Origin: Tragulus kanchil
Lineage: Eukaryota > Chordata > Mammalia > Artiodactyla > Tragulidae
DNA: 64,000 bases
Assembly (NCBI GenBank): GCA_022376925.1
Contig: JAIOJX010000002.1
Coordinates: 130,892,831 to 130,956,830 of the forward strand
Reading direction: 5' to 3'
Below are positions 1-64,000 of this stretch, one piece after another. Numbering within the stretch: position 1 is the first letter of the stretch; every line of letters starts with the position of its first letter. The notes under the pieces were generated by a model. That model searched no databases. It had not been told where the DNA came from and was given only the letters and a program-made list of their open reading frames with translations. A program made the translations under genes and the position numbers.

Positions 1-229
1 ACAGATTGGGAGTTTGGGGGTAGTGGATCCAAACTAGTATGTATAGAATAGATAAACAACAAGGTCCTACTGTATAGCACAGGTAACTACATTTAATAGC
101 CTGTAATACACCATAATGAAACAGAACATGAAAGAAAATGTATGCACACAATCACTTTGTTGTATGGCAGAAATTAACACTGTAAATTAACTACACTTCA
201 GCAAAATAAATTAAAAAAAAAAAAAAAAA
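1..229 (+). mobile_element. L1 3' end fragment
   Basis: The stretch TATAGCACAGGTAACTACAT, the later GTATGGCAGAAATTAACACT and a final poly-A (about 212-230) are typical of the ruminant L1 3' untranslated region. The element begins left of the window. Confidence 0.75.
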
Positions 230-775
230 AGAATTTGGAAAGGAAAAGAAAAAGACCCAAATCCCTATCCCAGCATTTCACAGGCTAGAAAGAGTCAAAG
301 GAGTAAAGATACAATTATAATACAGTACGACAGGCCTCATAATGGTGGTCTAATTAACACCTACTGGATACTTATTTCAGGCATTGTTCCAAGTACTTTA
401 AATTATTTACCCCTCCTACCAGTGCTATGAAGTAGGAAGTCTTATCCCAAATTTAGAGGCAAGGATGTTACTTATGAAGCAGCAGACTTAGAGGTGGAGC
501 AGGTTGGCTCCATGTGAGAACTCTTAACCAGTATGCTCCAGTGCCTACACACAGGCACTGGGGTGCTGTGGGGGTACAAAGGAAGGCTACTTAGCCCTGG
601 ATGGAGAGTTGTCCCATACCATATGCAACTTAGGTTTAGGATTTCTGTCATTTTACTTGCTTACTTGAAGGGCAAAGCTACTCTCACATAAGATGATCTC
701 TTAACCTGTGGAAGCAATAAAGAAAGAAAGAAAGAAAGAAAGAAAGAAAAAAAAGGAACGGGAGGCACTTCTTAC
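230..775. other. DNAH3 intron with ancient repeat and (GAAA)n
   Basis: About 345-520 resembles an old MIR/L2-type repeat (antisense; accumulated substitutions). A (GAAA)n microsatellite with A-rich end lies at 716-755, right beside the donor of exon 776-971. Nothing else is recognised. Confidence 0.5.
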
Positions 776-971
776 TCTGAAAACCACAGTTGTTTCAGGC
801 TGAGCATCATGGGGTTCACTGTATGCAAGTGCTCCTCGTTCCATTTCTTGGCATTCCTGTAGACACTGTGCCAGGGCACAGGGGCCCGGATCACTCTTTG
901 AGGAAATTCTCGGGGGATGCTTTCAATGAAGAGTCTTTTCCTCTCCATTGGGTCCATAAGGATGTAGTCAA
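776..971 (-). CDS. DNAH3: DNAH3 coding exon, sixth visible (dynein heavy chain 3 N-terminal tail)
   Basis: DNAH3 is the force-producing heavy chain of an axonemal inner-arm dynein in motile cilia and sperm flagella. This exon encodes tail sequence ahead of the linker and AAA+ motor. On the minus strand a pyrimidine-rich tract ending TTGCTTGTAG gives the acceptor, and AGA|GTAAGA gives the donor. The 196-bp exon starts with the last two bases of a codon and ends after two bases of one. It reads VDYILMDPMERKRLF, then PREFPQRVIRAPVPWHS and KKWNEEHLHTVNPMM, which I recognise as the conserved DNAH3 N-terminal region. The preceding exon (3774-3963) ends with one G, so the joint codon is GTT (Val). 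The next exon lies left of the window. It is one of the few DNAH3 exons here that is not in a duplicated block. Confidence 0.93.
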
Positions 972-1794
972 CTACAAGCAACAAGGTAAACACTTGTTAT
1001 TAAGCAGGGACCTTGAGTACACTATGCTCTTTAGCTTCAACATTTAGAAGGTAAATGAGCCTCTGTCCATTTATACTTGGAAATGCTCCCTCATTTACAA
1101 GGCCATTGGTAATCCCCTAGGTATAACTAAACTGAATAGGCTTCACTCTGTTGGTATGTCAGCTATTTTAGAAGAACAAGGAATATAACTTCATAGTCTG
1201 GAGCTAGAACTTGGAGGTGAGTCCTTTTAAGATATCTAGCATCATGCATATCAATGAACTAGTATTTGCTGATATCTTATTACAACACAGCACACCAACA
1301 GAGATAAAACAATAAACACAGTGGATAATATCAAATATCTATGAATGGAAATTTAGAGGCCAAATATTTCACATGATATGGATTAGCAAAAGCCTCACAG
1401 AGGAAGTAGCATTTACACTGGGTCATAGAGAATCAGCAGGATTTTGTTTGACAGGGTAAGAAGTGTAGTTGCACGATTTTTGTATAATATGCTCAATAAG
1501 CTGTGGGTATGGCTGTGATGGAAATATTATATACAAGTGGTAGAGTTCAAGGTGAGAAGACTGGAGAAGTAGATTGGGGCTGAAATTTGAAGGGCTTTAC
1601 ATGTTTAATCTTATACGTTTGGTTCTAGCCTATAGCAGACAAAGAGCCATTACCACTAGAAGATTAACTAAGAAATTAAAAATAAGTAAACAATGTAGTA
1701 AGTATAGCTGTTTTCCAAATAAATGGGATGGTAGGGAACTAATATGATCACCTCTCCCCTTTGATGCACTTTTCACATATTCACCATCATCAAA
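972..1794. other. DNAH3 intron, no recognised feature
   Basis: AT-rich sequence without a convincing exon, young repeat or RNA gene. The intron continues into the first duplicated block. Confidence 0.6.
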
Positions 1795-2054
1795 CATTTC
1801 CCAATGACCTACTGTGTGCACAAGACATACAGTTAAATATGAAGGTGAGCAAAGACTGATGATATCATCAGTTAACGTCTAATAATTGAGCAGAGACCCA
1901 TGAGAAAGACAAGGCCAGCATTAAACAACTGTAGAGAAATGATGCAAGAGAAAAGTTCCAGAGTGGGAAGAGTTGAGAGTAGAAACAAGAAGTGCTAAGA
2001 ATGCAGAGAATGGAGTGGTCCCTGTGGATTGCAGAGGTCAAAATACTTGAGGGA

Positions 2055-2334
2055 GGGCTTCCCTGGTGGTCCAGTGGGTAGGGACACTGCTTTGCAGTGC
2101 AAGGGGCGCCGGTTCAATCCCTGGCCCAGGAAGATCCCACATGCTGAGGAGCAGCTGGGCCAGTGTCTCCAATTATGAGCCAGCACTCTGGAGCATGTGC
2201 GCCCAGAGTCAGTGCTCTGCAACAAGAGAGGCCACAGCAATGAGAGGCCTACACAGGCCAAAGAACAAAGATGGAAGAAAATAAATAAAGACCAATAAAA
2301 GTGGCCAAAAAAACCTTTAAAAAACAAAAAAAAA
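2055..2334 (+). mobile_element. tRNA-derived ruminant SINE (GGTCCAGTGGGTA type)
   Basis: Starts GGGCTTCCCTGGTGG, with pol III A box (TGGTCCAGTGG) and B box (GGTTCAATCC), ends AAAGTGGCC plus an A-rich tail. Flanking ACTTGAGGGAGG / ACTTGAAGGAAG is a possible diverged target-site duplication. A second copy at 3140-3419 is part of duplication 1. Confidence 0.85.
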
Positions 2335-2688
2335 CTTGAAGGAAGAGGTAGGTCTTGAGCTAGATTTTAAAAGTTTATGGGTCCCTGCTACTTACACTGT
2401 GCCCAGGGTGAGTAGCACCTGGGAGCTTATAAATGTGCAGAATTATGGGCCCCTCCCAAAGTCTATGGAATCAGAACCTGTACTTCAATAAAATTAAGTT
2501 ACACAGATGCCTCTGAAGTGTGATAAGTACTAGTGGGGACATGAGTGATGGTCAGGGGGAGCATTTGAATGGAAAGCTAAACAATGTTTTTTAGCATCTG
2601 CAGAGTTCTCAGGCAGAAGAACTGACAGTGAAAGGAAAGATGTCGCCCTCCACATAGGAACCCTTGCCTCATTTATGCTCAGTCTTAC

Positions 2689-2868
2689 CAATGCTTTTCA
2701 TGAGGCTATTGTAATAGTCGTTTTCCTTCTCCTCCACGAGGGCAGTCATCAGGGGTTCCAGGAAAGGACTCGTCAGCAGTGTGTTCGAATCAGCTTTGAA
2801 ATCCGAGCCATCACTTCTTCCTTCTCAGGGCAATCATGTCTTTTCGGATTCCATTGCTTGTCCATAAA
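2689..2868 (-). pseudogene. DNAH3: Damaged copy of DNAH3 fifth exon at a repeat edge
   Basis: This is the same exon as 3774-3963, at offset 1085, but with errors in its last part: one A is lost near 2790, one G near 2830, and about 17 bp are replaced near 2855-2862, where the TACTAC run of the tyrosine repeat is missing. The reading frame is broken. All three lesions lie within about 90 bp of the duplication junction at 2879/2880, while the rest of the copy matches. This is the pattern expected of an unpolished contig end rather than a decaying gene copy. Confidence 0.85.
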
Positions 2869-3139
2869 CAAACCACCAGCATTTCCCAATGACCTACTGT
2901 GTGCACAAGACATACAGTTAAATATGAAGGTGAGCAAAGACTGATGATATCATCAGTTAACGTCTAATAATTGAGCAGAGACCCATGAGAAAGACAAGGC
3001 CAGCATTAAACAACTGTAGAGAAATGATGCAAGAGAAAAGTTCCAGAGTGGGAAGAGTTGAGAGTAGAAACAAGAAGTGCTAAGAATGCAGAGAATGGAG
3101 TGGTCCCTGTGGATTGCAGAGGTCAAAATACTTGAGGGA

Positions 3140-3419
3140 GGGCTTCCCTGGTGGTCCAGTGGGTAGGGACACTGCTTTGCAGTGCAAGGGGCGCCGGTTC
3201 AATCCCTGGCCCAGGAAGATCCCACATGCTGAGGAGCAGCTGGGCCAGTGTCTCCAATTATGAGCCAGCACTCTGGAGCATGTGCGCCCAGAGTCAGTGC
3301 TCTGCAACAAGAGAGGCCACAGCAATGAGAGGCCTACACAGGCCAAAGAACAAAGATGGAAGAAAATAAATAAAGACCAATAAAAGTGGCCAAAAAAACC
3401 TTTAAAAAACAAAAAAAAA
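3140..3419 (+). mobile_element. Same SINE, copy in duplication 1
   Basis: Identical to 2055-2334 at offset 1085; not an independent insertion. Confidence 0.85.
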
Positions 3420-3773
3420 CTTGAAGGAAGAGGTAGGTCTTGAGCTAGATTTTAAAAGTTTATGGGTCCCTGCTACTTACACTGTGCCCAGGGTGAGTAG
3501 CACCTGGGAGCTTATAAATGTGCAGAATTATGGGCCCCTCCCAAAGTCTATGGAATCAGAACCTGTACTTCAATAAAATTAAGTTACACAGATGCCTCTG
3601 AAGTGTGATAAGTACTAGTGGGGACATGAGTGATGGTCAGGGGGAGCATTTGAATGGAAAGCTAAACAATGTTTTTTAGCATCTGCAGAGTTCTCAGGCA
3701 GAAGAACTGACAGTGAAAGGAAAGATGTCGCCCTCCACATAGGAACCCTTGCCTCATTTATGCTCAGTCTTAC

Positions 3774-3963
3774 CAATGCTTTTCATGAGGCTATTGTAAT
3801 AGTCGTTTTCCTTCTCCTCCACGAGGGCAGTCATCAGGGGTTCCAGGAAAGGACTCGTCAGCAGTGTGTTCGAAATCAGCTTTGAAATCCGAGCCATCAC
3901 TTCTTCCTTCTCAGGGGCAATCATGTCTTTTCGGATTCCATTGGTCAAATAGTAGTAGTATCT
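3774..3963 (-). CDS. DNAH3: DNAH3 coding exon, fifth visible (intact middle copy of three)
   Basis: This 190-bp minus-strand exon encodes RYYYYLTNGIRKDMIAPEKE, then VMARISKLISNTLLTSPFLE and a segment ending SLMKSI. It is part of the N-terminal tail of axonemal dynein heavy chain 3. The acceptor is ATGGAAG|AGA and the donor is CATTG|GTAAGA. It starts in phase 0, matching the end of exon 7482-7647 (SDLE), and ends in phase 1, matching exon 776-971. The same exon occurs again, identical, at 4872-5061 and in damaged form at 2689-2868, because two artificial-looking direct duplications overlap here. One of the two intact copies is the real exon; which one cannot be told from the sequence. Confidence 0.92.
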
Positions 3964-4144
3964 CTTCCATAAACAAACCACCAGCAAGAAAATGATCAAA
4001 TCAATTGGCTAATTGGGCCCACTTGCCACACCCATCAGCTGCCAAAGTACTCTATCCATACAGCACCGATCTCCACCCCTCACTCACTCCTTGGCCCAAG
4101 ACGTCACACTCATTGCTATAAATTGTTGGTGAGCATTCCCCATG

Positions 4145-4683
4145 ACTTGACCTCCCACTCCAGGATGTGTGGCTCTAGGTGAGTGATCATACCATCATGG
4201 TTATCCAAGTCATTAAGACCTTTTTTGTATAGTATTTCTGTGAACTCAAGTGGGCTTTAGGAAGTATCACTACCAACAAAGCTAGTGCAGGTGATAGAAT
4301 TCCAGCTGAGCTATTTCAAACCCTGAAAGATAATGATGTTAAAGTGCTGCACTCAATATGCCAGCAAATTTGGAAAACTCAGCAGTGGCCACAAGACTGG
4401 AAAATGTCAGTTTTCATTCCAGTCATAAAGAAGAGCAATGCCAAAGAATGCACAACTGCACTCATGTGAAATAAGTGAATAGCAAGGTCGTGTTCAAAAT
4501 CATCCAAGCTAGGATTCAACCCATTTGAACTGAGAACTTCCAGATGTACAAGCTGGATTTAGAAAAGGCAGAAGAACCAGAGCTCAAACTGCCAACATCC
4601 ACTGGATCACAGAAAAAGCAAGATAATTCCAGAAAAAAACATCTACTTCTACTTCATTGACTACACTAAAGCCTGACTGTGTG
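4145..4683 (+). mobile_element. BovB (RTE) fragment with 5' inversion
   Basis: 4145-4244 is BovB sequence in antisense and 4245 onward is the adjoining BovB sequence in sense. The two blocks are neighbours in the element, the signature of a 5' inversion (twin priming). The sense part reads degenerate reverse-transcriptase sequence. It is cut by the duplication 2 junction. Confidence 0.75.
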
Positions 4684-4871
4684 ACACAGATGCCTCTGAA
4701 GTGTGATAAGTACTAGTGGGGACATGAGTGATGGTCAGGGGGAGCATTTGAATGGAAAGCTAAACAATGTTTTTTAGCATCTGCAGAGTTCTCAGGCAGA
4801 AGAACTGACAGTGAAAGGAAAGATGTCGCCCTCCACATAGGAACCCTTGCCTCATTTATGCTCAGTCTTAC

Positions 4872-5061
4872 CAATGCTTTTCATGAGGCTATTGTAATAG
4901 TCGTTTTCCTTCTCCTCCACGAGGGCAGTCATCAGGGGTTCCAGGAAAGGACTCGTCAGCAGTGTGTTCGAAATCAGCTTTGAAATCCGAGCCATCACTT
5001 CTTCCTTCTCAGGGGCAATCATGTCTTTTCGGATTCCATTGGTCAAATAGTAGTAGTATCT
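4872..5061 (-). CDS. DNAH3: DNAH3 fifth exon, duplicate copy in direct repeat 2
   Basis: This is an intact repeat of exon 3774-3963, shifted by exactly 1098 bp, with the same splice sites and the same reading. Splicing both copies into one transcript would duplicate 190 nt (not a multiple of three) and break the DNAH3 frame. A functional tandem exon is therefore unlikely. The flanking intron and the BovB copy are repeated with it, which fits an unmerged assembly overlap better than an exon duplication. It should not be counted as a separate exon in a gene model. Confidence 0.85.
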
Positions 5062-5242
5062 CTTCCATAAACAAACCACCAGCAAGAAAATGATCAAATC
5101 AATTGGCTAATTGGGCCCACTTGCCACACCCATCAGCTGCCAAAGTACTCTATCCATACAGCACCGATCTCCACCCCTCACTCACTCCTTGGCCCAAGAC
5201 GTCACACTCATTGCTATAAATTGTTGGTGAGCATTCCCCATG

Positions 5243-7136
5243 ACTTGACCTCCCACTCCAGGATGTGTGGCTCTAGGTGAGTGATCATACCATCATGGTT
5301 ATCCAAGTCATTAAGACCTTTTTTGTATAGTATTTCTGTGAACTCAAGTGGGCTTTAGGAAGTATCACTACCAACAAAGCTAGTGCAGGTGATAGAATTC
5401 CAGCTGAGCTATTTCAAACCCTGAAAGATAATGATGTTAAAGTGCTGCACTCAATATGCCAGCAAATTTGGAAAACTCAGCAGTGGCCACAAGACTGGAA
5501 AATGTCAGTTTTCATTCCAGTCATAAAGAAGAGCAATGCCAAAGAATGCACAACTGCACTCATGTGAAATAAGTGAATAGCAAGGTCGTGTTCAAAATCA
5601 TCCAAGCTAGGATTCAACCCATTTGAACTGAGAACTTCCAGATGTACAAGCTGGATTTAGAAAAGGCAGAAGAACCAGAGCTCAAACTGCCAACATCCAC
5701 TGGATCACAGAAAAAGCAAGATAATTCCAGAAAAAAACATCTACTTCTACTTCATTGACTACACTAAAGCCTGACTGTGTGGATCACAACAGTGGAAAAT
5801 TCTGAAAGAGATGAGAATACCAGACTTCCTTACCTGCCTCCTGAGAAATCTGTATGCAGGTCAAGAAGCAAGAGTTAGAACCGGGGCTTCCCCTGGTGGT
5901 CCAGTGGGTAGGGACACCGCCTTGCAGTGCAAGGGGCGCCGGTTCGATCCCTGGCCTGGGAAGATCCCACGTGTTGCAGAGCGGCTGGACCTATTTGTCT
6001 AATTACCGAGCCAGAGCTCTGGAGCTCTGGAGCGCATGCGCCCAGAGCCGGCGCTCTGCAACGACAGACGCCACTGTGATGGGAGGCCCACAGGAGCCAA
6101 AGAGCAAAGACGGATGAAAGTAGAGAAATGAAAGACCAATAGAAGTGGCCTGCCCGCTCCCCTCCCTCCCCAACCCGATCCCCGCTCCCCCCCGCCAAAA
6201 AAGAGTTAGAACTGGACATGGAACAAAGGACTGGTTCCAAATTGGGGAAGGAGTGCTGTATATTGTCTGTATATTGTACATTGTCACCCTACTTATTTAA
6301 CTTATATGCAGAGTACATCATGTGAAATGCTGGGCTAGATGAAGCTTAAGCTGCAACCAAGATTGCCAGGAGAAATATTAACTTCAGATATGCAGATGAA
6401 CCACCTTAGTGGCAGAAAGTGAAGAGGAACTAAAGAGCCTCCTGATGAAGGTGAAAGAGGAGAGTGAAAAAGCTGGCTTAAAACTCAACATTTAAAAAAT
6501 TAAGAACATGGCATCTGCTTCCAGCACTTCACGTCAAGTAGATGGGGAAAAAATGGAAACAGTGACAGATATTATTTTCTTGATCTCCAAAATCACTGTT
6601 GATAGTGACTGCAGCTATGACAAACCTAGACTGTGTATTAGAAAGGAGAGCCATTATTTTGCTGACAAAGATCCATATAGTCAAAGCGAAGGTTTTTCCA
6701 GTAGTCATGTATGCATGTGAGAGTTGCACCATAAAGAAGGCTGAGTGCCAGAGAACTGATGCCTTTGAACTATGGTGTTGGAGAAGACTCTTGAGAATCC
6801 CTTGGACAGTAAGGAGATCAAACCAGTCAGTCCCAAAGGAAATCAACCCTGAATATTCATTGGAAGGACTGATTCTGAAGCGAAGCTCCAATACTTTGGC
6901 CACTTGATGTGAAGAGACGACTTATTGGGAAAGACCCCAATGTTGGGAAAAATTGAAGGCAGGAGGAGAAGGGGGTGACAGAGGATGAGATGGTTGGATG
7001 GCATCACTGTGTCAATGAATATGAGTTTGAGCAAGCTCTGGGAGATGGTGAAGGACAGGGAAGCCTGGCATGCTGCAGTCCATGGGGTCACAGAGAGTCA
7101 GACACAACTGAGCAACTAAACTGAACTGACTGAACT
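5243..7136 (+). mobile_element. BovB (RTE), continuing to its 3' end, with nested SINE
   Basis: The duplicate of the inverted start (5243-5342) continues past 5781 through the remaining BovB to the tail ending AACTGAACTGACTGAACTGG near 7136. Degenerate reading of the RTE C-terminal part (for example RLLRIPWTVRRSNQSVPKEI) is visible at 6780-6850. Stops and frameshifts make it inactive. A SINE interrupts it at 5882-6200. Confidence 0.8.
5882..6200 (+). mobile_element. SINE nested in BovB, with 12-bp target-site duplication
   Basis: AAGAGTTAGAAC flanks it at 5870-5881 and 6201-6212. It has the same family start and pol III boxes, followed by a CT-rich tail (CCCGCTCCCCTCCCTCCCC). Confidence 0.9.
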
Positions 7137-7481
7137 GGAATATACTTAGACTAAAAATTATTAATCATTTATCTGAAATTCAAATTTAACTGGGTGTCTT
7201 ATTTTTTGTTTGTTTATCAAAATCTGGCAACCCCAGCCTACACCATTTTGTAATCTATGTTCTAAGAGGACCCAAACACACCAGTTTCTAAGACTTACTA
7301 GAGCAGAGGACTCACGCATGCACACCTTCAGTAGTAGTCTGTCATGAATACTGTCAAAAATACTGTCTTCAGTATTTTTAAAATATTCCCCAGGTGACTG
7401 CTGTTTCTCCCCACTTTAGAATCACTAAGGTACAAGAGCAGTATTTAGCAAATTGAAAGAAAGCAGGCAATAAGAATGTAC

Positions 7482-7647
7482 CTCCAAGTCTGATTCAGAT
7501 GGTTTGGCTTCTTTACTTTCTATTTCCATCTCCTGCTGTAGCATCACTTCAATCTGTTCTTCTGGACTCATTGGTCTGCTTCCTGGGAGAGTCAAAGATG
7601 TCACATCCTTCTTCATGGGTGAGAAGGTGCTGCTGGATGGTTTTGTC
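7482..7647 (-). CDS. DNAH3: DNAH3 coding exon, fourth visible (copy 1)
   Basis: This 166-bp minus-strand exon has acceptor CTACTTTTCAG|GAC and donor TTGGAG|GTACAT. It contributes one base to a split codon and then 55 codons: TKPSSSTFSPMKKDVTS, then PGSRPMSPEEQIEVMLQQEM and KPSESDLE. It belongs to the low-complexity, probably disordered N-terminus of DNAH3. The preceding exon (9003-9075) ends in AG, so the joint codon is AGG (Arg). The exon ends in phase 0, ahead of the exon starting RYYYYL. An identical copy lies 1114 bp to the right at 8596-8761 within direct repeat 3. Confidence 0.92.
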
Positions 7648-7728
7648 CTGAAAAGTAGATATAGCTTAGTTCCTGGTTTCATGGATACTTCATAGGTTTG
7701 CTTTGTTTGCCGTTTTTATTTAGATCCT

Positions 7729-8250
7729 CTATGACAAACCTAGACTGTGTATTAGAAAGGAGAGCCATTATTTTGCTGACAAAGATCCATATAGTCAAAG
7801 CGAAGGTTTTTCCAGTAGTCATGTATGCATGTGAGAGTTGCACCATAAAGAAGGCTGAGTGCCAGAGAACTGATGCCTTTGAACTATGGTGTTGGAGAAG
7901 ACTCTTGAGAATCCCTTGGACAGTAAGGAGATCAAACCAGTCAGTCCCAAAGGAAATCAACCCTGAATATTCATTGGAAGGACTGATTCTGAAGCGAAGC
8001 TCCAATACTTTGGCCACTTGATGTGAAGAGACGACTTATTGGGAAAGACCCCAATGTTGGGAAAAATTGAAGGCAGGAGGAGAAGGGGATCACAGATGAT
8101 GAGATGACTGGATGGCATCACTGACTCAATGGATATGAGTTTGAGCAAGCTCTGGGAGATGGTGAAGGACAGGGAAGCCTGGCATGCTGCAGTCCATGGG
8201 GTCACAGAGAGTCAGACACAACTGAGCAACTAAACTGAACTGACTGAACT
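7729..8250 (+). mobile_element. BovB 3' end, copy in duplication 3
   Basis: Repeat of 6615-7136, with clustered substitutions at 8088-8135. Confidence 0.85.
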
Positions 8251-8595
8251 GGAATATACTTAGACTAAAAATTATTAATCATTTATCTGAAATTCAAATT
8301 TAACTGGGTGTCTTATTTTTTGTTTGTTTATCAAAATCTGGCAACCCCAGCCTACACCATTTTGTAATCTATGTTCTAAGAGGACCCAAACACACCAGTT
8401 TCTAAGACTTACTAGAGCAGAGGACTCACGCATGCACACCTTCAGTAGTAGTCTGTCATGAATACTGTCAAAAATACTGTCTTCAGTATTTTTAAAATAT
8501 TCCCCAGGTGACTGCTGTTTCTCCCCACTTTAGAATCACTAAGGTACAAGAGCAGTATTTAGCAAATTGAAAGAAAGCAGGCAATAAGAATGTAC

Positions 8596-8761
8596 CTCCA
8601 AGTCTGATTCAGATGGTTTGGCTTCTTTACTTTCTATTTCCATCTCCTGCTGTAGCATCACTTCAATCTGTTCTTCTGGACTCATTGGTCTGCTTCCTGG
8701 GAGAGTCAAAGATGTCACATCCTTCTTCATGGGTGAGAAGGTGCTGCTGGATGGTTTTGTC
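8596..8761 (-). CDS. DNAH3: DNAH3 fourth exon, duplicate copy in direct repeat 3
   Basis: Same sequence and splice sites as exon 7482-7647, offset 1114 bp. Including both copies would add 166 nt and shift the frame, so only one can belong to the functional transcript. The whole surrounding 1.1-kb block, including intron and a BovB tail, is repeated with it. Confidence 0.85.
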
Positions 8762-9002
8762 CTGAAAAGTAGATATAGCTTAGTTCCTGGTTTCATGGAT
8801 ACTTCATAGGTTTGCTTTGTTTGCCGTTTTTATTTAGATCCTCAATAAATTGGATTAAGAGCACTGGTGGGAATAACATAACTAACTAGGCATACAGAAA
8901 TGCTCTCAAGTCAAGAAGCAGAGTGTGGCTTTCATGAAATCACAGCCTTCTCCAGTTCAGTCCGGTGTCCTGCAGTCCCCTGTGCCCACAGGAACACTTT
9001 AC

Positions 9003-9075
9003 CTAGTGACTTCCTCTTTGTCTTTGGTGGAGAACTTCATTTTCTTCTTGTTAGGCTCTGATGAGTTTTTATTTG
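9003..9075 (-). CDS. DNAH3: DNAH3 coding exon, third visible (small 73-bp exon)
   Basis: This short minus-strand exon has acceptor TCCACTATTCTAG|CAA and donor GTCACTAG|GTAAAG. It carries two bases of a split codon, 23 codons (NKNSSEPNKKKMKFSTKDKE, then EVT), and two bases AG. The preceding exon (24758-24980) ends in a single G, giving GCA (Ala). The following exon starts with G, giving AGG (Arg). These phase matches on both sides, together with the lysine/serine-rich reading expected between the LPS and SFSPMKK segments of DNAH3, are the evidence. It is not duplicated. A roughly 15.7-kb intron holding the full-length L1 separates it from the next exon upstream in the gene. Confidence 0.9.
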
Positions 9076-9451
9076 CTAGAATAGTGGAGAAGAAAGATAT
9101 CAGTGACGGGTAGTGACCTTGGGTCATCCTCTGTTCACAGGGATGCGAGGCTCGGAGCAGTCCAGAAGAACACTAAGAGGGATGGACTTGGTGTGCTGGG
9201 ATGAAGCAGGTGATGTAGATTCCTGTCCCATTAATTACCTGCGTGATCCTGAAGAAGTGATCATCACGCCAAGTCTCAGCTTCCCCAACTGTGAAATGGG
9301 GATAGGCATACCTTCTGCTTTCCCATATACTGGATAAGTATTAATAATTGCTCAGTTCACTTTCCAATCCTATATGCTCTATTTCCTAAACACTAGGTGT
9401 ATTATTGCTAAATCTTTTTCTTTAAATAGATTCAGACTTTGAAATATGTAT
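9076..9451. other. DNAH3 long intron start, MIR remnant
   Basis: About 9210-9360 resembles a MIR element (CAGCTTCCCCAACTGTGAAA core). The remainder is unremarkable. Confidence 0.5.
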
Positions 9452-9776
9452 TTTTTAAGAAATACATTTTATTTATTTATTCATTTTTGGCTATTCTGGA
9501 TTTTCACTGGTGCCACAGGCTCTTCTCTAGTCGCATGGAGTGGGGGCTACTCTCTAGTTGAGGTGAGCAGGTTTCTTGTTGTGATAACTTCTCTTGTTGT
9601 GGAACTCGGGCTCCAGTAGTTGCGGCACATGGGCTCTAGAGCACAGGCTCAATAGTTGTGGCTCAAGGGCTTAGTTGCTCCATGGCATGTGGGATCTTCA
9701 CAGATCAGGGATCAAACTGCTGTCTCCTGCATTGGCAGGTGAATTCTTTACCACTGAGCTACCAGGGAAGCCCTGA
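9452..9776 (-). mobile_element. tRNA-derived ruminant SINE, antisense
   Basis: Begins with an A/T-rich tail (ATTTATTTATTCATTTTTGG) and ends CTACCAGGGAAGCCC, the complement of GGGCTTCCCTGGTAG. The middle resembles Bov-tA (TAGTTGCGGCACATGGGCTC). Confidence 0.8.
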
Positions 9777-9956
9777 AACTTGTATTTATTTTAAAAGGAA
9801 ATATTATAGGATTATCACAAATAGAAAAACCAGTATTACCTGCAATAAATACAATGATTGCAAACAGAAAAAAATGTCACTTGCAACTAATAAAAAGTCT
9901 TCCAATAAATATAATTTGTGATATATAAATTCAATAAATACAATATAAAACTCTAC

Positions 9957-10225
9957 TACTGGGACATCCTTGGTGGCCTAGTGGTTGAGAATTCAACTTC
10001 CAATGTAGGGAACTCGGGTTAGATCCTTGCTCGGGGAACTAAGATCCTACATGCTGTGCAGCAACTAAGCCCATGTGTGTATCTACTGAGCTCACATACT
10101 CTACATCAACACTTCAAAACTAGAAGAGATGCCTGCACCCAGTAACACAGAACCTGCACAGTACAACAAACGATTCCAGTGCCACAACTAAGACACGATA
10201 CAGTCAAAAATAAGTAAATAAATAA
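9957..10225 (+). mobile_element. Diverged tRNA-derived ruminant SINE
   Basis: ACATCCTTGGTGGCCTAGTG, then CAGCAACTAAGCCCATGTGT and an A-rich tail with AAGTAAATAAATAAA. It is older than the other SINEs. Confidence 0.7.
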
Positions 10226-10403
10226 AATAAAATGTGTGTGTGTATGTCTATCACCCTATTATTAAACTTTAAATGGATATTTGCTTAAGATTTCTGGCTT
10301 AAGAAATTAACATTGTCATTTTAAACATGTTAAATACATACTGATATGAAACTGAGATTTTGAGGAAATCAGGATGGAAGACTCTTGATCAAGATGTATT
10401 CTG

Positions 10404-12402
10404 GGAGAGGGGGGCAAGATGGCGGAGGAATGAGAGGAGGATTTCACCAGCTCCCCAACAGAATAACCAGAACTAATCAAGAAATGAAACAAAACCAAGA
10501 AACCAGCCTCTAGACGACAAAAGAAGTTCTCAGTTCTACAAGGGATGGAGAGCGAGCAGCCCGAACTTTCTGGAGCTCCCACTGATCCCGGAGCTCCTGT
10601 ACCCCAGCTCCCACACTGGACCAGGTGGAGAGACTGCTGGGAAGTGCACTGGGACGACGGAAAGCAACACTCAGCGCGAGAATCCCACCGGGGTCAGTAC
10701 TGTGACAGGAACGTGCCAGGTGGGCTGAGATTGAATGCTAGCAGGGCGTGGGAAACAGAATGGGAAATCTCCCACGGGTTGCAGTCCAGAAGCCCTGTTC
10801 TAGCCGGATAGGGAAGCTGCTGCCCGTGTTTGGGGCAAAAAGTGAGGCTTAGTCCTGTGGGACAGGAGTGCGCCTGCTGCTTGAACTAGCCCACGCAGCC
10901 CCAGAGCTGCCGCAAGGAATCCGGGCATCCGGAACGAGATCTGAGACGGGGAAGGGGAAGCTGCCGCCCCAGTTTGGGGCCAGTGGTTAGCCGTAGTCCT
11001 GCGGGACAGGAGTATATAGGCTGCTTGAACTAGCCCGCGCAGCCCCAGAGCTGTGGCAAAGAAGCGGGGCATCCGGGACGAGATCCGAGATGAGAAGCGT
11101 TCAGTCTCGCCAGCAGCAGGGTCGTGTCAGAGGCACCGGGAATGGAGTGGAGACTGAAGGCTACCAGGGGGTATGCAATAGAACTGGGGAATCCCCTCCA
11201 GCACAGAGTCCAGCGGTGCAACCTCCGCCTGCCCGATCGACTGGGGACCGCCTACCGTGCCTGCCCGCAGCCAGCATCAGGGGCAGAGAGGCAAGGGTCA
11301 GCTACATTGGCTGCAGAGCCTTTGTTTCGCAGAAAGCAAAACTGAAACCAGAGCAACCTGTTCTGCAAGGGTCCTGACTACAAAAAAACCTGACTCTCAC
11401 TGAAACCTAAGACATAAGCAGCCGTCCAGCCCCCACACCCAACCCTCTCCAGTACAGACTAGGGAAAACTGGGACAGCATCAAGAGCAAACTGGTGGAAG
11501 GTTCACATGCAGATGAGAAGATTAAAAACCTGGGACAGTAGTTTTTTAAAATAATTTAATATATATATATTATTATTATTATTATTTCTTGTTCTTATTG
11601 TCATACCACAGCTTCCTCTCTTTATGCTCTGACTGTAAAATCTTTCTATATCTACTACTATGCTCTCTACAAATATTTCCTACCTTGCTGTCTCTAATGT
11701 TCTCTTCCAGCTATACTAAACTCTACTACACACTAATCTCTGTTACCTAACGCTACAAAATCCTTGCAACACGAATCTATTCCTTCTCATTACCTATACA
11801 CTTTCCTCCTTCTCCCAACACATGTCTTAGTTAAAAACTACTCTCACTGCAATATTTCCAGCTGAGACCTTGCTCTGGATCTGTTTTTCCAGAGAGTGTT
11901 TTAATTAATTTAGAGCTTAATGGTCAGGTACCAACTTTGATTGTGCCGTCTGTCAGAAAAATTTCCTGTACTTTATCCCTTTAAGATTGTTCAGTTGTGT
12001 TTATGGATGTGTATGTATGTATATTTTTCCATTATGTTAGAAAATATTTGAATGATTTTATGACTGTCATCTATCAGGGATGCACCTTCATATGCCTATA
12101 TTTGAACTAATACCACTGAACGCCATAGCAAACCAGACATAGAGCCTACACTCCCTGGCCAGAGATCAAACCAAGGACCTTCGGCGTGGAAGCCCTGACT
12201 CCAAGACCCTACACTATCAAAGAACATACAACACCAGAGATTATTCACTTGCAAACAAGACCCAGCACCACCTATGACACAAACTACCAAACCCTTCTAC
12301 AAGGACAGAAACCAAAAAGAAGGGAGAATTCAACCAAGCAGCCAGGGGGAAAAAGACCTCTATCACACAGATACACACAAAGTAACAAAAATTAACATAA
12401 AA
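10404..12402 (+). promoter_or_regulatory. L1 5' UTR/promoter with tandem monomers
   Basis: The first kilobase is GC-rich. Two tandem monomers of about 140 bp (10811-10954 and 10955-11092) share TGGGGC, GGGACAGGAGT, CTTGAACTAGCCC and CCAGAGCTG blocks. The second half (11535-12070) is AT-rich. Confidence 0.75.
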
Positions 12403-13315
12403 TTGAAAAGACAGAGAAACACCGCATGAATGAACAAGTCAGAGAAACACAATTACAAATGATAGAAAATGAAGGAACAAGTCAGAGAAACACAATTACA
12501 AATGATAGAAAATGAGATAGACAAATTATCTGAAAGAGAATTCAGAACAGCGATACTAGCGAGGATCCAAAACTCCGAAATCAGAATATTAAGAGGAAAT
12601 TAGTGCACTGAGAAGAGACATGCAAGAGATGAAAAATAAACAAATAGAGACAAACAACTCAATTGCTGAACTTAAAAATGCTTTGGAAGGACTCAACAGT
12701 AGAGTATCAGAGGCAGAAGAACGGGTAAGTGAGCTGGCAGACAGAATGGTGGAAATAACTGCTGAAGAACAGAACAAAGCACAAAGAATAAAAGGAACTA
12801 AGGATGTCCTCAGAGACCTATGTGACAATATCAAATCCACCAACATTACAATTATAGGGGTACCAGAAGAAGAAGAGGGGAAGAAAGGCTATGAAAAAAT
12901 TCTTGAAGAGATTATAGTTGAAAACTTCTCCAGTATGGGAAAGGAAATAGTCAACCAAGTCCAAGAAACACAAAGATCTCCATACAGGATAAACTCCAGA
13001 AGAAACACACCAAGCCACAGTCTAATCAAGCTAACACAGACAAAATATAAGGACAGAATACTTAAAGCAGCAAGGAACAAACAACAAATAACTTACATAG
13101 GAAACCCCATATGTTTAACTGCTGATCTATCAACAGAAACTCTGCAGGCCAGAGGAGAATGGCAAGACACATTTAAACGGATAAAAGAGAATAACCTACA
13201 ACCAAGAATCCTCTACCCGGCAAGGATCTCAATCAGAATTGATGGAGAAGTCAAAAGCTTTACAGACAAGCAAAAGCTAAAAGAATTTTGTACCATGAAA
13301 CCAGCCTTACAATAA
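12403..13315 (+). pseudogene. Broken L1 ORF1 (RNA-binding protein)
   Basis: The expected start codon is TTG at 12403-12405 ahead of KRQRNT, followed by an early TGA. A 43-bp tandem duplication (12432-12474/12475-12517) shifts the frame. From 12620 a 231-codon frame is open: a coiled-coil part (ELKNALEGLNSRVSEAEERV), then the RNA-recognition and C-terminal domains (TNITIIGVPEEEEGKKGYEK). It normally binds L1 RNA as a trimer; this copy is non-functional. Confidence 0.85.
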
Positions 13316-14940
13316 GTGTTAAAGGGCCTGATATAGCCAATAAATATAAGAGCAGGAGAAGTCCTACAAATCAAACCCAAAAATCTAAGAAGATGACAAT
13401 AGGAATGAATATTCCTATAAATAATTACTTTGAATGTAAACAGACTAAATGCTCCAACCAAAAGACACAGACTGGCAGAATGGATTCAAAAACAAGACCC
13501 ATATATATGCTGTTTACAAGAAACCCACATCAGAAATAATGACACACATAGACTGAAACTGAGAGGATGGAAAAAGATATTCCATGCAAATGGAAATCAA
13601 AAGAAAGCAGGAGTAACAATCCTCATATCAGACAAAATAGAGTTTAAAATAAAGAAGATTATTAGAGACAAGGCAGGTGACTACATAATGATCAAGGGAT
13701 CTATCCAAGAGGAAGACATAGCAATCATAAATATCTATGCACCCAACACAGGAGCACCCCAATACATAAGACAAACACTTTCAGACATAAAAGAAGAAAC
13801 TGACAATAACACAATAATAGTAGGAGACTATAACACTCCTCTCACACTGATGGACATATCATCAAAACAGAAAATTAATGAAGAAACAAAAGCCTTAAAG
13901 GACACACTAGAAGAGAAGGACTTCATGGATATTTTAGTTTCCCAAAAACCAAGTCCAAGAAACACAAAGATCTCCATACAGGATAAACTCCAGAAGAAAC
14001 ACACCAAGCCACAGTCTAATCAAGCTAACACAGACAAAATATAAGGACAGAATACTTAAAGCAGCAAGGAACAAACAACAAATAACTTACATAGGAAACC
14101 CCATATGTTTAACTGCTGATCTATCAACAGAAACTCTGCAGGCCAGAGGAGAATGGCAAGACACATTTAAACGGATAAAAGAGAATAACCTACAACCAAG
14201 AATCCTCTACCCGGCAAGGATCTCAATCAGAATTGATGGAGAAGTCAAAAGCTTTACAGACAAGCAAAAGCTAAAAGAATTTTGTACCATGAAACCAGCC
14301 TTACAATAAGTGTTAAAGGGCCTGATATAGCCAATAAATATAAGAGCAGGAGAAGTCCTACAAATCAAACCCAAAAATCTAAGAAGATGACAATAGGAAT
14401 GAATATTCCTATAAATAATTACTTTGAATGTAAACAGACTAAATGCTCCAACCAAAAGACACAGACTGGCAGAATGGATTCAAAAACAAGACCCATATAT
14501 ATGCTGTTTACAAGAAACCCACATCAGAAATAATGACACACATAGACTGAAACTGAGAGGATGGAAAAAGATATTCCATGCAAATGGAAATCAAAAGAAA
14601 GCAGGAGTAACAATCCTCATATCAGACAAAATAGAGTTTAAAATAAAGAAGATTATTAGAGACAAGGCAGGTGACTACATAATGATCAAGGGATCTATCC
14701 AAGAGGAAGACATAGCAATCATAAATATCTATGCACCCAACACAGGAGCACCCCAATACATAAGACAAACACTTTCAGACATAAAAGAAGAAACTGACAA
14801 TAACACAATAATAGTAGGAGACTATAACACTCCTCTCACACTGATGGACATATCATCAAAACAGAAAATTAATGAAGAAACAAAAGCCTTAAAGGACACA
14901 CTAGAAGAGAAGGACTTCATGGATATCTTTAGGACCTTCC
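12953..14940. repeat. Direct duplication 4 (12953-13946 / 13947-14940), inside L1
   Basis: Offset 994 bp. It covers the end of L1 ORF1 and the endonuclease start of ORF2. Copy 1 ends with about 15 bp of garbled sequence. Confidence 0.95.
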
Positions 14941-15958
14941 ATCCAAAAGCAGAAGAATACACTTTCTTCTCAAGTGCTCATGGAACATTCTCCAGGATAG
15001 ACCACATCCTGGGCCACAAATCAAACCTCAGTCAATTTAAGAAGATTGAAATTATATCATCCATCTTCTCTGACCACAATGCAATGAGACTAGAGATCAA
15101 CTTCAGGAAAAAAAAAAACACTAAAAATGCAAGCATATGGACATATGGACATATTAAACAACACATACCTAAAAAACAAACTGATTACCAAGCAAATCAA
15201 AGAAGAAATAAAAAAATTCCTAGAAGACAATGACAAGGAACACACGACAGTGCAAAACCTATGGGATACTGCAAAAGCAGTTCTAAGAGGGAAGTTTATA
15301 GCAATACAATTCTACCTCAAGAAACAAAAATATCAAACAGACGACCTAACCCTACGCTTAAAACAACTGGGGAAAGAAGAACAAAAACACCTCAAAGTTA
15401 GCAGAAGAAGAGAAATCATAAAGATCTGAGCAGAAATAAATGAAAAGGAAATGAAAGAAACAATAGTAAAGATAAATAGAAAAGCTGGTTCTTCAAAAAG
15501 ATAAACAAAATTGACAAACTGCTGGCCAGACTCATCAAGAAAAAGAGAGAGAAGAACCAGATCAACAAAATCAAAAATGAAAAAGGAGAGATTACAACAG
15601 CTAATGCAGAAATCCAAAGGATTATAAGAGAGTATTATGAACAACTATATGGCAACAAACTGGAAAACCTGGGGGAAATGGACAGTTTCTTGGAGAAGTT
15701 CAGTCTTCCAAGACTGAACCAAGAAGAAATAGAAACTATGAACAACCCAATCACAAGCTCAGAAATTGAATTTGTGATTAAAAATCTACCCCAAAATAAA
15801 AGCCCATTTAACGAAGAGCTAATGCCTGTTCTTCTAAAACTTTTTCAAAAAAATTGCACAGGAAAGAAAACTTCCAAACATATTCTATGAGGCCACCATC
15901 ACCCTGATAACAAAACCAGGTAAAGACAACACAAAAAAAGAAAATTACAGACCAATCT

Positions 15959-18190
15959 CACTGATGAATTTGGATGCCAAAATCCTCAACAAAATCCTAG
16001 CAAACAGAATTCAACATCACATCAAAAAACTCATAGATCATGACTAAGTTGGGTTCATCCCAGGCATGCAATGATTCTTCAATATCCATAAATCAATTAA
16101 TGTGATATACCATATCAACAAATTGAGAGAGAAAAACTACATGATAATCTCAATAGATGCAGAAAAAGCCTTTGACAAAATCCAACACCCATTTATGATA
16201 AAAACTCTTCAAAAAATGGGCACAGAAGGAACCTACCTCAACATAGTGAAAGCTATATATGAGAAGTCCATAGCGAGCATTACTCTCAATGGTGAAAAAC
16301 TGAAAGCATTCCTCTATAAGATCAGGAACAAGATAGGGGTGTCCACTTTCATCACCATTATTCAACATAGTCCTGGAAGTTCTAGCAACAGCAATAAGAG
16401 AAGAAAAAGAAATAAAAGGAATCCAGATTAGAAAAGAAGAAGTACAACTCTCTCTATTTGCAGACAACATGATATTAAACATAGAAAACCCCAAAGGCAT
16501 TATTAGAAAACTACTAGAGCTAATCAACGAATTCAGCAGAGTTGAAGGATACAAAATAAATATACAGAATCACTCGCATTCCTATACACAAACAATGAAA
16601 AATCAAAAAACGAATAAAAGAGACAATCCCCTTCACCACTGCAACCAAGAGAATATTTAGGAATAAACCTACCCAAAGAAACAAAAGAATTGTACACAGA
16701 AAATTACAAAACACTCATGAAAGAAACTGAAGAAGACTTAAACAGATGGAGAGATATTCCATGTTCCTGGGTCGGCAGAATCAATATTGAGAAAATGACC
16801 ATATTGCCAAATGTCATCTACAGATTCAACGCAGTCCCTATCAAACTACCAACATTTTTCACAGAACTAGATTAAAGAATAACATAGTTCATATGGAAAC
16901 ACAAAAGACCCTGAATAGCCAAAGCAATCCTAAGAAAGAAAAATGGAGCTGTAGGAATCAGCCTCCCTAATGTCAGACTATATTACAAAGCAACAGTCAT
17001 CAGTCATCAAGACAGTATGGTACTGGTACAAAAACAGAAATATAAAACAATGGAACAAGATCCAGAGATAACCCAACACTGATGAATTTGGATGCCAAAA
17101 TCCTCAACAAAATCCTAGCAAACAGAATTCAACATCACATCAAAAACTCATAGATCTAAGTTGGGTTCATCCCAGGCATGCAATGATTCTTCAATATCCA
17201 TAAATCAATTAATGTGATATACCATATCAACAAATTGAGAGAGAAAAACTACATGATAATCTCAATAGATGCAGAAAAAGCCTTTGACAAAATCCAACAC
17301 CCATTTATGATAAAAACTCTTCAAAAAATGGGCACAGAAGGAACCTACCTCAACATAGTGAAAGCTATATATGAGAAGTCCATAGCGAGCATTACTCTCA
17401 ATGGTGAAAAACTGAAAGCATTCCTCTATAAGATCAGGAACAAGATAGGGGTGTCCACTTTCATCACCATTATTCAACATAGTCCTGGAAGTTCTAGCAA
17501 CAGCAATAAGAGAAGAAAAAGAAATAAAAGGAATCCAGATTAGAAAAGAAGAAGTACAACTCTCTCTATTTGCAGACAACATGATATTAAACATAGAAAA
17601 CCCCAAAGGCATTATTAGAAAACTACTAGAGCTAATCAACGAATTCAGCAGAGTTGAAGGATACAAAATAAATATACAGAATCACTCGCATTCCTATACA
17701 CAAACAATGAAAAATCAAAAAACGAATAAAAGAGACAATCCCCTTCACCACTGCAACCAAGAGAATATTTAGGAATAAACCTACCCAAAGAAACAAAAGA
17801 ATTGTACACAGAAAATTACAAAACACTCATGAAAGAAACTGAAGAAGACTTAAACAGATGGAGAGATATTCCATGTTCCTGGGTCGGCAGAATCAATATT
17901 GAGAAAATGACCATATTGCCAAATGTCATCTACAGATTCAACGCAGTCCCTATCAAACTACCAACATTTTTCACAGAACTAGATTAAAGAATAACATAGT
18001 TCATATGGAAACACAAAAGACCCTGAATAGCCAAAGCAATCCTAAGAAAGAAAAATGGAGCTGTAGGAATCAGCCTCCCTAATGTCAGACTATATTACAA
18101 AGCAACAGTCATCAGTCATCAAGACAGTATGGTACTGGTACAAAAACAGAAATATAAAACAATGGAACAAGATAGAGAACCCAGAGATAA
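15959..18190. repeat. Direct duplication 5 (15959-17076 / 17077-18190), inside L1
   Basis: Offset 1118 falling to 1112. Copy 2 lacks 6 bp near its start (about 17149-17160) and copy 1 is garbled over its last 20 bp. It covers the L1 reverse-transcriptase region. Confidence 0.95.
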
Positions 18191-18209
18191 ACCCACACAC
18201 CTACGGGCA

Positions 18210-18481
18210 CCTTTTTTTGTGTGTGGCCACTTCTATTGGTCTTTCATTTATCTATTTTCATCCATCTTTGTTCTTTGGCCTGTGTGGGCCTCCCATAGCA
18301 GTGGCCTCTCTCGCTGCAGAGCACCAGCTCTGGGCGCATGTGCTCCAGAGCTCTGGCTTGGTAGTTGGACACACTGGTCCAGCTGCTCCATGGCATGTGG
18401 GATCTTCCCAGGCCAGGGATCAAACCGGCGCCCCTTGTACTGCAAGGTGGTGTCCTTACCCACTGGACCACCAGGGAAGCC
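18210..18481 (-). mobile_element. SINE inserted antisense in L1 ORF2
   Basis: Runs from a T-rich start and GTGGCCACTTCTATTGG to CACCAGGGAAGCCC, same family as 2055-2334. The L1 sequence resumes on both sides (CCCACACACC / ATACCTTATTTTTGAC), so the SINE is younger than the L1. Confidence 0.88.
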
Positions 18482-19929
18482 CAGATACCTTATTTTTGAC
18501 AAAGGAGATAAAAATATAAAATGGGAGAAAGACAGTCTCTTCAACAAATGGTGCTGGGAAAACTGGAAAGCTACATGCAAAAAAATGAAGTTGGAACATT
18601 CCCTGACACCATACACAAAGGTCAACTCAAAATGGATTAAAGACCTAAATGTAAGATAATAAACCATAAACTCTTAGAGGAGAATATAGGCAAAGCACTC
18701 AAGGACATAAACCAAAGCAAGATCTTCCATAACCTGCCTACCTAGAATAGTGGAACTAAAAACAAAACCTAACATGTGGGACCTAATGAAATTTAAAAGC
18801 TTTTGTACAGCAAAAGAAACTACAAAAATGCTCAACAGACAACCCACAGAATGGGAGAAAATCATAGCAAATGAAACAACAGACAAAGAATTAATCTCCA
18901 AAATCTACAAGCAACTCAGACAACTCAACATCAGAAAAATGAACAACCCAATCAAAAAATGGGAAAAGGACCTAAACAGACGCCTCACCAAAGAGGACAC
19001 ACAGATGGCCAAAAGCACATGAAACAATGCTCAACCTTGCTTATTATTAGAGAAATGCCAATCAAAACTATAATGAGATATCATCTCACACAAGTCAGAC
19101 TAGCCATCATCAAGAAATCTACAGACAATAAATGCTGGAGAGGGTGCAGAGAAAAGGGAACGCTCTTGCATTGCTGGTGGGAATGTAAATTGATACAGCC
19201 ACTATGGAAGACAGTATGGAGATTCCTTAAAAAACTAAAAATAGAAGCACCATACGACCCAGCAATCCCACTCTTAGGCTTATACACTGATGAAATCAAA
19301 ACTGAAAGAAGCACCTGTACCCCAATGTTCATTGCAGCTCTCTATACAATAGCTAGAACATGGAAGCAACCTAGATGTCCATTGACGAATGAATGGATAA
19401 AAAAAACTCTGGTACATATATACAATGGCATACCACACAGTTGTAAAAAGAAATTCAGAAGAATCAGTCCTAATGAGGTGGATGGATCTAGAATCTATAA
19501 TAAAAAGTGAAGTAAGTCAAAAAGAGAAAGATAAGTACAGTATATTAACACATATATATGGAATCTAGTAAGAGGGTAATGGCAACACATGCAGTGAAGT
19601 GATGGGAGAACAGACATATGGACATTGTGGGGAATGGGGTGGGAGGCATACAGGGAGTAACATGGAAACCTATACTATCATATGTCAAAAAGACAGCTAT
19701 TGTCATTGCCCTGCGGGAATAGGAGATCCTGCAGGGGTAGGGTGCGATGGCCTGGAGGGGTGGGGTGGGGGGGACTGGGAGGGGCGAGGGCGCCAGGGAT
19801 ATGCCTATGACCGATCTGGGAACATACATGTCTGTGAACAACAAAACTTTGTACAAATTTTAAAAAATAAAATTAAAGAAAAAAGATGTATTCTGAGTTC
19901 ATACTTTAATTTCCTCAATCTGCTCCAAA

Positions 19930-20236
19930 TATCGATCCTAAAGAAAATCAACCTGGAATATTCACTGAAAGGACTGATGCTGAAGCTGAAGCTCTAATAC
20001 TTTGGCCACTTAATGCAAAGATCTGACTCATGGGAAAAAACCCTGATGCTGGGAAAGACTGAAGGCAAAAGGAGTAGGAGCAGCAGAGGTTGAGATAGTA
20101 GGATGGCATCATTGACTTGATGCAGTTGATTTTGAGCAAACTCCAGGAGATAGTGAAGGACAGAGAAGCCTCAGGTGCTACAGTTCATGGGATTGCAAAG
20201 AGGCAGACATGACTCAGCAACAGAACAACAACAACT
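19930..20236 (+). mobile_element. BovB 3' tail
   Basis: AAGAAAATCAACCTGGAATA, CTTTGGCCACTTAATGCAAA and GCAGACATGACTCAGCAACA are typical of the BovB 3' end. Repeated at 21046-21352 and, in part, at 22396-22479 by duplications 6 and 7. Confidence 0.8.
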
Positions 20237-21045
20237 CCAAATGTAACAGAAAAAAATTGTCTAAAACTAAAAAGACAATGCATTGTTCAAAAAGATGCTC
20301 TTCTGTGTGACCTGAAAATAGTGTGAAGTGGAAATCTTAAACTTGGCTTCTGGCAACAGAAGCAGGCAGAAAGAAGGTAATTGATGCCTGGGGAAAATGG
20401 AATCTGAAAACTTAGGCTTATAAGCAAGGCACCTACCCCAATGTTCATTGCAGCTCTCTATACAATAGCTAGAACATGGAAGCAACCTAGATGTCCACTG
20501 ACGAATGAATGGATAAAAAAAACTCTGGTACATATATACAATGGCATACCACACAGTTGTAAAAAGAAATTCAGAAGAATCAGTCCTAATGAGGTGGATG
20601 GATCTAGAATCTATAATAAAAAGTGAAGTAAGTCAAAAAGAGAAAGATAAGTACAGTATATTAACACATATATATGGAATCTAGTAAGAGGGTAATGGCA
20701 ACACATGCAGTGAAGTGATGGGAGAACAGACATATGGACATTGTGGGGAATGGGGTGGGAGGCATACAGGGAGTAACATGGAAACCTATACTATCATATG
20801 TCAAAAAGACAGCTATTGTCATTGCCCTGCGGGAATAGGAGATCCTGCAGGGGTAGGGTGCGATGGCCTGGAGGGGTGGGGTGGGGGGGACTGGGAGGGG
20901 CGAGGGCGCCAGGGATATGCCTATGACCGATCTGGGAACATACATGTCTGTGAACAACAAAACTTTGTACAAATTTTAAAAAATAAAATTAAAGAAAAAA
21001 GATGTATTCTGAGTTCATACTTTAATTTCCTCAATCTGCTCCAAA

Positions 21046-21352
21046 TATCGATCCTAAAGAAAATCAACCTGGAATATTCACTGAAAGGACTGATGCTGAA
21101 GCTGAAGCTCTAATACTTTGGCCACTTAATGCAAAGATCTGACTCATGGGAAAAAACCCTGATGCTGGGAAAGACTGAAGGCAAAAGGAGTAGGAGCAGC
21201 AGAGGTTGAGATAGTAGGATGGCATCATTGACTTGATGCAGTTGATTTTGAGCAAACTCCAGGAGATAGTGAAGGACAGAGAAGCCTCAGGTGCTACAGT
21301 TCATGGGATTGCAAAGAGGCAGACATGACTCAGCAACAGAACAACAACAACT
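21046..21352 (+). mobile_element. BovB 3' tail, copy in duplication 6
   Basis: Same as 19930-20236, offset 1116. Confidence 0.8.
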
Positions 21353-23510
21353 CCAAATGTAACAGAAAAAAATTGTCTAAAACTAAAAAGACAATGCATT
21401 GTTCAAAAAGATGCTCTTCTGTGTGACCTGAAAATAGTGTGAAGTGGAAATCTTAAACTTGGCTTCTGGCAACAGAAGCAGGCAGAAGTAGAAGGTAATT
21501 GATGCCTGGGGGGAAAATGGAATCTGAAACACATCACTATTGTGGGGACTGCAACTAGGTTCACAACATGAAGCCAGGGCTGCCCTACCTACGAAGACAG
21601 GCTGAAAATATAGCAACACTCTCATGCGGATAAAGTACATGTATTGCCAATTCACTTGGTGGGCACAGACAGCAAAGAAAGGCTCGTAATAACTAGGCCA
21701 AGCCCAACATTGCCTCAGGGACCAGATTTACAACATCCCTAAAATATCATCTTAGGATGGGAATTCTAAGCAATCCATACAAGGTCTGATACTAATTTCA
21801 GATCCTAAGATGCCAGATGAAGGCACAAGAAAAAAAAGAAAAATTTAAAAAGGTTTGAGTACACTGACATTACAAACAATCAAAACTAACTTATGATGAC
21901 AGAAATCAGAAAGTAGTTACCCTGGGGCAGGGTGGTACTGGGGAGAGGACCACTAGAGATAGAAGTGCCCTATATATTATTTGGGTGGTGGTTATATAAA
22001 AAATAGGGTATTAACAACTGACAAAATTCACTAAACTGAGCACTAAGATCTGTGCATTTTATTGTGTGTGAATTCACCAAACAGTGAGAAATACATGTAG
22101 CAACAATGGGAAAAGCTCTCCCTATAAGCCTGTAAACTAAAATCCCATACCACATAAGAAAAACCAGTATAGGGTAGCAAATAGACGCAACAATTGAGGG
22201 ACAGATTTACAAAATGGAAATAATCCAGCAGTACTAATATTGCTCCAAAATAAATTGTTCAAGATCCTACAAGTGATATTGAAAGGGCTATGTCCATGAG
22301 AATAGAATAAGAGATTGGCAAGGGTGCCACTGATAAGTAGAATCAATTAAAAAATCTGAAAATGAAAGATACTGTCATGATAAAGGGCAACTCAGGTGAA
22401 GGACAGAGAAGCCTCAGGTGCTACAGTTCATGGGATTGCAAAGAGGCAGACATGACTCAGCAACAGAACAACAACAACTCCAAATGTAACAGAAAAAAAT
22501 TGTCTAAAACTAAAAAGACAATGCATTGTTCAAAAAGATGCTCTTCTGTGTGACCTGAAAATAGTGTGAAGTGGAAATCTTAAACTTGGCTTCTGGCAAC
22601 AGAAGCAGGCAGAAGTAGAAGGTAATTGATGCCTGGGGGGAAAATGGAATCTGAAACACATCACTATTGTGGGGACTGCAACTAGGTTCACAACATGAAG
22701 CCAGGGCTGCCCTACCTACGAAGACAGGCTGAAAATATAGCAACACTCTCATGCGGATAAAGTACATGTATTGCCAATTCACTTGGTGGGCACAGACAGC
22801 AAAGAAAGGCTCGTAATAACTAGGCCAAGCCCAACATTGCCTCAGGGACCAGATTTACAACATCCCTAAAATATCATCTTAGGATGGGAATTCTAAGCAA
22901 TCCATACAAGGTCTGATACTAATTTCAGATCCTAAGATGCCAGATGAAGGCACAAGAAAAAAAAGAAAAATTTAAAAAGGTTTGAGTACACTGACATTAC
23001 AAACAATCAAAACTAACTTATGATGACAGAAATCAGAAAGTAGTTACCCTGGGGCAGGGTGGTACTGGGGAGAGGACCACTAGAGATAGAAGTGCCCTAT
23101 ATATTATTTGGGTGGTGGTTATATAAAAAATAGGGTATTAACAACTGACAAAATTCACTAAACTGAGCACTAAGATCTGTGCATTTTATTGTGTGTGAAT
23201 TCACCAAACAGTGAGAAATACATGTAGCAACAATGGGAAAAGCTCTCCCTATAAGCCTGTAAACTAAAATCCCATACCACATAAGAAAAACCAGTATAGG
23301 GTAGCAAATAGACGCAACAATTGAGGGACAGATTTACAAAATGGAAATAATCCAGCAGTACTAATATTGCTCCAAAATAAATTGTTCAAGATCCTACAAG
23401 TGATATTGAAAGGGCTATGTCCATGAGAATAGAATAAGAGATTGGCAAGGGTGCCACTGATAAGTAGAATCAATTAAAAAATCTGAAAATGAAAGATACT
23501 GTCATGATAA
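21269..23510. repeat. Direct duplication 7 (21269-22383 / 22396-23510)
   Basis: Offset 1127 bp, with about 12 bp of unmatched sequence at the junction. It overlaps duplication 6, so 21269-21529 exists in three versions. Confidence 0.95.
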
Positions 23511-23772
23511 TAAAAATCATTCATTAGACATGATGAACTCCAGACTGAACAGAGCTGAAGAGCAAATTAATGTGTTGAAAGATATATTTGAGGAATTCAC
23601 CTAGATACAGCATGGAGAGAATAAAGAAAAACGTGAAAATGAGTTTCAGACTGCAGGCAGATTGAAAGTCTCCAATATACTTCTAACAAAGGCTACTAAA
23701 GGATATCCTTTAGCAGATATATGTGTATCCAGTGGGACTATACAAATTAATACATAAAAAGTACTATGGTAG
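21530..23772. other. DNAH3 intron, no gene recognised
   Basis: AT-rich, mostly one 1.1-kb block seen twice (duplication 7). About 21880-22110 resembles an old L1 3' or MER-type fragment. No exon or RNA gene is seen. Confidence 0.5.
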
Positions 23773-24049
23773 GGGCTTCCCTGGTGGTCCAGTGGGTAGA
23801 CAGTCTGCCATGCAGTGCAAGGGGTGCCGGTTCAATCCCTGGCTTGGGAAGACCCCATATACCATGGAGTGGCTGTACTGGTGTGTCCAACTACAAGCCA
23901 GCGCTCTGGAGCGCATGCACCCAGAGCCGGTTCTCTGCTACAGGAGAGGCCACTATGATGGGAGACCCACATGAGCCAAAGAACACAGATGGATGAAAAT
24001 AAATAGATGAAAGATGAATAAAAGAGGCCAAAATTAAAAAAAAAAAAAA
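23773..24049 (+). mobile_element. tRNA-derived SINE with 12-bp target-site duplication
   Basis: AGTACTATGGTA (23760-23771) and AGTTCTATGGTA (24050-24061) flank a SINE of the GGTCCAGTGGGTA type, ending in a poly-A. Confidence 0.88.
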
Positions 24050-24061
24050 AGTTCTATGGTA

Positions 24062-24757
24062 AGCAACTTCCAAGATGGCCCTCAAGGATCCCCACTTCCT
24101 GGAATCATACCCTTGTATAGTCCTCTTGAGTGTGGACAGGACCTCTAGCAACTCGCTTATAACAAAGAGAAAATGGCAAAAGTGATAGGCTATCACTTTG
24201 AAAAATAAGATCCCAAAAGATGGTGGTTTCTATCCTGCTAGTTCTTTCCTATCTCTTGTTCTCCCCCTCATTCCCTCCAAGGGAAGCTAGAAGTTATGTT
24301 GTGAGCTGCCCTGTGGTTAGGCCCATATGGTTAAGAAACTAATGTCTATGGCCAACAGACAGTGGGGGAAGTGAGTGAACTTCGAAGAGGATCTTTCCTT
24401 GGTTGCCTTTAGATGACTGTGGCCTGTGGGATACCTTGAGATACACTTGTGAGAGGCTCTAAGACAGTTAAGTCATGCCTGAAAAATAATAAATGGAGCT
24501 GTAAGCTAATAAATGGAGGTTATTTTAAATTATTGAGTTTGGGAGTCATGTGTTATGCAGCAATCGACAAGACGTTTGGTGTACGTTAAATGTAATGCTA
24601 GTCATTACCATCATCCCCATTTCATAGATGAGGAGACTGAGGCTTCATGAGGCTACCCAAAGTCATCTATAGCAAAAATGAAGCCAGGACAAGAACCCAG
24701 GATTAGAAATCTCCCAAAGCCCCATTCTAAGTGGGTGTGGCACACTTCAGAAAATAC
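24062..24757. other. DNAH3 intron with old repeats
   Basis: 24062-24520 looks like a degraded old interspersed repeat whose family I cannot fix. About 24590-24715 resembles an antisense MIR. Confidence 0.4.
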
Positions 24758-24980
24758 CTGATGGCAGCCCCTGAATGATCTTTTCCTTAGGGGCATTGAT
24801 GGTGATGGGCTGGTACACCTTCAGCAGCCCCTTTAGCTTCAGGTCCCGAGCCTTCAAGGAATAGTTGTTGGCAATGGAGTCACTGGGTCCACAGTGGTGT
24901 TGCTGCTTTTTGAAGGGTGCAGCCAGGGTCCATGATGTCCGTTGCATCAAGGGGGGATAAATGCTGTGAGACATGACTGT
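24758..24980 (-). CDS. DNAH3: DNAH3 coding exon, second visible (copy 1)
   Basis: This 223-bp minus-strand exon has acceptor CCTTTGTAG|ACAGTC and donor CCATCAG|GTATTT. It reads TVMSHSIYPPLMQRTSWTLA, then APFKKQQHHCGPSDSIANNY and LKGLLKVYQPITINAPKEKI, ending LPS plus one base. I recognise the N-terminal segment of axonemal dynein heavy chain 3. It begins in phase 0, directly after SELYK of exon 26576-26680. The internal ATG could look like a start, but the frame is open upstream through the next exon, so translation probably starts earlier. An almost identical copy lies 1082 bp to the right. Confidence 0.92.
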
Positions 24981-25495
24981 CTACAAAGGAAAAATGCAGA
25001 GTGAGACATGATGAGGGACATCACTCAGGGAGCCTGGGCTTTTTGTGGTCAGGTTCTCCTCACACTGAGACTCATGCACCCCACACTGCCTCACCTTCAG
25101 CAGATACTTTCGGAATGGACACAAATTTTACTTCTCTGACCAGTGTGAGCATGATTTCTGGTGGCAATGAGGGTAACAGCTGACTTTGAATATTCAGTAA
25201 ATTTGTGTTCAGAAAATGGACATCTTTTGTCTTTATTGTTATGCACATGGCTATTAGGTAGACATACCTGTTCTCACTTTATAGTTAAATCTGCAGGAGT
25301 TCAGAGTTTAAATAACGCAGCAGGTAAGTGACAAGGCTAGATTCTAACTCACCTTTGTGTTACTGTATAGCTCTTTCTCCCACTGTGCTGTAGCCTTTTC
25401 CAGTGACAAAAATGACTGAGGTCTCTAGTCCTACCTATCAAATCTGTTTGCCCCCCAACCATTACCAGAAGAAGTTAGCAACCAGGTGAACATAC

Positions 25496-25592
25496 CTTAT
25501 AGAGTTCAGACGGTTCTTCGTTAGCAGAAACTGGCAGAGGGGGCAACTCTGGCCGCCTCTGGGAGTGGCTCATGTGATGTATAGAGTTTTGA
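25496..25592 (-). pseudogene. DNAH3: Damaged copy of DNAH3 first visible exon at a repeat edge
   Basis: This is the other copy of exon 26576-26680. The portion downstream of its ATG (25571-25573) is intact with the same donor. The first 27 bases are shortened by about 8 bp, just before the repeat junction at 25603/25604, so the acceptor-proximal reading is out of frame. The damage is again confined to the junction side, as for the exon copy at 2689-2868. Confidence 0.8.
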
Positions 25593-25839
25593 CTGTGAGA
25601 AACATTTTAAATTATTGAGTTTGGGAGTCATGTGTTATGCAGCAATCGACAAGACGTTTGGTGTACGTTAAATGTAATGCTAGTCATTACCATCATCCCC
25701 ATTTCATAGATGAGGAGACTGAGGCTTCATGAGGCTACCCAAAGTCATCTATAGCAAAAATGAAGCCAGGACAAGAACCCAGGATTAGAAATCTCCCAAA
25801 GCCCCATTCTAAGTGGGTGTGGCACACTTCAGAAAATAC

Positions 25840-26062
25840 CTGATGGCAGCCCCTGAATGATCTTTTCCTTAGGGGCATTGATGGTGATGGGCTGGTACAC
25901 CTTCAGCAGCCCCTTTAGCTTCAGGTCCCGAGCCTTCAAGGAATAGTTGTTGGCAATGGAGTCACTGGGTCCACAGTGGTGTTGCTGCTTTTTGAAGGGT
26001 GCAGCCAGGGTCCATGATGTCCGTTGCATCAAGGGGGGATAAATGCTGTGAGACATGACTGT
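25840..26062 (-). CDS. DNAH3: DNAH3 second visible exon, duplicate copy in direct repeat 8
   Basis: Same exon as 24758-24980, offset 1082 bp, with identical splice sites and translation. The neighbouring intron differs only by a 2-bp gap (about 26188 against 25108). Using both would insert 223 nt and break the frame. Treat it as one exon seen twice. Confidence 0.85.
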
Positions 26063-26575
26063 CTACAAAGGAAAAATGCAGAGTGAGACATGATGAGGGA
26101 CATCACTCAGGGAGCCTGGGCTTTTTGTGGTCAGGTTCTCCTCACACTGAGACTCATGCACCCCACACTGCCTCACCTTCAGCAGATACTTTGAATGGAC
26201 ACAAATTTTACTTCTCTGACCAGTGTGAGCATGATTTCTGGTGGCAATGAGGGTAACAGCTGACTTTGAATATTCAGTAAATTTGTGTTCAGAAAATGGA
26301 CATCTTTTGTCTTTATTGTTATGCACATGGCTATTAGGTAGACATACCTGTTCTCACTTTATAGTTAAATCTGCAGGAGTTCAGAGTTTAAATAACGCAG
26401 CAGGTAAGTGACAAGGCTAGATTCTAACTCACCTTTGTGTTACTGTATAGCTCTTTCTCCCACTGTGCTGTAGCCTTTTCCAGTGACAAAAATGACTGAG
26501 GTCTCTAGTCCTACCTATCAAATCTGTTTGCCCCCCAACCATTACCAGAAGAAGTTAGCAACCAGGTGAACATAC

Positions 26576-26680
26576 CTTATAGAGTTCAGACGGTTCTTCG
26601 TTAGCAGAAACTGGCAGAGGGGGCAACTCTGGCCGCCTCTGGGAGTGGCTCATGTGATGTATAGAGTCACTTTTGGAGAT
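26576..26680 (-). CDS. DNAH3: DNAH3 coding exon, first visible (most upstream recognised)
   Basis: This 105-bp minus-strand exon has acceptor GTTTCTCACAG|ATCTCC and donor CTATAAG|GTATGT. It encodes 35 codons: ISKSDSIHHMSHSQRRPELP, then PLPVSANEEPSELYK, running in frame into the TVMSHS exon. The internal ATG (26651-26653) may be used as a start. However, the reading KSDSIHH before it resembles what I recall of the human DNAH3 N-terminus, so an upstream coding exon is likely. I could not identify that exon with confidence. A damaged copy lies in the other member of direct repeat 8 (25496-25592). Confidence 0.88.
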
Positions 26681-26691
26681 CTGTGAGAAAC

Positions 26692-27702
26692 AGACACAAA
26701 GCTACTCTTCAGGAATTAGAAAAGATTTCCAAGCCTCTGAGGTGGATCAGGAGTAAAACATTCCCCAGGAAAGTTAGGCACAAAGTTCTGCTATAAAACA
26801 TCCTTCTCACCACTATCCATTGGCTTCATTTTTTAGGTGTGAATGTCTCTGCTTTAGTATCTCCTCCATAGGCAGCCTTCTATGAGAATATTCGGATATT
26901 TTGCCCCTGGGAAGAGGCCAAATCTGAGGGCACTCCCAGCTACTCTATCCTGGGTTGTAATGAAAAGGGTTGACTTCAAAAAATTGTCTCTTGCATTTCA
27001 CATTGGCAAAATGCCAAATATAAATTTGCTTATGCAGTGGTATAAATAGCTCTGTGCTTCCTGTGAAAAGAAAAGAATATATTTAAAGAATGTGGGTGTT
27101 TAAGCCCACCATTTCATTCAAGGAGTGAGCACCAGATACAGTGAACCTGTGGCTCCCATGGCTGCTCTCAGTTCCCAGTGCCTCTTCATCTCAGAGCCAA
27201 AGATGATTCCAGTATTGAGCGATACTTTTTGTGTTTCTGTCCTACGCCCAGCCCCTATAAGCAAGACAACTATTTCTTCTGGCTCTGCCATGGAGGAAAA
27301 CCTCTGGGCTGGATTAACTGAGTGAGGTTGCTATACGGCACTTTAAAGGTAGTTTAAGAGATATGCTAGTGCAATTTTGGTTCTTTGACTTTTCATCTTA
27401 GACAATGACTGGGATAAAACTCCTGTGTAAGATGAGACGTTATTAAATAGATCTGATTTATTTGGGTCAGCAAATTAAGTCATGAGGGTAACTGGCCGAA
27501 GGCAGACATGTAGAGGGTAAATGAGTCAGATGTTAGTCATTCCCATGCCCCAAGCAATTCCTCATTGATGACTCAACCTCATAAAATAACATTAACAACA
27601 ATAACATCTGCCATTATCCCAAATATGTGCCAGGCACATATGAGATATTTTTATATCCAGTTCTAGCTGAAACTAAGCCTCATAGGGGATAGACAAAGCA
27701 TT
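26692..27702. other. DNAH3 5' intron, no gene recognised
   Basis: An open frame at 27125-27325 (+) has no similarity I recognise and no splice context. No young repeat. Confidence 0.5.
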
Positions 27703-28345
27703 TTGTTGTTGTTGCTGTTGTTCAGTCACTAAGTTACGTCTGATTCTTTGCAACCCCGTGGACTACAGTGTGCCAGGCCTCCCACTCCCTCACCATCTCC
27801 CGGAGTTCACCCAAGATCATGTCCATTGAATTGGTGATGCTATTCAACCATCTAATTCTTTGTCACCGCTTTCCCCTCTTGCCCTCAACTTTTCCCAGCA
27901 ACACGGCCTTTTCCAATGAATTGGCTCTTCACATCAGATGGCCAAAGAATTGGAGCTTCAGCATCAGTCTTTCCAGGGTTGATTTCCCTTAAGATTGACT
28001 GGTTTGATTTCCTTGCTGTCCAAGGGACTCTCAAGAGTCTTCTCCAGCACCACAATCCAAAAGTATCAATTCTTCAGTGCTAAGCCTTCTTTATGGTCCA
28101 ACTCTTACATCTGTACATGCTACTGGAAAGACCAGAGCTTTGACTATATAGACCTTTGTCAGCAAAGTGATGTCTTTGCTTTTTAATTGCTGCCTAGATT
28201 TGTCATAGCTTTTCCTTCCAAGAAGCAAGTGTCTTCTAATTTCTGGCTGCAGTCATCATCTTCAGTGATTTTAGAGGCCCCCCCAAAAAAAAAAATCTGT
28301 CACTGCTTCTACTGTTTCCCCTTCTATTTACCATGAAGTGATGGG
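27703..28345 (-). mobile_element. BovB fragment, antisense (3' part)
   Basis: GTTGTTCAGTCACTAAGTTA, then CAACCCCGTGGACTACAGTG, through CCATGAAGTGATGGGAA: complement of the BovB 3' region. Repeated at 28793-29435. Confidence 0.85.
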
Positions 28346-28792
28346 AACATAAGGTAAGGCATACTAGCCACAAAGAGGTGCTTTTAAATGCACATAACTT
28401 TGCATCCTAACACACTGGAAATGACAATTGTTTGGGGGAATGTGTTGATTTTAAAATTAAATAAGAACTTGCAAACTCTTTAAACAAATGCATATTGAGC
28501 CTGGGAGTTTAAATAAAATTAAATAAGAAAATGTGGTGCATTAGGCCCACTAACAGACCTTTATTAAACAACCCCGATTAACTGGCCGAAGGCAGACATG
28601 TAGAGGGTAAATGAGTCAGATGTTAGTCATTCCCATGCCCCAAGCAATTCCTCATTGATGACTCAACCTCATAAAATAACATTAACAACAATAACATCTG
28701 CCATTATCCCAAATATGTGCCAGGCACATATGAGATATTTTTATATCCAGTTCTAGCTGAAACTAAGCCTCATAGGGGATAGACAAAGCATT

Positions 28793-29435
28793 TTGTTGTT
28801 GTTGCTGTTGTTCAGTCACTAAGTTACGTCTGATTCTTTGCAACCCCGTGGACTACAGTGTGCCAGGCCCCCCACTCCCTCACCATCTCCCGGAGTTCAC
28901 CCAAGATCATGTCCATTGAATTGGTGATGCTATTCAACCATCTAATTCTTTGTCACCGCTTTCCCCTCTTGCCCTCAACTTTTCCCAGCAACACGGCCTT
29001 TTCCAATGAATTGGCTCTTCACATCAGATGGCCAAAGAATTGGAGCTTCAGCATCAGTCTTTCCAGGGTTGATTTCCCTTAAGATTGACTGGTTTGATTT
29101 CCTTGCTGTCCAAGGGACTCTCAAGAGTCTTCTCCAGCACCACAATCCAAAAGTATCAATTCTTCAGTGCTAAGCCTTCTTTATGGTCCAACTCTTACAT
29201 CTGTACATGCTACTGGAAAGACCAGAGCTTTGACTATATAGACCTTTGTCAGCAAAGTGATGTCTTTGCTTTTTAATTGCTGCCTAGATTTGTCATAGCT
29301 TTTCCTTCCAAGAAGCAAGTGTCTTCTAATTTCTGGCTGCAGTCATCATCTTCAGTGATTTTAGAGGCCCCCCAAAAAAAAAAAATCTGTCACTGCTTCT
29401 ACTGTTTCCCCTTCTATTTACCATGAAGTGATGGG
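28793..29435 (-). mobile_element. BovB fragment, copy in duplication 9
   Basis: Same as 27703-28345, offset 1090. Confidence 0.85.
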
Positions 29436-29942
29436 AACATAAGGTAAGGCATACTAGCCACAAAGAGGTGCTTTTAAATGCACATAACTTTGCATCCTAA
29501 CACACTGGAAATGACAATTGTTTGGGGGAATGTGTTGATTTTAAAATTAAATAAGAACTTGCAAACTCTTTAAACAAAAATGCATATTGAGCCTGGGAGT
29601 TTAAAAAAATACAATAGGTTTACTGATCTAATGACCTAATTCAGTGGTTTTAGAAAATTGTGGTGCATTAGGCCCACTAACAGACCTTTATTAAACATAC
29701 GGCTGCTCAGACTTCACCTTAAAAAGATGACCCTGTTGTTTTCAGCTTAGAGAACTTGCTCTGTTGATTTAAATCCCTGTGTCTATCTCTCTGCTCTTGA
29801 TCTCAGTTTCACAGATCTAAGAATTGACCAAAAAAAAAAAAAAAAAAGAATTGACCAACACATCCAAGAACCTTCTCTTTCTCTACTACTGATGCTAATA
29901 TCAGATCTGCACTTATGAGGTGAACAAAATGAAAAAACTCAC

Positions 29943-30050
29943 CATTAACTTGAAAGGAATCTGTTCATCCAAGGTAGATTCTGGCAGCAGTATTTTATGG
30001 GAAATGAAGCTGTTCAAGATTTCCTTCAGAAGTCCAGATGCATAACATAT
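29943..30050 (-). other. Possible unassigned minus-strand coding exon
   Basis: An open minus-strand frame reads SGLLKEILNSFISHKILLPE, then STLDEQIPFKLM, and stops exactly at a strong donor, TTAATG|GTGAGT. A possible acceptor is TTATTAATCAG near 30052. It would end in phase 0, which is compatible with the next DNAH3 exon to the left (26576-26680). The amino-acid composition looks protein-like, but I do not recognise the sequence and the human DNAH3 N-terminus as I recall it does not contain it. It could be a species-specific 5' exon of DNAH3, an exon of another transcript, or chance. Confidence 0.3.
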
Positions 30051-30659
30051 ACTGATTAATAAGTTAGGGCTGCCTGCATTTTGTCTTTGCAAGTTTTTAT
30101 GGTCAGTGGAAATATTTCCCTTGGCCTAGCTTTTAAATCTGTTTCAAATAAAAATCTTCATCAAAAGAACAATAAACAAGCACTGCAAATTTTGGACATC
30201 TTAAGTAAGTTACAAGAGAGGGAACGAGTAGTTAAACCAAAAAAATCTCTGACCTTTTGCAGTTGAGGAGAACATTAACAATATTCAGGAGGTGTCTTGG
30301 CATTCATGCTTCTGGATGTGGTTAGGATAAACCTAATTTCAGCCCTGAGACATATTGGGAAGGTATTCTTTCTAGCAAAGCAGGCAGAATATAGGCCTAT
30401 TGGACACAATTGGCTCTGCTCAAATTTCAGTCCATGTTGTCCAGTACCTGTGTCCAGAGCAGAGCATGTGATACAGGTCTGGCCAATCAGAATACTCTCT
30501 CCTCTAGACACTATGATTGGTTCAGGGATAGACATGTGACCCAAGCTGGGCTGGTTACAGTCCTTCCTGACACTTTTGCTAGAGCTATTGATAAAGAGGT
30601 ACTTCCAACAGCCATCTTTGCCTTATGTGAAAAATGTCTTCCTTAGACTAAAGCCAACA
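30051..30659. other. Intron with old repeat
   Basis: About 30300-30610 resembles an ancient interspersed repeat (TGTGACCCAAGCTGGGCTGG and two CCAATCAG-like boxes). Family not assigned. Confidence 0.4.
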
Positions 30660-31056
30660 GAAAGGAGAGCACCAGAAGGAGAAAGATTCCCAATGACATA
30701 AGTTGGACCCCAGGATCAAACTCGAACGTCTTACTTGAGCCCCTAGATTCCTTTTTGCCTTTGAGCCAGACTGAATTATGTTTATTGTCCTTCCATATTG
30801 AGAGATGGTCATCCAAGCGATAGACACAGAGGCAGCTGAGTCATCATACAAAGAGAAAAGCCATTCTTGGGATAGTAAAGAAAGCAAAACAATATTTCTC
30901 AAGAAAGCAAACTAACATTGAGCATTTTGCAGAATATAATGGTGAGAAGTAGAACCTCTGAAGAACAAATTAAACTTTGAGCTAGTTCACAGGCACAGAC
31001 TAAGACTGATGCATACAGAAGCATCAAATCATGATAGCAGAACAGACATACAAGGC

Positions 31057-31345
31057 GTGAAAGTGAAGGTCACTCAGTCATGTCTGACTCTTTGCAACCA
31101 ATGGACGAGCCATGAAATTTTCCAGGCAAGAATACTGGAGTGGATAGCTTTTCCATTCTCTAGGGGATCTTCCCAACCCAGGGATCAAACCCACATCTCT
31201 CGCATAGCAGGCAGATTCTTTACCATCTGAGCCACCAGGGAAGCCCAAGAATACTAGAGTGCATAGCCTATCTCTTCTCCAGGGGAAACATGGGTCTCCC
31301 GCATTGTAGGCAGATTCTTTACCAGCTGAGCTACCAGGGAAACTC
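31057..31345 (-). mobile_element. Bov-A-type SINE, antisense
   Basis: Contains CAGTCATGTCTGACTCTTTG and two separate CAGGCAGATTCTTTACC-type units, each followed by ACCAGGGAA, as expected of a dimeric Bov-A2-like SINE read backwards. Copy at 32166-32454. Confidence 0.8.
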
Positions 31346-31479
31346 TCAAGGCACGGGCCACATGTAAGATCAGAAGCTCTAGAACTCAATTCATAGAACA
31401 AAAAGAGTTTTCTTCCACATTGTTGTTTTATGAACTGAGTTCTAGATCTGTTCATCTTGTATATGGTCCCATGTCTTGA

Positions 31480-31625
31480 GGGCTTCCCTGGGTCGGGAAG
31501 ATCCCCTGGAGGAGGGCATGGCAATTTACTCCAGGATATTCGCCTTGACAATCCCATGGACAGAGGAGCCTGGTGAGCTTATAGGCCATAGGATCACAAA
31601 TAATCAGACATGACTGAAGCCATGG
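31480..31625 (+). mobile_element. Bov-A-type SINE fragment
   Basis: GGGCTTCCCTGGGTCGGGAA, CCCATGGACAGAGGAGCCTG and CAGACATGACTGAAGC in sense; 5' part internally deleted. Copy at 32589-32734. Confidence 0.75.
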
Positions 31626-32165
31626 AGCACACAGACACAAATGCTTGGTCAAAGAGATGCAACATGGCAACTGATTTATGATTGAAATGCCTCTTTCCTA
31701 CCCACTTTCAAATTCCTACATGTTTTGAAAATACTACAGGTATGGGACCCCCCTTTCCTACCCACTTCAAGAAAGGAGAGCACCAGAAGGAGAAAGATTC
31801 CCAATGACATAAGTTGGACCCCAGGATCAAACTTGACGTCTTACTTGAGCCCTAGATTCCTTTTTGCCTTTGAGCCAGACTGAATTATGTTTATTGTCCT
31901 TCCATATTGAGAGATGGTCATCCAAGCGATAGACACAGAGGCAGCTGAGTCATCATACAAAGAGAAAAGCCATTCTTGGGATAGTAAAGAAAGCAAAACA
32001 ATATTTCTCAAGAAAGCAAACTAACATTGAGCATTTTGCAGAATATAATGGTGAGAAGTAGAACCTCTGAAGAACAAATTAAACTTTGAGCTAGTTCACA
32101 GGCACAGACTAAGACTGATGCATACAGAAGCATCAAATCATGATAGCAGAACAGACATACAAGGC

Positions 32166-32454
32166 GTGAAAGTGAAGGTCACTCAGTCATGTCTGACTCT
32201 TTGCAACCAATGGACGAGCCATGAAATTTTCCAGGCAAGAATACTGGAGTGGATAGCTTTTCCATTCTCTAGGGGATCTTCCCAACCCAGGGATCAAACC
32301 CACATCTCTCGCATAGCAGGCAGATTCTTTACCATCTGAGCCACCAGGGAAGCCCAAGAATACTAGAGTGCATAGCCTATCTCTTCTCCAGGGGAAACAT
32401 GGGTCTCCCGCATTGTAGGCAGATTCTTTACCAGCTGAGCTACCAGGGAAACTC
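32166..32454 (-). mobile_element. Bov-A-type SINE, copy in duplication 10
   Basis: Same as 31057-31345, offset 1109. Confidence 0.8.
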
Positions 32455-32588
32455 TCAAGGCACGGGCCACATGTAAGATCAGAAGCTCTAGAACTCAATT
32501 CATAGAACAAAAAGAGTTTTCTTCCACATTGTTGTTTTATGAACTGAGTTCTAGATCTGTTCATCTTGTATATGGTCCCATGTCTTGA

Positions 32589-32734
32589 GGGCTTCCCTGG
32601 GTCGGGAAGATCCCCTGGAGGAGGGCATGGCAATTTACTCCAGGATATTCGCCTTGACAATCCCATGGACAGAGGAGCCTGGTGAGCTTATAGGCCATAG
32701 GATCACAAATAATCAGACATGACTGAAGCCATGG
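32589..32734 (+). mobile_element. Bov-A-type SINE fragment, copy in duplication 10
   Basis: Same as 31480-31625, offset 1109. Confidence 0.75.
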
Positions 32735-33107
32735 AGCACACAGACACAAATGCTTGGTCAAAGAGATGCAACATGGCAACTGATTTATGATTGAAATGCC
32801 TCTTTCCTACCCACTTTCAAATTCCCTACATGTTTTGAAAATACTACAGGTATGAAAAAAGAAATACACTTTAAAATTCACACCTACCTTCTGAGATGAG
32901 CAATCCATGTGACTCATGTTGTCCATTCTAATTGGACCTATATATATAAAAAAAAAGGAACAACGAGCTCTCTCAGTTTCTTCCTCTCCTACCAGTGACT
33001 CTGAAATTCACACTTCCTTATAGCATAATGGGGATGTCACAGATGATGGAACTTTCCAGATGTTCTGAAAGCTCTGTTAACAGGCTGCCTCTTTGAGGTC
33101 ATAGACT

Positions 33108-33293
33108 TCAGCCCCCTGAGGAGTTTCTTGGTAGAAGAGGAGAGAAAGGGAAGTTGGAGAATGAAGCAGCAGCCTTGAGGTTCTGCTGGGCTTTGTGCTG
33201 TGGCTTCCTGCGATGGCCGCTCTTCTCTTCCACTGAGTGGCTCTTCTCTTGGAACTTTTCCAGAAACACAGGGCACTCACTGTAGAGGAAGAT
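33108..33293 (-). other. Possible minus-strand exon ending in a stop codon
   Basis: After an acceptor-like tract (TAATTCTGCTTCAG) a 61-codon frame is open: IFLYSECPVFLEKFQEKSHS, then VEEKSGHRRKPQHKAQQNLK and a serine/proline-rich tail ending in TGA. A second acceptor-like site (CTTCCTCTACAG) lies 16 bp inside. I see no convincing donor inside the frame and no AATAAA close downstream. The charged reading looks protein-like, but I cannot assign it. It sits between the DNAH3 exons and the shared CpG island, so it may be an untranslated or alternative 5' exon of DNAH3. Confidence 0.22.
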
Positions 33294-33659
33294 CTGAAGC
33301 AGAATTACATACTAAAACAGTGAAGAGGGAGGAAGCACCCCATCAAACAATGCCTCTGGGACCTGAACTCCTCTCTCTCCTCTCGGGTTATTTTTACGCT
33401 AGAGGAGCTTGCACCCAGGTTCCAAGGCCAGTCTCAAGGTTTCAGCGTCTGTTGCTAGGCAAGGAGGGGCCTCTGCTGTGCCCAGATACAAGACTGGGCT
33501 TGACTCAGCTCTGTCTCCAGGTCTCTCCCTTTGCTGGAGGCCATCTGGGCAGCAGGAAGTTCTGGTAACAGAAGGGAAGGTGGGAAGATGTTTAGCAATG
33601 ATCAGGAGGTGAATGGCAATTAGAGGCTTTGGCTTTGGAGGAGTCTAAATGCACACAGA

Positions 33660-33870
33660 ATGGTGGCTACATTCTTAGGGCCTAGAGTTAGACAACTCTG
33701 GGTTCAGATCCTACCCTTCCCATCAATTAGTTATATGGCTTGAGTAAACTGCTTATCTCTCCAAGTGTCATTTATTGTAAAGTGCCAACAAGGAGACAAC
33801 CTACCTCATAGACAGGTTTGAGAGTTTAATGAGACAATGCCTGTAAAGCAATTTGCACATAGCAGGTGGA
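33660..33870 (+). repeat. MIR element
   Basis: CTGGGTTCAGATCCTACCCT, then TGGCTTGAGTAAACTGCTTA and a 3' region with AATGAGACAATGCCTGTAAA, the typical order of MIR. Confidence 0.75.
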
Positions 33871-34427
33871 TGACCAACTTGTCCTGGTTTCCTGGGACTT
33901 CCTGGGTTTTAAAACTGCGAAGTCCTGGGAACTCCTTCAGTACTGAGCAAATTGGGACACTGGTCACTCAACACAGGAGGCACCCTGTAAATATGGCGAA
34001 ACATCATTTTCATGATAAACATAGAAACACATGCATATATACGCTCACATACACATAAGATATGATTAGCTGCTGCACAGACATTCAAAGCACATGTTAA
34101 GTGGTCACTTTCAAAATTCTCTTAAAATCAAATTAGACTTAATGAGCTGTTTGGGGGAGATATGATTCTACATGTGTGTTTTCATTCAACTTCCCCCCAA
34201 ACTCCATGATGTTGCCATTTTATGATTGATGAAACAAATATTGAGAAAGACACATAACTTACCCAAGTCGCCAGGACACTAGTACTGACACTACTTGAAC
34301 CCTGTCCGTGTGACTCCAGAGTTAGTGTTCTTTCCATAAACTGCCTGCCCAGAACACAAACATTTCTAGATCTTATAATGAGCATTACATAGTAAAGTAC
34401 TTCCACTTCTTTTACTTTTTTTTTATA

Positions 34428-34702
34428 GGGCTTTTTTTTTGGTGGGGGGGGGGCACTTCTATTGGTCTTTCATTTATTTATTTCCATCCATATTTGTTCC
34501 TTGGCCTGTATGAGCCTCCCATCGCAGTGGCCTCTCTCATCGCAGAGCACCAGCTCTGGGCGCATGCGCTGCAGAGCCCCGGCTTGGTAGTTAGACACAT
34601 TGGTCCAGCCACTCCGCAGCACATGGGATCTTTCCCAGGTCAGGGATCAAACCCTTGCACTGCAAGGAGGTGTCCTTACCCACTGGACCACCAGGGAAGC
34701 CC
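34428..34702 (-). mobile_element. tRNA-derived SINE, antisense
   Basis: T- and G-run start, CACTTCTATTGGTCTTTCAT, ending CCACCAGGGAAGCCC; same family as 2055-2334. B-box region slightly deleted. Confidence 0.85.
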
Positions 34703-37559
34703 TCTCCTTTTTCTTACTTCTTCCTCAAAGCTTGGTTTTCCATACTTAGAAAGTAATCTTGAGGCTCCCATTTCTTATACTTGCACTCTCTACCACAAAG
34801 CATACTTAGCAGTTTCAGAGAGTGTTTAGAATAAATGAGCCGGTGACAGAGTTTGAGTCTTTAGACAGAAATGGGTTTCCTATAATAGGCTATGAAACCT
34901 CATGTCCCACAAAAAAACCAGCAGCTGTAACCCAACAAAGTAAAGCACTTTAGAGGGCCTGATAAGGTACCCATGAACCCCATGACCTTTTGGGTGAGCA
35001 GGAGACATGCCTCCCTCTGAAATTTTGTGTGCTTCACGTTTATGTGTGTTAATACATACAGTTTTCATTTATGGACATATATGAGTTGCTGACATTGTGG
35101 TAAGCATTGAAGGAGCATCATCTTTCCAAATCTTTTCAACAATTTGAGAAGATAAATAGTTCTCAAGTTTTCAAGTTCTCCAGTTCTATGACCGAGGAGA
35201 CTGAGAAACACGGAGGTTAAGTATTTTACCCATAACCACTCAGCTAGGTCAGGACAAAGTTGGAACTTAACTTGAATATGGAATCTGTTTCATGGTTTTA
35301 ACCAAAGGCTTACATGTAGTCTGAAGATAGAAAATAAATATCTGCCAGAGAATGAAGTCCATCATCTCTGCTCTGCCTCAGACCACCTCACCAGCACCAA
35401 AATTGTTTGTTGACTTAATCTCCTAGTTCAAGTGAGGATGCAGACCTCAAATCCCTTAACTTCAAGTATATAGGGCTGTCTGATAAAATATAGGATACCT
35501 ATACATACTTATATTAAAAAGTTATCTGTTGCCTACCTAAAATTCAAATTGAACTGGGTGCTCTATATTTTTATTTGCTAAATCTGGCAATATGGGGAGA
35601 AGTCAGTTTCATTCTAAGTTATCTTTATCTTTGTTGGGTTAACAGTTTAGAGTCTCAATCTGTTGCTGGAATTTTTCACACACTTCTAATTCAAGGTACA
35701 GTGCTTCTGGCAGATCTTTTCTGAGGCTGGAAGTACTTGCTTAGCCAGGGTAAGTAACTGTGGAAAGGTGTAGAAGAAACCGCACATGGATTTACTTGAT
35801 TTTTTTAGAAGTCAAAAGTGTTAGAATGATTTAGGATGTATTTTATTTTTTTTGTTATTGACCCATCGAACAACAAGAGCCAAGTGCTTGTGCTACAAAC
35901 AGATGCTAAGAGTCCCACTACAGGGGTATATATAGTGTGGTAGAGGAGGCAGCCAGCACACAAGAAAACCCAAAATCTGGGGGTCCCTGGAAAAATGGGA
36001 GTGGAAGGAATTAGAAGATGCACAGAGGTGCCCTAGATGGCACCGTTGTTCCAATGGAGGCCTCACTTCAGCTTTCCAAAGGAAAAACCCTGCCTCCTCT
36101 GAAATTTTGTGTGCTTCACGTTTATGTGTGTTAATACATACAGTTTTCATTTATGGACATATATGAGTTGCTGACATTGTGGTAAGCATTGAAGGAGCAT
36201 CATCTTTCCAAATCTTTTCAACAATTTGAGAAGATAAATAGTTCTCAAGTTTTCAAGTTCTCCAGTTCTATGACCGAGGAGACTGAGAAACACGGAGGTT
36301 AAGTATTTTACCCATAACCACTCAGCTAGGTCAGGACAAAGTTGGAACTTAACTTGAATATGGAATCTGTTTCATGGTTTTAACCAAAGGCTTACATGTA
36401 GTCTGAAGATAGAAAATAAATATCTGCCAGAGAATGAAGTCCATCATCTCTGCTCTGCCTCAGACCACCTCACCAGCACCAAAATTGTTTGTTGACTTAA
36501 TCTCCTAGTTCAAGTGAGGATGCAGACCTCAAATCCCTTAACTTCAAGTATATAGGGCTGTCTGATAAAATATAGGATACCTATACATACTTATATTAAA
36601 AAGTTATCTGTTGCCTACCTAAAATTCAAATTGAACTGGGTGCTCTATATTTTTATTTGCTAAATCTGGCAATATGGGGAGAAGTCAGTTTCATTCTAAG
36701 TTATCTTTATCTTTGTTGGGTTAACAGTTTAGAGTCTCAATCTGTTGCTGGAATTTTTCACACACTTCTAATTCAAGGTACAGTGCTTCTGGCAGATCTT
36801 TTCTGAGGCTGGAAGTACTTGCTTAGCCAGGGTAAGTAACTGTGGAAAGGTGTAGAAGAAACCGCACATGGATTTACTTGATTTTTTTAGAAGTCAAAAG
36901 TGTTAGAATGATTTAGGATGTATTTTATTTTTTTTGTTATTGACCCATCGAACAACAAGAGCCAAGTGCTTGTGCTACAAACAGATGCTAAGAGTCCCAC
37001 TACAGGGGTATATATAGTGTGGTAGAGGAGGCAGCCAGCACACAAGAAAACCCAAAATCTGGGGGTCCCTGGAAAAATGGGAGTGGAAGGAATTAGAAGA
37101 TGCACAGAGGTGCCCCTAGATGGCACCGTTGTTCCAATGGAGGCCTCACTTCAGCTTTCCAAAGGAAAAAACCCTCCAAAAAAACCCCCATCCCTTTCCT
37201 GGGTGGGGCAGCCGGCACACTGCAGCTGAACAAAGGCATGAAGCCAGACAGAAATGCCTGAAATACAGAACTTTAGGAACACATCTGTCTGTCCTCCTAA
37301 CTCCATCTTGAGCGTCTCCCTTTCTTGGCTCTTGCAGAGTTTACTAGTTAGAGCAGGATCCTTTGGCTTATTATTATTATTACTAAGCTTATTTCTCTAT
37401 CTACTAGCCTATTTCTAGAAATATTAGTTGGTAGAACTAATACATCCTTAAAGGGTGGGCGAAATCAGTGAAAGAAATAAAGACTGTATCACGTATTAGA
37501 AAGTTGCTAATAGAGTAAATCTTTAAAGCTCACATCACAAGAAAAAACGTCTATATGGG
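34703..37559. other. No gene recognised between DNAH3 exons and CpG island
   Basis: AT-rich DNA. About 34190-34320 and 35090-35260 show MIR/L2-like remnants. Most of the stretch is the duplicated block 11. I see no exon with matching splice phase. Confidence 0.5.
35009..37174. repeat. Direct duplication 11 (35009-36090 / 36091-37174)
   Basis: Offset 1082 bp. The junction lies at ...GGAAAAACCC|TGCCTCCTC. It contains only intergenic or intronic sequence. Confidence 0.95.
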
Positions 37560-39260
37560 ATGACAGACGTTAACGACACGTATTGTAATGATTATTTTGC
37601 AATATACACAGACATCGAATCATCGTACACCTGAAACTAATATGCGATAATATTTACATGTCATGTTACATGCTAACTATACCGCAATAAAAAACAAACA
37701 TAAAAGAAATATAAAGTAACCTTGATAAAACACAGATTAAAAGAAACAAGCACAATACATTAACTATTTTCGAACTCCTCCTTGTGCTCCTGATAGATCA
37801 GTGCTAAGTTCTTTACAGCCATTACTGCACCAGTCCTCACAATCTTGTGATTGTTTTTCTCTTTCTTAAAGAGTTATTTTTCAGGTGGTTACGGACACAA
37901 GTCACAGATGAAAGACAGATCAGCACACGTTCCTGGATGCAAACAGCCTGAGAACTGCGCAGTAGCAGGCCAGTTCTCAAGTTTATCCTTCTCTCGGCTT
38001 TACAGTAGAGAAGAAGCTGGCTCAGAGAAGTAATCTATGGTCACACAGTAAAAGTCTGACGTGGGACCAGAGTCTAGAACTGTTGGACCCAGTTCGTGGT
38101 CTTCACCAGTATGTTTTATGGCAGTTGTTGAACCCACTACAGGGGTATATATAGTGGTAGGAGGCAGCCAGCACACAAGAAAACCCAAAATCTGGGGTCC
38201 CTGGAAAATGGGAGTGGAAGGAATTAGAAGATGCACAGAGGTGCCCTAGATGGCACCGTTGTTCCAATGGAGGCCTCACTTCAGCTTTCCAAAGGAAAAA
38301 ACCCTCCAAAAAAACCCCCATCCCTTTCCTGGGTGGGGCAGCCGGCACACTGCAGCTGAACAAAGGCATGAAGCCAGACAGAAATGCCTGAAATACAGAA
38401 CTTTAGGAACACATCTGTCTGTCCTCCTAACTCCATCTTGAGCGTCTCCCTTTCTTGGCTCTTGCAGAGTTTACTAGTTAGAGCAGGATCCTTTGGCTTA
38501 TTATTATTATTACTAAGCTTATTTCTCTATCTACTAGCCTATTTCTAGAAATATTAGTTGGTAGAACTAATACATCCTTAAAGGGTGGGCGAAATCAGTG
38601 AAAGAAATAAAGACTGTATCACGTATTAGAAAGTTGCTAATAGAGTAAATCTTTAAAGCTCACATCACAAGAAAAAACGTCTATATGGGATGACAGACGT
38701 TAACGACACGTATTGTAATGATTATTTTGCAATATACACAGACATCGAATCATCGTACACCTGAAACTAATATGCGATAATATTTACATGTCATGTTACA
38801 TGCTAACTATACCGCAATAAAAAACAAACATAAAAGAAATATAAAGTAACCTTGATAAAACACAGATTAAAAGAAACAAGCACAATACATTAACTATTTT
38901 GAACTCCTCCTTGTGCTCCTGATAGATCAGTGCTAAGTTCTTTACAGCCATTACTGCACCAGTCCTCACAATCTTGTGATTGTTTTTCTCTTTCTTAAAG
39001 AGTTATTTTTCAGGTGGTTACGGACACAAGTCACAGATGAAAGACAGATCAGCACACGTTCCTGGATGCAAACAGCCTGAGAACTGCGCAGTAGCAGGCC
39101 AGTTCTCAAGTTTATCCTTCTCTCGGCTTTACAGTAGAGAAGAAGCTGGCTCAGAGAAGTAATCTATGGTCACACAGTAAAAGTCTGACGTGGGACCAGA
39201 GTCTAGAACTGTTGGACCCAGTTCGTGGTCTTCACCAGTATGTTTTATGGCAGTTGTTAA
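36996..39260. repeat. Direct duplication 12 (36996-38132 / 38133-39260)
   Basis: Offset 1137 falling to 1130, with several small gaps in the first ~80 bp of copy 2. It overlaps duplications 11 and 13. Confidence 0.95.
37560..37710 (+). repeat. Old L1 3' end fragment
   Basis: ACCTGAAACTAATATGCGAT, then CTAACTATACCGCAATAAAA resembles the tail of an old L1. Repeated at 38690-38840 by duplication 12. Confidence 0.5.
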
Positions 39261-39289
39261 CCTAGATAACTGGGCCAGGGCACATTCGC

Positions 39290-39400
39290 TAATGTTTGGT
39301 GACAATTTTTGTTGTTTTCAGGGAAGGAAAGTACTACTGCCATCTAGTGGTTGGAGGCCGGGTATGCTGCTAAATAAACATCCTACTACGTTTATTTTGC
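39290..39400 (+). repeat. MER5-like (hAT) DNA transposon remnant
   Basis: CATCTAGTGGTTGGAGGCCG, GGTATGCTGCTAAATAAACA and CCTACTACG are the familiar MER5-type order. Repeated at 40375-40485. Confidence 0.6.
39337..39350 (-). promoter_or_regulatory. CTCF-type motif in MER5-like repeat
   Basis: The minus strand reads CCACTAGATGGCAG, which fits the CTCF core CCASYAGRKGGCRS at every position. It lies about 2 kb from the CpG island in the window (about 1 kb if duplication 13 is collapsed). Second copy at 40422-40435. Confidence 0.45.
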
Positions 39401-39542
39401 ATAAACAGTTCCCTCAACACAGAATTCTCCTGTCCAAAAGGTCAACAGAGCTGCCCTTTGTATGAGCTGGATTTCAGGCCAGGGAACATGCGTTCTGGCT
39501 CTGGATTACTCGCTTTCATGGAGATATTAATCTAACAGATTT

Positions 39543-39835
39543 TTTTTTAAAGATTTATTTATTTATTTATTTTGGTGGGAGTGGGGTGGGGAGGGAGGGG
39601 AGCAGGCGGGCCACTTCTATTGGTCTTTCATTTGTCCATTTTCATCCATCTTTGTTCTTTGGCCCGAATGGGTCTCCCATCGCAGCGGCCTCTGTTGTTG
39701 CAGAGCACCGGCTCTGGGCGCATGCACTCCAGAGCTCCGGCTCGGTAATTGGACACATCAGCCCAGCCGGATCGAACCGGTACCCCTTGCCCTGCAAGGC
39801 GGGGTCCTTACCCACTGGACCACCAGGGAAGCCCC
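39543..39835 (-). mobile_element. tRNA-derived SINE, antisense, with target-site duplication
   Basis: TAATCTAACAGATTT (39528-39542) and TAATCTAACTGATTT (39836-39850) flank it. It starts with the (ATTT)n and GT/GGGAGGGGAG tail and ends CACCAGGGAAGCCCC. About 40 bp around the B box are missing. Confidence 0.9.
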
Positions 39836-40627
39836 TAATCTAACTGATTTTTAAGGATCTCACTGACTCATGATATTTGCATTAGAAAAATAATGGTTAA
39901 AACCTTCCGCTCAAAGTCATACCTCAAGTATCTGTGCTGAGCTCCAGAGATGCTTCCAGAAGAGTTGGCTCTGGGTATTTAGGTAGGAGAAGTCCTAACA
40001 CTGTGAAAATCCATTCTCACCTGCCAGTCCACCTGTCTGAGATAACCTGGGCACCCTCTTGTGATTGTTTTTCTCGTTCTTAAAGAGTTATTTTTCAGGT
40101 GGTTACGGACACAAGTCACAGATGAAAGACAGATCAGCACACGTTCCTGGATGCAAACAGCCTGAGAACTGCGCAGTAGCAGGCCAGTTCTCAAGTTTAT
40201 CCTTCTCTCGGCTTTACAGTAGAGAAGAAGCTGGCTCAGAGAAGTAATCTATGGTCACACAGTAAAAGTCTGACGTGGGACCAGAGTCTAGAACTGTTGG
40301 ACCCAGTTCGTGGTCTTCACCAGTATGTTTTATGGCAGTTGTTAACCTAGATAACTGGGCCAGGGCACATTCGCTAATGTTTGGTGACAATTTTTGTTGT
40401 TTTCAGGGAAGGAAAGTACTACTGCCATCTAGTGGTTGGAGGCCGGGTATGCTGCTAAATAAACATCCTACTACGTTTATTTTGCATAAACAGTTCCCTC
40501 AACACAGAATTCTCCTGTCCAAAAGGTCAACAGAGCTGCCCTTTGTATGAGCTGGATTTCAGGCCAGGGAACATGCGTTCTGGCTCTGGATTACTCGCTT
40601 TCATGGAGATATTAATCTAACAGATTT

Positions 40628-40920
40628 TTTTTTAAAGATTTATTTATTTATTTATTTTGGTGGGAGTGGGGTGGGGAGGGAGGGGAGCAGGCGGGCCACT
40701 TCTATTGGTCTTTCATTTGTCCATTTTCATCCATCTTTGTTCTTTGGCCCGAATGGGTCTCCCATCGCAGCGGCCTCTGTTGTTGCAGAGCACCGGCTCT
40801 GGGCGCATGCACTCCAGAGCTCCGGCTCGGTAATTGGACACATCAGCCCAGCCGGATCGAACCGGTACCCCTTGCCCTGCAAGGCGGGGTCCTTACCCAC
40901 TGGACCACCAGGGAAGCCCC
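40628..40920 (-). mobile_element. Same SINE, copy in duplication 13
   Basis: Same as 39543-39835, offset 1085. Confidence 0.88.
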
Positions 40921-41279
40921 TAATCTAACTGATTTTTAAGGATCTCACTGACTCATGATATTTGCATTAGAAAAATAATGGTTAAAACCTTCCGCTCAAA
41001 GTCATACCTCAAGTATCTGTGCTGAGCTCCAGAGATGCTTCCAGAAGAGTTGGCTCTGGGTATTTAGGTAGGAGAAGTCCTAACACTGTGAAAATCCATT
41101 CTCACCTGCCAGTCCACCTGTCTGAGATAACCTGGGCACCCTCACTCCAAGCCAAGAGCGTAGGAAGGGCAACTGTCTCGGAGCCTCAGTTTCCTCACGT
41201 GCTCCTTGCTCGGGGTTTGTTGGGTAGCTCCAAAAGGCTGAAGAAGGTACTTGAGGAGACTTGCAGGAGGCATGAGCCT

Positions 41280-41560
41280 GGAGCAAAAGGGAAGGGAGAG
41301 TAAGGGAAGGAAAGGAGCAGGGCGGGGCCGCGGGGCGGAGGGAGGTGGCTGGCGGGGGCGCCGGCGAAGGCGCAGGCTCACGCTCCTACCCCGCAGCTAC
41401 GTTCGGTCTCTTCGGTCCACCTGCGTCGCTGCCGCCGGGACCAAGTGAGAATTCGGGCGAGGGGGACCGCGTGCCCCGGCTGGCTAGACCCCTGCGGCAC
41501 CAGGTGAGAACTCGGGCGAGGGGGACCGAGTGCCCCGGCTGGCTCTACCCCTAGGCCGGG
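41280..41560 (+). promoter_or_regulatory. LDAF1: CpG-island promoter A and candidate noncoding first exon of LDAF1
   Basis: This is a sharp GC- and CpG-rich block in an otherwise AT-rich window. Several GC boxes (GGGGCGGGG type) lie at 41320-41345. It is followed by a candidate first exon ending at one of two donors, CCAA|GTGAGA (exon end 41444) or CCAG|GTGAGA (exon end 41503). The two donors lie in a 59-bp tandem repeat. There is no TATA box. It lies between the 5' ends of LDAF1 (plus) and DNAH3 (minus), as expected for a head-to-head pair. The exact start site cannot be set from sequence alone. Confidence 0.6.
41441..41558 (+). repeat. 59-bp tandem repeat carrying two splice donors
   Basis: 41441-41499 and 41500-41558 are two imperfect copies. 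Both contain GTGAGAAnTCGGGCGAGGGG and a GTGCCCCGGCTGGCT core. Each starts with a usable 5' splice site, so alternative first-exon lengths differing by 59 nt are possible. Confidence 0.85.
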
Positions 41561-42070
41561 TTGGACAAATGGAGGACCGCGGAGGAGGTGGGTTAAAAGT
41601 GTAGTCAGTGACTCACGCTTGACGCTTTCAGGTGGACGTTGAAAATGGATGCCCTCATCCCTAGCGGCCCCCCCCCTTCTCTACCGAAAACCCCTTCCCC
41701 CGTCACTGCAGGAAGGGGAACCTCAAGTACCAAAGGTGGATTCTTCTCCCTAAATTAATGACGGGGTACTCGACCTCCGCATCTCCCAGCTTCCATTTGT
41801 CAGACCCGGTGCCTTCTCGGGCGCAGAACCCCTTCTCTGCCTGTGTCACCCCCGTTCCCGCCTCTCCTTGGAGCCCAAGAAACGGCGCCTGCCCCCTCTC
41901 GCGTCTTGGGAGGCCGAGAGACTGGAACCAGATGGGGAGGGGGAGGCCTGGAGAGGTTCCAGGCCGCCCCCTCGGCTCCGTTTCCCAAGCCGGAGACGCT
42001 ACCTCCCTCCGTCCCGGTTGCAATGTTCTGGGTTTCCGTGTGTCCCGGGACTGGCCGGCGAGAAACAGAG
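41560..42070. other. GC-rich stretch between the two promoter clusters
   Basis: This stretch is GC-rich with long open frames on both strands. No frame shows recognisable protein sequence or a phase-matched splice site. It is treated as CpG-island DNA. The missing DNAH3 first exon could lie here on the minus strand, but I cannot show it. Confidence 0.5.
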
Positions 42071-42260
42071 GCGGGCTTTCAGGGGGCGGGCCTTGGAAAG
42101 GAAAGGGCTGATTGGCCAATGTTTTCCCGGCTCAGCCCGGAAGACGCGGAGAAGGCAGAAGGCGGGGCAGTGTGCGCTGCGCGGTGTTAAGAGCTTGCCG
42201 CTTTCCCTCCTCCAGAGACTGCCTAAGGAGCCCCCTCAGAGGAGTGAGTGACTAGCGGAG
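42070..42260 (+). promoter_or_regulatory. CpG-island promoter B (CCAAT, ETS and GC boxes)
   Basis: A second motif cluster in the CpG island holds GGGGGCGGGCC near 42080, a palindromic CCAAT element ATTGGCCAAT at about 42111-42120, an ETS-like CCGGAAG near 42139 and GGCGGGGC near 42159. A possible exon ends at the good donor GGA|GTGAGT (exon end 42243). It could be an alternative LDAF1 promoter or, read leftward, part of the DNAH3 promoter. Confidence 0.5.
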
Positions 42261-42635
42261 CTGGGGGTTGGTGTCTTGGTGGTCGCATTCTACGGCTGTG
42301 GTCGAAGGCATTTTACCCACGCCAGTCCCCACTGAACTTCCCAAACCAGTCTGGGTGGGTTCTGGATTTCCCAGGGCCTGGGAAACCTGTAAGAGGAGCT
42401 GGGCTTGTTCTTGCCTGTGGCAGATTTGAGATTAAGGGAGCTGAACGCTGGGAATGTCGCAAATTTAAATCTGTGCCAGCTGTAGCTTCAGAGACAGGAT
42501 ATAGAGTTGAAGGGTCTAGTCCTGTCTAGTCCAGGGGATTCCTGTTTCACAAAGGGATTATAGCAGAGCATCTCTACCTGGATGATGAAAACTGTGCTTT
42601 AATTTGTTAGTAGACCCTATAGATATTAAGAGATA
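42261..42635. other. LDAF1 intron 1, edge of CpG island
   Basis: GC content falls quickly. No exon or repeat recognised. Confidence 0.5.
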
Positions 42636-42846
42636 TCTCTTTCCTGGTGGCTCAGTGGTAAAAAAAAAAAAAAAAAAAAAAAAATCTGCCTGCACTGCAG
42701 GAGATATGGATTCTATCCCTGGGTCAAGACGATTCTCTGGAGAAGGAAATGGCAACCCCCTCCATTATTCTTGCCTGGGAAATCCCATGGACAGAGGAGG
42801 CTGTTAGTCCGTGGGGCTGCAAGATTCCGCACGATTTAGCAACTAA
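42636..42846 (+). mobile_element. Bov-A-type SINE with internal poly-A expansion
   Basis: CTTTCCTGGTGGCTCAGTGG, then a run of 25 A (about 42660-42684) where the family normally has a short AAAGAA, then TCTGCCTGCACTGCAGGAGA and the usual CCATGGACAGAGGAGGCTG end. Confidence 0.85.
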
Positions 42847-43748
42847 ACCACCACCATCACTTCCCATCTCACATAATTACCATGTGGGATGTTCAGTATG
42901 GTAAATAAATGTGAGCATCTCTCAGATAATTTTGTCCACTGTGATAGAATCTCTTAGGCATTTGTTATGGAAATGAGACTTACAAGTAAATAGAGAATAA
43001 TTTATGTCACAATGTAGTTGGGAGCCAGCCTTTTCAGTGTGGGTAGTAAATAAAGAAATTGGCCACTGTCATTTGTTTGAGAAAGGTTTTCTGGCAAAAA
43101 AAAGTCAGTTGGACTTGAAGTAGTGTATTCAGCTGTCTACTTTTTTCCATATTCTTGGCAGTGTTTTATCAGGTTAAAAATATAAACATAAGCTCTTAGA
43201 GATAATACCATTAATGTTTCATTACATGTCCATCTAGATCTTTTATTTTACTGTGGATATTTGCATAAAATACATAAACATGTGTATTTTATATTATGGA
43301 TATATACATAAAGTATATAATAAAGTGCATTATAATTTTTCACATCAGAGATATATTTTATTTCATTAAATATCGACACCATCATAATGGCTATACAGTA
43401 CTCTGTATGAATTTATCATTTTTAACCTATTATGAATAGACAACTTCTTTCCATTGTTTTATTATGTATTATTTTCCATTGTTTTATTATTCCATTATTG
43501 ATTATGTATTATAAACAGAGATACACTGCACATCCTTTTGGCATGTTTTGATATAACTGATGATTTCCTTCAGGTTCCTGGAAAATCAGTTGTTGGATCA
43601 AGGTGTGTGCACTTTGATATTTTGATAGATATTGCCAGGTTTTCCTTCATCGGTAGGCCATCATCAGTGTGTGAGGGTAGCAGAAGCTCTTGTTGGGTCA
43701 GTTGGGTGAAGACCACTAATGATTTAAGATACTTTTCATTTCTTCCAG
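42847..43748. other. LDAF1 intron 1, no gene recognised
   Basis: AT-rich. 43200-43550 resembles an old L1/L2-derived AT-rich repeat. Nothing else. Confidence 0.45.
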
Positions 43749-43850
43749 TGACAGCAAGAGACAAAGTGACAAGGTGACATTTGACTGTGCCCTGCACTGA
43801 AGAGCTTACTGGTAGAATTAATCCCTTAGGAGACTGAGGTGGGATTCAGC
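43749..43850 (+). other. LDAF1: LDAF1 exon 2, 5' untranslated part
   Basis: The acceptor TTTCATTTCTTCCAG precedes 43749. 102 nt of untranslated leader lead to the ATG at 43851, which has A at -3 and G at +4 (strong initiation context). Confidence 0.85.
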
Positions 43851-43946
43851 ATGGCTAAAGAAGAACCCCCGAGTACTTCAAAGGACTTACAGGAGCTGCA
43901 GAGGAAGCTGTCTTTGCTGATAGCATCTGTCCAGAGTAACTCAAAG
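43851..43946 (+). CDS. LDAF1: LDAF1 coding exon 1 (residues 1-32)
   Basis: LDAF1 (TMEM159, promethin) is an ER membrane protein that works with seipin at sites where lipid droplets form and later moves to the droplet surface. This exon holds the start codon and encodes [20 protein letters not shown], then [12 protein letters not shown]: a polar N-terminus followed by a heptad-like helix. It ends in phase 0 at AAG|GTCAGT. The next coding exon begins [10 protein letters not shown] at 56402. The four coding exons sum to 486 nt, giving 161 residues plus stop, the usual length of the mammalian protein. Confidence 0.95.
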
Positions 43947-45602
43947 GTCAGTTTCCAATCAGAGCCCATAGTGGAAAATTCCAAAATGACACTAGCTTAA
44001 ACACTGTAGAAAAAATTTATTTCTCTCTCAAGTAGGGGAAATTTGGAGATAGATCAGGAATCTTTCTAACTCTGTACCTTGTCATATCTAAGTTGTGACA
44101 TCTAAACTCACTGACCAAGATGACTGCTAGAGTATCAGCCATTGCCTCCACATTCCATCAATCAGATGTTGTGGGAAAAGAAAGACTTTCAACCACCTCT
44201 AATTTAAGGAGACTTCCTGGAAGTCACACACACGCACACACACAACTTCCAGGTGCATCTCATAGACCAAAATTTAGTCTTCTGATCAACTCTTTTAGCA
44301 ACTGTAATTCTTTAGCTGGAAATAGTGCCAGCTCTCAGTCTGTGCCACAATTACCATCCTTTAGTTTTGTTGTAATTTTGACCCTAAAAATGAGAGACTG
44401 ACTTAGTCCATGGTTTCACTAGAAACCCAGTGTCCAATGTAATGACATAGGCCATGTATGTCACTTAAAATTAGTAGCCACATTTAAAAAGTAAAGAGCA
44501 GGTGAAATTCATTTTAATAGTTATTTTATTGAACCTAATATATCTAAAATATATCACTTTAACATGTAATCATTATAAAAATATTACTGAAAAAAGTCCT
44601 TGAGATGTTTTATATTCTTTTTATACTAAGTCTTTGAAATCAGTGTGTCCATTTGAATTAGCCACTTAACAAGTGCTCAGTAGCCATTCGATGGCGGTGG
44701 GACTTGAGAACAGTATATTCTGGTTTCTTAAACAGCTGGTGTTTTCTTCTGTATGCTTTTCAGCATTTTTTTTCCAGGGGGAAAAAACAGCTCTCAGAGA
44801 TAACATTGTTAACATTTTGTTGTATGTCCTTCTAGACATTTTTCTATGCAATATACCCATAATATGCATGTATGTATATAAGAAAGTGAGCTGGTTGGTG
44901 ATCTGTGTTTTGTACTGGACACCACAGTACCACAATGCCACTCCTCTTTGAGGAGCCTCATCTTTGTAGTCTAGAGCATTATACCTAGAGAGATCTTTTC
45001 CGAACTCATGGCAGAAGCCTCTGGCACTCTTTCGGCATTTAACAAGCTATTTTTAGGTTGGACAAGTAACTTTCCAGTCAGCAGGCTGAGGTTCTTGTTA
45101 CTAATGTTAGTGAGAGAGCCGCTCATACTTATCTGCGTTTTCAGCTGATTCTCATGATGTGTTAGCTCTGTTGACTCACTTCAGACACTGAATCCATTGC
45201 TCAAACAAGAATAGATTCTGGCAAACTTCTGGTGCCAGGATTTTCATCAGCCAGTCAAATCATAACCTGTTTTGTGTGTCTTTGTTTAAAGGTGTCTTTA
45301 TTCTATAGATACTGTTGCTTTATTAATACTGAACTCCAGGCCAGCACGCTATACTACTATATAGGTAGCTATAGCTCTTGCCTGAACAAAGTCTAGTAAT
45401 TGCATTTTCTTTATAAGGCACGAAACAGCCTTTTTTATACCTAGGAATACTAGACAGTACTGCTATACATTTTAAATGGGAAAATCATCAACACAAAAAA
45501 AACCATAAAAATGAGGAAAGAAGTGGCACTAAATACACCATGAAAAGGAGTGCTGTATAAAGAGCTGAAACAAGAAACAAGAAGTTGACCTCACAGCTGG
45601 GA
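43947..45602. other. LDAF1 intron 2, left part
   Basis: 44430-44700 resembles an old DNA-transposon-like repeat (TAGTAGCCACATTTAAAAAG to CAAGTGCTCAGTAGCC). A related remnant occurs at 52945-53110 and 53390-53570. No exon seen. Confidence 0.45.
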
Positions 45603-47820
45603 AACTGGGCGTCAGGTGTTTCATCCTTTTCACTGCTGTGTACACAGCCATGAAAGCACTTTAGAGTGTTGATTTTAAGGTTTGGAATCAGTTTTAATGA
45701 GTAAGCCAATTCGCAAATATGGATTCTGCCAATAATAGAAATCGACTGTACTTTAATTCACCTTGGTTGAGTACTTAATATATTTCCAGGTGCTGTGCTA
45801 GGCACTTGGCATGTCTTAACTTATTTACTATTCACATTTACCTTCTAAAGTAAGCCTTTCAAAGCATGTAAACTCTGATTTCTTGATTTTTTTTCATTTT
45901 TTCACCTTGGATCCTTAGCCATGGTCAGTGGAGTGGGTTGGGACTAGATAACTTCTAGGACAATCCCAGAATGATGGAATGGGTCATCAGTTGGCTCAGC
46001 CCTGATGTTCTTCAGATAATCCTGAGGTAGAGTAGTTACTTTTAAATTTTAAATTTTAATTAATTGAATTAATTAGCATTGTGTTTACTGAATAGAGTAA
46101 TAATAGCAGACAAAGGAAAGGAAATTACACGTAAACCCATCACTAATGAATCCAGTGGTGGTATTATCATTGTTGTTGGTGTAATTATTAGGCCCATTTA
46201 TTGTGTAATTTTTAGATTAGTTCAGTTCAATCGCTCAGTCGTGTCCAACTCTGCTACCCCATGGACTGTGGTAGGCCAGGTTTCCTTGTCCTTCATCTTC
46301 CAGAGCTTGCTCAAACTCATGTCCTTTGAAACAGTGATGCCATCCAACCATCTTGTCCTCTGTCATCCACTTCCCTTCGCCTTCTATTTTTCCCAGCATC
46401 AGGGTGTCTTCCAATAAGTCATCTTTTTGCATTAGGTGGCCAAAGTATTGGAGCTTCACCTTCAGTATCAATCCTTCCAATGTGTATTCAGGGTTGATTT
46501 CATTTAGGATTGACTGGTTTGATCTCCTTGCAGTCCAAGGGACTCTCAAGAGTCTTCTGCAAAAAACAAAAGTCTTCTACAACACCACAGTTCAAAGGCA
46601 TCCATTCTTTGGAACTCAGTCTTCGTTTTGGTCCAGCTCTCACATCCATATGTGACTACTGGGAAAACCGTTGCTTTGACTATACGGACTTTTGTCAGCA
46701 AAACTCGATATGTGCTTTGGAACTGGGCGTCAGGTGTTTCATCCTTTTCACTGCTGTGTACACAGCCATGAAAGCACTTTAGAGTGTTGATTTTAAGGTT
46801 TGGAATCAGTTTTAATGAGTAAGCCAATTCGCAAATATGGATTCTGCCAATAATAGAAATCGACTGTACTTTAATTCACCTTGGTTGAGTACTTAATATA
46901 TTTCCAGGTGCTGTGCTAGGCACTTGGCATGTCTTAACTTATTTACTATTCACATTTACCTTCTAAAGTAAGCCTTTCAAAGCATGTAAACTCTGATTTC
47001 TTGATTTTTTTTCATTTTTTCACCTTGGATCCTTAGCCATGGTCAGTGGAGTGGGTTGGGACTAGATAACTTCTAGGACAATCCCAGAATGATGGAATGG
47101 GTCATCAGTTGGCTCAGCCCTGATGTTCTTCAGATAATCCTGAGGTAGAGTAGTTACTTTTAAATTTTAAATTTTAATTAATTGAATTAATTAGCATTGT
47201 GTTTACTGAATAGAGTAATAATAGCAGACAAAGGAAAGGAAATTACACGTAAACCCATCACTAATGAATCCAGTGGTGGTATTATCATTGTTGTTGGTGT
47301 AATTATTAGGCCCATTTATTGTGTAATTTTTAGATTAGTTCAGTTCAATCGCTCAGTCGTGTCCAACTCTGCTACCCCATGGACTGTGGTAGGCCAGGTT
47401 TCCTTGTCCTTCATCTTCCAGAGCTTGCTCAAACTCATGTCCTTTGAAACAGTGATGCCATCCAACCATCTTGTCCTCTGTCATCCACTTCCCTTCGCCT
47501 TCTATTTTTCCCAGCATCAGGGTGTCTTCCAATAAGTCATCTTTTTGCATTAGGTGGCCAAAGTATTGGAGCTTCACCTTCAGTATCAATCCTTCCAATG
47601 TGTATTCAGGGTTGATTTCATTTAGGATTGACTGGTTTGATCTCCTTGCAGTCCAAGGGACTCTCAAGAGTCTTCTGCAAAAAACAAAAGTCTTCTACAA
47701 CACCACAGTTCAAAGGCATCCATTCTTTGGAACTCAGTCTTCTTTTTGGTCCAGCTCTCACATCCATATGTGACTACTGGGAAAACCGTTGCTTTGACTA
47801 TACGGACTTTTGTCAGCAAA
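45603..47820. repeat. Direct duplication 14 (45603-46720 / 46721-47820)
   Basis: Offset 1118 bp. Copy 1 is garbled over its last ~25 bp. It contains the 3' part of an antisense BovB, in LDAF1 intron 2. Confidence 0.95.
46216..46712 (-). mobile_element. BovB, antisense, duplicated 3' part
   Basis: GTTCAGTTCAATCGCTCAGT through TATACGGACTTTTGTCAGCA, complement of the BovB 3' region. It is the copy 1 version of 47334-47830. Confidence 0.88.
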
Positions 47821-48946
47821 GTGATGTCTCTGCTTTTGAATATGCTGCCTAGGTTTGTCAGAGCAAGCGTCTTTTAATTTCATAGCTGCAGTCACTGTTC
47901 ACAGTGATTTTTGGAGCCCAAGAATATAAAGTCTGTCACTGTTTCCATTGTTTGCCCATCTGTTTGCATGAAGTGATGGGACTGAATGTCATGATCTTTG
48001 TTTTTTGAATATTGAGTTTTAGGCTAGCTTTTTCTCTCTTCTCTTTCACCTTCATCAAGAGGCTCTTTCGATCCTCTTTACTTTCTGCCGTAAGGGTGGT
48101 GTCATCTGCATACCTGAGGTTATTCATATGTCTCCTGGCAATCTTGATTGCAGTTTGGGCTTCATGCAGCCTAGCATTTTGCATGATGGATTCTACATAT
48201 AAGTTAAACAAGGAGGATGTCAGTACACAGCCTCGAGTACTCCTTTCCCAATTTGGAACCAGTTTCTTGTTCCATGTCCTGTTCTCCCTGTTGCTTCTTG
48301 ATCCACATAGAAGTTTCACAGGAGACAGGTAAGGTGGTCTGGTATTCCCATTTTCCACAATTTGTTGTGATCCACACAGTCAAAGGCTTTAGCATAGTCA
48401 GTGAAGCAAAAGTAGAAGTTTTTCTGGAATTCTCTTGTTCTTTCTACAATCCAATGGATGTTGGCAATTTGATCTGTGGTTCTTCTGTCTTTTCTAAATT
48501 CAGCTTATACATCTGGAATTTCTCAGTTCACAGATGGTTGAAGCCTAGCTTGGAGGATTTTGATTGTTACTTTGCTAGCATGCGAAATGAGTACAGTCGT
48601 GCGATAGTTTGAGCATTGTTCCCTTTTGGGATGAAAACTGAACTTTTCCAGTTCTGTGGCCACTGCTGAGTTTTCCAAAATTGGTGGCATATTGAGTATA
48701 ACACTTGAGCAGCAGCATCTTTTAGGATTTGAAATAGCTCAGCTGGAATTCCATCACATCTGTTAGCTTTGTTTGTAGTGATGCTTCCTAAGGTGCATCT
48801 CACCACTTGACCTCACACTCCAAGATATCTGCTTCTAGGTGAGTGATTAAACCACTGTGGTCATCCAGGTCATTAAAATCTTTTTTGTATTTATTTTTTG
48901 TATTCTTGCCACTTCTTAATATCTTCTACTTCTGTTAGGTCTATAC
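47334..48946 (-). mobile_element. BovB, antisense, main body
   Basis: Continuous BovB complement from the 3' tail into the reverse-transcriptase region. The minus frame at 47936-48358 reads NARLHEAQTAIKIARRHMNN, then LRYADDTTLTAESKEDRKSL, which includes the RT catalytic YADD box. Frame breaks make it inactive. It is interrupted by an LTR at 48947. Confidence 0.88.
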
Positions 48947-49403
48947 TGTAAGAATCGCAAAGACACGCTGGACAGCAAGCTGTTAGGGAAAGAGCCCATT
49001 TGGGAAGAGTTCCCAGGTGAGATCCACAGGTCCAATAGGTGGGCCAGTGAAGTCGTGCCCCAGAGATGGGACAAGGAGGTTTTCTTTGGGAAGAAAAGGG
49101 GAAAAAAGAAAGGGGAGGGGGTTTCTTAGAGCAGGCGCAGAAACAAAGTCTTTGTTTAAACTAAGCAGGAAATTAGTGATGAGTCGGCTGTCCTGGAGTT
49201 GTCTGTGGGCATGGGGATGTGTAGTTCTTGTTACTTTCTACACCTGGTGGACAATCTTCATGGCCAGAGCGAACTCCTTATCGCAGGTCTTGAGAGACTC
49301 CCAGACACCAGCAGATCAGCAACAGGCCCTTTGCTGCTGACCCTTCAGGGCCAGCGAGTTCGCAACTGCAGTGTTAACCCTTTAATAGCCTACCAACCTA
49401 ACA
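48947..49403. mobile_element. Probable solo LTR inserted in BovB
   Basis: A 457-bp insertion starts TGTAAGAATCGC, ends CCAACCTAACA and is flanked by TATAC / TGTAC (one mismatch). BovB sequence continues on both sides (TTCTGTTAGGTC / CATTTCTGTCC). TG...CA ends plus a short target-site duplication fit an endogenous retrovirus LTR. Orientation and family are not determined; no internal retroviral genes are present. Confidence 0.55.
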
Positions 49404-49480
49404 TGTACCATTTCTGTCCTTTATTATGCCTATCTTTGCATGAAACCTTAGTCCAAAATTCAGCAACATGTTTGCTTGTT
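49404..49480 (-). mobile_element. Short BovB remainder and unmatched junction sequence
   Basis: CATTTCTGTCC to GCATGAAA is BovB. The last ~32 bp before 49481 match nothing in copy 2. Confidence 0.6.
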
Positions 49481-50050
49481 CAGTCAAAGGCTTTAGCATA
49501 GTCAGTGAAGCAAAAGTAGAAGTTTTTCTGGAATTCTCTTGTTCTTTCTACAATCCAATGGATGTTGGCAATTTGATCTGTGGTTCTTCTGTCTTTTCTA
49601 AATTCAGCTTATACATCTGGAATTTCTCAGTTCACAGATGGTTGAAGCCTAGCTTGGAGGATTTTGATTGTTACTTTGCTAGCATGCGAAATGAGTACAG
49701 TCGTGCGATAGTTTGAGCATTGTTCCCTTTTGGGATGAAAACTGAACTTTTCCAGTTCTGTGGCCACTGCTGAGTTTTCCAAAATTGGTGGCATATTGAG
49801 TATAACACTTGAGCAGCAGCATCTTTTAGGATTTGAAATAGCTCAGCTGGAATTCCATCACATCTGTTAGCTTTGTTTGTAGTGATGCTTCCTAAGGTGC
49901 ATCTCACCACTTGACCTCACACTCCAAGATATCTGCTTCTAGGTGAGTGATTAAACCACTGTGGTCATCCAGGTCATTAAAATCTTTTTTGTATTTATTT
50001 TTTGTATTCTTGCCACTTCTTAATATCTTCTACTTCTGTTAGGTCTATAC

Positions 50051-50507
50051 TGTAAGAATCGCAAAGACACGCTGGACAGCAAGCTGTTAGGGAAAGAGCC
50101 CATTTGGGAAGAGTTCCCAGGTGAGATCCACAGGTCCAATAGGTGGGCCAGTGAAGTCGTGCCCCAGAGATGGGACAAGGAGGTTTTCTTTGGGAAGAAA
50201 AGGGGAAAAAAGAAAGGGGAGGGGGTTTCTTAGAGCAGGCGCAGAAACAAAGTCTTTGTTTAAACTAAGCAGGAAATTAGTGATGAGTCGGCTGTCCTGG
50301 AGTTGTCTGTGGGCATGGGGATGTGTAGTTCTTGTTACTTTCTACACCTGGTGGACAATCTTCATGGCCAGAGCGAACTCCTTATCGCAGGTCTTGAGAG
50401 ACTCCCAGACACCAGCAGATCAGCAACAGGCCCTTTGCTGCTGACCCTTCAGGGCCAGCGAGTTCGCAACTGCAGTGTTAACCCTTTAATAGCCTACCAA
50501 CCTAACA
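50051..50507. mobile_element. Probable solo LTR, copy in duplication 15
   Basis: Same as 48947-49403, offset 1104. Confidence 0.55.
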
Positions 50508-50697
50508 TGTACCATTTCTGTCCTTTATTATGCCTATCTTTGCATGAAATGTTCCCTTAGTATCTCTAATTTTCTTGAGAAGATCTCTAGTCTTTTCCAT
50601 TCTATTGTTTTCTTCTATTTGTTTGCATTGTTCATTTAAGAAGGCTTTCTTATCTCTCCTTGCTGTTCTTTGGAACTCTGCATTCATATGGGTATAA
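50508..50697 (-). mobile_element. BovB, antisense, continuation beyond the LTR
   Basis: Reads CATTTCTGTCC, then TTGAGAAGATCTCTAGTC and CTTTGGAACTCTGCATTCAT, the BovB sequence expected after the LTR insertion point. Confidence 0.85.
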
Positions 50698-50711
50698 CTT
50701 TCCTTTTCTTT

Positions 50712-50869
50712 TTTAATATTTATTTATTTGAGTGTGCTGAGTCTTAGTTTTGGGACTTGGAATCTTTAGTTGCAGAATGTGGGATCTAGTTCCCTGACCA
50801 GGGATTGAACCCAGGCCCCCAGCATTGGGAACACAGAGTCTTAGCCACTGGACCACCAGGGAAGTCCCC
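50712..50869 (-). mobile_element. tRNA-derived SINE, antisense, short
   Basis: AATATTTATTTATTTGAGTG to GACCACCAGGGAAGTCCC. It lacks the long 3' half found in the other SINEs here. Confidence 0.75.
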
Positions 50870-52589
50870 TCTCCTTTACCTTTTGCTTCTCTTCTTTTCT
50901 CAGCTATTTATAAGGCCTCCTCAGACAGCCATTCTTTCTTTTTTTGCATTTCTTTTTCTTGCGGATGTTTTTGATCACTGCCTCCTGTACAGTGTTATGG
51001 ACCTCCAACCATAGTTCTCATAGGCACTCTATGAGATCTAATCCCTTGAATCTATTTGTCACTTTCACTGTGTAATCATAACAGATTTGATTTAGGTCAT
51101 ACCTGAATGGCCTAGTGATATTCCCTACTTTCTTCAAAAAGTCTGAATTTTGCAATAAGGAACTCGTGACCTGAGCCACAGTCAGCTCCTGGTCTGGTTT
51201 TTGCCGACTGTGTAGAGCTTCTCCATCTTTGGCTGCAAAGAATATAATTAATCTGATTGTAGTATTGACCATCTGGTGATATCCATGTATAGAGTCATCT
51301 CTTGTGTTATTGGAAAAACATATTTGCTATGACTAGTGTGTTCTTTTGGCAAATCTCTGTTAGCGTTTGCCATGCTTCATTTTGTACTTCAAGGCCAACC
51401 TTGCCTATTACTCCAGGTATCTCTTGATTTCCTACTTTTGCAAAGGACAGTAGATACTGATTATTTTTTTTGTTGTTCTCAGCCCAGGGAATTAGCCTGT
51501 CTTCTAAATGGTTCCAGATGGAGCCTTCATATCTTTAAACATTGGCCACATTGTCCGTGGTTTCGAATCTGCAATATTCATGTGTGCATTTTAAAACAAG
51601 TTGTCTTTGTCTGACCTTGGGCAGGTTGCTTGGGCTCATTGACTGTCTATCTTATCTGCTCTAAAATAAACAGTGCCAGGCTCATAGATTTGTTGTGAGG
51701 ATGATCTCAGATGCTGTTTGAGAAGGCCTTAGCATAGAGCCTGGCACGTTATGGTGCAGGTCTGTCCCAGCCTTGCATTCCTGGGGTATTCAGCACTGCT
51801 CCTAGCCTGTAATATTTACATTAGAATACCTGGAACTGCTTCTAGGATAGGGTTGTTCCTGAGCAGTGAGCTCCCCCACCTACCATCCTTCCATTGTGTC
51901 ACCCTCAATTGCCTGGGAGAATGAAAAGTTAATTCCTGTGTTCTAATCCCTGGATTTAAATAATGTTAAAATTTCCTTTGTTACCTATCTCATAACATTG
52001 TAGAGAGAAATAAATAAGGAAGTTTCTTGAAAACACTTAAATAATTCTTGGCACTTGGGTGTTTAATGAGTGTTCTCTATTATTATTAGGCATAACTGAA
52101 TCGTATCTTTCCCTTCTGAGATAGACTGGTCGGAACAAGGCCAGGGAAAGACAATTGCTGGGCTTAATTGTCTGTATCTTAAATTTGATCTCTCATTGTA
52201 TCTTAATGACTTTCTATTTTTTGGTTGTATGGTACAGATTTAGAAGAGGTTAAGAAAAAATTAGATGTCTTAAAGACTGTAAGTAGGCCCTTCCTGCTTT
52301 TCTCCTCTCAGATCCCTATGCCAGACAATCCTGTTGATTTTTCTTTTGTTATTTCTCTTTCATTCTGCATCTCCGCCTCCTCCTCTGCCATCAGCCTAGT
52401 TTGGACCATCATTATCTCTTACTGGTTTCCCTGCAAATCTTCTTGATGCCTCTCACGCTGGACTGCCAGGTTCATCTTTTTAAAAATTATTTCTTTGCAT
52501 CTGAAAAAATGGTACAAATGAACTTGTTTGCAGGGCAGAAATAGAGATGCAGACAGAGAGAAGGGACATGTTGACATGGAGGCAGGGGA
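50870..52589. other. LDAF1 intron 2, middle part
   Basis: About 51610-51755 is a MIR remnant (CTTGGGCAGGTTGCTTGGGC to AGCATAGAGCCTGGCACG). The rest has no recognised exon. Confidence 0.5.
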
Positions 52590-52845
52590 GAGTGGGACAC
52601 ATTGAGAGAGCATCATTGACATATATACGCTACCATGTGTAAAATTGCTAGTGGGAAGCGGCTGTATAGCACAGGAAGCTCAGCTTAGTGCTCTGTGATG
52701 ACCTAGAGGGTTGGGGTGGGAGAGTGGGAGGGAGGCTCAGGATGGACAGGATGTTTGTATACTTATGGCTGAATCACATTGTTGTACGGCAGAAACTAAT
52801 ACAACATTGTAAAGCAATTATACTCCAATAAAAAAGAATAACATG
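52590..52845 (+). mobile_element. L1 3' end fragment
   Basis: GCTGTATAGCACAGGAAGCT, a G-rich block, CATTGTTGTACGGCAGAAAC and TTATACTCCAATAAAAAAG in order: L1 3' untranslated region. Confidence 0.75.
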
Positions 52846-54027
52846 TTCACATTAATTTAAAAAATTATTCCTGTGAATGTATCAGAGTCTTGCCCAAAAG
52901 CCAGGAGTTTGTTTCTTGATTTTTTTCTAGATAAAGTTTGAGTGAGCACTTTCCAATATAAATATGATGTGAGCCACATACATAGCTTTAAGTTATCAAG
53001 TAGCCATATTTAAAAACAGTAACATATGTAAAATTAATTTTTATAATATATTTTATATAGCTCAGTATATCCAAAAAAATATAATTTCAACACACAAATA
53101 CTATTAAAAAATTGTTGATGAGATAGTTTACTTTTTTAAAAAATTTTTCATTTCTTTTTTAATTGGTAGAATATTGCCTTACGATTTTATTTTGGTTTCT
53201 GCCATACACAATGCAAGTTGATCTTAATTATATATATAATTATATATATATATATATATATATCTCCCTTCCCTTCTGAGTCTTCCTCACCTCCTGCATT
53301 GCACCCTTCTAGGCCACCATACATTCTTTTTTTAATACACTCAGGGCAGATCTCAATTTTCCATGGGAAATGCTTGATCTCTATTCAGTCATATATTTTA
53401 TAATTGAAAAACGCTTTGAAACATACCCAACTTATTTGAAATGTAATCAGTTTTTTCAATAACTGAATCAAATTGTTTTTAAATTTAAATTAGAGTAAAA
53501 TCCAGTTCATTGGTCCTACTGCCCACGTTTCAGGTGCTCAGTGGCCACATACAGCTATTATGCTAGAGAGTCTGGATATAAAGTCATAAGTCTGGCATTC
53601 TGGTGTTCTAACCTCATCTTTTCCTCCCCACTACGGTTACTGGGACTCTTGATTATGCAGATCAGAGAAAACAGTTCTTTCTGTCAGGTGACACCGGGGA
53701 CTTACTCAGGATAGCTGTGACAAAACAGTTAAGATCTAAGCTCGAAGGACCTGCCCCACTCCTGTGGCCTCTCTGCCTCTCTCTCACCTCGAACAGCCCT
53801 ATCCATATCTCACTGGGTTCTGATGCTAGAGCATCCATGCTGGATAGTTATAGCTCAGAGGTGATTCCTGGCCTAGTCAGCCTCTGACAAGAGAAGCTAA
53901 ATAGCCAGGTCTTAGATAGTTTTTGTCAGAAAGGAGTAGCTGGAGGCAGTGTAGCCAGTGGACGTTACGCCATTTTGTGGCTGGGCAGGCAGTGAAGTTT
54001 GTCAATATGGAAGCCCCAAGACAGAGA
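52846..54027. other. LDAF1 intron 2 with old DNA-transposon remnant and (TA)n
   Basis: A (TA)n microsatellite lies at about 53226-53263 inside an antisense L1-like insert (53140-53400). No exon. Confidence 0.45.
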
Positions 54028-54787
54028 GCAGTGGCTTCTTGGAACAGCCTTTTCTAGTTGAAGGGAGTGAGTCCTGTGCTTTTTCATTGTCAACTTGAAC
54101 TACAGGACCCTCCTGTCTTCCAGCTTGCCCCCAGCATACTCCATTTGAATCACTTGGGTGAACAACTGTTTTAGGAGCATGTGTTTTAGTTAGTGACACC
54201 CACGGTCACTATAGTTTGTTATGTCTTCAGTTTACCTGCTGTGCTACATGGCCCAAAGGAAGGACCACTTTTGGTGGGGGAAGGTTCTGGAATGATGGAG
54301 GCTTTCCAGGAAATGGAAACTAGCATGCCAGCACTGAGAAGAGATGGCATGGAGCCTAAGAAGATAAGGGATACCTATCTTTGTGAGGATCCCTAGGGCC
54401 AGCTCGGTATCAAAGCAGCTCTTCCCCACTGATCCAGCTCCAGAAACCCTTTTCTTTGGTGGAGGAAGATAACCTACCTATTAACGCAGTATAAGCTTGC
54501 AGTAGTCGTCAGGCTGTGACCTGACTGGTATCCAGGTTGACGACATAATATTTTCTCCTAATGAAGCGGCGGCCATTGCAAACCTGTGACATCTGAAGTG
54601 AAAAGAGTGAATGTTGAATGCCTAGATTTTGCCACTTGAAACCAGGTGACTCTAGGTGAGTCATTTTATCCCACTGTTCTCAAACTTTAATGTGTATACA
54701 AATCACCTGATGATCTTGTTAAAAGACAAAATCTGATTTGTCACATCTGGGTCAGGGTCCGAGATACTGCATATCTAACAAGCTCCC

Positions 54788-54975
54788 AGGGTCTTCCTTG
54801 GCAGTCCAGTGGTTAAGACTTTGCCTTCCAATACCAGAGATATGGGTTTGATTTCTGGTAGGGGAGCTAAGATCCTACACGCCTCCTGGCCAAAAATAAA
54901 ATAAAACATAAAACAAGGAATACTATAACAAATTCAATAAAGACTTAAAAACCCAAAAAACAAAACAATAAACAA
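54788..54975 (+). mobile_element. tRNA-derived SINE, diverged
   Basis: GTCTTCCTTGGCAGTCCAGT, GGTTTGATTTC B-box-like site and a long A-rich tail. Copy at 55836-56023. Confidence 0.72.
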
Positions 54976-55835
54976 GCTCCCAGGTGATACCAAGTAGCCA
55001 GAATTTAACCTCTCTGTGTCTCAGTGGCCTCAGCTGTGAAGTAAGCAGCCAGTAGTATGTCTGTTACATCAGAGTGCAGTGGCTTCTTGGAACAGCCTTT
55101 TCTAGTTGAAGGGAGTGAGTCCTGTGCTTTTTCATTGTCAACTTGAACTACAGGACCCTCCTGTCTTCCAGCTTGCCCCCAGCATACTCCATTTGAATCA
55201 CTTGGGTGAACAACTGTTTTAGGAGCATGTGTTTTAGTTAGTGACACCCACGGTCACTATAGTTTGTTATGTCTTCAGTTTACCTGCTGTGCTACATGGC
55301 CCAAAGGAAGGACCACTTTTGGTGGGGGAAGGTTCTGGAATGATGGAGGCTTTCCAGGAAATGGAAACTAGCATGCCAGCACTGAGAAGAGATGGCATGG
55401 AGCCTAAGAAGATAAGGGATACCTATCTTTGTGAGGATCCCTAGGGCCAGCTCGGTATCAAAGCAGCTCTTCCCCACTGATCCAGCTCCAGAAACCCTTT
55501 TCTTTGGTGGAGGAAGATAACCTACCTATTAACGCAGTATAAGCTTGCAGTAGTCGTCAGGCTGTGACCTGACTGGTATCCAGGTTGACGACATAATATT
55601 TTCTCCTAATGAAGTGGCGGCCATTGCAAACCTGTGACATCTGAAGTGAAAAGAGTGAATGTTGAATGCCTAGATTTTGCCACTTGGAAACCAGGTGACT
55701 CTAGGTGAGTCATTTTATCCCACTGTTCTCAAACTTTAATGTGTATACAAATCACCTGATGATCTTGTTAAAAGACAAAATCTGATTTGTCACATCTGGG
55801 TCAGGGTCCGAGATACTGCATATCTAACAAGCTCC

Positions 55836-56023
55836 CAGGGTCTTCCTTGGCAGTCCAGTGGTTAAGACTTTGCCTTCCAATACCAGAGATATGGGTTTGA
55901 TTTCTGGTAGGGGAGCTAAGATCCTACACGCCTCCTGGCCAAAAATAAAATAAAACATAAAACAAGGAATACTATAACAAATTCAATAAAGACTTAAAAA
56001 CCCAAAAAACAAAACAATAAACA
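55836..56023 (+). mobile_element. Same SINE, copy in duplication 16
   Basis: Same as 54788-54975, offset 1048. Confidence 0.72.
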
Positions 56024-56401
56024 AGCTCCCAGGTGATACCAAGTAGCCAGAATTTAACCTCTCTGTGTCTCAGTGGCCTCAGCTGTGAAGTAAGCAGCCA
56101 GTAGTATGTCTGTTACATCAGAGTGCACGTATGCTGAGCATGCCTTCTGAGAGTGGGTGTGCAAAGCACTAGAGCCGTGCTTGGATGTTTCCTTTGTTCA
56201 CTGGACTTGAGATTGGGTAGGGCTCTCAAACTTACCACCTGTCCACAGCCGCCTTAAGTTGTTGCTAGGGCAACTCATGTCTTGGGAGGATTATTATTGT
56301 TGACTTCTTACTGGCTTATATAACTTCCTACAGCTCGGGTGAATCCATCAACCTGGGGTTCAGACATGGTATTCACTCCTGCACTTCTTCTTTGCCCACA
56401 G

Positions 56402-56570
56402 GTGGTTGCCTTTATGAAATCTCCAGTGGGTCAGTACCTCGACAGGCATCCTTTCCTGACCCTCACCTTGCTGGTATTTGCTGCTCTGTCAGCTGTTCCT
56501 GTTGGCTTCTTCCTGCTCCTCGTGGTGCTTACCTCCCTGGCTGCTTTCGTGGGAGTCATATTACTGGAAG
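56402..56570 (+). CDS. LDAF1: LDAF1 coding exon 2 (residues 33-89, first hydrophobic region)
   Basis: The acceptor CTTTGCCCACAG precedes 56402, and the donor is GGAAG|GTATCC. The 169-bp exon reads [20 protein letters not shown], then [20 protein letters not shown] and [16 protein letters not shown], ending one base into a glycine codon. Residues about 49-87 are almost wholly hydrophobic with a central proline, which fits the membrane-hairpin region of promethin. It joins exon 61850-61988 as G|GA (Gly89). A 12.5-kb intron with BovB, LTR and SINE insertions separates it from the start-codon exon. Confidence 0.95.
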
Positions 56571-56694
56571 GTATCCTGTTGTTTCTCACCCCCTTGGAAA
56601 ATGACTCACTTGGGATGACAGTGTTTATTGGGCATCTGCCACTCTTGTCAAAGGTTGCTGTTCTTGTCAAAATAACATTGGCCAAGACAGCTTA

Positions 56695-56920
56695 ACAGAG
56701 TAGTGAAAACATGGACTCTGGAGTCTATTAGAATCCCACCTTCCCCAGTGTGATTTTGGACATGTTATTTACTCTCTCTGAGCCTCAAATTCCTCATATG
56801 TAAAATAGGGATGTAATAATACTGTCTCAGAGGGTTGTCAGGATTGAAACTTAAAGTACTTAGCACAATCCTTGCCACAGAGCAGCTTCTCCATGAGTGT
56901 TAACTATTGTCATTAAACAG
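56695..56920 (+). repeat. MIR element
   Basis: AACATGGACTCTGGAGTCTA, CTCTGAGCCTCAAATTCCTC and TGTAAAATAGGGATGTAATA: well-preserved MIR just after LDAF1 exon 56402-56570. Confidence 0.85.
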
Positions 56921-57498
56921 AGAAGCCATTCACTCCAGAGAGATTTATTGAGCCCCTGTTGCATATCAGGTGCCTTGCTGTGTACTGAGGCTCCCCGTCA
57001 CCTTCCTCCTGAAGTCCCACCCTCTGTTGTCAGCCCCTCCTTGAGTTACTAAGTTAAAATTACTAAGAAAGTAAATCAGATATTTGCCAGCACTTTGTGG
57101 TTGTTAGCCATCCTTTGAAAAATAGTGATCTAGGATTTTGTGAATCTATGAAAAGGCACCACGTCTGTTTACCTTCTCCACTTTCCTTCCTGCCCAGAGT
57201 CCATTCCTGAAATGGTCACTGTGGAGTGCTGGGTGGGCTATTTAACCACTCGTCAGGCAAGGGGAAGGAGGTCTGCCCTGCAGCATTTCCCATGTTATTA
57301 ATTCTATATTGGAAAGAGAAATTTTGTTATGAAGGAGGCAAGAGGAAGTGTTTTGGGCAGACAAAAACTACCATAGTCTGTCACGTGTATGATAGTCATT
57401 TAATTGTCATACCATCACATAGAGGTCGTTATTACTATATTCTTTTTATTGGTGAGTGAAACTAGAGCTCTTAAGAGGCCCAAGAAGTCATACCATAA
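56921..57498. other. LDAF1 intron 3, no gene recognised
   Basis: Unremarkable sequence; no exon, RNA gene or young repeat. Confidence 0.5.
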
Positions 57499-57718
57499 AT
57501 GACTTGGTTTAGTCACCCAATCATGTCTGATTTCTGTGACCCCATGGACTGGGGCCTGCCAGGCGCCTCTGTCCATGGGATTCTCCAGGCAAGAATGCTG
57601 GAGTGGGTTGCCATGTCCTCCTCCAGATGATCTTCCAGACCCAGGGATTGAACCCTGGTCTCTTATGTCTCCTGCATTGCAGGCAGGTTCTTTACCGACT
57701 GAGCCATGAGGGAAGGTT
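57499..57718 (-). mobile_element. Bov-A-type SINE, antisense
   Basis: AGTCACCCAATCATGTCTGA, CCATGGGATTCTCCAGGCAA and GCAGGCAGGTTCTTTACCGA. Copy at 58626-58845. Confidence 0.82.
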
Positions 57719-57962
57719 AACGAGGTCAGACTCAGGCCTGTCAACTGTAAAAAAGCCGTGCTGTTTCTGTAGTACCTTTTACTATTTTCCACCCATTTAC
57801 CCCATATGATAAACATGTATTTGCTCTGCACTTGTTAGATGCTATGACGATAGCTTTCAGTGAATGGTACCAGATTCGTGATCTCCAAAGGAAAAAATTT
57901 CCCTTTGGGACCAAAGACGCAGCTTAGGCACTCAGAGCTTCGTGCGACAAAAGTTTTACTAA

Positions 57963-58290
57963 GGGCTTCACTGGTGGTCCAGTGGGTAAGGACACCACCG
58001 CCTTGCAGGGCAAGGGGCACTGGTTTGACCCTGGCCTGGGAAGATCCCACGTGCCGTGGAGTGGCTGGACCGATGTGTCCAATTACCGAGCCGGAGCTCT
58101 GGAGCACATGCGCCCAGAGCCGGTGCTCTGCGACAATAGAGGCCACCGCGATGGGAGGCCCACATGGGCCAAAGAACAAAGATGGATGAAAATAGACAAA
58201 TGAAAGACCAATAGAAGTAGCCCACCTGCTCCCCTCCCTCCCCACCCCACCCCCAATAAATAAATAAATAAATAAATCTTAAAAAAAAAA
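57963..58290 (+). mobile_element. tRNA-derived SINE, full length, with target-site duplication
   Basis: AAAGTTTTACTAA at 57950-57962 and 58291-58303. The SINE has the GGTCCAGTGGGTA type head, a CT-rich stretch (CCTGCTCCCCTCCCTCCCCA), (AATA)n and a poly-A. It is the best-preserved example of the full structure. Confidence 0.92.
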
Positions 58291-58625
58291 AAAGTTTTAC
58301 TAAAGCAAGAAGGAACAGAGAAAGCTTCTGACATAGACATCAAAAAGGGGCAGAAAGAGTACCCACCACGCTAGTTTAGACAGGACATTATGTACTTTTT
58401 CAGTTGGTTATTAACAATAGATCAAAAGAATATCTGGCTTAATTACCCACCCACACTGCAGGAGGCAAGAGGAAGTGTTTTGGGCAGACAAAAACTACCA
58501 TAGTCTGTCACGTGTATGATAGTCATTTAATTGTCATACCATCACATAGAGGTCGTTATTACTATATTCTTTTTATTGGTGAGTGAAACTAGAGCTCTTA
58601 AGAGGCCCAAGAAGTCATACCATAA

Positions 58626-58845
58626 ATGACTTGGTTTAGTCACCCAATCATGTCTGATTTCTGTGACCCCATGGACTGGGGCCTGCCAGGCGCCTCTGTC
58701 CATGGGATTCTCCAGGCAAGAATGCTGGAGTGGGTTGCCATGTCCTCCTCCAGATGATCTTCCAGACCCAGGGATTGAACCCTGGTCTCTTATGTCTCCT
58801 GCATTGCAGGCAGGTTCTTTACCGACTGAGCCATGAGGGAAGGTT
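58626..58845 (-). mobile_element. Same SINE, copy in duplication 17
   Basis: Same as 57499-57718, offset 1127. Confidence 0.82.
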
Positions 58846-59089
58846 AACGAGGTCAGACTCAGGCCTGTCAACTGTAAAAAAGCCGTGCTGTTTCTGTAGT
58901 ACCTTTTACTATTTTCCACCCATTTACCCCATATGATAAACATGTATTTGCTCTGCACTTGTTAGATGCTATGACGATAGCTTTCAGTGAATGGTACCAG
59001 ATTCGTGATCTCCAAAGGAAAAAATTTCCCTTTGGGACCAAAGACGCAGCTTAGGCACTCAGAGCTTCGTGCGACAAAAGTTTTACTAA

Positions 59090-59403
59090 GGGCTTCACTG
59101 GTGGTCCAGTGGGTAAGGACACCACCGCCTTGCAGGGCAAGGGGCACTGGTTTGACCCTGGCCTGGGAAGATCCCACGTGCCGTGGAGTGGCTGGACCGA
59201 TGTGTCCAATTACCGAGCCGGAGCTCTGGAGCACATGTGCCCAGAGCCGGTGCTCTGCGACAATAGAGGCCACCGCGATGGGAGGCCCACATGGGCCAAA
59301 GAACAAAGATGGATGAAAATAGACAAATGAAAGACCAATAGAAGTAGCCCACCTGCTCCCCTCCCTCCCCCAATAAATAAATAAATAAATAAATCTTAAA
59401 AAA
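59090..59403 (+). mobile_element. Same SINE, copy in duplication 17
   Basis: Same insertion as 57963-58290; the C-rich tail is about 10 bp shorter and one C is a T (near 59238). Confidence 0.9.
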
Positions 59404-59552
59404 AAAAAAAGTTTTACTAAAGCAAGAAGGAACAGAGAAAGCTTCTGACATAGACATCAAAAAGGGGCAGAAAGAGTACCCACCACGCTAGTTTAGACAG
59501 GACATTATGTACTTTTTCAGTTGGTTATTAACAATAGATCAAAAGAATATCT

Positions 59553-60392
59553 CAAGGCTGTAAAGGTCTCTCCAGACCCACTTCTGCAACACTGCATCTT
59601 GAGGTAACATGGTTTCAAGAATAGCCAGAAGGAACTGGTTCCTGTTAAGGAGAAATATGTCCTCAAGCAAGATACATTGTTGTTATAATCATTAGCCTTG
59701 GGCTTAAAGCAAGTCTTAGGCAAAATAGGTTGTTGCCATGACAAACAAGTTGAAGGCACATAAGCTAAAAAGTGTTTGTTCTCCCTCCTTTTTCTCAGAG
59801 ATCCTCCCTATCAACCTGCCTAAGAATAAGGTCTCTCACTAATTCATTAATATTCCCATTAAAAATTATTTAAGTATGGGTAAAATGACCATTCAGACCT
59901 TATGGATATTGTGTAATGGTTTCCAGGCTGCATTGCAAAAGATGCAATCAAAAGTTATGTTTAGATTTTACTTTATTTAGCCTACAGAGCCTTTATTTCC
60001 ACAGATTGTAGGTAAGTGTGAATTACGGAATTTGTTAGGGACTTTGAAACACTGGACATGATTCAGCACCCTCTTTACTACCTTGGCTAACTCCTTTAGA
60101 GGATTCCACTGGGAGCCCATCCCTGACCTTGAGGGTGAGGGAGTTTCAAATTCAAATACCCATGGGCAAGTCAGGCAGCAAAAGTGAGCAAAGCAGTCCA
60201 AGCATGATACAGTTGGGTCCAGTGGGGCCTAGAGGAAACAACAGTCAATTGTTGCCATGGAGTGATGCTCACATAGATATTGAGATTGTTTCTTTTTTTA
60301 AGCAATGTCAGAAGTCTGGATTTTTCTTTGTTAATTTTTTGGCCACTTCTATTGGTTTTTCATTTATTTATTTTCATCCATTTTTTTTATTG
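59553..60392. other. LDAF1 intron 3, no gene recognised
   Basis: Unremarkable AT-rich intron, repeated at 60660-61488 by duplication 18. It ends in a truncated SINE start (GGCCACTTCTATTGG) belonging to the element at 61432-61703. Confidence 0.5.
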
Positions 60393-60516
60393 CAAAGAAC
60401 AAAGATAGATGGAAATAAATAAATGAAAGTCCAATAGAAGTAGCCCACCTGCCCCCCTCCCCCCCCCCCCCACCCCCAATAAATAAATAAATAAATAAAT
60501 CTTAAAAAAAAAAAAA
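60393..60516 (+). mobile_element. SINE 3' end, partial copy in duplication 18
   Basis: Only the tail from CAAAGAACAAAGAT onward, with an expanded C run at about 60453-60477. Third version of the same insertion. Confidence 0.88.
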
Positions 60517-61431
60517 GTTTTACTAAAGCAAGAAGGAACAGAGAAAGCTTCTGACATAGACATCAAAAAGGGGCAGAAAGAGTACCCACCACGCTAGTTT
60601 AGACAGGACATTATGTACTTTTTCAGTTGGTTATTAACAATAGATCAAAAGAATATCTCAAGGCTGTAAAGGTCTCTCCAGACCCACTTCTGCAACACTG
60701 CATCTTGAGGTAACATGGTTTCAAGAATAGCCAGAAGGAACTGGTTCCTGTTAAGGAGAAATATGTCCTCAAGCAAGATACATTGTTGTTATAATCATTA
60801 GCCTTGGGCTTAAAGCAAGTCTTAGGCAAAATAGGTTGTTGCCATGACAAACAAGTTGAAGGCACATAAGCTAAAAAGTGTTTGTTCTCCCTCCTTTTTC
60901 TCAGAGATCCTCCCTATCAACCTGCCTAAGAATAAGGTCTCTCACTAATTCATTAATATTCCCATTAAAAATTATTTAAGTATGGGTAAAATGACCATTC
61001 AGACCTTATGGATATTGTGTAATGGTTTCCAGGCTGCATTGCAAAAGATGCAATCAAAAGTTATGTTTAGATTTTACTTTATTTAGCCTACAGAGCCTTT
61101 ATTTCCACAGATTGTAGGTAAGTGTGAATTACGAAATTTGTTAGGGACTTTGAAACACTGGACATGATTCAGCACCCTCTTTACTACCTTGGCTAACTCC
61201 TTTAGAGGATTCCACTGGGAGCCCATCCCTGACCTTGAGGGTGAGGGAGTTTCAAATTCAAATACCCATGGGCAAGTCAGGCAGCAAAAGTGAGCAAAGC
61301 AGTCCAAGCATGATACAGTTGGGTCCAGTGGGGCCTAGAGGAAACAACAGTCAATTGTTGCCATGGAGTGATGCTCACATAGATATTGAGATTGTTTCTT
61401 TTTTTAAGCAATGTCAGAAGTCTGGATTTTT

Positions 61432-61703
61432 CTTTGTTAATTTTTTGGCCACTTCTATTGGTTTTTCATTTATTTATTTTCATCCATCTTTGTTCTTTGG
61501 CCTGTGTGGGCCTCCCATTGCAGTGGCCTCTCTCGTTGCAGAGCACTGGCTATGGATGCATGCGCTCCAGAGCGCTGGCTCCTCATTGGACACACTGGTC
61601 CAGCCACTCCACGGCACGTGGGATCTTCCTGGGCCAGGGATCGAACCAGTTCCCCTTGCACCGCAATGCAGGCTCTTTACCCACTGGACCACCGGGGAAG
61701 CCC
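61432..61703 (-). mobile_element. tRNA-derived SINE, antisense, close to LDAF1 exon 3
   Basis: TTTTTTGGCCACTTCTATTG to CACCGGGGAAGCCC, with CTGGATTTTT on both sides (61422-61431 and 61704-61713). It lies about 150 bp before the acceptor of exon 61850-61988. Confidence 0.88.
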
Positions 61704-61849
61704 CTGGATTTTTTTTTTTTTTTTTTTTTTATGGAAAATTCCCTCACTTGAAGCATCAGAATTAACAGTTGTTTTAAACACATTGGTGCCGGGGCTGGTG
61801 CTCTCCATCTATTTGAGATGAATGATAATTTTGACATGCTCTCTTCCAG

Positions 61850-61988
61850 GATTGGTCATCTCCGTGAGCGGCCTCTCGCTGCTCTGTGTCCTCTGTGGCT
61901 TGGGCTTTGTGTCACTCATCATGTCAGGGACAATCATGGTGTCCTACATGGTAGTCTCCAGCCTCATCAGCTACTGGTTTTCTCACAG
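61850..61988 (+). CDS. LDAF1: LDAF1 coding exon 3 (residues 89-135, second hydrophobic region)
   Basis: The acceptor ATGCTCTCTTCCAG precedes 61850, and the donor is CACAG|GTAAAT. The 139-bp exon reads [20 protein letters not shown], then [20 protein letters not shown] and YWFSH. This is a second long hydrophobic stretch, rich in glycine and serine, typical of the LDAF1 membrane domain. The phases are 1 in and 2 out; the last codon AG|A (Arg135) is completed by the final exon. The exon is outside all duplicated blocks; the nearest ends at about 61488. Confidence 0.95.
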
Positions 61989-62143
61989 GTAAATGCATGT
62001 CGGTGCAATAATTTAATCTTTACCATTTGGGGAGACTTTCACAAATAACACCCTTACCCTGGTCACATCATACTCAGTCTCCAAGGCTAGGAGGTGCCTA
62101 GCATCCTCACATTTCTGCTTAGGGAAAGATAAGGTTTCCTTTG
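61989..62143. other. LDAF1 intron 4 start
   Basis: Nothing recognised. Confidence 0.5.
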
Positions 62144-62450
62144 CAGTTTTTTTTTTTAAACCTTTATTTTACTTTTAACTTTTACAGAGTTTTGTTGTTT
62201 ACAGATATGCATGTTCCCAGATTAGTCATATGTATATCTCCCCCTTTCCCTCCCCTCCCAACCATCACACAGCACTCCTGAAGGGTCCCCTTTTCTCACA
62301 GAGCAATGACTATAGCTATTTTCTTCACTTATGATAGTACAGGTCTTCATGCTACTTCCTTTACGCCTCCCACCCACTGTTCCTTCCCCACAATGTCCAT
62401 ATGTCCACTGTCCATGTCTGTCTTTCCGTTGTTTCACTGTGTTTTTTTTT
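62144..62450 (-). mobile_element. L1 3' end, antisense
   Basis: Begins with a T run. CATGTTCCCAGATTAGTCAT and the later CCACAATGTCCATATGTCC are the complement of the 3' untranslated region seen in the full-length L1 at 19600-19840, so both belong to one L1 group. Confidence 0.8.
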
Positions 62451-63569
62451 TATATATATAATTATCAGGTTGTAAGGTGTAGTAATGCTTTGGTGGTAAG
62501 TAATGAAAAGCCTAAAGAGATACTAGCTTTAACAAATAGGAATTTTTTGTTTTGTTTTGTTTTGTTTTTTACATACTAAAAAGCTGGAGATAGCTCAGTG
62601 CTGGCACAGCTCATCTACTGTGCTCAAGGTACCAGGCACCTTCTGTCTTTCTGTGTTGCCCCATTGACTGGTCACCTCATGATCATAAGAAGGCTACTGT
62701 GGCCCTGGCTGCACCAACATTCAAGGCAGGCTGAAGGGAGAAATAGATGAGTCCTCTCTCGCCAGTTGAGTATGATCTTTTTTTATCATGGAAATGAACA
62801 GTTTCCCAGAACATCCCCCTTTCTTACCCTCAGCTGACCTCATTGGCTGTTATTTTGGCAGATGGCCACTCTAAACTGGAAGGGAGGCTGGGAACAAACC
62901 CACAAGAAGAAGAACCTTAAGAATGTGTGTTGGTCAGTCAAGCTCTGGTGTTTGCCATAGTTCCTCAACATGGGGTATAATGTTAAGAAGGCTACTTGAA
63001 ATTCAAAGAGAATCCATGGAGCCAGATAAGTTAATATCAATAGTGTTACCTCCCCTCTCACTTCCCTCTGAAACCTGTCATCACTGGGAAGAAAGACAGA
63101 CCTATTTCTCTCCCCCAACTCTATCTCCCTTCTGTTAATGATGTTAATGTCTGTTACTTAGGATTTGGAGATTGGTGTCTGAATCCCAGCTATGCCATGT
63201 TTTACCTGTGTGATCTTGAACGAGCTGTTCAACATCTCTGTTCTCAGTTTTCTTGAATTGGTAAAATAGGGCTACTCCTTGCTCTGCCTCCTCCTGGATT
63301 GTTTCTCCAAACAGCGATTGGAGAAAATGTGATATCCAAATTAGAACAAGAAAAAGGATTATAACCTGTACCCCTAACTCAGGCGTTTTAACCTCTTGTG
63401 CCTTCAAGTTTGCTTATCTGTAAAGTTAGCATAGCCCCAAATCTAGTGTGGTTGCAAGAAACAGCCAAAAATAAACCAACAAAGAATGTCATTTATTCAG
63501 CCATGTACTCTCAACATTGCTCTTCAAAGAGGCCATAGAACTTAATCATTTTCTCTTGTTACCAAACAG
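62451..63569. other. LDAF1 intron 4 with MIR
   Basis: (GTTTT)n lies at about 62547-62572. About 63155-63330 is a MIR element (GATTGGTGTCTGAATCCCAG core). No exon until 63570. Confidence 0.55.
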
Positions 63570-63651
63570 ACTGTTGCTACAACACAACTCCAGTGATGAC
63601 TGTCCACTGGCCATGAAGACTGCACACGTAGAGGGGCTTTCCCAGGAATGA
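63570..63651 (+). CDS. LDAF1: LDAF1 final coding exon (residues 135-161 and stop)
   Basis: The acceptor TCTTGTTACCAAACAG precedes 63570. The exon completes Arg135 and encodes LLLQHNSSDDCPLAMKTAHV, then EGLSQE, followed by TGA at 63649-63651. The short polar C-terminus with an acidic end fits the family. The sum of all coding exons is 161 codons, with no frameshift or internal stop, so the gene looks intact. Confidence 0.94.
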
Positions 63652-64000
63652 TCAGCTGATTGGAACCAAAGATTTTATGCAAACACCTCTGGAAAGCTGT
63701 TGAATCATCCTTGCTGCTTAGGATTATGACTTAGAAGGTACTAGGTAGTCAGATACTTCTTGGAGGTGTCCTCTAGCTTTTTCACTTATTTGTAGGGTTC
63801 TGCAGTTTGGTTTTAGGGATCGTGTTGCTCCTATATCAATTCCATCAGCTATTCCACCTTCACAAGGAGAATCAGCAGAGATTGGCTTTGTGGCTCCCCA
63901 GGCCTCTCACCTCCTCTTCCCCAGAGATGCAGACCTGACCTTGCCAAGGTTCTGAGCCTCTACAGGCCAGTGACCTGACCCAGAGGCTCAGATCTTATAT
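63652..64000 (+). other. LDAF1: LDAF1 3' untranslated region, incomplete
   Basis: The sequence after the stop runs off the window end. No AATAAA followed by a cleavage site is visible before 64000, so the transcript end lies beyond the window. Confidence 0.8.

Follow-up and report, generated by a model that had tools for sequence, protein, structure and literature searches.

The window (the whole stretch of 64,000 bases that was analysed) contains 18 pairs of neighbouring, nearly identical copies of ca. 1.1 kb, and we have very little doubt that these duplications are an assembly artefact, overlaps between assembly units that were not merged, and not biology. Almost certainly they are not a real feature of this genome. 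Unmerged overlaps had already been proposed in the first-pass annotation of this DNA, and the single size class of the copies, their unrelated contents, their near identity and the zones with three copies all support that proposal. The same explanation also accounts for the loss of bases on the join side in eight of the nine pairs that have indels near the join, and for a DNAH3 exon copy whose frame is broken at the end of a unit.

Structure of the duplications

All 18 head-to-tail pairs reported before were recovered by k-mer diagonals and alignment (Table 1). The first copies measured 994-1138 bp, precisely the range that had been given (mean 1098, standard deviation 35, median 1101.5 bp), and the second copies 1001-1136 bp; across the pairs the length of the overlap varies by only ca. 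3%. Together the pairs span positions 1795-61497, practically the 1795-61488 of the earlier description. The exact 25-mer repeats of the window fall into a single distance class, with 18,280 at 900-1300 bp and none at either 100-900 bp or 1300-2000 bp, so the pairs are not due to chance. Their contents are unrelated, as had been claimed, and include both DNAH3 exons and an open-reading-frame region (12593-15230) which, from its translation, we take to be L1-like.

Table 1. Duplicated pairs and DNAH3 exon stretches (positions in the window; residues are those of the DNAH3 bait)
Feature	Span	Strand	Copies	Remarks
Pair 1	1795-3984		1795-2879, 2880-3984	copy 1 end: two 1-base losses (strict), 18-base loss (looser alignment)
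Pair 2	3586-5781		3586-4683, 4684-5781	three copies where it overlaps pair 1; 100% identity, no spacer, no end decay
Pair 3	6615-8842		6615-7728, 7729-8842	cluster of 8 substitutions; ends without decay
Pair 4	12953-14947		12953-13946, 13947-14947	within the L1-like open-reading-frame region
Pair 5	15959-18197		15959-17076, 17077-18197	
Pair 6	19273-21531		19273-20410, 20411-21531	
Pair 7	21250-23512		21250-22384, 22385-23512	overlaps pair 6
Pair 8	24522-26691		24522-25603, 25604-26691	DNAH3 exons inside
Pair 9	27489-29707		27489-28578, 28579-29707	strongest end decay: copy 1 short by 38 bases in last 120 columns
Pair 10	30657-32891		30657-31768, 31769-32891	
Pair 11	35008-37174		35008-36090, 36091-37174	
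Pair 12	36996-39260		36996-38132, 38133-39260	overlaps pair 11
Pair 13	38972-41141		38972-40056, 40057-41141	overlaps pair 12
Pair 14	45598-47850		45598-46717, 46718-47850	
Pair 15	48348-50561		48348-49452, 49453-50561	
Pair 16	54028-56124		54028-55075, 55076-56124	no end decay
Pair 17	57333-59595		57333-58459, 58460-59595	
Pair 18	59295-61497		59295-60391, 60392-61497	overlaps pair 17
DNAH3 exon, residues 295-361	775-975	-	single	outside the pairs; 91% identity
DNAH3 exon, residues about 237-295	2690-2864	-	third copy	frame-broken at unit end; three short pieces in different frames
DNAH3 exon, residues 232-295	3775-3966	-		unbroken copy; 87.5% identity
DNAH3 exon, residues 232-295	4873-5064	-		unbroken copy; 87.5% identity
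DNAH3 exon, residues 173-238	7464-7670	-	first of two; other 8578-8784	
DNAH3 exon, residues 75-159	24726-24980	-	first of two; other 25808-26062	
DNAH3 exon, residues 44-75	25493-25588	-	fuller copy 26573-26683 (residues 39-75)	shortened at unit end

Within the pairs, stretches of DNAH3 exon are present in two, two, two and three copies, and one further stretch lies outside them in a single copy. The exon at 24726-24980 is probably shorter than the matched stretch, because the match crosses a stop near its end. Relatives of one DNAH3 exon peptide were also sought in two collections that are not ruminant and therefore say little, with 55 pattern matches in genome_contigs and 7 in viral_contigs, none of them confirmed. 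Positions 23000-43000 (20,001 of the 64,000 bases) had no match in plasmids or phages, which are equally not ruminant and as little informative.

Where neighbouring overlaps themselves overlap, three copies are found; there are five such stretches, detected by diagonals near 2,200 bp and by the pair coordinates. When copy 1 of every pair was dropped, 19,768 of the 64,000 bases were taken out (about 31% of the window), in line with the ca. 20 kb of redundancy estimated previously. No exact 25-mer repeat was then left at 900-1300 bp, and the five DNAH3 exon stretches were each found once and in order. The collapse of a real duplication would look alike, and this result shows redundancy, not its cause.

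The joins

The copies had been described as separated by at most about 35 bp. Strict spacers of 0-35 bp were found in 16 of the 18 pairs, but those of pairs 12 and 18 measured 109 and 87 bp. Most of the length of these two spacers is explained when the alignment takes in the degraded start of copy 2, so the description is true in substance even if not to the letter.

End decay was assessed on strict local alignments in place of semi-global ones. In these, the end zones (3,600 columns) held 23 indel events and the interiors (15,786 columns) 5. The shorter copy was the one next to the join in 21 of the 23 (p = 6.6e-5 assuming that the events are independent; pair 9 contributes six of the 21). 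Tallied by pair, eight are for a loss on the join side, one is against it and nine (pairs 2, 3, 7 and 13-18) have no end-zone indel at all, pairs 2, 3 and 16 being joined with zero spacer. Poor consensus at unit ends is a feature of the joins overall and not of each one. Of 13 spacers tested, five (pairs 4, 7, 9, 10 and 14) are no closer to the expected continuation than random sequence is; for pairs 9 and 10, respectively 59 and 52 of 60 random pieces scored equal or higher. The looser semi-global alignment gave a sign count of 14 pairs for, none against and four even. We do not rest the argument mainly on this count, since the method itself leans the same way when random spacers are put in as a control (13 of the 18 pairs, excluding spacers of 0 or >40), with a mean of 7.2 bases on the join side and 2.0 on the other, compared with 11.9 and 0.9 for the real spacers.

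Proposed mechanism and source program

The window would be made up of at least 19 assembly units placed end to end, each with its own separately computed consensus, and neighbouring units would have ca. 1.1 kb of genomic sequence in common. At 18 joins this overlap would have gone unrecognised and both copies been retained, a structure that is directly visible and a cause that we infer from it. A poor consensus with lost bases over the final tens of positions of a unit may be why merging failed at some joins; at others the unit ends are clean. An overlap of constant size points to an assembler built around segments of fixed length.

As to the program, we lean, if only slightly, towards wtdbg or wtdbg2, because the constant overlap size resembles one 1024-base vertex. 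Both compute a separate consensus for each edge; adjacent edges have a vertex in common, and the consensus step (wtpoa-cns) must then merge the edge ends. The mean overlap is ca. 7% longer than such a vertex; our assumption is that 1024 raw bases would become ca. 1100 consensus bases through a net loss of bases in the raw reads together with jitter in the segment starts. The vertices of wtdbg2 (Redbean) are described as 1024-bp segments (PMC10989838; PMC7730629). In the sections of one benchmark drawn on here, Redbean assemblies exceeded the references for simulated reads of mediocre quality, those of other assemblers being smaller; with real reads Redbean genome sizes were not significantly different from the references (PMC7730629). 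A search for ruminant assemblies made with wtdbg led to papers on goat, yak, sika deer and buffalo, none of which could be linked to the window; the buffalo assemblies are reported to have been made with Wtdbg (PMC11382405). Our literature search found no published description of such a joining failure in wtdbg2 in the parts of the sources that it covered, PMC9668749 included.

Software other than wtdbg or wtdbg2, or another procedure (gap filling, chunked polishing or the merging of two assemblies), could have left the same unmerged overlaps, and to this variant, which belongs to the artefact reading itself, we would give somewhat less than an even chance. The evidence identifies a kind of error and not a piece of software, and the 7% excess over 1024 bases also speaks for such a variant. 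However, the advances between joins are irregular (706-5541 bp), unlike fixed polishing chunks, and a length variation of ca. 3% is unlike what would be expected of read-to-read or contig-to-contig overlaps. We also considered an overlap by a fixed k-mer after homopolymer compression, of the kind used in certain HiFi graphs, and do not favour it, because the compressed distance between copies is more variable (coefficient of variation 0.039 versus 0.030 for the raw one).

Divergence between copies and the question of haplotypes

The copies had been called near identical, and the strict local identities (96.4-100%, at least 99.0% in 17 of the 18 pairs, with four pairs devoid of any difference) agree with this. 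The interiors, 15,616 columns in all, hold 13 substitutions. Eight of these are crowded into 44 columns of pair 3; apart from this cluster, which lies in a repeat, five substitutions are left for the same number of columns. These figures bear on heterotype false duplication, in which both haplotypes of a heterozygous animal are assembled side by side. This is a well-described source of false adjacent duplications, a cow assembly included (PMC2864568; PMC9516828), but we consider it very improbable here. So few substitutions, most of them in one cluster, are not enough for two haplotypes, and the identities contrast with the median of 98.1%, with few contigs above 99.5%, given in the relevant part of PMC2864568. 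It would be expected to give neither a uniform size of 1.0-1.14 kb nor a loss of bases on the join side. A difference at the level of heterozygosity throughout the pairs was not found, and haplotype duplication was rejected on the grounds of too low a divergence and a constant length.

Copy edges and the question of real duplication

The claim that the copies share no common sequence at their edges is borne out, since random position sets, 500 for each of the three types of boundary, reached the observed best column frequency in 500, 486 and 346 cases. Microhomology at the boundaries averages 1.0 base, compared with 0.75 at random, and flank-to-flank homology scores do not exceed 17, which is the random 95th percentile. 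The breakpoint signature expected of real tandem duplication (microhomology, flanking homology, a motif) is thus absent in its three components, and tandem duplication by recombination or end joining was rejected for this reason; blunt end joining without microhomology would likewise leave no breakpoint signature. Real tandem duplications of ca. 1.1 kb at 18 unrelated stretches, produced by some fixed-step process in the lineage or in the cell source, would formally fit the copy-copy layout, the four exactly identical pairs and the nine without a near-join indel, but we regard them as the least credible origin of all, with hardly any chance of being true, given one size at 18 unrelated places within 64 kb, the featureless edges, DNAH3 exons that would be left repeated two or three times, the loss of bases on the join side in eight of nine pairs with end-zone indels and the five zones of three copies that arise where adjacent overlaps run into each other.

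Consequences

The duplications have no biological meaning in themselves and their value is one of data quality. An annotation of DNAH3 here would carry false repeated exons and, if the whole assembly is alike, gross errors would affect its size, gene models, counts of segmental duplications and read mapping. The single repeat distance of ca. 1.1 kb, together with join-side base loss at about half of the joins, provides a signature for which other public assemblies could readily be screened.

Comparison with known systems

The unmerged overlaps are reminiscent of the duplicated overlapping contigs (DOCs) of Kelley and Salzberg (2010; PMC2864568), in which two neighbours with overlapping ends are both retained and a false adjacent duplication results. 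Exons are falsely duplicated in DOCs, as happens here with DNAH3. In the portion of that study used here, most mis-assembled contigs were <2,000 bp, with contigs of up to 28 kb, and 82% of the chimpanzee DOC alignments were within 10 bp of contig ends. DOCs were ascribed to divergent haplotypes; over all false duplications pooled, the median identity was 98.1% and few exceeded 99.5%. In contrast, the pairs in the window are of a single size and nearly identical, have no Ns between the copies and amount to 18 in 64 kb. There is also a likeness to the homotype false duplications of the Vertebrate Genomes Project (PMC9516828), where, in the passages relied on here, a single haplotype is under-collapsed because of read errors and exons are falsely gained; that class is set by k-mers and read depth, and the likeness here is drawn from the sequence alone. 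Finally, as in wtdbg/wtdbg2 (Redbean), described in the cited material as joining successive edges by a fixed segment of ca. 1 kb, the units of the window share a segment of nearly constant size, in this case of 1098 bp on average and not 1024.

Duplicated Pairs, Joins, and Units

The 18 direct pairs of neighbouring copies described in the first-pass annotation were recovered by k-mer diagonals, by a repeat finder (best 20 of its 21 families) and by local alignment. With the joins (boundaries between the left copy, copy 1, and the right one, copy 2) set for the best end-to-end overlap, copy 1 measured 994-1138 bp, the very range given there (mean 1098 bp, sd 35), and copy 2 1001-1136 bp. Over the whole window there were 18,280 exact 25-mer repeats at a distance of 900-1300 bp and none at 100-900 or at 1300-2000 bp, an excess far beyond chance. 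The 17 units between successive joins were 1804-6661 bp long. At five places (pairs 1/2, 6/7, 11/12, 12/13, and 17/18) k-mer diagonals and overlap coordinates revealed stretches present three times, because the two overlaps of a short unit overlap each other; the repeat finder alone had at least four of these five among the families listed.

Positions of the joins and of other features in the window
Feature	Position	Strand	Remarks
Joins 1-9	after bases 2879, 4683, 7728, 13946, 17076, 20410, 22384, 25603, 28578
Joins 10-18	after bases 31768, 36090, 38132, 40056, 46717, 49452, 55075, 58459, 60391
DNAH3 exon, bait residues 39-75		-	other copy spans only 44-75, truncated at unit end
DNAH3 exon, bait residues 75-159		-	two copies
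DNAH3 exon, bait residues 173-238		-	two copies
DNAH3 exon, bait residues 232-295	third copy 2690-2864	-	two unbroken copies, third frame-broken
DNAH3 exon, bait residues 295-361		-	single copy, outside pairs
Open reading segments, presumably L1-like (by recognition)	12593-15230	+	240, 207, 272 aa, stop to stop
tRNA-like Cys(GCA)	2059-2134, 3144-3219	+	ARAGORN only
tRNA-like Gly(CCC)	50789-50862	-	Rfam and ARAGORN
GC- and CpG-rich stretch	41001-42250		500-base windows: GC 0.61-0.65, CpG observed/expected 0.62-0.71

Sequence Around the Joins

In strict local alignments of the 18 overlaps, the final 100 columns contained 19 indel events and the opening 100 contained 4, against 5 in the 15,786 interior columns. 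On the right side, where copy 1 touches the join, copy 1 was the shorter in 17 of the 19 events, and on the left, where copy 2 touches it, copy 2 was the shorter in all four. The lost pieces were mostly of one to a few bases, with a maximum of 16 in pair 9, which supplies six events. Join-side loss was seen in eight pairs (1, 4, 5, 6, 8, 9, 10, and 11) and the opposite direction in one (pair 12); nine pairs (2, 3, 7, and 13-18) had no end-zone indels in this alignment. Where present, the join-side loss is the look of a ragged consensus end reached by few reads, and nothing evident would make a real tandem duplication shed bases from both copies at their inner ends. The same loss appeared, and more strongly, in a looser alignment; we do not rely on it because a control (13 of the 18 pairs) showed that this alignment itself leans towards join-side loss.

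Thirteen spacers (bases left between the two copies in strict alignment), each of at least 8 bases, were compared with random pieces of the window for likeness to the expected continuation. Eight were closer to it than nearly all of these (no more than 4 of 60, or 0 of 25, scoring as high), and five were no better than random (13, 28, 59, 52, and 21 of 60 scoring as high). A boundary motif was sought and none was present; microhomology at the boundaries averaged 1.0 base vs. 0.75 at random, and no pair had flank homology above the random 95th percentile.

Differences Between Copies

Outside the outer 120 columns of each overlap, 13 substitutions were found in 15,616 columns, eight of them within 44 columns of pair 3 (6975-7018 vs. 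8089-8132), inside a dispersed repeat and in copies otherwise identical. A related minus-strand repeat near 46316, with its duplicate near 47434, was compared with the pair over a core with six variable sites, and it agrees with copy 1 at four of them and with copy 2 at one; the cluster may come from mis-polishing from other repeat copies. Two haplotypes as the source of the pairs were rejected, the remaining five substitutions being too few for the divergence generally known in a typical ruminant. The copies of pair 17 (57333-58459 vs. 58460-59595) show a 10-base C-rich indel beside a C-rich and AAAT-repeat tract. Pair 4 interrupts the L1-like segments, and each copy of pair 1 holds one of the Cys(GCA) calls, perhaps tRNA-derived SINEs.

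DNAH3 Exons and Collapse of the Pairs

Human DNAH3 protein served as bait solely to locate exons. The unbroken copies of residues 232-295 are both 87.5% identical to it, and the frame-broken one falls where the first unit ends and bases have been lost. Dropping copy 1 of every pair by script took out 19,768 bases and left 44,232, which bears out the estimate of about 20 kb of redundancy; the five DNAH3 stretches then followed one another in the right order, each as a single copy, and the repeats at 900-1300 bp were gone. Collapse of a real duplication would give the same picture. We favour an error because the alternative would be a conserved gene with several of its exons doubled or tripled, including a copy that is broken where a unit ends. 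The CpG-rich stretch upstream of these minus-strand exons is probably the CpG island of a promoter, which may also serve LDAF1, taken here to be the neighbouring gene.

Origin of the Pairs

We consider it practically certain that the pairs are an assembly error of the unmerged-overlap kind, a judgement that rests chiefly on finding one size class across sequences with nothing in common. Each unit would be a separate consensus with a fixed stretch in common with the next, and where the merge of neighbours failed both copies would have been written out. A fixed common stretch of about 1 kb points, with little better than even confidence, to wtdbg/wtdbg2. In these assemblers successive edges have a common vertex and are joined later by alignment of the edge ends. 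Vertices are 1024-bp segments according to PMC10989838 and PMC7730629; in the latter, Redbean (wtdbg2) assemblies of mediocre-quality simulated reads exceeded the references in size, and with real reads size did not differ significantly. The wtdbg2 consensus comes from a separate program, wtpoa-cns (PMC9915519). For an overlap of 1098 bp the consensus would have to be ca. 7% longer than the raw sequence, or segment starts would have to jitter between reads.

The closest printed phenomena are duplicated overlapping contigs (PMC2864568) and homotype false duplications (PMC9516828), from which the pairs differ in their single size and lack of gaps. The 18 pairs exemplify an already known type of assembly error and are not a biological feature.
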